Source: Agrocybe praecox (lineage: Eukaryota; Basidiomycota; Agaricomycetes; Agaricales; Agrocybaceae). From it: 64,000 bases of DNA. The notes under the pieces were generated by a model that saw only the letters and a program-made list of their open reading frames with translations, had not been told where the DNA came from and made no database searches. The stretch spans positions 3,720,001 through 3,784,000 of the forward strand of contig OZ024845.1 in assembly GCA_964017145.1 (NCBI GenBank), in the 5' to 3' direction. The position numbers and the translations under genes were made by a program. Of this stretch, positions 1-64,000 are shown piece by piece (positions within the stretch are counted from its first letter, which is position 1; each line of letters starts with the position of its first letter).

Positions 1-462
1 AGCAGTTTTGTTTCCCAAGTCACAAACAGCAAAGGTAGCCTTTTCTGTATGGTTCTTGTATATCATAATCAAGTCAACTTCCTCATGAATGGAGCCACTC
101 TTGTTGAGAGTACCATCTACATTGTAGACAGGAATGGCTCTAGGGAGTTTTCTGGTGTTGAGATTATGATATTTTACAAAACCAGTGTCCAGAAACAGAC
201 CAGTAGCTCCAGAGTCAAGCAAAGCATCTACAGAAAGCCTTTTCCCTGTATCCATTGTCTTTAGAATGACTGACAAATGAGTAGAGGTTTTAGGCTTGTG
301 ACCCAGGATGTAGATTTTTTCAGGAGTGGAAGAAGAATAATCAGAGGACATGGTTTCTGTATCAGAATCTGAAGAGGAAGGATTGAGTTTATTGCTTTCA
401 TCTTCTAATACATTAAATTTATTCCATTGGGACATGTCTTTCACCAATGGTGCCTCTAAAAA
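1..462 (-). CDS. pol: Gypsy aspartic protease region (partial, start of pol)
   Basis: Read leftwards on the minus strand, this frame carries the retropepsin active-site motif LLDSGATGLFLD followed by VKYHNLNTRKLPRAIPVYN, typical of Ty3/Gypsy protease. It is in the -1 frame relative to gag, and the two frames meet at a T-run (AATTTTTAG on the minus strand) that contains the gag stop codon. This could be a programmed -1 frameshift site or a decay indel; one copy cannot decide. The reading is open to the window edge, so reverse transcriptase probably follows outside. Confidence 0.75.
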
Positions 463-1104
463 TTCTTCTGTGGAGTTTCCTTGTTGGATTCTTCTTCCTT
501 GATCAGTTTTCCATAAAAGTCTTTCAGCTCCTCATGGTTCATGGCATTGATGTTGACTGAAGACCTGCAATCAGCTGCCTTATGACCTTGCTTTCTGCAT
601 TTGAAGCAGATGAGGGGCCTGACTGACTTCCATCCTGAATCAACTTCCATAGGAACTACATCTGGTTGCCTTGCTTGAGCAACTTGATTTCTCTGATTGC
701 CAACAAAGGGAGTTGAACTGGGGGCAGCAGGCTTGGACTGAGGCTTGTTGGATGAAGGAGCCTTAGAAAATGGAGAAGAGGAAGAGGAAGAGGAAGTAGA
801 TTTGTTGAATGCTTCCATCTGTCTCCATTGCCTGTCCAGCTTGGTAGCCCAAGAAATCCAGCCATTCAGAGTTTTGGGCATCTCAGGTACACTATAAACT
901 TTTTCCCTGAGAGATCTGTTGATCCCAGTCTGAAATTTCTCAACCAATGCAGCATCATTGTACCCAGTGTCTGAAACCAATTCCCTGAAGTTAGCCACAT
1001 ACTCATCAGCAGTTTGACTTCCCTGCTTGAGCAAGTTCATTTTGTGTCTGGCTGTGCTGGCAGGGTCTGGATCTCCAAAGACTTCCCTGAACTCATAGAC
1101 AAAA
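456..1104 (-). pseudogene. gag: gag C-terminal half, interrupted by transposon insertion
   Basis: The reading starts at the insertion junction with FVYEFREVFGDPDPASTARH, a capsid motif typical of mushroom Gypsy gag proteins. It continues through QGSQTADEYV and YNDAALVEKFQTGI and ends in a CCHC zinc knuckle, CFKCRKQGHKAADC, used by nucleocapsid to bind RNA. A Ser/Pro-rich linker precedes the knuckle. The first methionine inside the fragment (near 1040) is an internal capsid residue, not a start; the true start is at 24676. The stop is at 456-458. The gene is inactive because a 23 kb element splits it. Confidence 0.85.
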
Positions 1105-1132
1105 CATCAGGAAAATGACTTTTGCTCCAAAA
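1105..1132 (+). repeat. Left terminal inverted repeat of the giant element
   Basis: Begins CATCAGGAAAATGACTTTTG. The first 11 bases match the inverted right end (24221-24231) exactly, and about two thirds of the next 17 also match. It abuts gag sequence ending at 1104. Confidence 0.8.
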
Positions 1133-1328
1133 AAGCTTTGGACAAATGCAATTCTGCTAAAGGCAATATGCGACTCTGAGGAGCTCTGTAAGACTCTGCA
1201 CAGCTTTGGCCTTGAGCGTTATATATAAAAAGCTTTGCAGATCTCTGGTACACTGTTAATGCTATCAGAGTTATCATCATAATTATAAAGTTAAAAAATC
1301 GAATATATTCATTTTGCAGACTATATAA

Positions 1329-4300
1329 TTAATAAATAGTCTGATACGAATATTTACTTAGCCAATTATTGACTAAAAAAGATGATGCTTCGTCAAGCAC
1401 AGTGAAAGGACTCCAGCTTTCTGGGATATTTTCTTTGAGAGAAGGAAAAATAGGGAAAAGCATACAGCTTTGGCGAATATCTTTCACCTTGACTATAGCA
1501 CCTTGTGTTCGATTTTGAGTGTTTGTTGTTTTCCGAATATTATACATCATCCCATGCTTAGCTTCTGCAGAACTGGCAAATTGAGTATACCATTCGACAT
1601 AAGCCAAGGGTTCATTCTTATCAGGCCAGTTTTCTGGTCGGGATCGTGGTCCATGAATTGTGTCGAGTGTATCTGGAAGTGTAAATATAACTCTGACTCT
1701 TCCTGTTCTTGTGCCTAAGTTTTAATCAGCTAATCTATTTATGGGAAATTAGCTAGTATTACTTACCTTTTACTCCTGTTGACTCTGCCATATCATCGAA
1801 ATTAATAATGGCAGTGTCAAACCACCCATTAGGAAGCTTGCTGGATTTTGCAATAGCTTTAACCACATCTTTTTCTTCTTTGTCATCATGAAGAGAATCT
1901 GGGTGAAAGCGAACCATATTGTAGACGTCAACTTTACCAAAAGGCAGATCTATTTCTTGTAGAGATCTGGTGTGGATAGGCTGGTCTAATAACCCACTGA
2001 TAAATGACTTTAAATGTCGAATAAAATCAGGTGCATTATGTGCTTCTTGGATTAAGGAAAGCGAACGGTTTGGAAAATTCGGGAATTTTGGAATTGAAAC
2101 ATTCCGGCCTTTTGTCATTGCAGATTTATTGTCTATTTGGCCAGAGTCAGAGGCGGTATCCATAAGGCTTGTAGGGCTTGAAGATCGGCTATTGGAAGAA
2201 AGAGTCTGCTGGTGTCTGTGAAAGCTAGTGATTTTCTCCTGTCTTGATAACCATTTGATCATTTGTGGAAATTCATTGCGCTGATTTGATGCTCGCCAAC
2301 CATGCTTTGCAAAGTCAATGTGGAGTCTTTCAAACATTTCTGTGTTGTAGTTGTCTGTTGTTCCAAAGTGCTTGATGGATTCCACGTAGTGAATTAGCGA
2401 ATGGAATTTTGGTATGTTGAAGTCTGAGCGAACCCCTGTATCCAGGAAATATTGCCGATTTTGGTGAAATCGCTTCAAAGCATCTTCTAAGTACCCTAAA
2501 GAAACTGTATCGTGTGAGGGATATTGGGCAATATAAATAAAATCTAGAAGCGCTGTAACAGCTTTAATGCCCTGGACTGGAATGCTCCCAACCAAACACC
2601 CAAGGAGAATCTTGGCCATGTTTTTCCGTTCAGGCCCAGATATTTGAGAGAGTGCAGATATTCCATTTTTGAACCGCCGTAAACCATATGCCGGAGGAAG
2701 AGAACGTATACGCTGGTCAAGCTGGGCTGGTGTTAAAATTGTTTGGCACCATGAAATAAGATGCTTGAAAACGCCTTGATAGAGTTGATGAAGTACATCC
2801 GGAGTCATTGATCTGTGTATATCAACCAGCGGAAAGTCCTGCCAAAAAGGGCTGTAAACGCTTCCTGCAACATCATAGCCCATACAATATTCATGGAACT
2901 TGCGAGGATTTCCACCTGACTCCGTCTTGCCTTCTTCAATTATTGATTTTGTCCACGCTTGTGTTCTGAGCTCCTTTGGAGCTTTATCTTGCAGCTCTGT
3001 CGCTTTTGCTCTGCATTTAAAGCACGTCCCTGACTTGCTGCACGTAACCAAGCATTGCTCTGGGTAGTCCGCAACATATGATGTGAGAATTGGAAAAACA
3101 TTCCTCACAGCTCCGTCGGAGCCAATCATTTCTACCCCAATTTTTCCCGCATTAATAAGAGGCTGAAGGACCATCTTCATGGATTCATGGAAAATGCGAT
3201 GGACTCTGGATCTGTGGTCCTGTTCTGATATTCGAGACCTGTCAATCTTCTCGACCGACAAATAGGCCAGAAGAATGCACGGATGTTTGCTAGGCTTACG
3301 ACGAGTGGCTTTTGGAATGTTGCCAATTGTAAGATAAACAGGATAAGCGGATTTGTTGCCAGAGAATTGTGTTAGTTGAGTTTTGTCCGTTGCAATAATA
3401 ACAGGAGCAATTGTCCCTCCTTTTTCAACTCTTGCCTGGAAAACGTTAGAAACTCAATTACTTCTGTGAGAAAATAAACGTACTTGCAGCGCATGCCACC
3501 ACTTTCCAGTCCACATCTCAGAATAAACCCGCGTTCCTTTGGTTGAGTCGGTGTATACCTTCTGAGGAGCATATACCATTTCAGGAGAGAGATCAGGGTC
3601 TTTCCACAGACTCTTGATTGCCTCAACAGGATCTCGAAATCGTATCGTAAATGTTTCGTTACTGTTATCACCAAAGCGAAGAGTCTGCTCTTCCCATTCA
3701 CCACCTCTGGTTGGCATAGAGTCCAGTTTTTGGTGGAGAGCTCTTATATTTCTATAAGAAAGACCTAGCTTCTCAACAACCTACGTAAAAGGTGGATTAA
3801 TATGTACCAATGAGCAGAGCAAAATTCACTCACCTCTGGAATTTCCAGTAGCCGATCAAAAGCCTTATGGCCTGGCCCGTCCTTTATAGCCCAGTGAGCA
3901 ATGTCCCAGTCAAGCTTGGATAAGAACGGATAAAATTGACTATGCCGCTCTTCCAATCCTTCATCTTCGGGTGCGATATAACATGGTGGTTGCTCTTGTC
4001 TGATGATTTTTCCGTCGCTTTTATTTGTAACTGTGATTTGTTGAAGTTCTTCATTGTCTTCAGGGGAATTTGATCCACTCCTTGACGCAGCGTCTTGTAA
4101 GCGGTTTTGAGCTGTTTGTGGTCCAGGCCCTGCATTGTCTGAGGAAGGAGGAAGGAAACGGAACATGTCGTGCCTGGGATAGAGATCTGATAGATCAAAC
4201 AAATCTTCATCTTCGTTGTTAGGATTGTACTCTGGCCACTCAGTGTTTTCATTATCTTGAAAGTTTGTTTCCGTTGCGATAGACATGACCTCTGGAAATC

Positions 4301-4436
4301 CTTGGTATGTTCCTAGATCTTTCAGTTTGCCTTTCATATACCATGCACACGAACGCGCAGTTGACAAATGTGACTGCATTGAGCCTATGGTCCTGAAGAA
4401 TTTGTGGCATGTTCCTGCTTCGCAAGGAATACTCAT
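1329..4436 (-). CDS. Plavaka-class DDE transposase, apparently intact
   Basis: Four exons join in frame: 4436-3834, 3780-3484, 3435-1767 and 1714-1329, about 984 residues, all with GT-AG introns of about 48-53 nt. The N-terminus has a Cys/His pattern (CEAGTC..H..C) like the zinc finger that opens Plavaka proteins. The core shows IIATDKTQLTQFSGNKSAYP then VYLTIGNIPKATRRKPS, the Plavaka signature with the likely first catalytic Asp. CSKSGTCFKCRA, DVLHQLYQGVFKH and TDNYNTEMFERLHIDFAKHG supply the putative metal-binding and later acidic positions. The C-terminus has the usual VRVIFTLP and PLAYVEWYTQF blocks. No stop or frameshift was found, so it could be active. It should act on the CATCAGG ends. 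Confidence 0.88.
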
Positions 4437-4572
4437 GGTGGTGGGAAAGCAAAGAGAAAATCACACAATCAGATTCGAATAGGGAGGAACATATGACGTT
4501 GAATAGCTCTATAGATAGATTATGCTCTGTAAGAAGTAGCGTATTATTAGAGAAGCATAGAACTCACAATAT

Positions 4573-5458
4573 CTACAGCATACTAAAGAGAACCTTATAC
4601 GCGCTAGCCTGCAGCTTTTGCCTTTTGTCTATTCCATCAATCTCCGACTTCATCTGTTGCTCCAAGATTTCGAGAAGATTTTCAATTTTTTGTTTTTTGT
4701 TCATTCGAGCTTTACGTGCTTGTTTTTTTTTGAGAATCTTTATGAATTTTGTATATCCTTTGAGAGTCGAAGCTGGTTTGAGAGAGCAAATCTTCCTTGA
4801 GGGTGGTGAAATTTGAACTGTCGAAGTTGAAAGTTGGGTCCTTGTTTCAGAATGCCAAGTGTTGTCGGAAGTGCCTTGCCTGGTCACTTCAGAATGTGTA
4901 TGGTGGAGAACAGGTGGCAGAGAAGGTGGGTTTGATAAGACCTTTGGAAATGCTTGCACAAAGGGAGATCCAAGCAAGGAACTTCCTCTTTGTGGAATAG
5001 CGTCGAAGTTGTGGTCCATTGGACAACCGCCATGGTCGCATTGTCCATGCATAGGCTTTGGAATATCAAGAGGTGGTTCACCTTTTTTCTGTGGCATATT
5101 TGGGCTTAAATTTTCATTTAGAATAAATAAAGAGAGAAGTTCTTACAAAAATGTATCCAGACCATCCTTCTATAGATGGAGGAGGTATACGGTTGTATCG
5201 AAGCTCGTACTTTTCAGAGAAATCACAAAACCATCCAGTTTGGGGTGGAGAGTCGTCAATAATGCTAGATGCATCTGCTTTATTGGAGGAGGGATACCCA
5301 GGGGAGGAGCTCTCATGTTGGGACATAGAGGTTCTTTGAGGCGTGTTGAAAGGTTGTTGAACCAAAACAGGACGCTGTGGCGATGACAGAACAATTTGGG
5401 CAAATTGTTTTTGCCTTTCTGGCTCTGAATCTGGAACCACCTCAGAGTAGAAGGACAT
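4573..5458 (-). CDS. Transposon-encoded hypothetical protein with basic coiled coil
   Basis: Two exons (5458-5147 and 5088-4573) join in frame to about 275 residues; the ATG at 5458 is the first in-frame methionine. The N-half is Ser/Pro/Gln-rich. The middle carries QCDHGGCPMDH, a Cys/His cluster that might bind metal. The C-terminus is strongly basic and probably helical (KKKQARKARMNKKQKIENLL, then EQQMKSEIDG). I do not recognise a family. It lies just upstream of the transposase start on the same strand, so an accessory DNA- or nucleic-acid-binding role is possible but unproven. Confidence 0.6.
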
Positions 5459-5670
5459 GATATAGAAAGCTGTAGCAAGAGTGTTAAGATGATCGTTGAC
5501 AAGCGTTTTTGTCAAATTCAACAAGACCTCTTTTTTGTCACATGATTAAGAACTTCAAGTGTATCGTAGAACAAAAAACAGTGGTTTTATTTTTAATATA
5601 GAAATAATAGAGAGAAAATATGATTTGCACAATTCAAAAAGAGGTGAGGAAGAAATGAGTTTAAAAAATA

Positions 5671-6297
5671 TTAAATCCTAGCATCAACAGTCTTGTCCTC
5701 AGGAAGAAAGTAACGAGAAGAAATTTCCGCATCCTCCATCAATGTCTCTACCTCACGATTCTTTGAGCTGTCCATACTTCCTGGTCGACTCTGCCTTTTG
5801 AGCCTGAGTATACTCTTGTGGATTGGTTTTGGTCGTAAGTTTCTTGGCCTTTCTAAACCAAGATATGGTGGTTGAATATAATTGACGCTTTTGGTTGTAG
5901 ACGTTGTCTTGTAAACATGTAAAGGAATATCTTGATGAATGTTATTATTAAAGACTTCAATTTTCCTTTGTTTGATTGGGCAAATAATAACTACAGAACC
6001 CATTTATTCAGAATATCACACAGCAAAAAATATGTTTAACTTACAGCGAACCCAGAAAAACCTCAATTTTCGGATCAACGTTTGAATCAAATTCTCTTGT
6101 GTGTTGGGCTCATTGGCTTGTGCGTTGGACCCGCTGGCTTGTGCATTGGACCCGCTGGCTTGTGTGTTGGACCCGCTGGCTTGTGCATTGAACGCGCTGG
6201 CTTGTGCGTTATTGTAATAATGCTTTTCTTCTATTGAGCTCATCAATGAGCAGAGATAGTCGTAAGAAGGGTTATTTGAGTGCTGGGAGGGTCTCAT
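5671..6297 (-). CDS. Transposon-encoded hypothetical protein with NAQASGS repeats
   Basis: Two exons (6297-6045 and 5990-5671) join in frame to about 190 residues. The first exon encodes several imperfect tandem copies of an 8-residue unit (NAQASGS with T/A changes) beginning at about residue 28, matched by tandem 24-bp DNA repeats at about 6100-6210. The second exon encodes a basic stretch (ERPRNLRPKPIHKSILRLKR) and an acidic end. No family is recognised. It sits between two other minus-strand genes of the transposon. The intron acceptor at 5991-5992 is inferred from frame and sequence. Confidence 0.5.
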
Positions 6298-6729
6298 AAT
6301 AATTGTGTTTTTGTTGGGTGGTGGTTTGAAGTAGGTTGTGGAATAAAACCAATATTTTTTCTGGGAAAAAGAACGTTTCTTCTCGGCAAAGAATGTGGCA
6401 CTGACACTCTCGTAAAGACTAAATTCTAGCCAATAATCTTGCCATTTTCAGCAGTAAATTCATTCTATGTGCAACGAGGCATATAAGTCAATATGTGGAA
6501 TAGAATTGATGTCTTGTGACACACCAAAGCGTATCCAAATACGAAACTTCTTCAAAAGCTGTGTTAGATCTTTTGATTTCACACGACCCACTTCAGGACT
6601 CACCATCCGTTTTTCATCACACTTTCAATCTGAACAAGAGAAAATTTTCATATATGATGGAAAATAGTAAGCAGGATTAAGTCTATTGAGAGGCTTTATA
6701 CTGAGCAGGACTGATTGAAATTGATATCA

Positions 6730-7071
6730 GATAGCCGACAAGGAGGACACCCTCCTACTTATGCTGATCCGATACATGATTGCGACAGACGTTGTTACAT
6801 TGTTATTGTTGGCAGGTGCACTGGGGTTTTTCTGAACTGGTATGAAAAGTATCAACATCATATTTGTTATCTTATAATGTACGACAGGATATCAACCGCA
6901 CCATTGATTTCTGGATCTATCAAAGATCAAGCAATCTGGCAAGGTGTCAGGACGGTATCTGAGGCTTATCGCCTGTATAGAGAGGCTAAGGAGGAAGGAA
7001 GTGTTAGAGTCCTTCGAGATTCTCCACAAGATGATATAACTTACGGAGATAGGAGTATTGCAGAGATGTAA
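6730..7071 (+). CDS. Viroplasmin / RNase H1 N-terminal-like reading frame, 5' end unclear
   Basis: Two exon-like segments (about 6730-6839 and 6888-7071, joined over a 48-nt GT-AG intron) read CYIVIVGRCTGVFLNW, then ISTAPLISGS, then WQGVRTVSEAYRLYREAKEE. The pattern V-GR-GVF-W followed by a later hydrophobic helix resembles the small RNase H1 N-terminal hybrid-binding domain (viroplasmin fold) common in agaricomycete proteins. There is no in-frame ATG in the first segment, so an upstream exon is missing from this call or the gene is broken. It is the only plus-strand frame in the left half of the transposon. Confidence 0.4.
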   Translation, partial: DSRQGGHPPTYADPIHDCDRRCYIVIVGRCTGVFLNWYEKYQHHICYLIMYDRISTAPLISGSIKDQAIWQGVRTVSEAYRLYREAKEEGSVRVLRDSPQDDITYGDRSIAEM

Positions 7072-7361
7072 AAACTGGAACATATTTTGCAAAATTTGAT
7101 TAAATGATCTTGGGACGATATCAACTTGTGCTTTGATTGATGCCTTGATGATAATCTTAATTGGAATCAGCACCTTGGGCATAATTATTTGTCATGAAAA
7201 CAGAAAAATGTATTTTGAAAAAATATAGGCGCAAAAACATAGAATTGTATTGAATTGTTTTCAGAATTCGGAAGCGTTTCATCACAAAAATTTTCTAAAT
7301 TCAAGCTAGCACGTCAGATGTCAAAATATTTAGGAGATTTTGAAGAAAAATTTACTTACAA

Positions 7362-8460
7362 TTAAAAAGGGTAATCAGGCTGAAGGTCATCGGAAAGAAA
7401 AGGGTCACGATGGTCAGGATGAACTTGAACATACTTGCCTGGGAACCATGAGGTTCCTGGAAAGTTCCTGGCTACATCATCATACCCAATTGGCCGTATT
7501 TCTTTATAGCACCATACCATCTTCCCTGCTATGTTGATTTGTTTGAATAAGTAGGCGTTGTATTCCCGGTAGAAGTCATGAAACATAACATTGTCGTCGT
7601 TGATGTCTAAGTGTTCATCTTCACCAAAAGTGATGTAGACTTGTTGTATATTTGCCAAGTTGCTTGTCCAATCGGTAACTTTGTTGACAATATCTTCATC
7701 ATCCTTATCATCATGCCAGTCGTCATTATAGAGAGAGAGGGGGGTTGCGACTGCCAAGGTGTGTATGTTGGGACAGCGCTCAATGAGAAGACAAAAGGCA
7801 GGTGTATGCCATGGAGCAGGAGGCCCAGTGGTGGCATTCTATTAAATAGAGAACATAAGTAAAATAAAGGAAGAATAATAAAAAGCTTGTACTCACGTCT
7901 TCAATCCTCGCCTCATATTCAATTCTCAACAACTCCAACCGACCAAAGATAAAATCCCAAGAAGTGCCCGAAAGTTGGAGATGGAATATAGGCCAATTGG
8001 CTCTAATACAGAGCTGGGTAATGCGAGAGAAGGATAACACCCCAGCAAGGTATTTGTTGAGGCTTGGTTTATGGGAGACAACGAATTCGAAGTAGTATAG
8101 GAGACAGAATCGGATGGGGAGAGTTCGGACAGAAAATATAAGTGGCTGATTTTTATTTGTGAATATGCGAGATATATTTGACCCCCGGACGAGCTTGACA
8201 AATTTCTCAGGATAGCATGGCCTGTTGGAAAAGACGGAGTTCATCCAAAGCGAGAAGAAATCTTTGATGTCCGTGTCATCAAAGAGCTGTCCCTTGTTGG
8301 TATCCTCAATAAACTCCAAGAAACGAGGGGTAGTTGTGATAAATTCCTTGATGTTATCTGACAAGTTCCCGTTACAAGAACTAACGTGAGCAGAAATGAT
8401 TTCCCGTTGGATTTCTAGTGGCAGAGAAGGCTTCGGGTGCAGGATAGATTCAGTGCACAT
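7362..8460 (-). CDS. F-box-like hypothetical protein carried by the transposon
   Basis: Two exons (8460-7897 and 7838-7362) join in frame to about 346 residues. ATG at 8460 was chosen because the longer frame upstream starts at a non-ATG codon. Residues 8-20 read HPKPSLPLEIQRE, like the LP-E-I-x-x-I start of an F-box. The rest resembles the many agaric F-box-like proteins of unknown target (SLWMNSVFSNRPCYPEKFVK, then CLLIERCPNIHTLAV, then FHDFYREYNAYLF). It is the outermost of four minus-strand genes in the left half of the element. A ubiquitin-ligase adaptor role is only inferred from the weak F-box match. Confidence 0.55.
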
Positions 8461-8548
8461 ATTTATGAAGAAAGGTAGTTGAGATGAGAGAAGAGGCAGG
8501 AAGGTAGGCTTGTTGATGGTGGCGTTGATCAACGTTGAGGTCAAGTTG

Positions 8549-8567
8549 AGGTAAATTACCTCGAAAA
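8549..8567 (+). repeat. Left copy of imperfect 19-bp direct repeat
   Basis: AGGTAAATTACCTCGAAAA here and AGGTAAATTGTCTCGAAAA at 18305-18323 match at 17 of 19 positions. They sit where transposon gene content stops and resumes, which suggests a duplicated junction around the central host-like block. Confidence 0.45.
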
Positions 8568-8599
8568 CGACTTTCGAGTTCCCTGATTTCCCACGCCAC

Positions 8600-9420
8600 C
8601 TTCAGATCAGTCATTCGTGCTCGCACTCAACTTCAATTAACTACACTATCTATTGTACGTTCTATCGTTACTTTACGAGTTGAGAGGGATGCCAATACCC
8701 TCGTGTCAGCGTGTTTTGACAACACCGCATCAGGGTCCAACAGCCAGGATACTTTCTGCACGAAATTGTTGATTACACCACAACCACATGCCCCACCTAT
8801 CAACGATACCTCCCGCAGAGCCTTCATGAATCATCTTGCCAATAACGGATTCAACGTCAACATGGTATGTCGGTGCACCCATAACATTTGATAATGTATG
8901 CTTATCTCTTGTTTAGGGATGGTTCATCCAAATTGAACCCTATGGGGGCTCCAACTCAGCCATCCATATGCACCAACGCTGTTACTGCAGACGCTACTGC
9001 TTACGCCCACCGAAACTCCATGTTCACATTCCAGTTCTACTCTTACTTGTTTAACAGTAACCCTCCCTATCTATCCAATGGCTTGACATTTGTTGACGGG
9101 ATGGTAAACAGCTTAGTCAATAACGGACCGGCTAGACGGGATATGGGTGCATCATACCCCAACTATGTCGATGATCGTCTCCAAAACTGTATGTTTATTT
9201 TTTATTTTAGTAAATGTCTCATCATTGCTTACCCCTTTGACCTTTACAGATCAACAGACGTACTTCGGATCACATTACTCCCGACTTCATGATGTCAAGA
9301 ACATCTACGATCCTTGCGGAATTTTCACCTTCCCCAGGCCAACAGGCGTTCAAGGAGATGTCGTTCCAAACCCGCCTGCTACCCCAGATGTTGGCATCCA
9401 GACAGGAACTGCGCCAATGT
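8600..9420 (+). pseudogene. FAD-linked oxidase (BBE domain) C-terminal relic
   Basis: Three exon-like stretches on the plus strand read LITPQPHAPPINDTSRRAFM, GWFIQIEPYGGSNSAI, then ASTNAVTADATAYAHRNSMF and GASYPNYVDDRLQN, ending TYFGSHYSRLHDVKNIYDPC. The YFG-NY/HY-RL-VK-YDP ending is the berberine-bridge (BBE) C-terminus of PCMH-type FAD oxidoreductases. The FAD-binding N-terminal half is absent, because the fragment starts next to the transposon junction near 8568. Frames shift between stretches, so it is a truncated relic. Confidence 0.7.
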
Positions 9421-9439
9421 GAAAAGGAGAGGTCGAGGG

Positions 9440-12125
9440 AGGAGGCACTGGCAAGGAGGCAGCAACAGCAAGTACAGTTGTCGCCTATGATGTTTCTGGA
9501 TCTGTTCTCCAATTTTCCTTCGTCCTCGTTCGCATACCCAAGTTCGTTCCTACACCCTGGTGAGGCCTCAGCGAGTCGAAGCCATTGGCACTGCCTGGCT
9601 CGCCATCATTTTCATTGCACCATAGCCTACAGCAGAGTCGCCAGCAGCAACATCAACAACATTTGATACCTATTCTTGTCCTTACACCTACGGAGGAACG
9701 CAAGATGTTCCAGGAAGAAAGGCGGAAATTCGAGCCAATGGCACAGTTCCATCTACCCCCTCCTGCTCCCCCTCATTGGCTTACTTCTGCTTCTCAGTCG
9801 AGCAGCCCATCGATATCGACGCTGCAGTCTTCCGCTATGAGTTCGCGTCCTGCACAGACGGTGGTGCATGTGCACACGCAGCGGGTAGTCACTGACGAAG
9901 GGTACAATACGCTCTTATTAACCAGGGGTGGCTCTCTCGTTACGAGTCCCGTTACAGCAGATAGTCCTACGGATAGCATACAACCTACGACTCCTACGAG
10001 AACGCTGAGCCCTCCTCAACTTCATCCTTCGCTGTTGCATCAACGTCCTGTACATTATCACATCCAACAACAGCAACTACGGGAGCGTGAAAGGGAAAGA
10101 GAAAGGCGGTACCAACATCACTTACAGCATATGCCGAGCAATGTCACCCTCTCCTCGCCATCTTCTTCATAATCGTTGGTGATGACTTCCGTGTCGTCCT
10201 CTCGTGCTGGTCCGGGTCCTGGCGGTGCTGGGTCCGGTATGAATACGAGCAGGCAAGCTTCGTATTCTTCGTATTCGCAATATTCAAATCCCATATCGCC
10301 GTTAGCGGGTCAGTCGCCGATTGACGCTAGTTATTATTCGGTTTCGGACGATAACAATGATGATTTCAATGAGGAGGGAGGAGGGGCACAATATGCGAGG
10401 GTTAGGAATGCACTTGTGAGTAGTGGTGCTTTTGATGGTGGTGCTCTTGGCGGAGGAGGGTTTATACGTCCGCACGGCACGCGCCATCGGTTACAACATT
10501 CGACTTCGATGCCGCTTGCTTCTATTCGTGGTACAACTTCGGGATTAAGTTCTTCAGGTCCTGTTGGTTCGAGTGCAGGTGCAGGACCGAATTCAGGCTC
10601 TGGAACCTATGGGTTGAGAAGCCCAGGAGGAGGAATTATTCCTGCTCAGTCTCTACCCTCTTCACCTCCTCGTTCGCCTGTTATTTCTCGTTATGGAACT
10701 GTAGTTACATCCAACCCCAGATTAACGTCTAATCATGCACTTCCGAACAGTAAAACGACCACAGTAGCATCACTTACTGCTGCTTCGAGTACCACAACTA
10801 CGGCGACGAATACGCCACAGTCCAACACCACACGCCCGCCTGTTACGACGATGAGGAGCTCGACTATGCAGACTTACCTCATCGATACGCCCATTTTGTC
10901 GCCTGAGAAAATCGCACAGTTGGAGGCGGAGGCAGCAGCGGGTATACCATATTCCTTCCCGAAGTATCCTGATCCGTCGTTGAGGTTGACTAAGGCTGCA
11001 AGTTCGAACGTGAGTACTAGCACGGCAACTCCAACTCCAACTACGAGCACGACCATGATTGGCAATGCAAGGATGTTCACGAACACAAGGACAAGTGAGG
11101 CTCAGAGCACCGTCGCATCTGGTTCTGGTTCTAGACGAGGAGCAGATGGACCGGCGGTACAACTCCTTGCTGTCAAACGTAGTCCGGAGAGGGAGAGGGG
11201 AATATTGAGGAAGAAGTTGAGTGGGATGAGTGTGAGTGGTGATGTGATTACGAATAGCGGAGGGAAAGGAGGTGTTACTACTGGGAAAGGTGTCAAAGGA
11301 GGAGCGGAAGAGATAGGTGGCGGAAGTAGTAGCTCACCTGGCACGGTCAAGCAGAAGCCCAAGCTGGCCCTTCATGGCTTGGAAGGATCAAGTGCTGCTG
11401 CTGCTGCTGCTGTCAGTGCCGCTGCGAATACAGAGATCCATTCACCCACCCAGGCAACGAAGAGTTATCAATATCAGCAACAAGCACAACATCGGAATAG
11501 GATCCCAAATGCATTGAGGAGTCCTACGCTGATGATGAGTGCTGCTGGGCTGGCACATTCCTCTGCGTCGACCTCAGCTTCGGGCTACGCTGTCAACTCT
11601 GCATCGAGCTCGTCTTCGACTATGTCTGCTTCGGGCATACCGCTACCAGTACCACCAGTTCCTGCACAACAGGCTCAACCCCCTCCTCCATCCAGTGGTG
11701 CGACGGGCACGATATCAGCCATCCTACGACGCGTTCGCTCTGGCTCGAGTTTGAATTTGCGGTTGGATTCGAATAGGGATGGTGGGAAGAGCAGTGCTAG
11801 CCCGCCGATGCCTTTGTCCCCCATTGCGAGTGCGAGTGCTGGTGTGAGGTCGTTTTCGCCGCCTGTTCCGGGTGCAGGTGCAAGTGGAAGTGGAAGTGGG
11901 GGTGGTGGTCCAAGGGGGAGAGGTGCAGGTTCGCAATCGCCCCCTGTGCCGGGTGTTGGACTGGACAGAGATGTTGGTGGTGGTGCGAGTAATGCGAATA
12001 GGGAGAGAGAGATGTCCCCTGGTCCGTTGTTACCTGCGAATCAGAATCAGGGTGGAAGTACGGGTAGTGGGAAGAAGTTGAGGAAGGGTGCGTTGGATTC
12101 GTGGAGGAGGCGAGGAGGAGGGTGA
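9440..12125 (+). pseudogene. Long Ser/Gly/Gln-rich low-complexity protein, one in-frame stop
   Basis: From about 9585 to 12125 a single frame encodes roughly 845 residues, broken only by a TAA at 10170-10172. It is rich in Ser, Gly, Thr, Pro and Gln, has an Arg-Glu repeat (RERERERERR), polyalanine from GCT repeats near 11400, and one more ordinary segment (ILSPEKIAQLEAEAAAGIPY, then SFPKYPDPSLRLTKA). No catalytic domain is recognised. It may be a regulatory or scaffold protein tail; a function cannot be given. It is classed as broken because of the stop and the missing clear start. Confidence 0.45.
10261..10330 (+). repeat. 70-bp segment duplicated at 12197-12266
   Basis: The 70 bases here recur with a few changes about 1.9 kb downstream, just after the Ser/Gly-rich frame ends. 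The second copy continues in unrelated sequence, so it is a partial local duplication. Confidence 0.75.
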
Positions 12126-12196
12126 TGATGCTGAAGATGTTATAATTCTTTTTCTTTTTCTTTTCCTCCTCTTTTTCTTGTTTTGCAGGCATACTT

Positions 12197-12266
12197 CATA
12201 TTCTTCGTATTCGCAACATTCAAATTCTGTATCGCCGTTAGCGGGTCAGTTGCCGATTGACGCTAG
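12197..12266 (+). repeat. Second copy of the 70-bp duplicated segment
   Basis: Near-identical to 10261-10330, including the run coding SYSQ-SN-ISPLAGQ-PIDAS in the first copy. It directly follows a pyrimidine-rich tract and a CAG, so it resembles a misplaced exon start. Confidence 0.75.
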
Positions 12267-12479
12267 CTTACCTGCTTTGCACTAACTCTTCCTCTACTCC
12301 CGCAGCCTATTGGACTCCTATACGCCTTTGTCAGCCGTCTCATCCTAGAGATCTCATCCCAGAGAAGAACCACTGCACGCCCGAAAGCTGCGCAGAGCTC
12401 ATCGACGTCGATGAACACTTACGACAACTCGGATTTCTCCTGCTGGATCGGCGACGACTAGACGGTTTACCAGCTCCTG

Positions 12480-13490
12480 CCCCGTACGTACGATGAAGAT
12501 GTGGATGGTTTCATGCCGAGACCGATACCAGCCTTCGTCCACGTAGCCTGGGCAACCGTATTGGTTGATCTTATCGACTCTGGCTCTGTATATCGACTCT
12601 GGCTCTGTACTTGTCTTTGCGCGTCGACGACTTTGAGAGGGTGCTGGCTGCTGCTGGGTGGAACGACGTCCACAACGAAGGGTTCACGTTCACCAATGTC
12701 CTGGGAAGGCAGAAAGCAGATGAACCACTCACGGAGCTGTAACCGCATTACGTTCAACACCACCCTTCGGATTGTCAAATGATCTCAACGATCAGCATGG
12801 ACAGCATCAATTTGATCAGATGCCGGATAAGCAGAACGATGCACTCAAGTTCTTTCAAATCCTTTCATTATGCAGTACACAGCCTCTGCATCGTCGCCGG
12901 CGACCAAGGAGAAGCTTAGCCATCCGTATCCAGAACAATGACCTACACCACCTCAACATGAACATCGCTCGTACGTTCCCTGGATATGGATCCCAGAACT
13001 ACCTAGAGCCGTTACTAGGGTCAATGAGGTCTTTCTTTTGGGTGGTTTTTGTAGGCGAAAGTAGTGCCGCTGGTGAGAATGGTGGTAGTGTGCGCTGGGC
13101 GAGCAGGGGCTGCCGTCGTCGTCGTCATCTTCGTCGACTGTTGTGAGTGTGGATTTGGATCCGGTCGATCCTGCGACGCCGTTGAGCGCAATTCATCCTT
13201 GGGTTCAGCCTACACACCACCCGCACCCGCACCCGCACCCGCACCCTCATTCACACCGGTGTCAGCACCCACATTCGCATTCGCACTCGCACTCGGGCAT
13301 TGATACAGTTCTCGCCGGTGTTAGCTTCCCGTATTCCACTTCCTCGGTATCAACATCAGCATCGGCCGTTGAATCGCCTGCGCCTTCCTCTTTTGACAAT
13401 GCCGGTGATGTCTTTGCCCTTCCTGTGGCGGCGTCGATCCGAATTCGACCTACGATATGGCCACATATGTCCACTGCAGTAAGCTAGCAG
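12480..13490 (+). pseudogene. His-repeat protein relic, paralogous to 37.5-38.6 kb
   Basis: The plus strand carries scattered coding-like pieces: FTNV near 12690, RRPRRSLAIRIQNNDLHHLN near 12900, and a His/Pro tract (HPHPHPHPHPHSH and HSHSHSHSGID) at 13210-13300 followed by VSFPYSTSSVST and VESPAPSSFD. The same order appears at 37600-38400 outside the transposon, with HSHLHSHSGIDTALTGVNFP. Frames are broken in both copies. No family is recognised. The histidine tract comes from an ACCCGC-type microsatellite followed by CAY-rich DNA. Confidence 0.45.
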
Positions 13491-13499
13491 CAGCAGCAG

Positions 13500-14245
13500 T
13501 CCGATGTCATTATCAGCCTGATAGTGTTTCGTCTGGCGTCAATGCAATGTATCAGCATGCAGACAATGGATACTGGATGCGGTCCTCCATCTTCCGTCAT
13601 TGTCGTCGCGTGTAATTTTGCCTCCAAGGAGAAAACAACGCGAAGAGAAGGGCCAAAAGCAAAAGGAGATAGGCGCATGAGAAAGCGACTGCGGGTGACG
13701 GAGAAAGCGGAGAAGGGGAGATGGAAGGAAGGGAGAAAGCCCGCAGGATCTAGCATTTTAACAAATCAGCGTGCATAGAGCGACGGACGACACATACCGG
13801 AACACAATAAATTTTCCATATGATGAAACGGTCCACGTCAACCCCCTTGTGTATTCCTAGCGGACTCTCTGTGGTGTCTGCAGACCTTCGTTTGAAATGG
13901 GTGCGCACTGAGCTGCACAAGGTGGATACGCTGCCAGGTGGTGGGCCAGCGACCACGTTCTATGACTTTGTTGGTCCTAGCCCCGTCAACCTTTGGAGTA
14001 CTTCTGATGAATACAGTCTACTGTGCTCGGTGACTCGTTATCAAATATAACATTCATGCGCCATACTCATGAAGACCTAGCAAGACTTCCCGTTCTCTAT
14101 CCGTATACCGGAGTCCACGCCGCCCACTATCGCACTTGGTCGCCAGCGTGTGTACGAGGGGTAAAAAGTATGATCGTACAAATTTCAAGTTCAAACCCGG
14201 TGCTCATTATTTGATCGCAGGGGTTTCCTCCGAAAAGCGAAATCA
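13500..14245. other. No gene recognised
   Basis: I see only short unsupported reading frames and a CAG triplet run near 13487. Nothing links it to a family. Confidence 0.4.
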
Positions 14246-16281
14246 GTGGTCGTCTCGTCTGTCGCGCCCATCATCGATAAACATGATTTTCACTCTACAT
14301 GGCCAGTATACTGTCAACCCTTTCAACCCCTCTCTCCTCTCCCCATTTTCACTAATCTTCCCTCCTCTTCCCCTTCAAATCGCGGTCCCTATCTCTCTTC
14401 TAGCCATCTTCTCGCTCCATCAATCCAAGACGTCGACTCTCAACCCATCGAAGGTGTTCTCGCCCTAGGTGACTCCGTCGGCAAGGTTCTCTTCCTCCAG
14501 GGCGAACCCATCCGTCTCGTCTCAAACGGCGCTCTCTATCATTCCCACAGAGAGCCAGCTCAGGAGTTCCAGGTCCTCAAGCAGCTCGGTATAGGAAGCT
14601 ACGCCGTCGTCTATCTCGTTCAAGAGGTCCTCTCTCGTCCCCAGAGCTCAGAAGACGGTCGCATGTCCACCATCGGTCTTATGGACTTTGACCAGAATCC
14701 TGCCCAGATTGTTTATGGTCGAAAATACGCTATCAAATGCTTGTCAAAGGCTAACCTCGATGAGGGGGCTCTAGCTTTGCAAATGTCCGAGGTTCGTTGT
14801 TCTTTGTGGGGAAAAAAACATGCATGCCAATTTCCTTTTTAGGTTACCATCCATCAATCCCTCGATTTGGATTCAAATATTGTCGCTCTCCGTAGAACTC
14901 TTGAAACAGACGCCTTCTTGCTCCTCCTCCTCGAGTATGTTTCAAGAGAAGATCTCTTTTACTTTCTAGAACAAGCAAGGGACCATTATGATATCGATAA
15001 TGCCCACACCACAGACTCGTCAGTCTCAACGTCTCATACTCCCCCAACTCCTAGCTTGCTTTCAAATCTACACCCCTCTCAATTGCTTTCTCATACATGT
15101 CTCTGTCTCATCTCTTCCATGTTTTGTCAAACCTGTGATGCCGTAGCAGCCTGCCATGCACAGCAAGTCTTCCATTGTGATATCAAGCCCGAAAACTTTA
15201 TCGTCACTGATGGTGCCTACACTACTTCTGATGGTCGTCTCGAATGCAAGGTCATCGTCAAGCTTACAGACTTTGGCCTTTCCACCACCAACGAAGAATC
15301 GGCTGATATGGATTGCGGCAGCGTCCCTTACATGAGCTATGGTCAGTCTTTTCCCTTTCTTTATTCAAAACAAGTTCTTGACCCACGCTCTAGAATGCAG
15401 GAACAATGTCGCTCCTACTTATCGTCCTCGTGCTGCCGATGTCTGGTCATTGGGCATTGTCTTGACCAACATGTATGTCTTTTTTTTCTAGTCAAATATT
15501 GTTATTCATTTCCGACAGGCTGTACCATGTCAACCCGTGGACCGACATCACACAAGATGCTTGCTCTTCTTTTGCGCTTTACCTCAACCAATCTCTTGAA
15601 AGGGAAATCAGTATGGCATCAAAGTCCTCATCACATCGTTCGGCTTCCACCAAGTGGTCCCCTCCTGTGGGGGCTGCATTCGAGCTGGCGTCTATGTATG
15701 CTCTTCCTGCCGCGATGTTGACAAACACTCGACCTTCCTCCGTCTCCGCATCCACACAGGCATCTGCTGCTGCTTCTGTACCAATACCCGTCACCAAGAA
15801 ACCATCGAAATGGAAACTCAGCTTTGGCAAAAACAGTGCTTCAGCCCTTACAAGTGCTGCTGCTGGTGGTCGTCGTGTTTCTCTCAGTCGGAGAAGTATC
15901 TCCTCCACGTCATTGGACCTTTCCCCATCACAGGCAAAGGCAACGACTGCCAGCAACGTGAGCAGTCTTCCCAATGGTCTTAATGCTCCGAACCCACTTC
16001 CTTCTGGTATTCCTTCCAAGGCCGAGTCGGAAGCTGCCTCTACCTGGAGTCGAGGTCGCTGTGCCAGGGATATGCACGCCCCACTTCGTTCTTTACCACC
16101 TCCACAGAACATCAGCCCCACTCGGGTTCCTGCCACACCAGCTTCTCCCAATCCGGTGAAGACTGAATGGCTCTCTGCCGAGGAGGAGAAACGGCGCTTC
16201 CAGCAAGCCCAGGCTGCCATTGCCCGAACTCAGCGTGTAGCACCAGATTCCCGCACCTACCCACACAAGAGACATCTCTGA
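14246..16281 (+). pseudogene. Ser/Thr protein kinase relic (SKS1/RAN1-like), C-lobe deleted, HCD for HRD
   Basis: Four exons (14246-14791, 14843-15341, 15394-15472, 15519-16281) join in frame to about 628 codons, but no ATG opens the frame. Kinase landmarks are the Gly loop LGIGSYAVVYLV, the VAIK Lys in YAIKCLSKANL, CDIKPENFIV, the metal-binding DFGLST, and the APE-region equivalent GSVPYMSYECRNNVAPTY, then AADVWSLGIVL. The catalytic-loop HRD reads HCD, a C-to-T change at CpG. After NPWTDITQDACSSFALYLNQ the frame passes straight into SLEREISMASKSSSHR, so the rest of the C-lobe is missing. It resembles nutrient- or meiosis-linked agaric kinases, but this copy is very probably inactive. Confidence 0.75.
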
Positions 16282-16320
16282 TCCAAAACTGCAATCATCT
16301 GGCAACAGTGTGTTGGATCC

Positions 16321-16590
16321 CCCGTTTCATCACCTGATGGGACGATAACAACACCTGAACAAGACTGCTTCAAGATCGAGCGAGCCATCGTAGAAGGTTG
16401 TGATGGTTATAGTGCAGCTGATCTAGCTGCGCTTGTGAAATAAGCTGGTGTAAACTCTGAGACACTCTCAGAGCTTTGGATAAAATGGATGAAAATGTTG
16501 AAAGCCCTAATGTTCTTGTTGGGCTGGAGGATTTCGCTCAGGCCATGGAGGAGGTCACCCCGAGCGTCAGTCTGCGCAGAGGAAAAAATA
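16321..16590 (+). pseudogene. RIX7/NVL-like AAA ATPase C-terminal relic
   Basis: One frame reads CFKIERAIVEGCDGYSAADL, then AALVK, a TAA stop, then AGV and ETLSELW. A second frame continues DKMDENVESPNVLVGLEDFA, then QAMEEVTPSVS. The GYSGADLAALVREAG and HFxxAMExVTPSVS motifs are the end of the second AAA module of ribosome-biogenesis ATPases of the RIX7/NVL type. Only about 85 residues remain, with a stop where Glu is expected and a frameshift. The ATPase core is absent. Confidence 0.65.
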
Positions 16591-18304
16591 CCACAACATT
16601 GACAGTCGCGAACAAGGCATTATCAGAGAGAACTTGGATCCATGAAGCACGCGAACTCCCGACTGAAATTCTGACATCACGTGGATACTTCGTTGACACT
16701 GCTCAAGATAGCTTCGTTGTCTTCTTCATCTCCTTCACATCCGCATAAACCCCCCATTCGATCTGCATTGTCCTCAGCGTCAACTTTGACTCCAGCATCC
16801 CACCTCACCGACTACTTCAGCATTTCCTTCAGCTGCGAATCAGTGGTTCCACCTGGTCAATTTCAGACGACGATGACAGCACTAGCAGCAGCTTTTCTCG
16901 GTCACATTCATGCTCCAGTACTTGCTTCACCTGGCATGCGAAACATAACACCAGAGAAGAAAAGGAAAAAAATACCAGTGTCGTTGTCTCTAATAGAGGC
17001 TTATAAACGCCAAGAACGCACGCGCAAGGCATTGGAACGGATCACGAAGGATGAAGACAATAACAACAACGATGTGGTTGAAGAAGGAGAGGCTGAAGAA
17101 CACGGCGGCGGCGACAACAACGAGAGTGACGAACACAAGCCAATACCACTATCAGCTCCATTGTCGTCATCGACCTCTCGTCCAGAAATGATGTCCGTCG
17201 ATTCGTATTACGGTGTCAATACAGGAAGAGGTGCTGTGACACCCGCGGCGGTGTTGCTTGCCTCGTGAGGCGAAGAACGGGCGAAGAACGAGAGCAAGAG
17301 GGGCAGCAGAGGATAGTAGAGAGGTTGAGAGGCATCTGAGGATGCAGTTGGATAAGACTAGGGATGTGAAGCGGAGTGGGTTGGGTGAGTTGTGTTTTTT
17401 TTTATTTTTTTATTTTTATTTTAAATTCGGGCGTTCTCAGTCTTTTCTTCTTTACTCCTTTTCTTTGTTCATCTTTATTTCTTTTATTACTGCCGCGGGC
17501 ACCCTTACTTCATGTCCTCTCTCACATTTCTCGCTGTGATGTATTTTGATTTTATTCCCACTGCTCTCCTCCAACCCTTGTACATGAACCAACCAACTAA
17601 CCTACTCTTTTTATCCATCCAGCATCCCTACTCAAACCCATCACTATGCATTCTATGTCCACATCCACGACCACAACCTCAACCATCACAACCTCCATAA
17701 TCACAGACCCAAACACAGAACCCGACCCACCCACAGACTATGGTGCAGATGACAACAGTGCTGCCGACCTCATTGCATGTGCACGCGGCGGAAGCTTGGG
17801 CACGCTCGGTGCGTTCGCGGGTATTTATGCTCATGTGTATGGTTGTGGGGGATGAGGCCAGAGGAGAGTGTCCAGTTGCGAGTCCGGTTTCGGCTGCAGC
17901 TGTGGAAGAAGGGGATAAAGGAGCGAGGGAGTGAGGAAGATGTACCAGCAGCAGTAGCAGCAGGTAAATGACCATATCAACAACGATTAGCAACAGCAGC
18001 ACGACATCAAGTTTGGAAAGTGTTGTTGGTGCTGGAACAGCTGCGTGAAGTCGTCAGCCTCAACTTGGACCTCAGTATCAGCCCCAATGTCAATCAAACC
18101 CAAATCCACCTCGTTTAGTGTCTGCGAAAGTCTGGGGAGTTTTGCGGGATATGGTTATGGGTGTGGGCTCGGAAGTTTGAGTTATGGCGGATTGGGTTCG
18201 GGGCCAAGGACAGGCGCAGTTTATAAGAACATTACAGCATAATCTTTCTTACTCTTTGTACTAGTGTACCGTTTTTATCAACTCTCTAACTGCAGAATAC
18301 ATCT
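16591..18304 (+). other. Low-complexity coding-like tract, no recognised gene
   Basis: Plus-strand frames at 16681-17268 (Ser/Thr-rich, then an acidic and Asn-rich run with RTRKALERITKDED) and 17646-18240 (Thr-rich) look like pieces of disordered proteins. No family match and no consistent splicing are apparent. A T-rich stretch at 17395-17480 separates them. Confidence 0.35.
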
Positions 18305-18323
18305 AGGTAAATTGTCTCGAAAA
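18305..18323 (+). repeat. Right copy of imperfect 19-bp direct repeat
   Basis: AGGTAAATTGTCTCGAAAA, 17 of 19 identical to 8549-8567. Transposon-type gene content resumes immediately downstream. Confidence 0.45.
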
Positions 18324-18472
18324 TGCGCACTCATTCTCCTTATGTCCTTGCGATCACATGATTTAAATTCTTTCCGTTGCCGCGTTACGACGCGACTCCA
18401 ACGCGACTCGACTTCTAATATCATAACATCTATTTGTGCAGCATCCTCCACAACGTGTTTTGAATTACTGCT

Positions 18473-21400
18473 ATGTCTCTACTCCGACTTAAGCCTGGTG
18501 AACTGCGAGATCTTGCAGGCTTTCTGCGACAATCTGGCAGCACACTTCCTAGCTCTCTTGCTCCTCTGCTGGCAAAATTGGATTTTGAAGTCAACCGGCT
18601 TCAAGTCGCTATTAATGTTGGGGTAAGACACATATTTCTCTTACAAGCCTATTCTAACAAGTGTCCCAGGTACAACAAAATGGTTATATAACCCCTGAAA
18701 GCATGCCCATGCCTGACTGTTCTCCAAGCATATCCTTGTCTGTTTCTTCTGGGGCTCTTGATGCCGTGCCTGTTTTTTCTGAATGTGAGCTGGCCCCTGT
18801 AGTCCATGATGCCCATTCTTCTGTGAGTAATTATATTTCCTTGTTATTCTCTTGCTAACCTCAATGCAGCCCTCTTTTCAATATCCAAACAATACTGGAA
18901 ATAAGAGGCTCCGTAGCCTTGAGAGTGTTACACGAGGGTCTGAGGTACAAGAAGATGAGGATGGGCCAGAATCAGAGGAGGAGCTTGGGGATTATGGAGA
19001 AGGTGCACAACTAGACGCTCCAGATGACTCAGTGGTTTCAAGAGGTCGTAGCAAGAAGAAGCAAAAGAAGCAGGATATTTTAAAACGTGGTGCTGCTTCT
19101 CCGGCCCGCTGGAAAATTGTTCCTCGACGCCCAGCTAATGAAGTTTACTATGATGACCCATCATTTTCAAGCGCCATCATGCAAGGATCTCTTCCAGAGC
19201 CTGAACCCCAGATATTGTCTGATCATGGCTCCTTCTTCATGTCCGATCTTTGCCATTTTTGTGATACTCTCCTTTCAGCCATTAAACTCAACATTCCCCA
19301 TCCTGGAACTCATCTATTCAAAGATCTCATTCCGTCTTTGGCAACAAAGGGTACAGCAAAAGACTATATGGTTGTAAACTCCTTGGAAAGTTTGGCGTTC
19401 CGGTGCATTGAATCAGAAAATATGGCTGCTCAATTGGATTTCACATATATGATCAACTGCATTCAACTTCGCTGCAAAGTGATTAGGTATGAAAAGCATT
19501 TATTTGTTGTTTACAGATGCTGAATATGCTTTAGTGTGTGTCGAACATTTAAAAGGAACAGAACTACAGTTTTGGAGTCTATTAAAGTCCAAAGCGGCAA
19601 AGGACCGAAGACCCTTGCTAAGTACTATGATGATGGCTCCAAATTTTGTTTTCTGGCAGCAGGCGGTAGGGTTTTTCTATATATTGTGAGATATGTGGGA
19701 TAATTGGTGTGCTTTAGGCAGCGTATATCTTTTGGCACTAATTGCTGCCTCCAGACTTCGTTCAGAGGTCCGTTTTTTAACGGGTGATATTATAACTCGA
19801 CTTAGCCATCTTCTTCGTTGCCCAAGCGAAGGTAAGCCTTATTATTTAATGTGTCACAATTTACTGATTATTTTCATATTTAGAGGACTCAATTGGCCGC
19901 CGAGTAATGACATCTATTATTCCTGCTGTACAATGCCTCCGATCTACTTACAGGATGACATTATCCACTATGTTTGATCAGAATCTTCTCTTTGAGCACG
20001 GTATAGTCCCTCAAATTGAAATATCTCAAATTGACAGAAGCGATGAGTTCTTTGACAAAATTATGTTCAAGTAAGTCCTTTGTTGTTATTTTCATTGTGA
20101 TCTAATCCAACATATTCTGCAGCTCCTTCGTCAAAGAGCGATGCTGGAGAACATGGGCTCCATGTTCTTCCCCGCTCACTACACCACCTCCTTTAATTCC
20201 TTCTTATGTTACTGGATACATTATGACGACAAGTCATGCACCTTCGGTTGAAGAGCCATACTCTGCTCCCCCTTCCCCTCTTTCGGAGCCAGACGAAGAT
20301 ATTGAGGAGCCTCAAGAACTTCCAGCAAAGAATGATATCAAGATCATCAATACCAATTTCAATCTGGGACTGGAACATAATATAAAGGTTACGTATAATC
20401 AAAACAATACAAGACAACGTTGGTTCCGATCACAGAAAGAAAGAAAATCTGCCTCAAAAGTGAACACGCCCAAGAACTTGGATGATTTTGAAACTAAAGT
20501 AAGTTCCATATCATTCACATTGATAGACTCTGACGCACTTTATTTTTATTACAGCTACAAGACCAGCTCAAAGATGGAAGAAAGTATGGTGATGATTACC
20601 TTTATTTGAGCCACGATATTCATGAAGGGTATTTTTTTTATTTTGTGATTTTAATTTTAATTAACTAATCCTCATTTGTAGAAAACGTGTTCGTATCAAC
20701 CATAGTAATGGGGATATGTTTATGATTTCTTGTCCTGATATGCCAGAGCACCTTCGAAAAAATTTGGCTGATTCTCTCAAAGTCGCTTGTCCAGGCAAAA
20801 TAAAAGTGACCGACTCAGAGAAAGAAGGCATGAAATTTGAAATATTTGAGGCTCATCATTATGATTGGTATAACCGTTATTCTACAAAGGTTAGTCTTTT
20901 ATATTTTTGAGAATTAGTTTTGAGTAATGCGTTATGTTATAGGGTGTAGGCGCTCCAGCAAATGTTGATCCATCTTCCTTAATGAGGAAAGGCAAAAAGC
21001 GTAGGAATAACACCTCACAATTTATTCCCAGAATGTCAAAGGAGGCGCAAGAGAACATGGAACTATACAACAGCATCATGAATTCATTTGAAGAGGTTTT
21101 TGAGTGGATCCGGCAAACGGTACTGTGTCTATTAAGCTTGTTGTATATTGCTATATTAACTTTTATATTCAGCTTAAAGAGGTGCTTCCAAAGGAATACG
21201 AAATCATCTCATTATATGCCGATATTCTTCCTGGCGACAGCTTTTCTCCTCTTGAGCCCTTTTCTGGCCTGGTTGTTAACTTTAATGCAACGACCAGGTT
21301 ACACAGGGATTTCAATGATATGCTGCTCTGCATTGTCCTCGCTATTACTAGCGATGACTGCGTAGGAGGGGACCTCTGCTTAATGGAGCCTGGAATCCGT

Positions 21401-21595
21401 CTTGAAATGAAGAACGGCCACATGGTAATTTTTCTTTCTACAAAAATCAGTCACTTCAATCTTCATTACAAAGGCGAACGGGGGTCCTTTGTTTTACATT
21501 CTGATAATTCTGGTAATGATTGGGTCAACGACAGAAATGGTTGGTCACAATCTAATTATATGAACGTATTTTATAAGCATAGAAAGGGTCAATAG
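18473..21595 (+). CDS. TET/JBP-family 2-oxoglutarate/Fe(II) dioxygenase, many short introns
   Basis: A multi-exon gene starting ATG 18473 and ending TAG 21595. The N-terminal part is acidic and basic low complexity. The middle reads VCRTFKRNRTTVLESIKVQS, then GPKTLAKYYDDGSKFCFLAA and VYLLALIAASRLRSEVRFL, once a 48-nt intron (19488-19535) is removed. The C-terminal third is the oxygenase: LHRDFNDMLLCIVLA carries the HxD iron ligands, VGGDLCLMEPGIRLEMKNGH is the strand pair, and ISHFNLHYKGERGSFVLHSD supplies the distal His and the Arg that binds 2-oxoglutarate. These enzymes oxidise 5-methylcytosine or thymine in DNA. All catalytic residues are present. Fungal TET/JBP genes are known to travel with KDZ-type transposons (Iyer et al.); here the partner is a Plavaka element. 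The base modified is inferred. Confidence 0.85.
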
Positions 21596-21740
21596 TATAC
21601 ATTGTATGTACTTGTTTTGTCATGTTGAAAAGATCCCTCGTCAATTTGCATACATATCTTTAGTTCTTTCTCTCTTATTCTCTTCATCCATCATTCTTTT
21701 CACGCTCTCTTGAAATACACAATTCTTCTTTGCTATCAGG

Positions 21741-23757
21741 ATGAGTGGAAAGAATTTAAGAAGTATGTCAACTGACTGGAGTGATTCATTATTAATGCTT
21801 CTTAATTTTGCTCTTTAGGCGCCACGTCAAATAATAAAGGAAAACCTTCTTCCAAGGGAACAGCCAAGGGAACTAACTCTAAAGGTCAAAAGGGCAATAC
21901 TAAGCAGAAAGCGTCTCCAGACCTTCCTCTTCATGCAAATGAGGAAGAACGCCTTGAGTTGCTTGAGTTTGCTCGTCTTCAAAAAAAATTCAAAAATTTT
22001 AACAAAGCTCAGGAGAAAGCGGTCAACCAAGGTTCAGTTTTATCTTAATTTGTTTTTTTGCTGTTAAATAAAATCTCTGTTTAGCTATTGCAAAGCGGAA
22101 CACGGCTATGATGGAAGAAGAAGACGGTACCAGCACTATTGACTCTGAAGAGCGAGCGCCTAAGCGCCCAAGGGCCAATCCAAAAATTATTCAAGACAGT
22201 GAAGACGAAGACATTCAAACATCTCTGGGGCCTTCTTTAACCCAGAGGGATGCTATTGATATTGCTGACAGTGATAAAGATTCCGGTAAAAGTGTCGGAA
22301 AAGGAGTAAATGACGACACTGACATTGAAGAAGAAGACATTGCTCTTGGGGATAATGAGTCTATATCGGAGAAATCTGGGCCTATTGAAGAGAAAAGCAT
22401 AGATATTTTTCCGGATAATGGAGTGCGTTTTCTCCTCTTTAACTTACTTGTAATTTACTTCTTTTTAGATCATTGCGTCTACTGCATACTTGGCACGATC
22501 TCAAACTCCTTCCAACACCAGCTATTTGACTCCAAAGAAAAACTCAGCCAAGGTCAAGGAAACTGACTTTTCGCCGGATACGCGCCAACTTGCTATAGCA
22601 TCAAAGTCCCAAATGCGAAAGACAACAATATTTGAAGAATCGTTTTCCGCAAACAGCCGAAGTGACAAGATGGATTTAGCATGGAAAACTGTCAAAGAGG
22701 CTGCTGTAGGTAGCGCTAATCCTATGGTCAAAGAGGCATATAAGCGCGCATGCAAAAACTCCCAGACCAAGCAGGACATGATTAAATTTGTGCGTAACTC
22801 ATTGTGTTTATTCCATTGCTGTTGCTGACTTGTCTAGTGCTCGTATGCTCGAATTGGTCTTATGAGCAATATTGTAACACTTGCTAGGGATAGCGTCAAG
22901 AGCTTTTATGGTCTTAGTGGGAGCCAAGATGAAATACGATTTGCGGTTGAATGGCTTCTTAAAGAAGCTAATTTTATGTTCGGAAATGTCAACGCAAAAG
23001 TACGTCAGTAACCTTCATTCTGACTGCTATGAATTTTTATGATTCTTGTAGGATCAAACATTGGATAGCAATATGCCTTTTGGATGCGAGCTAATCAAGG
23101 AAGTCATTGAAGCCCAATGGTTTCCTAGTTCTGGCCGATCAAAAACCGATATCGACACCAGCGAGCAAATTATTAAGGAGGGAATGCTACCTGTTAACTT
23201 AATTATTATTGTTGTTGTTGCGGTATGCTTATTTTTATTTATTCTATCTTGTATCAATTTTTGACTAGTTTTAGATTGAACATGCATTGAAGGAATGGTC
23301 TCTTGGGAGTAAATCAACAACGTTGATCCATTTTTCTGAGGACGCGGTTCAAAAAGGGTGCGCTAATAATCCTTTTATGACGTCTAATACTTACATGGCC
23401 CTGTGGGTATTACCAGATTCACAACTCATTACAATAATTGGAAACATATTGAATTGCAAACGAAGACATGGCCTATTTACTGGCGGAAGACGCTGCTATC
23501 TAGAATCCTGTAACGCACATTCATATTTATCTCAAATTCAACATTTAGCTGACTAATTATTCCCTGATGCCAACAGAGAAAACTACCGAAAGGGACACTT
23601 TCATGTCAGTAACGCCAAAGCAGTCCTCGCTAAGGTTGATTTTGGGGCTCTTGATCAGATTGCAGAGGCTGCTTCTACCATGGCTCATATTGAGCACACT
23701 GCCACTGCTCTAGATGGACAGGATCCCAATGGGACATTTGGAGACGATGAATCCTAA
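21741..23757 (+). CDS. DUF6532-like transposon cargo protein
   Basis: ATG 21741 to TAA 23757, with at least seven short introns. The N-terminus is basic and Ser/Lys-rich (SSKGTAKGTNSKGQKGNTKQ), then acidic. The C-terminal half has the agaric DUF6532 layout: KSFYGLSGSQDEIRFAVEWL, FGCELIKEVIEAQWF, GRSKTD, then NLIIIVVVAIEHALKEWSLG and HYNNWKHIE. Frame is kept across the late introns, for example into ENYRKGHFHVSNAKAVLAKV, so it appears intact. Its biochemical role is unknown. It starts 146 bp after the TET/JBP stop on the same strand, and the two form the right-hand cargo pair of the element. A nuclear or DNA-linked role is a guess from the basic N-terminus. Confidence 0.7.
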
Positions 23758-24203
23758 TACAGAAATCATTTCCTTTTATATATTCTATTGCAACGCTTCA
23801 ATTTGCTATTTATTTTTGCCCTAGCTATATAAAATTTGCATGCACGTGGTTTTGATCAAAAGAAAACCGATTCATAGAAAGAAATAAAGCTGTCAGAGCA
23901 TATCCTATAATTAGGGAAATGCTAGTGAAGGAAAGAAGTCAAAGCAATCAAAGCGCATAGAAGCATTATACTACTACATGGCCGCATAAAGATATTAAGT
24001 GTTAAAGCACCACAGAACTAAAAAAGACAAAAGTAGTTCAAAGGGTGTACAAGCTTTACACGACTGCAAAGTTAAAGAAAGACTTCTGAAAGCTAATCAA
24101 AGCTGGAATTTTTAAAGGCACCTTGCTTTGAGAGTCTTTTAGAAGGCTTTCTAACTTTTTGAGCTTTGGGTATTCTGGAGACACCAGGAGACACATAAAT
24201 AGC
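23758..24203. other. Right subterminal region of the giant transposon
   Basis: About 450 bp between the DUF6532-like stop and the right terminal repeat. It is AT-rich with repeated AAAGC and AGCTTT motifs, which also occur near the left end (AAAAAGCTTTG at 1131 and 1229). These may be subterminal transposase-binding sites, but that is inference. Confidence 0.35.
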
Positions 24204-24231
24204 TTTGAAATCAATGGTTGTTTTCCTGATG
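24204..24231 (-). repeat. Right terminal inverted repeat of the giant element
   Basis: Reads TTTTCCTGATG at 24221-24231, the exact inverse of 1105-1115. Gag sequence resumes at 24232. Confidence 0.8.
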
Positions 24232-24676
24232 AATCATCCCAAAGGCCTTCTTTGGAATAATCTCCATCCAGAATTTTGGTTTTATCAAGTGCCCATTTTC
24301 CAGCAGTACCTCCTTTCATATAGGATAGAGCACAAACAACCTTTTGAAGATCATCTGTGATGCCCTTCCCATAGAAATATAACTTGAGTTGGCTAAGGAA
24401 GGTTTCTGCTTTTTGCATTGAACCATCATATGGCTCAGGAGGGGAAACTTTGATTCCAGAATGTGAACCAAAGAAGGAAGGAGCACCATGATTGGGAGAG
24501 AGAGTATCAGCTCTTCTAGCAGCAGAAAAAGGTGATGACTGTGTAATAGGGGTGGTGGTGGATTGTTGCTGCTGCTGCTTTAAGAGGTTTAACTCCTGGG
24601 TAAGAAGAGAGATTTGTTGCAGGAGCTCTTCTACAGAAGGAAGAGTAGTGGTAGGGAGGATATTGGTGGTGTCCAT
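24232..24676 (-). pseudogene. gag: gag N-terminal half of the split Gypsy element
   Basis: From ATG 24676 the frame reads LPSVEELLQQISLLTQELNL (probable coiled coil) and a Gln run, then PPEPYDGSMQKAETFLSQLK and YMKGGTAGKWALDKTKIL, ending GLWDD at the transposon junction. The PPEPYDG and A-F-SQL motifs mark the N-terminal capsid of agaric Ty3/Gypsy gag. Beyond 24232 the frame runs into transposon sequence. The rest of gag is at 456-1104 on the same strand. Confidence 0.85.
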
Positions 24677-25186
24677 ATTGTGGTGCAGATAAAGTAGAGG
24701 CTCTCTGGTGTGTGTGTGGGAGAAGCTATCTACAAAAAGTGCCCTTGAGACTAAACTAAGTAACTAAAAAAAAACTATATACTGGATACCCAGTTGTCAC
24801 CCCAGGCACAGTGGGTCTAAACCTAGGATCACAGGGTTGACTACCTGGTATTTTCCTAGACCACCAAAGACAGAAACAGTTGGCCTGAATCTGACCCAAC
24901 AGTTGGTATCCCTATCTACAAGTTTACACACAACACACAACAGAGAGTGAGAAACCCAGTAGAAAGAGAGATGTCTTGAGGAGATGTTGAAATTGGGGAG
25001 GGAGAAATGATAGAGAGGATAGGGAGGATGTTGGAGGTTGAAGGGTTGGTGATGATAAAGGAAATGATATATGTGGTGAGAGGATGTGAGGAGAAATGGT
25101 GGAAAGAGAGATGAATAGATTGGTGTAGACAAATGCAGGATGATGGATAGTGATTGGTGGAGTTGTCTGAGAGAGCTTCAATCTTC
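24677..25186 (-). mobile_element. Gypsy 5' leader between LTR and gag
   Basis: About 510 bp of untranslated leader. It contains two short similar blocks near 24785-24905 (CACCCCAGGCACAGTGGGTC and TGGTATCCC-type motifs). No coding sequence is supported. The primer-binding site is at its LTR-proximal end. Confidence 0.6.
25174..25184 (-). promoter_or_regulatory. Putative self-priming primer-binding site
   Basis: Two bases after the LTR, the minus strand reads AGATTGAAGCT. It is the exact reverse complement of AGCTTCAATCT at 25341-25331, which begins about 34 nt after the start of the TATATATA box in the same LTR, where transcription should start. Tf1/sushi retrotransposons prime reverse transcription by folding back the first 11 nt of their own mRNA, and the match here is also 11 nt. 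No tRNA-type site is visible. Confidence 0.65.
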
Positions 25187-25658
25187 TGTCAGGGCAACAC
25201 TAAGATCAGTGTGACAAGGCCACCAACAAAGACAAAGCAAGAGAGAGAGAGAGAGAGAGAGAGAGATGAAGAGAGAGAGAGGCACTCAATGGTTCTAAGA
25301 GATCACACCAATGATAGTGGATATCCTAAGAGATTGAAGCTGGGGCTACAGCTACATACATGTCCAGTATATATACCCTACAGCTATTCTAGAATATTCC
25401 TCCATGACATCATAGAAAGGAATGATGAATAAGGCAATGACATCATAAAGAAAGTAAAAGAATGATGTGGAATGATGTAGAATGGATGAGGCTATGCTCA
25501 TGGGAAATTAAAGTGATAAGTATCTAATCAAATGATAATCAAGATATAATCAAGAGATAATCAAAGATATGAAACAGATAAGATATCTACACATCTACAA
25601 AAGGGAAAAATGCGAAATAAATATAGAAAAATAAGAGAAAATAGGGGAAACCCTGACA
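25187..25658 (-). repeat. 5' LTR of the split Gypsy element (472 bp)
   Basis: In element orientation it starts TGTCAGGGTTTCCCC and ends GTTGCCCTGACA, with short inverted ends TGTCAGGG/CCCTGACA. It has a TATATATA box (25375-25368) and a GA/CT microsatellite near 25243-25265. A closely similar solo copy is at 37031-37499. Confidence 0.9.
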
Positions 25659-25847
25659 GTGACTTTTGAGGCAATTCGACACCACTTCTGAAGTGGTTCT
25701 TCCCCGATTGTCCAATTTATGCCTGGAATATTGAATCACATCAGAATCACAGACTCTGATTCGAAATAAAAAAAAAAAGATTCAAAAGCCATATAAACGA
25801 GGGATTAAGATCATCAGATATTTACTACCAACTAGCCGCCGCCAACA
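25659..25847 (+). promoter_or_regulatory. Probable promoter region of the 25848 gene
   Basis: An A-rich tract (25768-25780) and CCATATAAACG at 25789, a TATA-like site about 55 bp upstream of the ATG, with CAACAATGG around the start codon. Confidence 0.35.
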
Positions 25848-26519
25848 ATGGGAACAGGATCCGACATTTCCATCGATGACTACAACAAGCTTCATCTCAT
25901 CAATTGTGCCGATGCTCGACTCGCGCAGCAGTTGGAAACGGCAAACATCACTCAGGAGAAACTATTCTCTCAGCTCCTCCCATTATTCATGTCAGATGGA
26001 GTCTCCCGGGGACCGTACGCAATTTGCCTCATCCATCGTCATCACAAGTTGCGCAGTGGCGAAAGGATGGTATCTTTTGGCAAAAGCATTCGACCCACGG
26101 ACAATGACTCTGCGAACATTATTCCTGAGCGATGGCTTTCTACAGGAACGGCTATGGAGTACATGTTCTCCGACGATCCGACTAGCATGCCTCCTCCGCC
26201 CTCTCCCCAACTCCTTTCCAAGTTCAACAACATTGTTCAGGGGTATAATATAGACGTACTTGGTATCTCATACGCTCCACCAGTCGATAAGGAACAGCCA
26301 GATCATATTTTTATGGAGAAAGGGGGATCAAGGGATAGAGAGCAAGTCATCAGTGTGGTTCCTAGGAAGGACAGTAACGGTATACACGCCTCTTGGATTC
26401 CTTCTGAACGTGGGGATGTGATGGTATTATGCGGTAATTGCTCGCTGGAACTTGGGCCCTCAAAAAATCATACAGGATTTTGCTGCGAGGCTGATGGTGA
26501 GTTCTCTTCTTCCTGCTAA
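25848..26519 (+). CDS. Agaric-specific hypothetical protein, possibly truncated
   Basis: An open frame of 223 residues with a good start context (GCCAACAATGG). It reads LFSQLLPLFMSDGV, YAICLIHRHHKLRSGERMVS, then ERWLSTGTAMEYMF and LGPSKNHTGFCCEADG. The pattern HRH-KL-GERMV and the Cys-rich end look like a small family seen in agarics, but I know no function. Coding ends at TAA 26517-26519, shortly after a GT that could be a splice donor (GAGGCTGATG|GTGAG), so the last few residues may be intronic. Confidence 0.55.
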   Translation: MGTGSDISIDDYNKLHLINCADARLAQQLETANITQEKLFSQLLPLFMSDGVSRGPYAICLIHRHHKLRSGERMVSFGKSIRPTDNDSANIIPERWLSTGTAMEYMFSDDPTSMPPPPSPQLLSKFNNIVQGYNIDVLGISYAPPVDKEQPDHIFMEKGGSRDREQVISVVPRKDSNGIHASWIPSERGDVMVLCGNCSLELGPSKNHTGFCCEADGEFSSSC

Positions 26520-26779
26520 TCAATAATCATTGAGTGTATTGATTGATATGCGTTATGCGCATAGATATTTTTCCAGGCGGCATAAATTGAAATATTTCTG
26601 TATACATCTTCAATATTCAATAGCAATGGTATGAGGATTCGTGATGTATTAGTATACGTGTAAATGAGCCAGTTTTGTATCTGACCCGAGCAATTCCTAC
26701 AACTTTAAATACGGTTATAACTACTTTTCAATTTCTTTTCTTCTCGAATACATCTTTTCTATGTTTGTCTTTCATATAG

Positions 26780-27130
26780 GGGACGGTGCCTTCATTGTCG
26801 GCATAATTTTTTTTTTGCGAACTGGCATCAGGATTAGAACTTCACCTCAGGAGCATTCCAAGAACCTATCCCGTTCGGCGTAACAACGATAAAAAACGCT
26901 CGATCAAATAACCTGTAGCAGCATACCAAGGGTACTCGATACGAAGGGGACATATGCGAGACTCGCCGCGTTGATGATGCAAACGAGGGCAACAAGGAAC
27001 CAGAAGTGGACGGTGGGGTGCGGGTCGTTGATCTGGTACATGTGGACGTTAAGTGGTTTTGAAGAGTGGACCGGCAACAAGCCCACCGACGTGGCTGTAT
27101 ATCGCACCAAACGCTAATGCACACCCAGCA
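26780..27130 (-). pseudogene. Integral membrane protein relic
   Basis: The minus strand encodes YTATSVGLLPVHSSKPLNVH, then VHFWFLVALVCIINAASLAY and VPFVSSTLGMLLQVI, about two membrane helices. A neighbouring frame continues FFIVVTPNGIGSW, so there is a frameshift. The family is not recognised. It stands alone, without recognisable flanking exons. Confidence 0.35.
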
Positions 27131-28159
27131 TATGGGGGTCATTGAGGGTAAGCAGTGTATTCACGCGCACCGCTCATTGGGATTTTTTCCCTTTCCGCGC
27201 AACGTTAGGGCCAAATTAGGTTTAAATATGGCCAAGTTAAAAATGTCCCTGAACGTGTGCGCGGACAGGAAAGTTGTGTGATTTTGGATAAATCGCGCGA
27301 CTTCTTTTTTTTTGCACGGATTTTTTTGATTTAAGTGGAGTCATGTGCGCGGGTAATTGGATCAAGCGCGCGCAATTAATGAGCGCCTGCGTGTGCCGGT
27401 CTGCCGCAAGTTGAGTCACCATCTGCCACCCCGGCACTTCCAAGGCACTCCGAAAAAGCAGAAGAATTTTATCCCGATAACTCTTTTTGAGAGGAGAGAA
27501 TTACATAAATTCGTATATTTTCGGATTTTTGAGGCCTCTTTACATAATGTACTATTTTTATTTTGTATCCTGGAAACGCAATGACATATGCCAAAACACG
27601 AACATCTGGAAAAAGACCAGATACAAGAAGAAAATGTCGCTAAATATGTTTGAAAAGTACAGAATACCTTCACCGTGCTTTGCAGCGTGTCGGAGATCAA
27701 TCTCTTGCAGTGCAGTCACGGTTACGGCGGTCACTGCACTGCGGCGGCAGCACTAACAGCAATCATAAAAATAAGAGGGGAGGAGTTCCGGCACACACGG
27801 CAAGCCATTTAAATTCCACCGGTTGACGGCATGAGATTGGCATTTTGATTTATAATATATTTGGTTAGGGACCAGTGACGTTTTTTCCCAACGGCTCGTC
27901 AACCCTTTCCTTCTTATTCACGGCTCCCTTTTGTTCTTTCCCTTAGACGTTCCCTTGGTTCTGGTCAATATTTCTACGAACTGGTCAAGGCCGATGGATC
28001 TCTCAGTAAACAAGCGGTTGATTTATGCACTTTCCCGAGATTCTCTGCTTGCCTAGCGACAAACAAATGTTTTGACACTGTAATTTGAGTTGGCACTTCC
28101 TCTTCCTTTCCTTTTGTCCGCCTATTCTTCCTGTAGCTCGTTAGGGGAAGTACTGGCAA
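27131..28159. other. No gene recognised
   Basis: Mixed sequence with CG-rich words (GCGCGC near 27365) and no coding frame that I can link to a family. Confidence 0.4.
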
Positions 28160-28680
28160 TCTTTGCGCACACAAGTCATCTGCCCCTACTCCGCCCTCTT
28201 AAACGTCGACTACGCTCTCTCTAAAACGAAGAACCCTGAGGCACCGTCCGTATTAGTATTGTGGCTGTGGATGGAATATCATTTATTCTGTTGGTACGTG
28301 CACTTCTATCTCATGTACTCGAAGGAAATTTCAAATATCAAATGGATATGTTCAACGAGTGGACGAATGGTTGCCGTTTCACTTTTTTGGAGCGTTTATA
28401 GACCCAATGCGGAGAGAGCCCTGAGTGTGTTCGTTGCGATGAGTGCGTTGGGAAATAACATCGTATTTTTTTCCCCTTCTCTCCACCTTCAACTGCGCAA
28501 TCCAGAGTTTCCTCGTTCTTTTTTTTTTCTAAGTCTTCTCGCAATCCTAGCATCGATCACAGTTCATACCTCCATACTGTCATCGACAACTCTGGTATCC
28601 TGGAGTGCGAGTTTGCCAGCCCTGCTGTACTTTGGTGTGTGCATGTTACTGGAGAGGATGGTTTGATGGGGTATGTTTAG
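28160..28680 (+). pseudogene. Amino-acid permease (APC/LAT type) relic
   Basis: The frame reads NVDYALSKTKNPE, then MVAVSLFWSVYRPNAERALS, VFVAMSALGN. These match the N-Y-AL-E-K-P loop and the FGPNAERALSVFVALSALGN segment of methionine-type permeases. In between, hydrophobic residues replace the expected transmembrane sequence in a shifted frame, and the rest diverges. It is a fragment, not a transporter gene. Confidence 0.6.
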
Positions 28681-30159
28681 GCAGCTTGGAGGTCGGAGTA
28701 CGATGAAAGAGGTCGATTGAATCCGTGCGTCTTGGGATCTACGACGCGTCCTTGATAATTCCTGTCATTGTTAATCCTCTTTCCCCTCCCTTGTTTTCTC
28801 ATTCGCTCAGCGACCTTCTGGCCTCAGAGCTCAAGCCTCCATGCTCACGTTGAAGTTGACACTGACATGGACATATCAATCGTTATGATACCCTAATGTT
28901 CCTCTCCGCGCCTACCCCTTATTCTTACCCGTCTCTCGTCCACACCACTATTACCATTAACATCACCAGCACGATCGCCGCTAGTAGCACCAAAACCACG
29001 ACCAGGAGCGCCCAGGTTGTCAAATTTGGACGTCCGAGTCAAACACAATTGCGCCATTCCCCCCTTCGCTTAGCACAGTACTTATACCCTCGTGTTGTGT
29101 GTGCGCGTAAGGGTTCCCTTCCTATTGCATAGTGCACGCGTTTGTGGCTCCTTTCCTCGCTTAGCTTAGCTTTGACGACTGAGATCTCTCGACTGGGTCG
29201 TCGTCGTCGTCGCTGCCTTTCCTCCTCTGCCTTTCACTTACATCCATCCATCCTCCTTCCACTTATCTTTACTGTCGTTCGACCTACCAATCAAGAACCT
29301 ACCCACTCGTTTACCCAATGCATCATCAGCCATGTCTTCTCCAACAGTGTCCCTAACGAACTCGCTCACGCCACCTCTCTCACGCACAAGTAGAAGGGCA
29401 TGCACTACACCAAGGAGAAAGATGCATGCGAGTACGACGCGGCTGTCGTACGTGCAGATGGGGATGACGAGGGCGAGCGTACACCGTCCTCCCTTCTTCC
29501 TCTCACCACTTCCCTTTACCTACTTCCCCTCCCCCTTCGTCGTTCCTCAACCTATTCACAAACCAAAACATCAATCACCCTACCCAACCACCCCAACACA
29601 CAATGTCCTCACCTAATGGACGAAAAATCCTTTACACACTCCATCACACCGGAGAGAAGGATGTGGAAGTCAGAAAAGTCTACGCAGATGGGTACGATGA
29701 GTGCGACGCAGATGTTGTACGTGCGGATGGAGATGACGAAGGAGGACATACGCCCGAGAGGAGGCAGGTTTAGTGCCTTGTTTATTGTTCTTTTTGTGGT
29801 TTTGGATGGGATGGAAGGCGACGAGGACGTCGGCGGTGATGGTGGTGGCGGATACCCTCGGTGGTCCGTGGTGTTTGATGTTGTCATTGACGTCAGTCCC
29901 AATCATGACATTGTCCATCTGCGTCCTACTCGTTGCCAACTTCGATTATCCTCAACTTAAGCGGAAGTGTTGGTTCATCGACATCCCTGTACGTCCCCCT
30001 CTCCTCCCATCCATGGATCCCCCTCACCCCACTAACCTCCTCCCAGCTTCATATGGCTGTAATCCTATGTGGAGTGCACATTCGTTTTCTTTGTGTTTAT
30101 ACAATGTGGGTTTCGAGGTTTTTGGGTTTCTCTTTTCGCCGTTTTCTGATCACACACGC
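28681..30159 (+). other. Low-complexity relic with an internally repeated segment
   Basis: Two similar segments lie at about 29390-29480 and 29640-29750. Each includes GGAGA-AGGATG, TACG-CG and CGGATG/CAGATGGAGATGACGA words, and the second reads EKDVEVRKVYADGYDECDAD. A downstream frame has VPIMTLSICVLLVANFDYPQ, a possible membrane helix. No family is recognised; it looks like a decayed gene with a local duplication. Confidence 0.35.
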
Positions 30160-30480
30160 ATATAGGTTATTTGGTCGTACATCGACTTCTCCAATGCCAA
30201 TTGTGCGCTCGGTGAAGTGAAAAAGAACCCGTAGCGTACAGTTCGTATTGCGGGTCCTCTCGCTATTGCCGTTGTGGCGGTGTCGCTAGAGTCGAACGTT
30301 CCCTGGATGGCCCCTCTTCTCTTCAGCTAGCCTTGGGGCAGCGGCGTTCTTTGCTGCCACTTATATCGTCCTCTTCGTCGTCCCCCTCCTGAGACTCCCG
30401 TATTGGATGCATGCGGTTGAGGAATGGGCGGTGTATGGGCTTGGAGTGATTTATTGCACCGCGTTTGGGAAGAAGGATGT
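30160..30480 (+). pseudogene. Second amino-acid permease fragment
   Basis: From 30165 one frame reads VIWSYIDFSNANCALGEVKK, then NP, a TAG stop, then RTVRIAGPLAIAVVAVSLES. The SY-G-SNANYAL-EVKNPVRT-RIAGPLAI motif is typical of APC-superfamily permeases. The stop sits in the conserved loop. A further hydrophobic stretch follows to 30480. It is separate from the 28.2 kb fragment and covers an overlapping part of the same family. Confidence 0.6.
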
Positions 30481-30689
30481 ATGAGTGGAGTGCACCCTTC
30501 ATCAATTCATCGCCATCTGCTATCGGCCACCATCCATCTATCAAAGTATCGATGATACTACCCCGCTTCTTCCTTTTTTTATTATGTTATATAACCCTTT
30601 AACGTTATAACTCTCACATCCCTAACCCACGTCCCTCCCGCTCCTTTCCCTTCTGTATTTTCTCCACAGATCCTCCCACTCCTCGCCCT

Positions 30690-31280
30690 TCTGCCTTGGA
30701 ACATTGTCAAACGGCCTCCAGTTCATCCACATCTTCGAAAATATCTGCCCATCTCCCTCACAACCTGCAGCTCAAGCACCTGTCGTACCTCCCTCCGCCC
30801 TCGCCTAGGCTTCAAAGCACAAGACGGCCGGAACGCAGAAATTCAAGCTTGGGCAGCATACCCCTGCTGCAGACGCGTACATCAACGCGCTGTCCTCTTC
30901 TCGTTCCATTGTATACCAATCGTGCATTAGCATATCTGAAGACCGGAGAGTATGGGCTTTCAGTTGGAATGCATATTCGGAGAGGCTGTTTTCCGGTGGT
31001 TCATCGCCACCGACGGCAGATGATCGAAGTTTGTGTCCTAAGACTCTTTGGAAAATCACCTCCACCTCATTTCGATGCGTCGGTTATGCCTACCAATCTT
31101 GCCACTGCTGGAAAGGCCCTCTCGGATGGGCAGTTGCACAAGGTGTTGGTGTGGATCTGCTCGATGCGTACGTGAAGGCTTTGCGACAAGCTGCAGAAGT
31201 GGGCGGGTGCCAGTGCATGGTAGAGTGTAGCTGGAGTTTCTTGGGTGGACGAAAGGACGAGGAAGGAAGCTGTTAGATAT
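30690..31280 (+). pseudogene. TPR-protein relic
   Basis: A short piece reads VPLYTNRALAYLKTGEYG, a canonical tetratricopeptide helix pair, and nearby frames read GFKAQDGRNAEIQAW. Several frame changes and stops follow. Only the TPR assignment is supported. Confidence 0.4.
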
Positions 31281-32454
31281 CAGATGCTGGCAGATAATCG
31301 ATGGATCCTGTTTGGTGGAGATAGATTGCTCTTCGGCGCACGCATCGACGTCAACCGTTCGTTGTCGTCCTCCACCGTTCTCGGTCTCGATCTATGCTGT
31401 CCAATTTGTCCATCTTCGTTCTTCCACGCATGCATGATACAGCATCATCACCACCTCGCGGCGTTCCATTTCTTCTTTCTTCCTTCCTCTTCATCTTCAG
31501 GTTCGCCATTTTCTATGCCCTTATATTTCTTTTTGTCCCTAATCAATAATCGTTGACTAATGCCCTTCTCATCGTCGGCCTGGGCTTTGATAGAAACATT
31601 TTTTCTGTTCTGCTTTTTCCAGTATTCGTATCTTCCCTTGTTCTTCTTTGCCGGCCATTTTTCTCACAAGTTTCTCCACCTATCCACCTCCACTCAGTCA
31701 TCCCACTTCAACTTACTCATTTTCTGCTCAAGCTCTTCATGTCGTCACACGTTTCTTAGAATCTCGCACATCAACGCACCTTTGAATTAAAATTTTCTTT
31801 TACCACAATCATAATAATGCGAATGGAAGAAAGCAATTTTGATACGTGCAGTAGCGCACTGCAAAGAAGGAAGGGGAAAGGTGCGGGCGCGCCAGATTGG
31901 GACGAAATGTACTAGTAGAGATGAGCAAGAAGGAATTCTTTGCGGCGGTTGATAGCCCAGCAGAGTGAGGGTCTCAGGATGGTCTAACAGATCTATGTAG
32001 CGGTGGGCAGTAGGGAGATGATCGCGGCGGTCGTCGTTCGAACTTCCGTTCGCAGCCCCTCGAGTCAGTGTTCGTGTCGTTGGGTTTTTTTCCATTTAAC
32101 GTAGATACTAGAGATCACTCTTCTCTGAATCAGAGCCCGAGCCCTTTCTTCGTCCCTTCATCGCTAGCTTCATCCTCCTTTCTAGAGTACTTCAATCTGT
32201 TGGTGACATGATACCAAGTCGTCTCACTCTTCGTGAACTTCTCCTTCGTCCCAGTTCATTGAGTTCGTTCCTCTTCGTCCACGTCCTTGTCACTAGCAAA
32301 ATGGGACCAGTCAGGAAATCATCCGCTCGCATCACCAACTCCTGGACCTAAAGACACCCACCATGATCCGTCATTCATGAAACAACTTGCTCTCATCCAG
32401 GTTTAGGCCTCAACTCGCCCCCGCTCTGCTCAATCTCTCACAATTATGGATGAC
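31281..32454. other. No gene recognised
   Basis: Pyrimidine-rich stretches and short unsupported frames only. A minus-strand frame at 31787-32095 has no recognisable domain. Confidence 0.4.
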
Positions 32455-33778
32455 CTATGAATGGAGGGGCTCAGGAGATGGAGTTATAAAGAAACCGAAT
32501 CGGATAATTATTAGGGTATGAAAAATAAATAAAAAGTAGTAAAAGTAGTAAGTATATGATACGCAGAAAGACATTGTGTTGGAATGGTGATAGTGACAAT
32601 GATGATGGCGAATGGATGGGCAATTATTTGACCTAGGCCCACGACGGAAAGTAGGGAGTACTAAGAGAGGAAAAAAAAACATGAAAGCACTCCGCCGGGA
32701 TATATGGCAGATGAGAGGAAGAAAAGAAAAGAGATAGAGAACGGAGAAAACGGACAGCAAGGTCCACAAGAAATCTATCAGAGGAACGAAAATACGAAGA
32801 AAGAAAAAGAGAAACGAAATATATATATAAGAAATTTACAGACATCGGAAAACAGAAATTCGGCCTCAGATATAGAAGACTCGAAAAGTGACGAGATGAA
32901 GCGCGTCGCAGAAAGTAATTTGACAAAAATAAAAATAAACCCCGTCCTTCTTTCCCAAACACGACTGTGATCACCAACTATCCACCGCCCCAGACCACCT
33001 ATCCCTGCAAGCTCCGACGATTTTATTCCTCCTCCAACCAGGACATGCTAGATCTCCTTCGCCGATCCCTATTCAAATTCTAAGCCAGCATTTCGAATCC
33101 CCGAGGTAGCATCGTCGAATACCCAGGGAATCTGACAGTCCGAAGTTACGAATGAGTCAGAATGGAGTGTGAGGTGGCAGCGCACGCAAGTCTGTGTTAC
33201 AAGGGTGGGGTAGGTATGGCGATTGTTGAGTGTATGAGTGTGTATGTATGTTCGATGCTGCAGGGGCTTATGAATGTGCGTATGCGTGTATGTAGGCATG
33301 GTTTGGGCACAGGCACAGGTACTGGATGGGTGACATAGGTGCATAGGGTGATGACGACGACGACGACAAACAGATGATGGTGGAGGATGAGAGAATCTGT
33401 CATCCTGGGTAACATATATATATTCCATTCGTTCGCCATCTAGACATGAGCAGCAGAAAGGTCCGCATGTCTGCAAGAGGGGAAAATAATCAGTTTGCAT
33501 GTCCGACGGCCCAGATAAAAGGTGAGAACACGAGAAAAGGAAAATGAGAAGATGCCAGGCGTTCATGGTGTTGATGTACAAACTCGGTCTCGACAGCAGC
33601 AACAGATGCGGATCGAAAAGAACGAAGAAAAAAGAAGAAAAAAAAGGAGAAAAATATTAAAGAAAAGAAAGAAAAGAATACGTACTGCCATAATGTATCG
33701 TACAAAAACGTATATGTAACTCCTCAATTTCCCTTCAACCTTCTATATCCAAGCATCCAAGCTATACGTATCGTTCGT

Positions 33779-36130
33779 TCTATCCAACCTCATCAGCTCG
33801 ATGCTGAACCACATTTCATCCTTAGCGTCCTGCGATAGATCATCATAAGCCGGTCTCACCATACCAAAGCCAGAGCCAGAGCCAGTGGTGAAAGGGAATG
33901 CCGCCAGCCCAGGTTACATGAAAGGCGTGATAGGATCGGCGCTAGAAGATGTAACCAACCCACCAGTCGAAAATTTAAGCCAGCCAACGCCGGCGGAATG
34001 TTCATCATCGAATGCCAGTTCGCAGCTGAAGACAAGGCGCTGGAAGGAGCAGCAGAGTGTAATAGTGACGCAGACACGTTGGAATTCATGGACGTCGAAC
34101 GTGCAGCTGCATCCGGTGAAAATGGCATAGATGTGGGCATTGGTGGGGTTTGTAAACTCGCGTTGGCATTCTTGACGGTAGCTACAGCGGTGGTATCACC
34201 CTCGGGTCAGAGATAATGGGCATCTTCTGGTTCTGCGATCGATTACTAATAGACCTGCTCCTCCTTCTCCTCTCTTTCATCCATCGTATCCATCGACGAA
34301 TAAGCCTGCAATGCACCAGACGCCGTGCTTGGCGTAGCTCTGATGCTTGGACTTCCAGTGCTCTCCTTTGCGTTGGCCCCAGCATCCTTGCCACCAAAGA
34401 TCTTTTCCCTTCTCGTCCAACGGAGGAAGCATTCGAGTCTCCTCCAGCGGAAACTGCTGATACTGGAGTGCCAGGAACAGCCGGAGCCGTCGTTTCAGGT
34501 ATTTCGACAGGAGGAACCGACACGGGCGCTGGTGCTGGTGCTGGGGGTAATGCACTCGGAACGGTAGGAGCACAACAAGCTGTCGGTGGTGCTGGTACTG
34601 CTACTGCTACGGCAGGAGGTAAGCCAGGCACGGCCTTCTCATGCGTAGCACTTTGTTTATCCTCCTCCTTCCCCATCCTCCTACCTCCACACGGCTGCCT
34701 TCTTCTATGTTCCTTCGGCTTCGAATCGTATTCGATCTGGATGGTATGTCTGAACACTCCAAGAGATGGATTGACCGGGTGGTGAGAGGGTGTGGAAAGC
34801 AGCTCCGACAAAAGATGAAAACGAATCGTCTTCGCTCAGACTCAGTGCAGCAGGGCCAGCGAACTTCTTTTGGCCAGGATCTTCTCTGTTCTGTGGTGTA
34901 GCTGACTGAGGTTTGTAGCCAGCCGGCTTAGAAACGACAAACGGTGGTGGAGAAGTGAAGAACGATACAGAGGGGTCAATAGTAACGCCAGTAACGGGTA
35001 ACAAAGGCGAGCTCTCGTAGAGGTATTCAGGTTGGGTCGAACAGCTGCGAGGGGGCGTGGGTACAGTGGTGTTGGTTTGACCAGCGACGGCGGTAGTAAC
35101 AATCGGCGGAACTGCGTTGGACGACGCAGGCCTCTCGCTCCTCGCCTCCGAAAGATGGCTCTGCGCCCTAGGTGTCGGCGCGACGTTCGCATTGCCGCTG
35201 AGCGCTGCTGCTTGATGATGCTCTAGCTTCTCTAGATGTTCCACCGTCTTTCCAATGCGTTCGGCTAGCCGTCGGTCCAACTTCAAATCGCGATGCACGA
35301 TTCTCTTTTTGGAGGATGTAGCAGACACCCGAGACGAGTTGGGAGAAATAGTTTTGCTCCACCTTTTTGGTGCACATATCGGTGCATGAGGATGTGGCCT
35401 AGTTCGCCTCCAGAGGCGTATTCGAGAATTATATCGATGTAATGTCGTATAACCGGACGATATTTGCGTGTTTGAGCGTCTGCGAACGGAGAACAAAGAT
35501 TAATCAGTACAATAAATTTGTAAAGCACGATGACAGTGGTGTGTAAAATAAAATAAAATAAAATAAAATAAAACAAAAACTGTTTTCATGGCACCAAGTC
35601 AACGAAGGTCGAGATGGAGGTCCAAATAACATGGAAAGGACAAAGCAAATTAAAAAATATTTCTTGGAAATAAAAAGATGGGAATGAGAGCGTTGAAGGA
35701 AAGAGGATGGCCATGGGGAGAAGAAAAGATAGGAGTAAATAAACACACCTTTAAAACCTCAATTTCCCTCTCATTTTCACTCATCTTAACGGTACTGTCC
35801 ACATTACCCCTTTCCCAGGGTCTGGAGGAGCAAATACAGCCGAAATTTGGGGATGGTTCGACGTGGATGAGCAACCGCGTAAGCTAGGGCAGCTCTGTGC
35901 GCGTAAACGTCCGGTATGGGTACCTGGGCAAGTGCTGCTGCGTTCTGGTTCCCCCGGACTGATTCGAGGGGTCGCCGGCTGGCTCTGTTGATGATCCCGC
36001 TGGTTCGGAGAAAGAGTGACAGAGGCAGGTTACTGTTGGCGTCTAGGAGATTGTGGGCGCCGGTGGGCTCTGTGACGGGGGCATTGGCATGCCATTTTAC
36101 GTGTATCCTCCTGTGTCGTCGCCGTCACCG
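33779..36130 (-). pseudogene. KIN1/SNF1-like protein kinase relic, copy A
   Basis: On the minus strand an N-terminal piece reads YLLLQTLGKGNVDSTVKMSE, then NEREIEVLK. Next come IILEYASGGELGHILMHRY and then VHRDLKLDRRLAERIGKTVE. In an intact kinase of this type the Gly loop continues EFGKV, the VAVK Lys follows, and HRDLKLEN leads to DFG. Here LGKG jumps to GNVDSTV, losing the Lys, and HRDLKL jumps to DRRLAERIGK, losing DFG and the C-lobe. A Ser/Pro-rich tail and an ending like WFSIELMRLDRTNDTYSLDA (33790-33840) follow. It cannot be catalytic. Confidence 0.7.
35544..35574 (+). repeat. AAAAT microsatellite
   Basis: Tandem AAAAT units inside the intron-like part of kinase relic copy A. A related AAAAAT array is at 51361-51395 in copy B, but at a different position. 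Confidence 0.8.
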
Positions 36131-37030
36131 CCAGTTCGTGAGTGTGAATGACTCGAGGAAGAATATTGGGGTGCTGCAAGAGAAGTGGGCCGTTAGGCGT
36201 GATAGAGATGGGGCAGATACGGACCAAGGTGCTCGAAAGTTCCGTGTCTCTCAGCAACTCTCCCATCCTTCGTTCCCCGTTGTCACTTTACGATCCTTGT
36301 CCTTCCAGAAATAGCAGTATCGTTCTGTACCGCTTTCACGTCCTTCTTTCATCAACATCCTCCATTTTCTTCGTTGTGTTACGCGTTTTGTGTGCGCCTT
36401 CCAATACTTTCGTATCTCTTCTGTAATATCTCGCCCATTCAGCAACTTGACGCATAGGATTTAAATCGAAGAAAAGAGTCGAAAAAAAACAACTGATGGT
36501 TGGATACGAACGTACTTGATGCCATGTCGGGTTAGGGTTCGGATCAAAACCTGCATCTTTCCGTCAGATTGTTCACCATCTGTCCTTTCATCGTCTGTTC
36601 GTCGTACAAGTCCTATTTCGTCGGTGATTGTGATTTTGATGCGACCTTGTGCGTGTCGTTTCTTCATATTCTCTTCGTTTTCCGTAAACGCTCGCCCCGC
36701 TCTTAGCGTACTCTGGTCTCTGGTCAATCATTTAGTCACTATCAGCGTAGTGAAAAGTAATTCAACCTGTATGCTCTCTTGGCTCGTGTACGAATCGCGG
36801 AAGCCACAGCAAACGCTGGAGGCACGGCTCTGCAATTATCGATGACTGGTGGCCTTTTACAGCTTCTTTTGGAAGAGAAGAAAGGAGAGGAGTTAGCTTT
36901 TTCAGGGATCTGGTGCATAAGCGGCAAGCGTTGCTGATCACCACGAGTACACCGCGTATGAAATTGGCTTTGGGAATTCTGGGCTGGACCGACGACAACG
37001 TTTCAACTTCCCTAACTTCGCTGTGCACAT

Positions 37031-37411
37031 TGTCAGGGTTTCCCCTATTTTTCCTTATTTTTCTATATTTATTTCGCATTTTTCCCTTTTGTAGATGTGT
37101 AGATATCTTATCTGTTTCATATCTTTGATTATCTCTTGATTATCATTTGATTAGATACTTATCACTTTAATTTCCCATGAGCATAGCCTCATCCATTCTA
37201 CATCATTCTACATCATTCTTTTACTTTCTTTATGATGTCATTGCCTTACTCATCATTCCTTTCTATGATGTCATGGAGGAATATTCTAGAATAACTGTAG
37301 GGTATATATACTGGGCATGTATGTAGCTGTACCCTCAGCTTCAATCTCTTAGGATATCCACTATCATTGGTGTGATCTCTTAGAACCATTGAGTGTCTCT
37401 CTCTCTCTTCA

Positions 37412-37447
<36 letters not shown>

Positions 37448-37499
37448 GCTTTGTCTTTGTTGGTGGCCTTGTCACACTGATCTTAGTGTTGCCCTGACA
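37031..37499 (+). repeat. Solo LTR of the self-priming Gypsy family
   Basis: Starts TGTCAGGGTTTCCCC and ends GTTGCCCTGACA; highly similar to the inverse of 25187-25658, including the TATATATA box and AGCTTCAATCT start site. No gag or pol flanks it. The flanks share only CAT, so no clean 5-bp target duplication is seen. DNA to its left belongs to the kinase-relic block and to its right to the His-repeat relic, so it marks a junction. Confidence 0.88.
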
Positions 37500-38672
37500 C
37501 ATGCCCCATCCCGCTTCTTCGACGTCTTCTTGCTGCAGCTCCCTCTCACGGCACCCTTCGATCTGGATGTTGGACCCCAGAATCTGAATCATTACCACGC
37601 AGTGTATCATCACTGGTCGGCATCCGTTCCTCTCCCTAACGAATGTTTCGCGTTCACCAATGTCTCACTCACGGAGCTGGAACCACATTGTATTCGACAA
37701 CCCCCTTTGCTTCTGCATCATCGGCGGCGACCAAGAAGAACCTTAGCCATCCCTATCCCGAACGACGACCTGCACCACCCCAACACACCAGACCCTAACT
37801 TCTATTTGCCCTGCAGCCTCGTTCCCTTTCATGTTGTTGACTCTTTTCTACAATCACGTCAACAACACCGACGACTCGACGTCAAACACGAAGAGTTCAT
37901 ACGGCCATCGGCGTGCTTCGTCTGCATGGCTCATTCTAAGACTATCATGGACAATGGATGCGATGCGGCATTGTGGAGTTAGTGATGGTGGAGCACCGTT
38001 GGCTTGGTCTGCGCCTGATCTGGATGAACACGGGTTATTGTCGTTGGGACCCGTCTTGACGGTCGTGGATGCGGATTTGGATCCTGCGACGCTGTTGAGC
38101 GCGATTCATCCTTGGGTCGACATTTAGCCTACGCATCACCCGCACTTATTCAGAATTCAAACCAGCATCACCACTCACATTCTCATTTGCACTCGCACTC
38201 GGGCATTGATACAGCTCTCACCGGCGTCAACTTCCCGTATCCCACTTCCTCGGTATCAGCATCAGCATCGGCCATTGAATCGCCTGCGCCTTTTTCTTTC
38301 GACGATGTCGGTGATGCCCTTGCCATTCCAGGCGGCGGCATCAATCCTAGTTCGCCCTATGATATGGCCACGTATGTGCAGAACGCCCAGCAGCAGCAGT
38401 TTGTACACATTTACAGTTCTCTTGATATTGCATCTGTCTGAGAAATCTGTGGCCGCCATCAAGACAAACAGCAGCAATAATAGCACACAGGCACCAGTGA
38501 TAATGGTGGCGTGGATTCCTACCAGTCGCCGTTTGGATCGCCGTGCGATCTGCATTATCACCAGCTGCTGTACGTAGGCATGCCCACGTCTGTGGCAGAC
38601 GTTGATGGTAGTGCTTGGGGTGTTGATGCTAATGTGATGTACCAGCGCACACTAGATGTTGCAAGGTTGATA
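37500..38672 (+). pseudogene. His-repeat protein relic, outside copy
   Basis: It carries FTNVSLTELEPHCI, RRRPRRTLAIPIPNDDLHHP, then HHHSHSHLHSHSGIDTALTG and VNFPYPTSSVSASASAIESP, in the same order as the pieces at 12.5-13.5 kb inside the giant transposon. Frames are broken. The Tc1 element is inserted at its right end. Confidence 0.5.
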
Positions 38673-38674
38673 TA

Positions 38675-38889
38675 CAGTGGGGGACAAAACTGTTACAATG
38701 TTTTGTACATTTCAAGTAAACCTGAAATAACTTGGGAGCCAGGCAAGCTAGAACCTTGAAATTTTAAATGTAGATAGTCCTGGATGTTATCTACCCAAAC
38801 ATATGTCAATGATTATGTAAGCACCATTTCTTCCCACACTACAAATTATTTAAAAGTACAAGTACATTATAACAGTTTTGTCCCTCTCA
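38675..38889 (+). repeat. Tc1 left inverted repeat
   Basis: Begins CAGTGGGGGACAAAACTGTT. Its inner end reads AACAGTTTTGTCCC, the inverse of its own outer end, so the repeat is itself bounded by an inverted motif. Confidence 0.92.
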
Positions 38890-38954
38890 GCCAAATCACC
38901 TGACTTTATTGATTACACCCAAATAAGTGCAAATAAAATCATGTGATTGGTTGG

Positions 38955-39013
38955 GAAAAGGTATATATACTCTTGTACGATGCTTGTGGCCCCCCACAAC
39001 TCATTATTTCACT
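38955..39013 (+). promoter_or_regulatory. Tc1 transposase TATA region
   Basis: GTATATATACTC at about 38961 lies roughly 50 bp before the ATG. An upstream GTG would extend the frame but lies before this TATA. Confidence 0.5.
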
Positions 39014-40030
39014 ATGCACTGCATTACTACTGCCCAACGCACCCACATCATTCATCTTCTTACCCAAGGTCATTCTGCTCACCAAATTGAAGCTATTACT
39101 GGTTGTTCCATTGCCTCTATATCCCGTATCCGCAACAGATACTGCTCTGACCTTCCCAAGTCCACTGGTGGTTGTCCTCGCAAGCTTTCACCATCCAATA
39201 TCAAATATGCCATATGCCTTATCTCTTCTCGCAAGGCTGAAAATGCTATTGAGGTTGCCAAAACCTTGAAAAACATTACCAACCAGTCTCTATCATCAAA
39301 GACTGTTTGCAGAGCACTTTGGAGCACTGGATTAAAGGCTGTAGTCAAGAAGAAACAGCCTTTTCTCTCCAAACGACATAAGAAGGAACGCATGGACTTT
39401 GCAATGAGCCATATACACTGGACTGTTGATGACTGGAAGCGTGTTGTCTACACAGATGAGACCAAAGTCAATCATTTGGGGTCAGATGGGAGGAAGTGGG
39501 TGTGGAAAATGCCAGGAGAGAGGCTTAGTGATAGACTGGTAGAGGGCACTGTCAAATTTGCAGGAGGGAATTTGATGTTTTGGGGCTGTATGTTTTGGGA
39601 AGGAGTTGGGTATGGGACCAAGATTGATGGGAGGATGGATGCTGACCTCTATGTGTCCATTCTGGATGATGAACTCCAGCAAAGCCTTGCATATTACAAC
39701 AAGAACCCAGAGGATGTCATTTTTCAGCAAGACAATGACCCCAAGCACAAGAGCAAAAAGGCCATGAACTGGCTAAAAGACAGTGGTATGGAAGTTATGG
39801 TGTGGCCCCCTCAATCAGCAGACCTCAACCCAATTGAACACCTTTGGTTTCATCTCAAGGCAAGGCTTGGAGACTATGAAACAGCCCCTTCTAGCATAGC
39901 AGAACTTTGGGAAAGGACACAGAAGGTGTGGAATGAAATTCCAGCCTCTGTGTGTCAGAATTTGATAGAAAGTATGCCTAGAAGGGTTGCAGCTGTTTCT
40001 AAGGCCAAGGGAGGCTATACCAAGTACTGA
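39014..40030 (+). CDS. Tc1-family DD34E transposase, intact
   Basis: 338 residues from ATG 39014; the longer frame would need a GTG start. The N-terminus has two helix-turn-helix units (LLTQGHSAHQIEAITGCSIA and a second near SSKTVCRAL). Catalytic Asp 1 is in VVYTDETKVNHLG, Asp 2 in IFQQDNDPKHK, and Glu in SADLNPIEHLW. There are 34 residues between Asp 2 and Glu, the DD34E spacing. It cuts and pastes the surrounding element at TA sites. No stops or frameshifts; single exon. Confidence 0.95.
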   Translation: MHCITTAQRTHIIHLLTQGHSAHQIEAITGCSIASISRIRNRYCSDLPKSTGGCPRKLSPSNIKYAICLISSRKAENAIEVAKTLKNITNQSLSSKTVCRALWSTGLKAVVKKKQPFLSKRHKKERMDFAMSHIHWTVDDWKRVVYTDETKVNHLGSDGRKWVWKMPGERLSDRLVEGTVKFAGGNLMFWGCMFWEGVGYGTKIDGRMDADLYVSILDDELQQSLAYYNKNPEDVIFQQDNDPKHKSKKAMNWLKDSGMEVMVWPPQSADLNPIEHLWFHLKARLGDYETAPSSIAELWERTQKVWNEIPASVCQNLIESMPRRVAAVSKAKGGYTKY

Positions 40031-40056
40031 ATAGTGTAAATAGTATATAATTTTCG

Positions 40057-40269
40057 AGAGGGACAAAACCGTTACAATGTACTTGTACTTTTAAATAATT
40101 TGTAGTGTGGGAAAAAATGGAGTTTACATAATCATTGACATATGTTTGGGTAGATAACATCCAGGACTATCTACATTTAAAATTTCAAGGTTCTAGCTTG
40201 CCTGGCTCCCAAGTTATTTCAGGTTTACTTGAAATGTACAAAACATTGTAACGGTTTTGTCCCCCACTG
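40057..40269 (-). repeat. Tc1 right inverted repeat
   Basis: Inverse of 38675-38889 with only a few mismatches (for example ACCGTT for ACTGTT), ending CCCCCACTG before the TA. Confidence 0.92.
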
Positions 40270-40543
40270 TATAAATAACCTTCCGTATTTCAGCCAACAA
40301 ATGACGATAGTAGCCAGAGTTGAATAATTAATCCATCCCTCACATGTGTAAGATAAATCCCTGTGTACTTATCCATACACGCGCGCATTGGAATTCCCTT
40401 GCGCGAACCTCTCCGTGTGTCAAAACTGCCCCTTAGTCTCACACAATGAGGCCACCTTCACCACAATATATGATAAGTAGAAGGCCTATAGCAAAAGAAG
40501 ATACAAAGAAGGTAGGCATTGTTTGAAAACACATTGCCACTAT
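40270..40543. other. Spacer between Tc1 and the NLR gene
   Basis: About 270 bp, probably the 3' untranslated region of the minus-strand NLR gene. No other feature seen. Confidence 0.4.
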
Positions 40544-43500
40544 TCATAGTGCTGCATTCATATCAAAAATAACTACAAGGCCGGATCGGTAACCCAAACA
40601 TATTTGGTTGCCCCAAGTTGAGGAGCAGGAGATGTCGTGATATTGAGGGGGGATCCAGCAGTGACGGAGGCTGGCCATTATCCATTCACTATTGTCTGAT
40701 ATCCGAAGAGTGGAAGATTGCTGCGAGTGATAAAAAATGCAGAATTCGTAGGGATTAGTTCTGTTCACTCTACTGCCATCGGGAAATGTGACAGACTCGT
40801 CTGAAGTGGACATTGATTGAGAACTGCCCGTCGTGACATTCCAAATTCGGACTGTTTTGTCGCCTGATCCAGAGATGACTCGGCTACCATCCTGCGAGAA
40901 TGCGACAGAGTTCACCGGATATGTGTGGCCCTCCAGCTCAGCCTCCACCTCGCCCATCATCACATTCCAAATTCGGACTGTTTTGTCGTCTGATCCAGAG
41001 ACGACTCGGCTACCGTCCTGCGAGAATGCGACAGACCTCACCCAATCTGTGTGGCCCTTCAGCTCAGCCTCCACCTCGCCCGTCATCACATTCCAAATTC
41101 GGACTGTTTCGTCGGATGATCCAGAGACAACTCTGCTACCATCCTGCGAGAATGCGACAGAGGTCACCAAATCTGTGTGGCCCTTCAGCTCAGTCTCCAC
41201 TTCACCTGTTGTCACATTCCAAATTCGGACTGTTTCGTCGTCTGATCCAGAGACGACTCGGCTACCATCCTGCGAGAATGCGACAGACCTCACCCAATCT
41301 GTGTGGCCCTTCAGCTCAGCCTCCACCTCACCCGTTGTCACATTCCAAATTCGGACTGTTTTGTCGTCTGATCCAGAGATGACTCGGCTACCGTCCTGCG
41401 AGAATGCGACCGAGTTCACCGGATATGTGTGGCCCTCCAGCTCAGCCTCCACCTCACCCGTTGTCACATTCCAAATTCGGAGTGTTTCGTCGGATGATCC
41501 AGAGATGACTCGGCTACCGTCCTGCGAGAATGCGACAGACCTCACCCAATCTGTGTGGCCCTTCAGCTCAGCCTCCGCCTCGCCCGGCATCACATTCCAA
41601 ATTCGGAGTGTTTTGTCGTCTGATCCAGAGACGACTCGGCTACCGTCCTGCGAGAATGCGACAGACCTCACCCAACCTGTGTGGCCCTTCAGCTCAGCCT
41701 CCGCCTTGCCCGTCATCACATTCCAAATTCGGACTGTTTTGTCGTCTGATCCAGAGACGACTCGGCTACCATCCTGCGAGAATGCGACAGAGTTCACCGG
41801 ATCTGTGTGGCCCTTCAGCTCAGCCTCCACCTCGCCCGTCATCACATTCCAAATTCGGACTGTTTTGTCGTCTGATCCAGAGACGACTCGGCTACCGTCC
41901 TGCGAGAATGCGACCGAGTTCACCGGATATGTGTGGCCCTCCAGCTCAGCCTCCACCTCACCCGTTGTCACATTCCAAATTCGGAGTGTTTCGTCGGATG
42001 ATCCAGAGATGACTCGGCTACCATCCTGCGAGAATGCGACAGACCTCACCGAATCTGTGTGGCCCTTCAGCTCAGCCTCCGCCTTGCCCGTCATCACATT
42101 CCAAATTCGGACTGTTTTGTCGTCTGATCCAGAGACGACTCGGCTACCGTCCTGCGAGAATGCGACAGACCTCACCCAATCTGTGTGGCCCTTCAGCTCA
42201 GTCTCCACCCCACCCGTTGTCACATTCCAAATTCGGACTGTTTTGTCGTCTGATCCAGAGACGACTTGGCTACCATCCTGCGAGAATGCGACAGAGTTCA
42301 CCATTGACCCATTTCTTATAACGTGCTCTGTTGCCCTCCACAAGTCAGATAATCCAAGAATGACTTTTGGCACTCTGCTGACATCTGCAACATAGGTCTT
42401 GCGTATCAATGATTTTTTCGGAATCCAAACAAGTGCAGACTGGTAGATCTCCATGCAGTGTTTCTGGACAACTTCAAAATTCATTTGTAGACATCGGCGG
42501 GCGTCATCAACAAACAAACAAAGATCATGGTATTGAAAGCTCTGTCAATCAAAAGACTATTAGACTCACAAAAAAAAAGTCTTCATTCTGGTCCACAACT
42601 TACTGATAAAACGGTGGCAATGCTGCTGAGGGATTTCAGTCCTGTCTCTAATTCCCCCAGCATGCTGAGACACTCGACCCAGTGCAAAAGATGTTCATGC
42701 AGAAAATGGCGAAGAGTGTTAACAAGTTCAGTATTGAATACCTTAACTTCTGCTAAATGAGCAGCCCAATAGACACATGAGTATTTGAGCGCTTCAGAGA
42801 TTTTGCCAACGTTTTCCACAGAGTTGGTCCTTTCTCTATGCGAAATTGTTAATTCTTTGGGGATGTCGCATATGTTGTACTTTAGTGACCGGTTCATCTG
42901 CTTCAAACATTTGAGAGCTAGCAGTTGATGACCCTCTGAAGCATCCAAAGCACGGAATGAGGAGCGCTCGGAAGTAAAACGGTCAGGAGAACAACGGACA
43001 GGACTGGTTATGAAGTCAGGAAACGAGGCGTGGAATGGAGCAACCACGGCCCCTGGTTGTTCAGGAATGTGAATAACAGAGGCGAGCGGCGACAAATGCT
43101 CGTCCACGTCGTTCCTTTCAGATAGAGATTCAATGGCTTCCATTGGCAACGGATTTCGAAGGAATATGATGATCAACATGAGGTCCCTCATGGGAGTAAG
43201 TTCATCTGACGGCTTCTCCTTACAGACCATTTCCAAAATACATATGTAAAGAGTGTCAATGTCAGTTTTGAACTCGGTGCCAACCGATTCCAGGCCTTGT
43301 TCAGCCATTTTGGAAAGACGAGACTTGTAGCGCTTGCCACCGCTGGCAATGTAACGAACCGCAGTTGCTGCGTAGATGAAGAGTGTACCGGAACGTGCAG
43401 TGAGGCCGTCTAGCTCGGATTGCAAGGGCCATTCTTCTGCAGTACGACGACGGTCGTCATTCCTGATGTTGGCTAAGGACGTCTGGAGATACTTGCGGAT

Positions 43501-45584
43501 ATCTTCCTGGACCACATTCTCCTCGATATTGTGGAGATAGAAAGCCTTTGCTCTGTTATCCCCGGAGTTGAAGGCATCGTTAATCGGAGATTCGTCACGA
43601 CTGGAAATGAACACCTTCAGAGGAATTGTAGATGCCGACCGAAGAACAAGTTTAATGAATGCAGAGACAACTCGAGGGTCGACACATTCATCGACAGCAT
43701 CAATGACGATAACCCTGTATATCTTGTCCATCATGCCAGCAGTCGTTCGAATAGGGTTATAAACGAGCTGCTTGAACTGCTCATTCATATTATTAAAGGT
43801 CGGTTCCGCCAGTTTATCGTCACCCTTGATGGCCTTGACGACCTCAACTTTGATGGCAGGTGAAGCTCTGGCGAGCGCGTGCGCAATAACAGGGATAATG
43901 AGACGCGCATTCCACGTCTTCTCAGATGCTCGAGAAGCAAAGAAGCTGCCGCCGAGAATGTTTTTCGCCTCGAGCATCTCACAGAAGGTGTGCGCGATGG
44001 TCGATTTGCCAATTCCAGCCATGCCTACCATCCAGTATACCTTGTCGCTATCGGCGTCCGAGGCCCAAGCCTCCAAATCTTCGAGGACCTTAACACGGGT
44101 CCCTTCCATGCAGCCGGTAGCATCGCCGTAAGACGACTGTCGAGTTTTATAGGATGTCATTTCGTGATTGAGTTTGTCGATGAGACCTATGGTCTTGTGA
44201 GCCCCACAAAATACAACACTTATTGACAGTTTATCTCACCGGAATTCAGGTGCTACAGATGTGTTCTATCAGCGTCATCCATATTTCTCGGGATAGCAAG
44301 AGTATAGTACCTCTACGATTTCTCCTACTGTTGCTTCGATATTCAGCTGGGTATCGATCTTTAAGATGTCATCAATATATAAACGTAACTTTTGTCGATA
44401 ACTTGAGAAACCAACCTGAAAGACTTCGCACAAATTGATGATGCTCCGCAATGCCTTCAGAATTGTATCGGCATCTTTCGTAGCCAAGGCAGCACGGGTC
44501 AACAGTGTTCGCTTCTGCAGCTCTTCGATCTTCTTCAATTGGGCGATGATGGCACTGGAAAGCATGGGCGAGTGTGAGATATGACTGAAATACACGAAGA
44601 AGCGACGCACTCGCGAAAATTTTCAATCCGATGATTAATCGCGCCTATGCCGCCATCTTTTTTATACTTCCTAACGATCAAGAGAATAGCTTCCAGCTTT
44701 CCTTTGAGCTCTTTGAGCTCCTTCTTATTGTCCAACACCCTCTGATCCGCGAGAATAAATGATGAATCAGTCGTGAGTCTGTGTTGTTGTCCGTTGAGAC
44801 ACACACCTCGACAAAATCGATAATTGTGAGAATTCCCCCAGCAGCCGTCTTCAAAGGTAGGAACATATCAGAGCAATCGTAAAGTCCCTTCACTACTATC
44901 TTCAGCCCTTCGTAGACAACACTTCCCACCGCTTTCGCCTGCTGAACCCCCGTTTCGGCCTCGACCACACCGTCAGAGAGCCCACCGATTGGCAGATAGG
45001 GATTATCTTGTGGAAGGGGATCCCCGGACTGCACATTTACAGCAGACAATGTAATCTTCATTTTGGCAGGAACGACGTTACCCTTCTTATCCGTCAAATC
45101 AAAACTGGCGTCTAATTAAACCTCCTTCAAGATGAATACGCGCATATAGCAGACATTGTACTCACTATTACCGAGCAGGGCTTCGACTTTCCCCTCGTAT
45201 TGTACCACTAAAAAATTGAGCAGATTGATGTTGGTCCCGAATCCGCGGTAGACGACAATCTTAATCGTTGACGAGGGCTCGAACGAGCTGATCCCAAGAG
45301 GTGAATATCAACCAAGAGGTCATTCACAAGACCAAGACTCACATTTCATTGTCGGCATTCCATTCCCATTTCAGCACCGGCGTGCGAGGGTTGGGATGTG
45401 TCGATTTTATAACCTCCTTGCCGGCTACAGAAATCCGTATAGAGTACTTTGATCGTACCCCACTGCCAACGTTGCCAGAAACTTCGATACCTAGATGAAG
45501 ATAAGCAGAAGACAAGGTCATTGTAGATGTCGCGATCTTACTTCCTAGGATTGCGCGAAGTGGTGACGGTTTATTGGTTGCCAT
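40544..45584 (-). CDS. NOD-like receptor: C2-like, NACHT, WD40 repeats
   Basis: A multi-exon STAND protein. The first exons (from ATG 45584) read GIEVSGNVGSGVRSKYSIRI and IKIVVYRGFG, a C2-like beta domain common in agaric NLRs, then a helical linker. The NACHT exon (about 44200-42604) has Walker A VGMAGIGKST and Walker B RVIVIDAVDECVD, with VFISSRDESPIN as sensor. A 62-nt intron (42603-42542) leads in frame to SFQYHDLCLFVDDARR and twelve 42-residue WD40 repeats, then a divergent tail. Such proteins detect non-self ligands and trigger fungal cell death or incompatibility. The splice pattern between 44160 and 45100 includes very small exons and is approximate. No disabling mutation was found. 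Confidence 0.82.
40815..42315 (-). repeat. Twelve near-identical 126-bp WD40 repeats
   Basis: Consensus SVAFSQDGSRVVSGSDDKT then RIWNVTTGEVEAELKGHTDW. Changes concentrate at a few positions: the two residues after HT (DW, DS, YP, DP, GW, DL), V/I before SGS, D/S/G after SGS, K/E before T, V/L before RIW, and T/M after NV. The rest is nearly invariant even at DNA level. Confidence 0.93.
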
Positions 45585-46079
45585 TTAGAGAACTATGAGC
45601 GTAAGGGAAGAGAATCGGAAGAATGAAGTCGAATCTGGCGTGCAATGCCTCATGGCACAGCCGCATGTCCCACGCATGTCATGGAGAAGTATCGTGCCAG
45701 TGTCAAGTATGTTGTAATTATCGATCAACTGTGTGATAGTGTTGTGTTTTGAACAGAGAAACAATGTGGCATGTACTTTACAAACATTATAAAGTAACGG
45801 CTACGAGAGCGAGGAAAGCGTGGACTCCTCGAATTTGGATTTGCCAAAGCAGCTGGTCTGGATCGCATAGTATCCCCGAGGCCGAGACAATTTGGTCGAG
45901 GTCTAAATTTGGAATCGCAGTTTCCCATCGCTCTCTTCGTCTTTCCTTATCCATTGTATTTCCTTCGGGTCCACTCTTCGACTCGCCACGAAGGCGTCGA
46001 ATTAGAGCCGACACACCATCAACGTCATCACCGACAGACCCTTCCACCTCCCCACCACCCTCGTTCCCACTCTCAGCCG
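45585..46079. other. Intergenic region upstream of the NLR gene
   Basis: Presumed 5' flank of the NLR and of the plus-strand relic that follows. A coding-like Ser/Pro/Thr-rich stretch at 46000-46080 may be the N-terminus of the next feature. Confidence 0.35.
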
Positions 46080-47435
46080 CCCTCCCCTATTTGGCTGTAG
46101 GGTGTATCGCACCGCACCTCACCGCACTGAACAGCGCGATTGCGGTGGCGGGGAAGTGTGCCATGCCGCTTGTGCCCGTGGTGTTGGGGCCGTATTTTCC
46201 TGTTGAGCTGATTCAAAGAATGATCTTTCCTCGGGTGGCCTTGTACGTTCTTTTATGGTCTTTGGATCATTGGTCCACTTTTATTTATTTATTCATTTTT
46301 CCTTGTGTTGTGTGCAGCGATGACGCACGCCATTTGCCAAACCTGTGTCGGCGACGACGAAGACTACGAATATACCAACTTGCTCATAATTCGCTCTGGG
46401 CCCAACGGAGAAGTCATCCGCCTCGTTGAGCACGCTGATCACGACTGCGACTTGGACGATGGCGGTGTCAAGTCGAAAACAAGAGGATGGCTGGCTTTCA
46501 TGTCAGATTTACCTTTGCCTTTGTATACGGAGAAGATCGTTGTTTCGCCCAACCTGACGAAGCCGGAGAAGACCATTCGTGTGTTTACGATGTATAGCAA
46601 GCTGGCGTCGGTGGATTGGGATGATGATTATGCGAAGGTGTTTGCGAGGCTACAGCAGGAGTGGACTTTTGTTGGTGGTTTGGTATGTTTGATCTTTGTC
46701 TTTCTATGATAAAAATGGTCTTGCTTACTTTGTTATACCTTCGACTCTCTTTAACATCTCTAGTTAGTAGCTCTAGCTGCGTAAGTCAATCCCAACACTC
46801 TTCATACAAAGGAACATATTCTGACTTATCATTTGAATCTCGTAGTGTGGACACAGCAGTATTCTCCATATCCCCCGACTCAATATTCAGTCGACTCGTA
46901 CGCCTGCAGCGCAGTTGCAGCGAACAGCGTGGCTTCCAGTCTGGGCATCGCATGCGATGGGTGGTTCCTCTTCCGATATATTTGGGCAGGACTACAGACT
47001 TTCATCGTCAGTACACTTTTCTCCTAAGTCTCATTCGCTTTCTAAACTCTAAATTGCTTTCTTCCAATCGTTCATCCGAATTGACGATACAGACCCGAGG
47101 AAATTTTTTATTCGACACCTACTTCTTTGCCCTCTCCGCGTGCGTGCCCTCTCTATGCATGTTCATCTGCCTCTCACTTATGATTTTCCTTGGACGCGTG
47201 GTCCCAAGGCGATCTGTTCGTCTCGTTTATCGTAGGCCTCATAATGACGATGCAGTTCTTGGTGTATGGGGTGCATTGGGTCGGGACGAGAGTTGCGGAG
47301 GGGGGCAAGAAGGGAGGAAGGGGCGTCGCGTTGGTGGTTAGGGGTGTTAAGAGGAGTTTGACGATGGTGTATGCCCGGTGGTGGATGGCGTTGGCATTTG
47401 GCGATGATCGACCAAGGTGGATTCTATATATGTAA
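46080..47435 (+). pseudogene. Agaric multi-pass membrane protein, broken near its end
   Basis: Exon-like pieces read LVPVVLGPYFPVELIQRMIF, then SKLASVDWDDDYAKVFARLQ and QEWTFVGGL, then VDTAVFSISPDSIF, SVDSYACSAVAANSVASSLG, IACDGWFLFRYIWAGLQTFI, and finally SLCMFICLSLMIFLG in one frame and AWSQGDLFVSFIVGLIMTMQ in another. The order fits a lineage-specific integral membrane family I have seen in agarics but cannot name. The last two pieces adjoin in different frames with a few residues missing, so this copy is probably inactive. Confidence 0.55.
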
Positions 47436-47657
47436 ATTTTCTTCTAGGCTGCTCATAATCGTAGGTAGTCTATGAAACGAAAAAAAAATTATATAAATTA
47501 TTTTACATCATATTCATCGAAGTGCGAATCTTCCAGTCTCCGGCTCAGACATTTCTCAGTCCAAGATAAAATGCAAAAATTATAGATTCTCAGTCTATAC
47601 ATGCGAAAACCATCAGTTACTTCGCCTCATGATCATAAGAATATCATGGAAACATAC

Positions 47658-49130
47658 CTTTGCATACAAGGATTCGATGACCTTGGTGACTTGGCCCAGA
47701 GTCTCGATAGCAGCTCCATACGTGTTCTGATTATTTGACATGATCAAGTCAGAAAAATGCGACAATAGAAGGAAGTAAAGAAACACACATCAGCTTCAGG
47801 TTCATCATATACGATCAAACATCTCCGTCCTTGATCGAGGACGCCGTAGAAGATTTTGTGGAGGATCATTTGTGAGAGCCTAGAAGGATTCACAAAAGGG
47901 TTGATACATAATTAGCGAGCTACTCGAGGTCGAAAGGCACAGAAAGAAAGAGGTACGCACTTGGCTTCCACAGCCTGCCTCTCCTGTCCTACAGTCTCGG
48001 CCACATATGCGACCTCCACCACAGAGTAAGGCTCGACGATACGCAGCAAATTCTGTTCGAGGAGGGTATCGTATAGCGCGGCGAGGTGCGAGCGGATCGT
48101 TGGGTCGGAGGAGAGTTCTATATAAAATCAAAATCTTGTTTAAATTTGGAAGGTTATAAGGAAACTACAAAACGAACCTTCCTTGTAATCCCTCAACGCC
48201 CTTTCAAAATCAGCCAAGTTCCAGTTCTGGTGCGTACGAGCGATGACGCGCATGCTTTCCATATCACGTACGTTGGCGTATTTCAGAGCCAACTTGGTAG
48301 TCAGCAGCGAGTTGACGTCTTCAGGCTGTAGGTAGAAATAGAATGTCGAGTAAAACTAGTAAAACAATGAGATTTTTTGGGTGATAAGGAAAGAGATGAA
48401 GACGCACGAGGTTCAACATGACTTTATACAGAAGCATGTATTTCAATGCCCCTATTAGGGCCGACTCCTCGCCCTGCGCAGTGAGATTCCCAAACGCCAC
48501 GAAGAAGTATGGGTAGGGGTGTAGAATACCCGATTGAAGATCCAAGGAAGCTTGTAGAGAGGGAGGGCAGTATATTGAATTGGCGGCTGTTCATGAAGAA
48601 GTAAGGGCGGCCTGTGAAGGTGTATATGAGGATTGGAGGATACAAGTGAAGGATTGGGAGAGAGTAAGACGTACTTTGCCTTTCGCCACGTTTCCAATCC
48701 CGCGGTACACCCCACTTTCGAGGGACGAGACGAGTCTCCAGACTGTGCTTTAAGAAAATTCATTTATCGTTCTTCCCCCATGTGATGTTATCTGTGAGGG
48801 TTTTCATTCGTATTTGTTAGCTGTCAGAGATGGAGTTGAAATAGTCCAATAAGGTTCGGACTAAATGTTGTTGTAAAAAGAAGGTAAATGCCAAAGTCAG
48901 ATAGATAATTTTAATATGAAATGGCGATAAGTACGTACTGAGTTTGGCAGTTTTGGCCTTGGCCGTCGGGGACATGAATGCTCTTGACTGTGTGATAATA
49001 TCCGAGAGACCTTGTGCATTCCTAGGAGTATCGATGAAGTTATTAACAAACCCCGTCTGGTTAATGGAAAAGAGAAGCAAAGTCGAACTGAAAGGATGGG
49101 AAAGACGCACCCCGAACCAAAGCCATAGGT
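47658..49130 (-). pseudogene. RPN6: RPN6 (PSMD11) 26S proteasome subunit relic
   Basis: On the minus strand, pieces read NAQGLSDIITQSRAFMSPTA, LVRTLLDYFNSISDS, SLESGVYRGIGNVAKGK, then AALTSS, a TGA stop, and TAANSIYCPPSLQASLDLQS. Then come GALKYMLLYKVMLNL, QPEDVNSLLTTKLALKYANV and the PCI end [55 protein letters not shown]. These match RPN6, a lid subunit of the proteasome. The TGA replaces the Arg of SARTAAN (CGA to TGA), and blocks are missing after YFNSISDS and between SGILH and YFF. It is a decayed duplicate; an intact gene must exist elsewhere. Confidence 0.82.
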
Positions 49131-49199
49131 TCTCCCAGTGCATGTACGCTCCAAGTCGCTAACGAATTTTCCTCCTATTTCATTCCGTTCCGGTTGGTT

Positions 49200-51030
49200 C
49201 GTTTGGCTTGGTTTCATGTGCGTCATTCGAATCTTTTCAACGCCCCCTCTTTCGTATCATTTAGTACCTCAGATGTCCATTTCAGATCCTGAGGACAAAA
49301 GTTGAAGAATGGAGTCGAGGAAAAGGAAGAGCAGATAGAATGATGGGTAAATTCATGTAAGGACAAAAGAGGAAGAGTCGAGGAAAAGTACGGTATGTTA
49401 TGTCGGGTTAGAGTTCGGATCAAACACGTCCGGATCCGGGGCTCCGATGTTTGTATTCTCTGCTCGTTCATGCACTTTCTGTGCACATTAAGCTCTGTGT
49501 GTTGAGTCTACCTTGTTAGTTCTCTAGTCCTTGCGCCCCCTGTTTTTTCACCTAGCTATCCCTCTCACTGCGGTATCTGGTCAGTGGTTTGTGTATTGCG
49601 TAGCTGGCAGCGACATTCCCCCGTATTATCGGTATGTGTCGCCTCTTTTCCTGTGCATTACCGCCGCCATTTGTGCTTCAAACCACCCATAGCACCTCAA
49701 GGCCTCACGTACCACTCATTCCTATCTTCTCCTTGTCCTTGTTCTCGCCTGCCGTGTATCGTGATAGCGTCAAAGTCATTCCTCTGTGCCGACCTATGAC
49801 GACAACAGGAAGATGTTCAGGAGTCTGAAAGTGATCAAATGACCGTGGTGTCAAGCAGGATGGAAGGTGTGATGGAATACATCGAGTGGAAGGTCATTCC
49901 GGTGGCTCGTCCCTTTCTCTTTTGTTCACTTTGCCCTTAGACGCCTACCTGGCTGTCTCTCCGCTTCTCGGTTTTGTACGACCCCATTTCAAATCGGATT
50001 TCTTTTCAGGATCTTTTCCCTGCTTAACGTTCAAACGTTCAATATTCAATATTTAATCGTTGTGTCTCTCCTTTTCTGTACACCCCACCTCTTCTCATTA
50101 ACACGACACTTCGAATCCGCGGTCCAGTACATATTTCAAACATACCTGTTCGTTATCGTGCAATTCTAGAAATATCGATCATTTCCTCTCCTATGTGTTC
50201 ATCTGAGGTTGCCTCTTAATTTCATCTTGCCCGCTCTCGTGCTCTCCCTTCTCTGTATATTCATATCTGTCCCCTCACTGCAATTCGATCTGTCTGGCCA
50301 GTTCATTGACTTCTACATCTATTGATACCCCGTTCGGCATCGTATTATGCTCGCTATTTCTTCAATTTTAATGCCGTGCGTTCTATCCATTTCATTGTTT
50401 CTCCTTCTTCGTGTATTTCTATGGCTTTATGCAACATTTCTCCATTCCTTCCATCTCTTCCGGTACCCCACTCGTCGATCTTGGTATGCACGTTGTCGTT
50501 GAATGATTATCGAGCGATGTAAATCACAAATATAGAGTCTCTCTGCGCTCGTGTATTGTCATCTTGTCTCGACGCTCATCTCTCGCCTTTCGTCCTTCGC
50601 CTCTAGCCACCTTTCTCGCTTCCTCTATGACCTGACATCTAGTGCCATTTTCAACATTTCAATCGAATTTCAACCGCAGGGCTTTTCGAAACTCATGGAC
50701 ATGACCAGATTCTTTATTCCAGCCTAACATGCAGGAAGAAGATAACATTGATAGGAACGGTAGTCGACAACAGACAGACAGGCAATCAAGATAGGACTCG
50801 ACTTGAACGAGAAAGAGCTTGCAATCAGATGGGTATGGGTGAAATAAGAATTATTCATTCATACTGTCACAGGCGCGGATTGGCTTGAAGACGTTGCTTG
50901 GGCTGTTGTACGATCAGTGGAATGAGTTAAGTTAGGAACGACGAGGAGGAGGCGTAGGCAGCGCCGGTGAATGATACGAAGTGATGTTCAAAGTGGCATG
51001 GAATTTGAGAAGAGGAAAAAACAAATAGAA
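49200..51030. other. No gene recognised
   Basis: 1.8 kb, pyrimidine-rich on the plus strand. It contains the module GTCGGGTTAGAGTTCGGATC (49402), shared with 36526 and 55074. No coding frame with a recognisable family is seen. Confidence 0.45.
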
Positions 51031-51360
51031 GTTTATATCAAAACGGAATCACATAATTATTAGGGTATGAAAAAATGAAAAAGTAAAAAGAAATTGTGTT
51101 GGAATGATGATGATGGTGACGATAATGAAGAATGGATGGGAGATTGGTTGACCTAGGCCGATGACGGAAAGCAGGGAGTACTAAGAGAAGAAAAAAAAGC
51201 GAAAATGGACAGCAAGGTCCTATCAGAGGAATGAAAAGACAAAGAAAGAAAAAGAGGAATGTAACATAAAAAAAGGAAAACACGGTCATTGGAAAACAGA
51301 AATCCAGTCCCAGATATCGAAGGTAACGAGATCAAGCGCGTCGCAGAAAGCAATATGTAT

Positions 51361-51395
51361 ATAAAAATATAAAAATAAAAATAAAAATAAAAATA
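51361..51395 (+). repeat. AAAAAT-type microsatellite
   Basis: Tandem ATAAAA units in copy B of the duplicated block. Confidence 0.8.
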
Positions 51396-52254
51396 AACTT
51401 CGCCCTTTGCCCCTCGCCCCCAACGATGCACGATGCACAACTGTGATCACCATCCATCCACCGCCTGAGATCACCTATCCCTCCTAGGTCCGAAGATTTC
51501 GTATTCATTTTTCCTGCTCCTTCCACTCCCAGCCTCCTCCTGTTCCGACCAGGACGTGCTAGATCACCTTCACCGATCTTTATTCCAATTGCAAGCCAGC
51601 AATTCGATTGAATCCCCGAAGCAGCATCGTCGAATACCAAGGAGTCGGAAAATCAGACGTTGCAAATGAGTCAGAAATTGAATGGAATCTGACGTGGCAG
51701 CGCACGCAGGTCTGTGTTTGTTACAAGGGTGGGATAGATATGGCGATTGTTGAGTGTGGGTATGTGGGTAAGTGTGTATGTTCGTTGCTACAGGAGTTTA
51801 TGCAAGTGTGCGTGTGCGTGTATGTAGGCATGTTTGGGCATAGGCATGGATACTGGATGGGTGATGATGACGACGATAAAGAGATGATGGAGGATGAGAG
51901 AATTCGGAGCCCTGGGTAAGAGACGGCCAATTGTTGGCGATGCTGGGTTGCTCGTAACGATATATATTCCATTCGTTCGCCACCTAGGCACGAGCAGCCG
52001 AAAGGTCCACACGCCTGTAAAAGGGAAAAAATCATCAGTTTGTATGTTCGATGGCCTGGACAGGGAGTAAAAACACGAGAAAACGAAATTAAGAAGATAG
52101 CGGGTGTTGATGTATGAGTCCAGTCTCGACACCAGCAGAAAATGTGGAATGCAAAGAACGAAGAAAAAAGAAGAAAAAGAACACGCACTGCCCCAACGTA
52201 TCGTTCGGCCTATCTAACCTCGTCCACTCTAAGCTTAACCGCACATCGAAACTT

Positions 52255-54900
52255 CATCTTCAGCGTCCTGCGATGAATCGCCATATACCGGTCCGACCGC
52301 GCCACAGACAGCCAGTGGTGAAAGAGAATGCCCCCTGATCAGGCGACATAACGGGTGTGATAAGATCAACGGTGGAAGATGCCACAAGGCCACCAGTCGA
52401 GGGCAGAGGGTCGCCAACAACGACGGAATGCTCATCATCAAATGCCAGTGTGTTTGAGGGCCCATAGGATGACCTGGGAGGACCACCCGACGCGACTTCG
52501 GACGGCTGCCTCCTTATCAACAGCCCAAGAAGCATGCCACCCGTCGAGGCTGAGAACGTACCAGACGAAGAGGGAATTGGTAGTCCAGACTTATCGACGC
52601 CGTTTAAAGCTGCACTACCCATCATGGTGATCAGACAACCCTGGTGGTTTTCCTGCTTCGTGCTGAACCAGGAGGACCGACGACTGCATCCTAATTCCCT
52701 CCTCGAAGTTGAAGTGGTAACCACCACCTGCATGGGTGTCTGAGTCTGGCTCGCTTGCGTCAGGGTAGATGCACTATCTTTATCGACATCCGAGTCCTCT
52801 GTGCTAGGCGTAACAGGATACGGAGGAGCAAGACTTTCCCTGCCCTTCGACTTGCTCCTGAGCCACTGAATCACCTTCACCTTGCTCGTCGACACCTGCA
52901 TATCTGCCCTCTCGCTCGCCGTCATTAGCGCATCGTCAAAGTCCTGCGAAGGAGGCGAGAACATGGCAGGGTTCGCAACTGAAGACAAGGCGCTGGAAGG
53001 AGCAGAAAAATTCGATAACAATGCAAACACTTTGCAGTTCGTGGACGTCGAACGCGCTGCCGCACTAGGTGGGAATAGCATGGAGGTGGGCATTGGTGGT
53101 TGTAAACTGGCGTTGGGGTTCTCGTACAGAGCTAATGGGCGTTTTCTAGTTCTGCGATCGACTCCTGCTGAGAGGCTTAACCATAACCGTAAGTGTGTTC
53201 CTCCCGCTGGTACCCCTTTTTCCTCTCTTCCTCTTCCTTCTCCTCCTCCTCTCTTTTATTTGTCGTATCCATCGACGAATCAGTCTGCAATGCACCAGAC
53301 GCCGTGCTTGGCGTAGCTCTCATGCTTGGACATCCAGTGCCCTCTTCCGCGTTGGCACCAGCATCCTTGCCACCAAAGATCTTTTGCCCTCTTGTCCAAC
53401 GGAGGAAACATTCGTGTCTGCTCCAGCAGAAACTGCAGATACGGCGTGGCACGAACGGCTGGAGCTATCATCGCAGGGATTTTGACAGGAGGAACAAACA
53501 CAGGCGCCGGTGCAGGTGCAGGTACTGGTGTCGGAACCGCAGGTGTACGACAAGCTGGCGGTGGTGCTGCTGCTACAGGAAGAGCCTTATCATCCGTAGC
53601 ATTCTGTTTCTGTTGTTTCTGTTCTTCATTCTCCTTCCTTGGACCAGTAGATTCCTTAGGGGTACCTCTACTCGGCTGTGGAGCGTTCAGGCATACCATC
53701 CAGGTCGAATACGATTCGAAGCCGAAGGAACGAAGGAGGAGGGCTGGATTGACCGGGTAGTGAGAGGGTGTAAGGGGCAGCTCCGACACCAAAAGCGAAT
53801 AGATCGTCTTCGCTCAGACCTAAAGCAGCGGGCGGTGCACCTGGCTAAGGTTTATTACCAGCTTGCTTAGAAACGACAGAGGGTGGCGGAGAAGTGAGGA
53901 GAGATACAGAGGGGCCAATGGCAGTAATAGGTGACGAGGGCGAGCTCTCGTAGAGGTGTTCAGGCCTCAGGCCTCAGGTTGGGTCGAACAGCTGCAGGTT
54001 GGCGTGGGTACAGTGGTGCTGGTCTGACCAGCGACGGCGGGGGTAACGATCGGCGGGACAGCATTGGACGACGCCGACCTCTCTCTCCTCACCTCCGGAC
54101 GATGGCCCTGTGCTCTGGAAGGAGTAGGCGCGACGTTCGAATTGCCGCTGGAGTAGCTTATGCCTACTGCCCCATCTGTCGCTGATACGTGACTCTCTTC
54201 AACTGAAAAGAACGGTCAGTCAATAAAATAAAATTGTAAAAATGATGGCAGAAGAACACATGTCGGTGTGTAATAGAAAAAAAAACGAAAAGATATAGTT
54301 GTTTTTAAGCGAACGACAGCCGCAGCTCCTCTTCCAGGAATCCAGCCGCCAAAAAAAACGCGCAAATGGAGGTCCAGATAGTAGGATAGAGAGGAAAAAA
54401 ATGATTTAAAAATATTTATTCACAGCAAAAGGTGCAAATGATAGCGTTGAACGTAAGAGGATGGCCAGGCCATACACAAGGAAAGGAAAAGATAGGAATG
54501 AGAAAACATACCTTCAATACCTCGATTTCCCTCTCAATTTTGCTCATCCTAACGGTGCTGTCCACATTGCCCCTCCTGATCAAGTTGGGGATGGTTCGAC
54601 GTGGATGAGCAGCCGCGTAAGCTAGGGCAGCTGGGCGTGCGTACACGTCCGGTATAGGTACCTGGACAAGTGCTGCTGCGTTCGGGTTCCCGCCGGACTG
54701 ATTCGAGCGGTCGCTGGTTGGCTCGGTTGGTGATCCCGGTAGCGCGTTGCTGTTGGCGTCTAAGGATGAGCTTGGAGGCGCTGGTGGGCTCTGTCTCGGG
54801 TATTGGCATGGTGGTGTACGTGTGTCCTCCCTGTGCCACCACCGTCTCACTCCCATATTACACCGACCTCCCCCATCAATATCCCCCATCTTCGTCGTTT
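52255..54900 (-). pseudogene. KIN1/SNF1-like protein kinase relic, copy B
   Basis: This copy keeps LIRRGNVDSTVRMSKIEREI and EVLK, which copy A lost or changed, but has no Gly loop and no IILEYASGGEL or HRDLKL segment. Its long C-terminal region is better preserved: VIQWLRSKSKGRESLAPPYP, TPSTEDSDVDKDSASTLTQA, then LGLLIRRQPSEVASGGPPRS and SYGPSNTLAFDDEHSVV. The end (QDAEDEVSMCG) is frameshifted relative to copy A. The two relics have lost different parts of one ancestral kinase gene. Confidence 0.7.
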
Positions 54901-55250
54901 GACTGCGTTATTCGTCGTGTCGTTTCATTCAATGTGCACTCCAATCCTTTCATAACCTTCTGTAATGACCCGCTCGTTCAGCAACTTGACGCATAGGATT
55001 CAGATTGAAGAAAAGAGTCGAGGATAAATCGATAAAGAATGAAAGACTAAAAGTACGAACGTACGTGATGCCATGTCGGGTTAGGGTTCGGATCAAATGT
55101 TCGTTTTTCCCCGGATCATTCACTCACGTCCTTCCATCGTCCGTTCGTCGTATGAGTCTTATTCGTCGCTGTTTGGTGATTTCGACATGCTCTTTTATTT
55201 TCTGTAAACACACACGCGGCTCTAAGCGTGCTCCAGTCTCCGGTTAGCGG

Positions 55251-56327
55251 GGTTAATCGATTAACGTTAACGTTCATCTCGCTCTAAGCGTGCTCCGGTC
55301 CCTGCTCGATGGTGTCTTGAACGTTTGTCGCTCGCCGGGGTCATTCTTCTTTGCGGTCTGAGTGTCTCGTCTCTTTTCTGTGGGTTACCCCGGTGAGTCG
55401 TTTTTTTTTCACTCTATTCTGCTCTCACCCTTATTGGTCTTCCGAACGCGTAGTGTCGCTCGTACGTGTCAGTCCTCTGGGCTCTGTTGGCCCGCTCCCC
55501 ACCTACTGGCTCCAGTCCGCATGGAGTCAGTTGAAACATACCCGGTGATTGCTATTTCACAATTTTAACAATCATTTCTTCCCCTTCGCGGTTCTTCGTC
55601 ATTTTTGGTATTTTTATATTTATATCTGTGTATTTTAAGTACGTACGTATATACAAGATAAATTTGAATAAATCAATACGAGGCCCAGGCACTGTATGGC
55701 ATTCATACCAGTGCCTTTGTCGTTGTCGTCGAAGCAAGTAGGTCCGGAAGAGAAAAAGGGAAGGAGAGGAGACAGAAGGAGGGAAGGGAGACAAGTGAGG
55801 GCAAGGTGGGAATGTATGCTACATCACGCTGGACGAGAAGGCAAAATTAGAGGGAGGGAAGCTGGGAGTTGAGAGTTGAGCGCTGGCTAGTGGCGAAGGG
55901 CCGAGATTGTGCTCCCATCCAAGAGCTCCAGATTTCAAGAGACAAAAGACGACATGGGCGGCCAGATGCGGTATGGCAACCAAACAAGTCTTCAAGCAAA
56001 TTAACGAAAGAAAGAAAGATGGGAAACGTGGATTGGAGAGACGGAAAGAAGGCGAGGAAGGGAAAAACAGGAAAGAAAGTGAGAGAGGGAACCAACGACC
56101 GTATGATTCAATGAATAGCAAGGGGCGATAGGAGAAACAAGTGTTTTACGAACAAAATGCCCTCATTGAATTCTCGAGTCAACTTCGTAGTGGTGTATCC
56201 ACCTATATGCGATGACTCTCGCCAATCTGGACATAAAATCAGGTCGTCGGGTTAGGAGAAGCAGAAGTGAAAGGGAAGAAAATCGAGAAGGGAACCCAAA
56301 GACTCGGAGGAGGCTCAAGGTGGGTTG
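55251..56327. other. No gene recognised
   Basis: Mixed sequence left of the Copia element. GGGTTAATCGATTAACGTTA near 55250 is locally palindromic (TTAATCGATTAA). Purine-rich stretches at 55745-56100 encode nothing recognisable. Confidence 0.45.
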
Positions 56328-56615
56328 TGTTGGAAACTAGGTAGTATATGACATGACGCACCTTACGCGCGCCATTTACATCACGGTCACGACGTGTGAC
56401 ACACTCGCCCATATTCGCATTTTTCTCGTTCCTCATACCTCAGTTCGTTACACGCACGTACTGAGGTATGAGACCCACAATATTCTATTTATTTCCTATT
56501 ACTTATTTACATTATCTAGACAGAGCTCCGTGCTCTTATATTAGGTACATTTAATATCAGTTCGTTACACGCACGTACTGAGACAGAGCTCCGTGCTCTT
56601 ATATTAGTTTCAACA
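56328..56615 (+). repeat. Copia 5' LTR (288 bp)
   Basis: Starts TGTTGGAAACTAGG and ends GTTTCAACA. Contains two copies each of CAGTTCGTTACACGCACGTA and of a GACAGAGCTCCGTGCTCTTA block, a partial tandem duplication. Confidence 0.95.
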
Positions 56616-56634
56616 GGTTATGGGCCCCGCTTGC
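56616..56634 (+). promoter_or_regulatory. Copia primer-binding site (half-tRNA initiator Met type)
   Basis: Directly after the LTR, GGTTATGGGCCCCGC is complementary to the anticodon stem-loop of initiator Met tRNA (GGGCCCAUAACC). This is the internal half-tRNA primer known from Drosophila copia, not the usual tRNA 3' end. Confidence 0.75.
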
Positions 56635-56774
56635 GCCATATAATCCTGATCTCTGCAACACGAACTCCCAGGTACTCTGGGTACCTCTCCTTGCCTTCCC
56701 TGTCACTCCGATCTGGCTAGATCCTCACGGATCATCCTTATCGTCCCACGACACGCAGCCACCTGATAACAATC

Positions 56775-59700
56775 ATGACGGCTTCGGAAACCACCTCGTG
56801 CCCAGTCCTAACCGGGCCTGAAAATTTCCAGATCTGGCAAATTCGCATCCAAGGAAAACTTCGCCGTGAAAAGGTCTACGACGTCATCACAACCCCAAAG
56901 CCTTCCTCGACACCACACACTGCAGACTCGGTCAAAGCGTTAGAAGCCAAAGCGCTCTCTACCAGAGCAACCGCTGATGCTGACCCCAATGACGTTGGAT
57001 TAGCTCGAGCCGCTGTTGCTGCCGAAAAAGCTGCTGCTGCTGCTGCTGCAAGCCTAGCCGCCTCACCTTCAAGTTCGCTTTTCCAAGATTCGTGGGACGT
57101 CCGTGATGCCAAAGCACATGGCATTATCACAGACCACATATCCGACCGCTTAGCACTGGAAACGGCCTCTCAAACATCCGCTGTGGACCTCTATGAAAAA
57201 CTCGTCGACATTCACCAAAATACCAATACCGGAGTTAGCGCATTTTACACGTTCGTCGGAATGGTAAATTCTAAATGGGACGGCGATGTAGCATCTGTTC
57301 AGGACCACATTGCGTCACTCTCCTCTGCTGACGCCAAGCTCACCGCCATGAAGAAACCTGTCGACCCAGAGTTTCTCTCCTTTCTTCTACTTCACTCCCT
57401 TCCGGATGACCCAACATGGGAGACATTTAAATCCTCTGTTCTCAATTCCATGCCTAAGGGCTCGAAACTGTCATTTTCAGAGTTATCCGACCGCATCACA
57501 TTCCAAACCGCTCGCATTCAAGGATCATCCACCACAGAATCCGCGCTGAACGTGAAGGTTACGAAAGGGAAATCTCATAGCAAACGACACTGCGACTTGC
57601 ACCCGGACTCAAACTCTCATGACACTAAGGACTGCATCCTGCGGAAGCGAAAAGAGAGGGAGAAGGATAAGAAGAAGGACAGGAAAACGGAACAAAAGAA
57701 GGATTCAAGCCACAAAGCCAAGCATGCTGCTACTGCCTCTTCAAGCGATAGTTCATCGTCAGACTCCGAGTATGACGAGCGAGCACAATTTGCTGCCCGA
57801 GTATCTAAAAACCCGAAACCGCTGTCCGTAAATAAAGCTTTAATAACACGAATTCAAGCCTACATGTCTGAGCATAAGCAGAATGATACCTCAAACGATC
57901 TTTTACTCGACTCAGGCGCCTCAACGCATATGACTCCTCATCAAAAGTGGTTCAACCCAAGTACCTTTCAAGTACTGAACCCACCAAAGGAAGTCAAGTT
58001 TGGCGATGAATCAATTGTTCTTGCGACCGGCATAGGCAGCATCACTTTGGCAGATTCCATAGACGGAAAGTGTATTGAAACCACACTGAGTGACGTACTC
58101 TACATCCCGTCTTTCAAGTTAACTCTTGTGTCGGTTCGAAAGCTAGACAAACACGGTTGTTACTCCATCTTCAAAGGTGGAAAGTGTGCGGTTAAACAAC
58201 AAAAAGGGAGACAGCGGATACTCAACGGCCGAGACCACCATGGCCTATACAAATTGGACGCAATTCCGAAGGACCACTCGAACCTTCAGCCCGAGTCCGC
58301 CCACACATCAATTGATATCAATGTTTTGCATCGCAGAATGGGACACGTATCCCACGAACGACTGAAGAACATGGTTTCATCAGGAAAATTACAAAACATT
58401 TCAGCAGTAACTGGCTCTCCAAAACTGTGCGAGCCTTGTACACTAGCCAAGATGAAGAAACTTCACCTAAAACCTCATGTTGGTCCTCGAGCCACTAAAC
58501 CTCTCCAAATAATTCACTCTGATGTTGGTGGACCTGTCAAGCCCTCGAGCCGACAAGGCTATCGTTATTGGATTACCTTCACCGATGACCATAGCCGGCA
58601 TCCTTGGATCTATTTTATGAAACGCAAGCGTGAAGCATTGGACATCTATAAGCAGTGGAAACTTGACGTACAGGCTCAGTTTAAGGAAGAAATTGGGGAA
58701 ATCATTTTCTCCGAAAATTTCGCCACCTTTTTTCAATCCGATGGCGGCGGCGAGTACCTATCCAAGGCATTTTTTCAGGAGCTCACCACGACAGGTGTTT
58801 CCCACCGAGTTACAGCTCCTGACACTCCAGAGCAAAACGGAATAGCTGAACGAATGAATCAGACATTAGTGAACCTCGCTACGGCAATGATCATCGACTC
58901 AGGTTTACCCCTCTCCTTCTGGTGCGATGCCATGATGACTGCAGCATTCATAGTTGCCCGTGCACCTGCTTCAGGCCTGAGTGGCGATACTCCTCACGAA
59001 ACACTATTCAAACTCAAGGTTGATGTCTCGTGGCTACGTCCTTTTGGCGCCACTGTGGTTGCGCTCATACCCAAAGACCAGCGGGCTGGAAAATTTGCGT
59101 CGAAGGGAAGAAAATCAATCTTCATAGGCTATACATCTGGCAGGAAAGCTTACCGGCTGTACGACCCCTCCACTCGAGAAGTTTTTTACTCTCGCCATGT
59201 TCGTTTCGACGAGGAGGGGGATATTCCCATTGATCTATCCACGCTCGACACTCGTCACACACCATCCGAATGCAGAGATTTTCTTCGAACAAAAAATCAC
59301 CCACGGCCCTCTACACCTTCGGACGAAACTGATGATGAGAGGGGGGGACCTAGCACACAAACACCATCATCAGTCATGCCAGCTGCAGTGGGAGAGGAAA
59401 ACCAACCCATACCTGAAGCAGTGGGAGCTCAATCAGCTCCACTACCAAAACGGCCTCGCAAGGTCTACACCATAAACCCAAATTCTATCGCAGCGTCTCG
59501 CCCAAAGAGAACAACCAGTCAAAACCGCCCTAACAATGACTATTACCGTGCGAAAAAGCTTGAGGAAACCAGACGAATAAGCTCAAAGGCAACACGGCAG
59601 GCAAAAGCCAGCAAGATATCAAATACCACAGATATCGAGTCGGACGGCAAGATGTCTGCAGTAGATGCAGAAGAAGTGGGAGCACTCCTTGACAACCTGG

Positions 59701-61466
59701 CAGGTACCGACACTGAGGAAGTTGAACCAAGCAACATGCCCGCAAATGTTGACGACGTAATCAACCCGGATCCAAATGATGTCGAATCTAATTTTGACTT
59801 CGCCGGTTTCGCCGGTGCTGCAAACGATGAAAGCCATGGACATAAAATCCCTCAAAGCATTAACGAAGCAGCCCACAGCCCAGATGCACATCAATGGAAA
59901 GCCGCCATAGACGAAGAGTTGCAAAACCTCAAAGACAACCAAGTGTATGACGAAGTTGAAATTCCAAAACATGCAAAACCAATCACCTCAAAGCCAGTCT
60001 TCCGCGTCAAGTTTGACGCAAACGGAAACGTAGAGCGCTTCAAAGTCAGATTCGTTGCTCGTGGATTCACCCAGCGACATGGTATCGACTACAAAGAAGT
60101 CTTCGCACCAGTTGCGAATCTTGAATCCATTCGCATCATCATTGCCCTTGCGGCAAAGTACAATCTCGAGCTCGACCAGATGGACGTTGCAACCGCATAT
60201 CTAAATGGTGAATTGGAAGAAGAACTTTACATGCATCCACCGCAAGGGGTTCCCATTCGCGACGGATACTGCTGGAAATTGAAACGCTCGCTTTATGGTT
60301 TAAAGCAAGCTGGACGCACTTGGAACCTCACACTTGACAGGAAACTAAAGGAGTTAGGCTTCTTCAGACTGAACGCAGAGACATGCTTGTATGTCTTCAG
60401 GGAAAAGAACAAAATTTGTTTCCTTGTTGTTTACGTCGACGACTTTCTCCTCGCAGCAAATTCACGCCCATTCATGGACTCGATCAAGCAAAAACTGTCA
60501 GAGACCTTCAAGATGAAAGATCTCGGTCCAGCCACCTATATTCTTGGAATCCAAATCCAACGAAACCGACAAGCACGCACCATTTCATTATCCCAAAAAC
60601 AATACATCCACACTGTTCTCCAGCGTTGCGGGATGGCAGACTCCAAGCCCTACTCAACGCCGATGGCTCCAAACACCCACCTGTCAATCAACAATCCTGA
60701 TGGCGACGATACTGTCATCTTTGAAATGACTATCGATGGACAAAAGGTATCGTACGCCAGCATTGTTGGTTCCCTCATGTATGCCATGATGGGAACTCGA
60801 CCAGATCTTGCATACACGGTCGGGGTACTTGGAAGGTTCAGCTCGAGCCCAAAGGCGCATCACTGGATTGCCGCCAAACGCGCCCTACGTTACTTGAATG
60901 CCACATCCGACATGGTCCTCGAATTCGATGGGAACGATCTTTCTGCCGACATGGATTTCAAAGGTGACTTCAACTTCCATGGATTTTCGGATGCGGATTG
61001 GGCAGGCGATTTCGACACGTCTCAGTCAACATCTGGCTACGTATTCATCTCCACCCGAGCAGCTATTGGATGGGGCAGTAAAAGGCAAACTCTTGTCGCT
61101 CTTTCATCAACCGAGTCGGAATATGTTGGCCTTTGCTATGCAGGTCAACATCTTGCCTGGCTTCGAAGTTTTTTCGAGGATATTGGCTACGGACAGGATA
61201 AACCAACAGAACTCTTTTGCGACAATCAAGCTGCAATTACACTTACCAAGGACGCGCAATTCCGCGCACGAACGAAACACATCCAAAGAAAATTCCATTA
61301 TCTTCGAGATGACATAGTCGGCAAAGGTCAGGCCACGGTGAGGTTTGTTCCTACTGGGGACAACGCTGCGGACATTTTTACGAAAGCTCTGGGAACGGAA
61401 AAACACTGGAAATTCTGTAGGGCCATGGGACTTCGTGTTTACACGAGTGGGAGTGTTGGAAACTAG
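56775..61466 (+). CDS. Copia gag-pol polyprotein, intact, 1563 residues
   Basis: One frame from ATG 56775. Gag spans about residues 1-270, followed by a Lys-rich zinc-binding-like stretch (HCDLHPDSNSHDTKDC). Protease is LLLDSGASTHMTPH near 377. Integrase has HRRMGHVSHERL and CEPCTLAKM (H-H-C-C), then HSDVGGP, QSDGGGEYLS and PEQNGIAERMN (D, D, E). Reverse transcriptase has VRFVARGFTQRHGIDY, DVATAYLNGELEEELYMHPP, SLYGLKQAGRTWN and VVYVDDFLLA. RNase H has GFSDADWAGD, LSSTESEYVGL, FCDNQAAI and RTKHI. The order PR-IN-RT-RH defines Copia. The TAG stop (61464-61466) lies 11 bases inside the 3' LTR. All catalytic residues are present. Confidence 0.97.
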   Translation: MTASETTSCPVLTGPENFQIWQIRIQGKLRREKVYDVITTPKPSSTPHTADSVKALEAKALSTRATADADPNDVGLARAAVAAEKAAAAAAASLAASPSSSLFQDSWDVRDAKAHGIITDHISDRLALETASQTSAVDLYEKLVDIHQNTNTGVSAFYTFVGMVNSKWDGDVASVQDHIASLSSADAKLTAMKKPVDPEFLSFLLLHSLPDDPTWETFKSSVLNSMPKGSKLSFSELSDRITFQTARIQGSSTTESALNVKVTKGKSHSKRHCDLHPDSNSHDTKDCILRKRKEREKDKKKDRKTEQKKDSSHKAKHAATASSSDSSSSDSEYDERAQFAARVSKNPKPLSVNKALITRIQAYMSEHKQNDTSNDLLLDSGASTHMTPHQKWFNPSTFQVLNPPKEVKFGDESIVLATGIGSITLADSIDGKCIETTLSDVLYIPSFKLTLVSVRKLDKHGCYSIFKGGKCAVKQQKGRQRILNGRDHHGLYKLDAIPKDHSNLQPESAHTSIDINVLHRRMGHVSHERLKNMVSSGKLQNISAVTGSPKLCEPCTLAKMKKLHLKPHVGPRATKPLQIIHSDVGGPVKPSSRQGYRYWITFTDDHSRHPWIYFMKRKREALDIYKQWKLDVQAQFKEEIGEIIFSENFATFFQSDGGGEYLSKAFFQELTTTGVSHRVTAPDTPEQNGIAERMNQTLVNLATAMIIDSGLPLSFWCDAMMTAAFIVARAPASGLSGDTPHETLFKLKVDVSWLRPFGATVVALIPKDQRAGKFASKGRKSIFIGYTSGRKAYRLYDPSTREVFYSRHVRFDEEGDIPIDLSTLDTRHTPSECRDFLRTKNHPRPSTPSDETDDERGGPSTQTPSSVMPAAVGEENQPIPEAVGAQSAPLPKRPRKVYTINPNSIAASRPKRTTSQNRPNNDYYRAKKLEETRRISSKATRQAKASKISNTTDIESDGKMSAVDAEEVGALLDNLAGTDTEEVEPSNMPANVDDVINPDPNDVESNFDFAGFAGAANDESHGHKIPQSINEAAHSPDAHQWKAAIDEELQNLKDNQVYDEVEIPKHAKPITSKPVFRVKFDANGNVERFKVRFVARGFTQRHGIDYKEVFAPVANLESIRIIIALAAKYNLELDQMDVATAYLNGELEEELYMHPPQGVPIRDGYCWKLKRSLYGLKQAGRTWNLTLDRKLKELGFFRLNAETCLYVFREKNKICFLVVYVDDFLLAANSRPFMDSIKQKLSETFKMKDLGPATYILGIQIQRNRQARTISLSQKQYIHTVLQRCGMADSKPYSTPMAPNTHLSINNPDGDDTVIFEMTIDGQKVSYASIVGSLMYAMMGTRPDLAYTVGVLGRFSSSPKAHHWIAAKRALRYLNATSDMVLEFDGNDLSADMDFKGDFNFHGFSDADWAGDFDTSQSTSGYVFISTRAAIGWGSKRQTLVALSSTESEYVGLCYAGQHLAWLRSFFEDIGYGQDKPTELFCDNQAAITLTKDAQFRARTKHIQRKFHYLRDDIVGKGQATVRFVPTGDNAADIFTKALGTEKHWKFCRAMGLRVYTSGSVGN

Positions 61467-61741
61467 GTAGTATATGACATGACGCACCTTACGCGCGCCA
61501 TTTACATCACGGTCACGACGTGTGACACACTCGCCCATATTCGCATTTTTCTCGTTCCTCATACCTCAGTTCGTTACACGCACGTACTGAGGTATGAGAC
61601 CCACAATATTCTATTTATTTCCTATTACTTATTTACATTATCTAGACAGAGCTCCGTGCTCTTATATTAGGTACATTTAATATCAGTTCGTTACACGCAC
61701 GTACTGAGACAGAGCTCCGTGCTCTTATATTAGTTTCAACA
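61454..61741 (+). repeat. Copia 3' LTR (288 bp)
   Basis: Appears identical to 56328-56615. A short purine run (GAGTGGGAG) just before it is the likely polypurine tract. Confidence 0.95.
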
Positions 61742-61746
61742 GGTTG

Positions 61747-64000
61747 ATTATACGAACAAATTAGCATGGAGGACGTTACAGGTAGGGCACACAGACGCAC
61801 CCAGTGTATTTACGCTTTGCCGAGTAACGACGTTCTATTCTCAAGCTATATTTGTCGGATTGCTCAGCTGGTCTCTGCAGCGTTGATCTTCCGAATATTT
61901 CTCTTGACTCAGTGACCCCCCTCGACTGACCTCAATCAATTGTTTCTGCCGTTCGTTCCTTCTCTGGTACCCTCACTTTATCAAACCCACCTCCTCATCC
62001 CTCTCTTGTTCACGTTCTATCTCCGTCTCTCTCCGTCTCTCGGTACCCCCTCTGCCTCTTTTTCCTTCCTCAGCCTCCGCTCTTTCCCTCTTCAATCCCA
62101 CCATTCTCCCCATCGTATTTCCTATTCTCCTGGCGCACATCCATGTTCCGTCTTTGCTTTCCTAAGCATTTGTCGTTCGTGTATGTCGGTCGCCAGCATT
62201 ATTTCTCTTTGCTCTTGCATTCATGGTACTAATCTCATCAATAATCAATAATCGATAAACAGTCAACGAATGCAGACGGGATCTGAGATGGAGAAAAATG
62301 AAATCGGAAAACATGAGCGATATTAGAGAAGATACGACACCTGATTTGAATGATAAACGAAGACGGGTTTTAGAGCCAAGAAGGCAAGTTATTGCCACTG
62401 TCGTCTTACGATGCTGGTTGATTCTTTCATTCGATCCATCCCGCAATGTTCTTCGTTGCGCGTCCGAGTTCTGCCTCGCTCAGGTTCTTTGTCGTTTTGG
62501 CGGTGGTGGTTAGTTTTTAATCCTAGTATCATAATCCAATCATACATATAGTGAACACGCCGTTTCCGTTTCGGTGTCTGCGTTGTCGAAGAATCACGAA
62601 GGACCGTAACGGGAGAGGAGGTTTAAGAAAGCAAAAAGAGAGGGGAGGAGGGAAGAATAAAGGGGAAAGAAGAGAGAGAGAAAATGTGAGGGAGGACTGG
62701 ATGATAGAAGATGCTAGGGGATACATCATGATGACAATGGAAAGGGATGGCAAGGGACGAGGGCGTTCAAAAAATAAAGGCCGAGAGGGAAAAAGAAGAG
62801 GCCAAGAGAACGAACATGCAAAGTGACGCGATCGAGAGGAAGTTAACCAGCGATGGTCTGATAAAACGATGGTATCGCGTGAGTCAAAGCCACCGCGCCT
62901 ATATCTCCTTTCTCTATTCGTATAGGTTATTAGATTGTCAATGATACGAGAGTGGCGGAGAGTGTACGAGAGAAGGGAACTCACGATGGAGCTCGAAGTG
63001 AGCAATAGGAGAGAAAGAAGGGAATAATAAATTGCGGAGAATATCAATAAGCAAGGACGAACTTACAGGGAGAGTCAAGGGAGAGTGGTGGTGGTGGTGG
63101 TGGTGACTAACAGCAGAATCAGAGCGAACGATGGGCAAGAAGACGCACCGAGTACACAAAATCACAGACACACCACGCCGTAAGTCGCTCTTTCCATACC
63201 ATTCCACTCTGTTTCGGCTATTTGTTTCATGTGGCTATCCGATTTCTTTCGACACCCCTTCTTCATTCAGCCTGCGGAACAACTCGACTCGTATCCCTCA
63301 GTACTTCAGATGAAGAGGTGGTAACGAAAATTCAAGAGACGGAAGGCGAGATTGGAGGTGCATGACTGCGCGCGCATTTGCGACTGACACCGTATTTCGA
63401 GTTTGTATTTTACTGTAGGCGGGTGCCGGTGAGCGACCAACAGGGTGTGAAGGGAGTGAATGGTCGATGGAGAAAAACACTATTAAGAAGTGTGCCCATG
63501 AGACAGAGGGTTTGAGCGACAGAGAAAGCGGAAGAGAGGGAGAAATAGGAGAGGGAGAGGCAAGGACATGAGAAACGTACTGGAAAAGGTACTATAGACA
63601 CACCTAGTACGTACATCCCTTGTTGTACACGATGATCGATCCATTCCGCTGTTTACATATCATGTCCATCCTCCAATGATCTCTTTCGTTTATCAAATGT
63701 ATCCTCTGTTCAGAAACTCTCCCATTACATTACGATTCAACGACAAGTGCTCCGAAGGACGAAACTTGAAGAAAAGTGTTGGAAAACATTCGTGGGAGAG
63801 TTGTGGGAGAACGGGAAGGCATTCGACCGAGATCCGGCCCGTCCGAGGGCCAGCGTTGAAACGTTGACGACGAAGCTGAAGTGGGACAAATAAGTTTGAA
63901 CGGGGAACCTTGGTATTGCTAACATTTGATATATCGCTCTTTTCAAGTTGTCCTGAAATCATGGAGTATACAAGTATGTACGAAATATTTTTTATTTTGC
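61747..64000. other. No gene recognised
   Basis: Pyrimidine-rich (61950-62150) and purine-rich (62610-62830) tracts and a GGT triplet run at 63088-63104. Frames at 62281-62513 and 63737-63962 have no recognisable domain. Confidence 0.4.

Follow-up and report, generated by a model that had tools for sequence, protein, structure and literature searches.

A 23-kb TET/JBP-carrying PlavakaB-type transposon of Agrocybe praecox with an interior mosaic of host fragments

The closest described relatives of the element considered here are the TET/JBP-carrying PlavakaB transposons of Agaricus bisporus and Gymnopus confluens (Kojima 2025, PMC12730594). For these, the accessible part of that survey gives a target duplication of 2 or 3 bp and mentions neither element size nor a host-gene mosaic, whereas the element in the window (the whole 64,000-nucleotide stretch of A. 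praecox DNA analysed) measures 23 kb and has such a mosaic. Terminal inverted repeat elements with copied host-gene fragments are likewise known as Pack-TYPE elements, among them plant Pack-MULE and Pack-CACTA, the soybean CACTA element Tgm-Express and animal Pack-TIRs, and gap filling by template switching has been proposed as the source of the Pack-TIR fragments (PMC8277862). Pack-TYPE elements are non-autonomous according to the portion of PMC8903248 available. The window element also holds host-gene fragments between its ends and acts like a Pack-TYPE element, but it is not non-autonomous and, given its intact 984-aa transposase, is not classed as one. Capture of a host gene is also on record for a fungal hAT transposon, which transduplicated histone H3 in Dothideomycetes; that case involved one intron-less gene in hundreds of copies, RIP-inactivated in Pseudocercospora fijiensis (PMC6710886). 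The window element, in contrast, drew on many loci, kept the two introns checked and is present in few copies. Captured genes also occur in the Helitrons of Pleurotus ostreatus, likewise basidiomycete transposons carrying extra genes, but these are rolling-circle elements (PMC4289320). The En/Spm (CACTA) elements of Chondrus crispus, from a related superfamily, are similarly large at 16-20 kb, and the accessible text of PMC6431247, in which they are cited, reports four to five ORFs and mentions no host-gene mosaic.

Positions 1105-24231 of the window form a complete DNA transposon of 23,127 bp, whose inverted ends carry CATCAGGAAAA and whose target duplication measures 2 bp (AA/TT; Table 1). 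Exact copies of CATCAGGAAAA lie at 1105-1115 (+) and 24221-24231 (-). Compared over 20 bp, the left and right termini share 16 positions in the window copy and 17 in each of the three further paired copies. AGCTTTG occurs 11 times in the whole element, both strands counted. As evidence for element ends the CATCAGGAAAA motif by itself is weak, its five observed matches (up to one mismatch allowed) having been equalled in 5 of 100 shuffles; the ends are established instead by genomic copies, flanking duplications, empty paralogous sites and the intact transposase. A third exact copy of CATCAGGAAAA, at 58378 in the window, has no partner.

Table 1. Features of the transposon and its insertion site, in window coordinates (C numbers denote contigs)
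Feature	Position	Strand	Remarks
Left target-duplication copy (AA)	1103..1104	.	Flanks and empty sites
Left terminal inverted repeat, 5'-CATCAGGAAAA...	1105..1124	+	Identical terminus in 6 genomic matches
Subterminal region, AGCTTTG repeats	1105..1364	.	3 left, 3 in right 260 bp
Plavaka transposase gene, PF18759 + DUF6830, 984 aa	1329..4436	-	Exons 4436-3834, 3780-3484, 3435-1767, 1714-1329
Left core region, unknown ORFs up to 273 aa	4573..8601	-	Common to four paired copies and C8
Host fragment of C10:3633080-3633735	8720..9400	-	86%
Host fragment of C9:3474293-3477088	9399..12177	+	90.7% to 9776, 96.0% after
82-bp duplicate of 10249-10330	12185..12266	+	Element-type at 4/5 diagnostic sites
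Remnant of older capture, C10:3654236-3654430	12446..12663	-	83%; fuller in C11, C12
Similarity to repeated C2 family, F-box-like by eye	12726..13496	+	73-78%; no Pfam hit
Fragment of arrestin-domain gene locus C5:3621800-3622301	13894..14317	+	Arrestin_C domain in uncaptured part
Fragment of protein kinase gene C3:2130004-2132327	14315..16084	+	94%; one intron kept; 549 bp of donor absent
Second C5 piece, C5:3623489-3623713	16082..16304	+	Same C5 locus
Fragment of AAA-ATPase gene C7:2568789-2569077	16313..16596	-	89%
Old decayed capture related to C13:3190773-3193591	16689..18108	-	71-79%
TET/JBP-type dioxygenase gene, 11 exons, 869 aa	18473..21595	+	PF12851 38.9 bits, cut-off 34.9
DUF6532 (PF20149) gene, partial model	22108..23757	+	Last intron left without a model
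Right terminal inverted repeat, ...TTTTCCTGATG-3'	24212..24231	-	4 genomic matches
Right target-duplication copy (AA)	24232..24233	.	Flanks and empty sites

Genome searches with the left 201 bp and the right 200 bp returned six and four matches, respectively, with the proposed terminus in every one (the C5a match on the right spans 195 of the 200 bp). Four copies have both ends, at 23,127 bp for the window copy and 26,200, 26,047 and 24,006 bp for three further copies (24.0-26.2 kb) in the same genome, and two others have the left end only. In the paired copies homology to the window copy ends no more than 1 bp from CATCA/TGATG. Three of the four are flanked by 2-bp duplications (aa/aa, ga/ga and ga/ga); the C11 copy lies between tg and tt, with no matching target duplication. 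At the insertion site, the Gypsy gag sequence is uninterrupted in all eight paralogues retrieved (the best eight of 40 listed, self excluded). The best of these is identical at 98 of 98 positions to the joined flanks minus one TT, and the other seven match at 94-96 of 98. The initial annotation, which had proposed a 23-kb Plavaka element with exact ends inserted into a gag gene whose frame (W-D-D-F-V-Y-E-F) is restored through the 2-bp AA/TT duplication, is thus borne out by the four paired copies and the empty paralogues. It also withstood the two checks that could have refuted it, as the empty Gypsy sites match the joined flanks, against a join error at 1104 or 24232, and the copies share their termini, against family members ending elsewhere.

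The transposase, likewise described at the outset as intact, is encoded by four exons with three GT-AG introns and no stop, and is intact here as well as in the C5a and C11 copies. PF18759 is matched on the main exon at E 1.1e-83, and the whole-domain genome match reaches 367.7 bits. Among the window copy and five others, dN/dS is 0.10-0.15 in 13 of 15 pairs, all five that involve the window copy among them, and 0.46 and 0.66 in the two closest; the transposase is under purifying selection. The CATCA..TGATG termini of all four paired copies are those published for PlavakaB in the available part of PMC12730594. Because its ends, target duplication, PF18759 transposase and TET/JBP gene match those of the TET-carrying PlavakaB elements as far as that source describes them (Kojima 2025), the element is assigned to this already known, TET/JBP-carrying PlavakaB type. 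Among 15 element ORFs scanned against Pfam (E 0.01), no tyrosine-recombinase captain of the Starship kind and no helicase were found; among small or multi-exon ORFs past these 15, the scan took in the TET and DUF6532 gene models only. Helitrons are defined by a RepHel protein and have neither terminal inverted repeats nor a target duplication. The identity of the element as a Helitron is ruled out by its terminal inverted repeats, its 2-bp duplication and the helicase-free set of 15 ORFs.

The open genes aboard are the element's own, namely the transposase, the TET/JBP-type gene and the DUF6532 gene, the last partly modelled. A single TET exon alone scores 25.6 bits against PF12851, under the cut-off, whereas the spliced 869-aa model passes. 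Its coding columns are free of stops in five of five copies and of frameshifts in four of five, and dN/dS is 0.20-0.31 in nine of ten copy pairs. The gene model is uncertain at the first intron, since AT rather than AG stands at the aligned acceptor in four of five copies. A homologue search with the single exon returned three proteins, and a search of that exon against solved structures gave nothing relevant; the spliced protein found no match at E 1e-3 in a search whose words were drawn from its first 500 residues, the TET domain starting at about residue 692. For the left core, an own-genome search of positions 5900-8600 found no host donor.

Between these genes, 7.5-8.6 kb of the window copy consists of copies of chromosomal loci, and other copies carry partly different stretches. 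Counted over all element copies, the donors amount to about 16 loci on 10 contigs, six of them with Pfam domains (kinase, arrestin, AAA-ATPase, NF-X1, oxysterol-binding and GMC oxidoreductase). The donor loci are still in the genome, and the pieces have diverged from them by about 4-29%. In own-genome searches that scored best candidates only, nearly every piece has one non-element place, the exception being C2:4059 kb with two weaker relatives. The C2 similarity at 12726-13496 belongs to a repeated family and for that reason does not enter the donor count; matches of 54 bp to C10:3635058 and of 39 bp to C13:3188850 were excluded as too short. Sequence of C13:3190-3196 kb occurs in all five long copies. 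The kinase piece is nested in a C5 piece, since the second piece of that locus follows it, and a second nested capture places GMC oxidoreductase sequence inside the oxysterol-binding gene, with nine donor bases lost. Both introns inspected in captured pieces were retained, and the capture was therefore from DNA. Relative to open donor frames, five of eight piece comparisons show frameshifts or stops and three are free of both. The idea first attached to the element, that it transports large working genes, consequently finds no support: its interior is a mosaic of copied pieces, five of the eight broken and the kinase piece short of 549 bp, and the donors persist. The novelty therefore lies in fragment capture by an autonomous element and in the trace that capture has left, rather than in gene transport.

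This trace is carried by the C9 fragment, which changes from element-type to donor-type bases at 9773-9780 and then extends about 1.8 kb deeper into the donor locus. Diagnostic sites are element-type at 19 of 22 up to 9773 and donor-type at 28 of 33 from 9780, and none of 10,000 shuffles split them equally well. Identity to the donor is 90.7%, then 96.0%, and again 96.0% in the 1.84-kb extension, which the other copies lack. Because the split point came from the same alignment, the Fisher P of 4e-5 for this shift involves some circularity where the shared part is concerned, and less for the extension. On these bases the fragment is read as probably re-copied from its donor from about 9776 on, by host-templated repair synthesis, and the 82-bp duplicate is proposed as the putative rejoining point of that event. 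The re-copied part holds a stop relative to the donor frame. The switch test took in the C9 fragment alone, and other routes of templated insertion would account equally well for the remaining captures.

Many donor pieces adjoin within a few bases. With shared junctions counted once, and those more than 15 bp apart or involving the C2 family dropped, 26 junctions comprise 8 with an overlap of at least 2 bp, 7 that overlap by 0-1 bp and 11 at which 1-15 unmatched bases intervene. The 8 of 26 show no excess of microhomology over the 29% found among 200 simulated blunt joins (P = 0.49). Microhomology as a signature of capture, suggested by 2-3 bp seen by eye at several junctions, was rejected as not above these simulated joins. 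Given the lack of excess and the gaps at 11 of 26 junctions, the joining step is without a positive signature.

The preferred reading, at a probability of about 0.8, is that an autonomous TET/JBP-carrying PlavakaB-type cut-and-paste transposon grew to 23-26 kb by repeated copying of host DNA into its middle. A double-strand break within a copy of the element, following excision or at a stalled fork, would be repaired by copying ectopic chromosomal templates, thereby adding host fragments, and end joining would then close the copied repair. A later break may re-invade the same donor by way of a fragment already captured. The captured fragments would decay afterwards and the transposase and TET genes be maintained, the TET enzyme presumably counteracting methylation silencing of the element, as a published proposal has it. 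Against repair synthesis counts the location of the donors: none of those identified for the window copy is on C6, the contig of that copy, whereas nearby templates are preferred when gaps are filled in animals (PMC8277862).

Alternatively, other mobile elements, such as Helitrons or fragment-carrying DNA transposons, may have built the interior by inserting into a Plavaka of normal size. Nested insertion does occur: a 1.8-kb repeat that has numerous relatives in the genome, and whose target shows an 8-bp overlap, sits in the C12 copy, and the 99.5% twin of this copy, on C11, lacks it. However, the close abutment of the donor pieces and the single non-element place of nearly all of them speak against such an origin, which would also leave the switch within the C9 fragment unexplained, and it is considered unlikely. 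Considerably less probable is capture of the Pack-CACTA type, in which adjacent elements co-excise and take the intervening host DNA with them. This route was put forward for plant Pack-CACTA (Catoni 2019, as relayed in the accessible part of PMC13317346), and PMC12730594 classes Plavaka in the same CMC-type group. It predicts one contiguous host segment, yet some 16 interleaved and nested loci from 10 contigs are seen with their donors present, and the nested kinase and GMC pieces contradict co-excision as the sole mechanism.

A Starship-like vehicle, with accessory genes of benefit to the host, would suit the large size, the several host-type gene pieces and the three unbroken comparisons. 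The other five are broken, the pieces vary between copies, the transposase is that of a Plavaka and the 15 scanned ORFs lack a tyrosine-recombinase domain, so that this explanation is slightly more remote again. Large mosaic regions are also a classic sign of misassembly, but the joining of unrelated contigs is barely credible when empty paralogous sites fit to the base and four copies have their ends in common; divergence of the pieces from their donors means that they are not misplaced donor reads.

No published description of a host-fragment interior in such elements was found; the mosaic inside a TET-carrying Plavaka is, as far as print could be searched, new, and the family itself is known. 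More tentatively, and with the odds somewhat against it, PlavakaB could be a fungal lineage of large autonomous gene-sampling transposons that go on gaining host DNA through ectopic repair synthesis, which would re-enter donors by way of earlier captured fragments. The same process could explain the entry of TET/JBP genes and their movement between DNA-transposon superfamilies, which the accessible part of the 2025 survey calls passive transfer (PMC12730594). Fragment capture is now placed in the TET/JBP-carrying Plavaka group, a point of relevance to the movement of those genes. Because donors and several element copies share one genome, the gap-repair model, long under discussion for the capture of genes by DNA transposons, becomes directly testable: single bases show where copying from the host locus may have begun, the length over which it continued and the point at which it may have rejoined. 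Automatic annotation may score captured fragments of this kind as host paralogues.

The two ends of the 23-kb Plavaka element lodged in a Gypsy gag gene carry CATCAGGAAAA, at window positions 1105 (+) and 24231 (-). This motif alone is unconvincing because it occurs exactly a third time, at 58378, and because 5 of 100 shuffles gave as many near matches as were observed. Searches of the whole 59-Mb host assembly, in which the window is C6:3720001-3784000, gave six matches to the left 201 bp and four to the right 200 bp. Both ends are present in four elements, named here by contig: the window copy (23,127 bp), C12 (26,200 bp), C5a (26,047 bp) and C11 (24,006 bp), with the left end only in C8 and C5b. 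The similarity of the paired copies to the window element ends within 1 bp of CATCA/TGATG, and the flanking dinucleotides match in three of the four (aa/aa, ga/ga, ga/ga); the C11 copy has tg/tt, despite complete ends and 99.5% identity to the C12 copy. Six of the 11 AGCTTTG subterminal repeats in the element lie within 260 bp of an end.

Empty copies of the Gypsy family were compared with the joined flanks, the check that the initial annotation had suggested. A search with the Gypsy right flank yielded 40 scored copies among 70 candidates, and the 181 bp surrounding the site were fetched for the eight top-ranked rows other than the window itself. The gag site is uninterrupted in all eight; the closest is identical to the joined window flanks minus one TT (98/98), and the remaining seven match at 94-96/98. 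Retaining both TT copies lowers the ungapped match to 62-67/100. Because empty sites fit the joined flanks less one TT, the insertion is exact, with a 2-bp duplication. The complete element and its ends, as proposed in the initial annotation, are thus confirmed, and the duplication it had described is borne out.

The available main-text parts of Kojima 2025 (PMC12730594) give 5'-CATCA..TGATG-3' termini and target duplications of 2-3 bp as the defining features of PlavakaB, and place every TET-carrying Plavaka in it. The window element, assigned by its termini, target duplication and TET gene, shares these features, and its kind is therefore already known. Neither the length of the elements nor any capture of host genes was found mentioned in those main-text parts.

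Coding features of the window element (window positions) and donor loci of the paired copies (contig:kb)
Feature	Location	Strand or place	Details
Plavaka transposase	4436-1329	minus	984 aa, four exons, open in window copy
TET/JBP-type gene	18473-21595	right side of element	11 exons, 869 aa, PF12851
DUF6532 gene		downstream of TET/JBP gene	
Donors, window copy	C10:3633; C9:3474-3477; C5:3622-3624 with C3:2130-2132 inside; C7:2569		also old C13 segment
Donors, C11 and C12 copies	C10:3633; C9; C10:3654; C13:1731; C12:3101-3104; C13:3191-3196		
Donors, C5a copy	C4 (two loci); C13 (two); C9; C2:4060; C8:393-398 with C8:1546 inside; C3:874		

The transposase, rightly called intact from the sequence alone, is also open in the C5a and C11 copies; in C12 it is broken by a 389-bp insertion, in C8 it is frameshifted by two 1-bp deletions with a stop further on, and the C5b version is both truncated and interrupted by a stop. 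Its dN/dS is 0.10-0.15 in 13 of 15 copy pairs, and 0.46 and 0.66 in the two closest pairs, where changes are few. Its named relatives are mostly from Agaricales mushrooms. The transposase domain gives 136 match rows genome-wide, counted exon by exon, and thus further Plavaka families are probably present. The predicted TET/JBP protein scores 38.9 bits for PF12851 (cut-off 34.9). Its coding columns are stop-free in all five copies and frameshift-free in four, C5a carrying a 1-bp deletion, and dN/dS is 0.20-0.31 in 9 of 10 copy pairs; the model is uncertain at its 5' end, since the first acceptor is AT in the four copies other than the window's. With near-identical pairs excluded, synonymous divergence is ~0.11-0.17 in the transposase vs ~0.05-0.11 in the TET gene, as if halves had been exchanged between copies. 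Left-core ORFs on the minus strand at 7362-8601, a sequence common to the long copies, gave neither a Pfam match nor a host donor in the own-genome search.

The copies differ in the stretch that separates the left core (ending at ~8.6 kb) from the right core (starting at ~18.5 kb). Donors were sought in the same genome with the window interior and with portions of the interiors of C5a and C12, and fetched donors were then aligned; the interior is a patchwork of pieces copied from ~16 distinct chromosomal loci on 10 contigs in this search, with C9 counted once. Donor-aligned sequence totals 8,554 of 23,127 bp in the window copy (union of alignment rows), or 7,511 bp without the C2 family, matches <60 bp and the C10:3654 remnant, and 8.0-9.3 kb in the other paired copies. 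Recognised domains occur in six donors: protein kinase, arrestin C, AAA-ATPase, NF-X1 zinc finger, oxysterol-binding protein with ankyrin repeats, and GMC oxidoreductase. For C4, C13:1310, C2:4060 and C3:874, where the matches are at 83-87%, the matched sequence may not be genic.

The donor loci are still in place, and their frames are open in all eight piece comparisons. Introns are kept in both pieces checked (one kinase, one NF-X1), and copying was therefore from DNA. Frameshifts or internal stops affect five of the eight pieces (the C9 fragments of the window, C12 and C8 copies, the oxysterol-binding exon and the longer exon of NF-X1); both defects are absent from the kinase exon, the short exon of NF-X1 and the C9 extension taken by itself. 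With the kinase piece also short of 549 bp of its donor, the evidence does not support the suggestion that such elements are vehicles for working genes.

The C9 fragment, common to the window, C8, C11 and C12 copies, bears on how pieces are acquired. At 55 diagnostic sites, where C12 and C8 agree with each other and differ from the donor, the window fragment is element-type at 19/22 up to 9773 and donor-type at 28/33 from 9780 on, a split matched by none of 10,000 shuffles. The window fragment is 90.7% (343/378) identical to the donor before the switch, 96.0% (532/554) after it in the shared part, and 96.0% (1770/1844) in an extension absent from every other copy (Fisher P 4e-5, with the split point taken from the same alignment). 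The extension's end adjoins an 82-bp duplicate (12185-12266), which is element-type at 4/5 diagnostic sites vs 2/5 in the first copy. On the simplest reading of these sequences, a break would have arisen within the C9 fragment already captured, the broken end would have invaded the chromosomal C9 locus, copying would have run beyond the old fragment boundary, and the break would have been closed by rejoining at its other end. Two captures are nested, the kinase piece within the C5 piece and the GMC piece within the oxysterol-binding one, and they are consistent with insertion at internal breaks. A strong claim for such repair-copying is weakened in three ways: microhomology, at 8 of 26 junctions, was not above simulation (P = 0.49); the switch test covers the C9 fragment only; and whereas animal Pack-TIRs are described as showing a same-chromosome donor bias (PMC8277862), the identified donors of the window copy all lie on contigs other than its own, C6. 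The C11/C12 pair has one donor on C12.

Capture is reported for histone H3 by fungal hAT transposons (PMC6710886) and for host genes by fungal Helitrons (PMC4289320), and both plants (PMC13317346, PMC8903248, PMC1947982) and animals (PMC8277862) have well-known cases of Pack-TYPE capture; related literature includes PMC6431247, PMC10799480, PMC8290104 and PMC9674265. No description of captured gene fragments in Plavaka was found in the open-licence literature (titles and abstract starts for broader searches). The family is already known; as far as these searches go, what is new is a host-DNA mosaic inside an autonomous fungal Plavaka, together with a readable re-capture event.

Window 12726-13496 is 73-78% similar to a family with multiple copies, most of them on C2, that looks F-box-like by eye; a further relative lies in the window near 38.1 kb. 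A ~100-bp piece of the C5a copy (L015:1-101) has more than 10 near-identical copies genome-wide and is probably part of a small repeat. The C12 copy holds a 1.8-kb repeat (L012 ~5229-7023) with many genomic relatives and an 8-bp overlap at its target; missing from the 99.5% identical C11 copy, it is a recent insertion of a different transposon.
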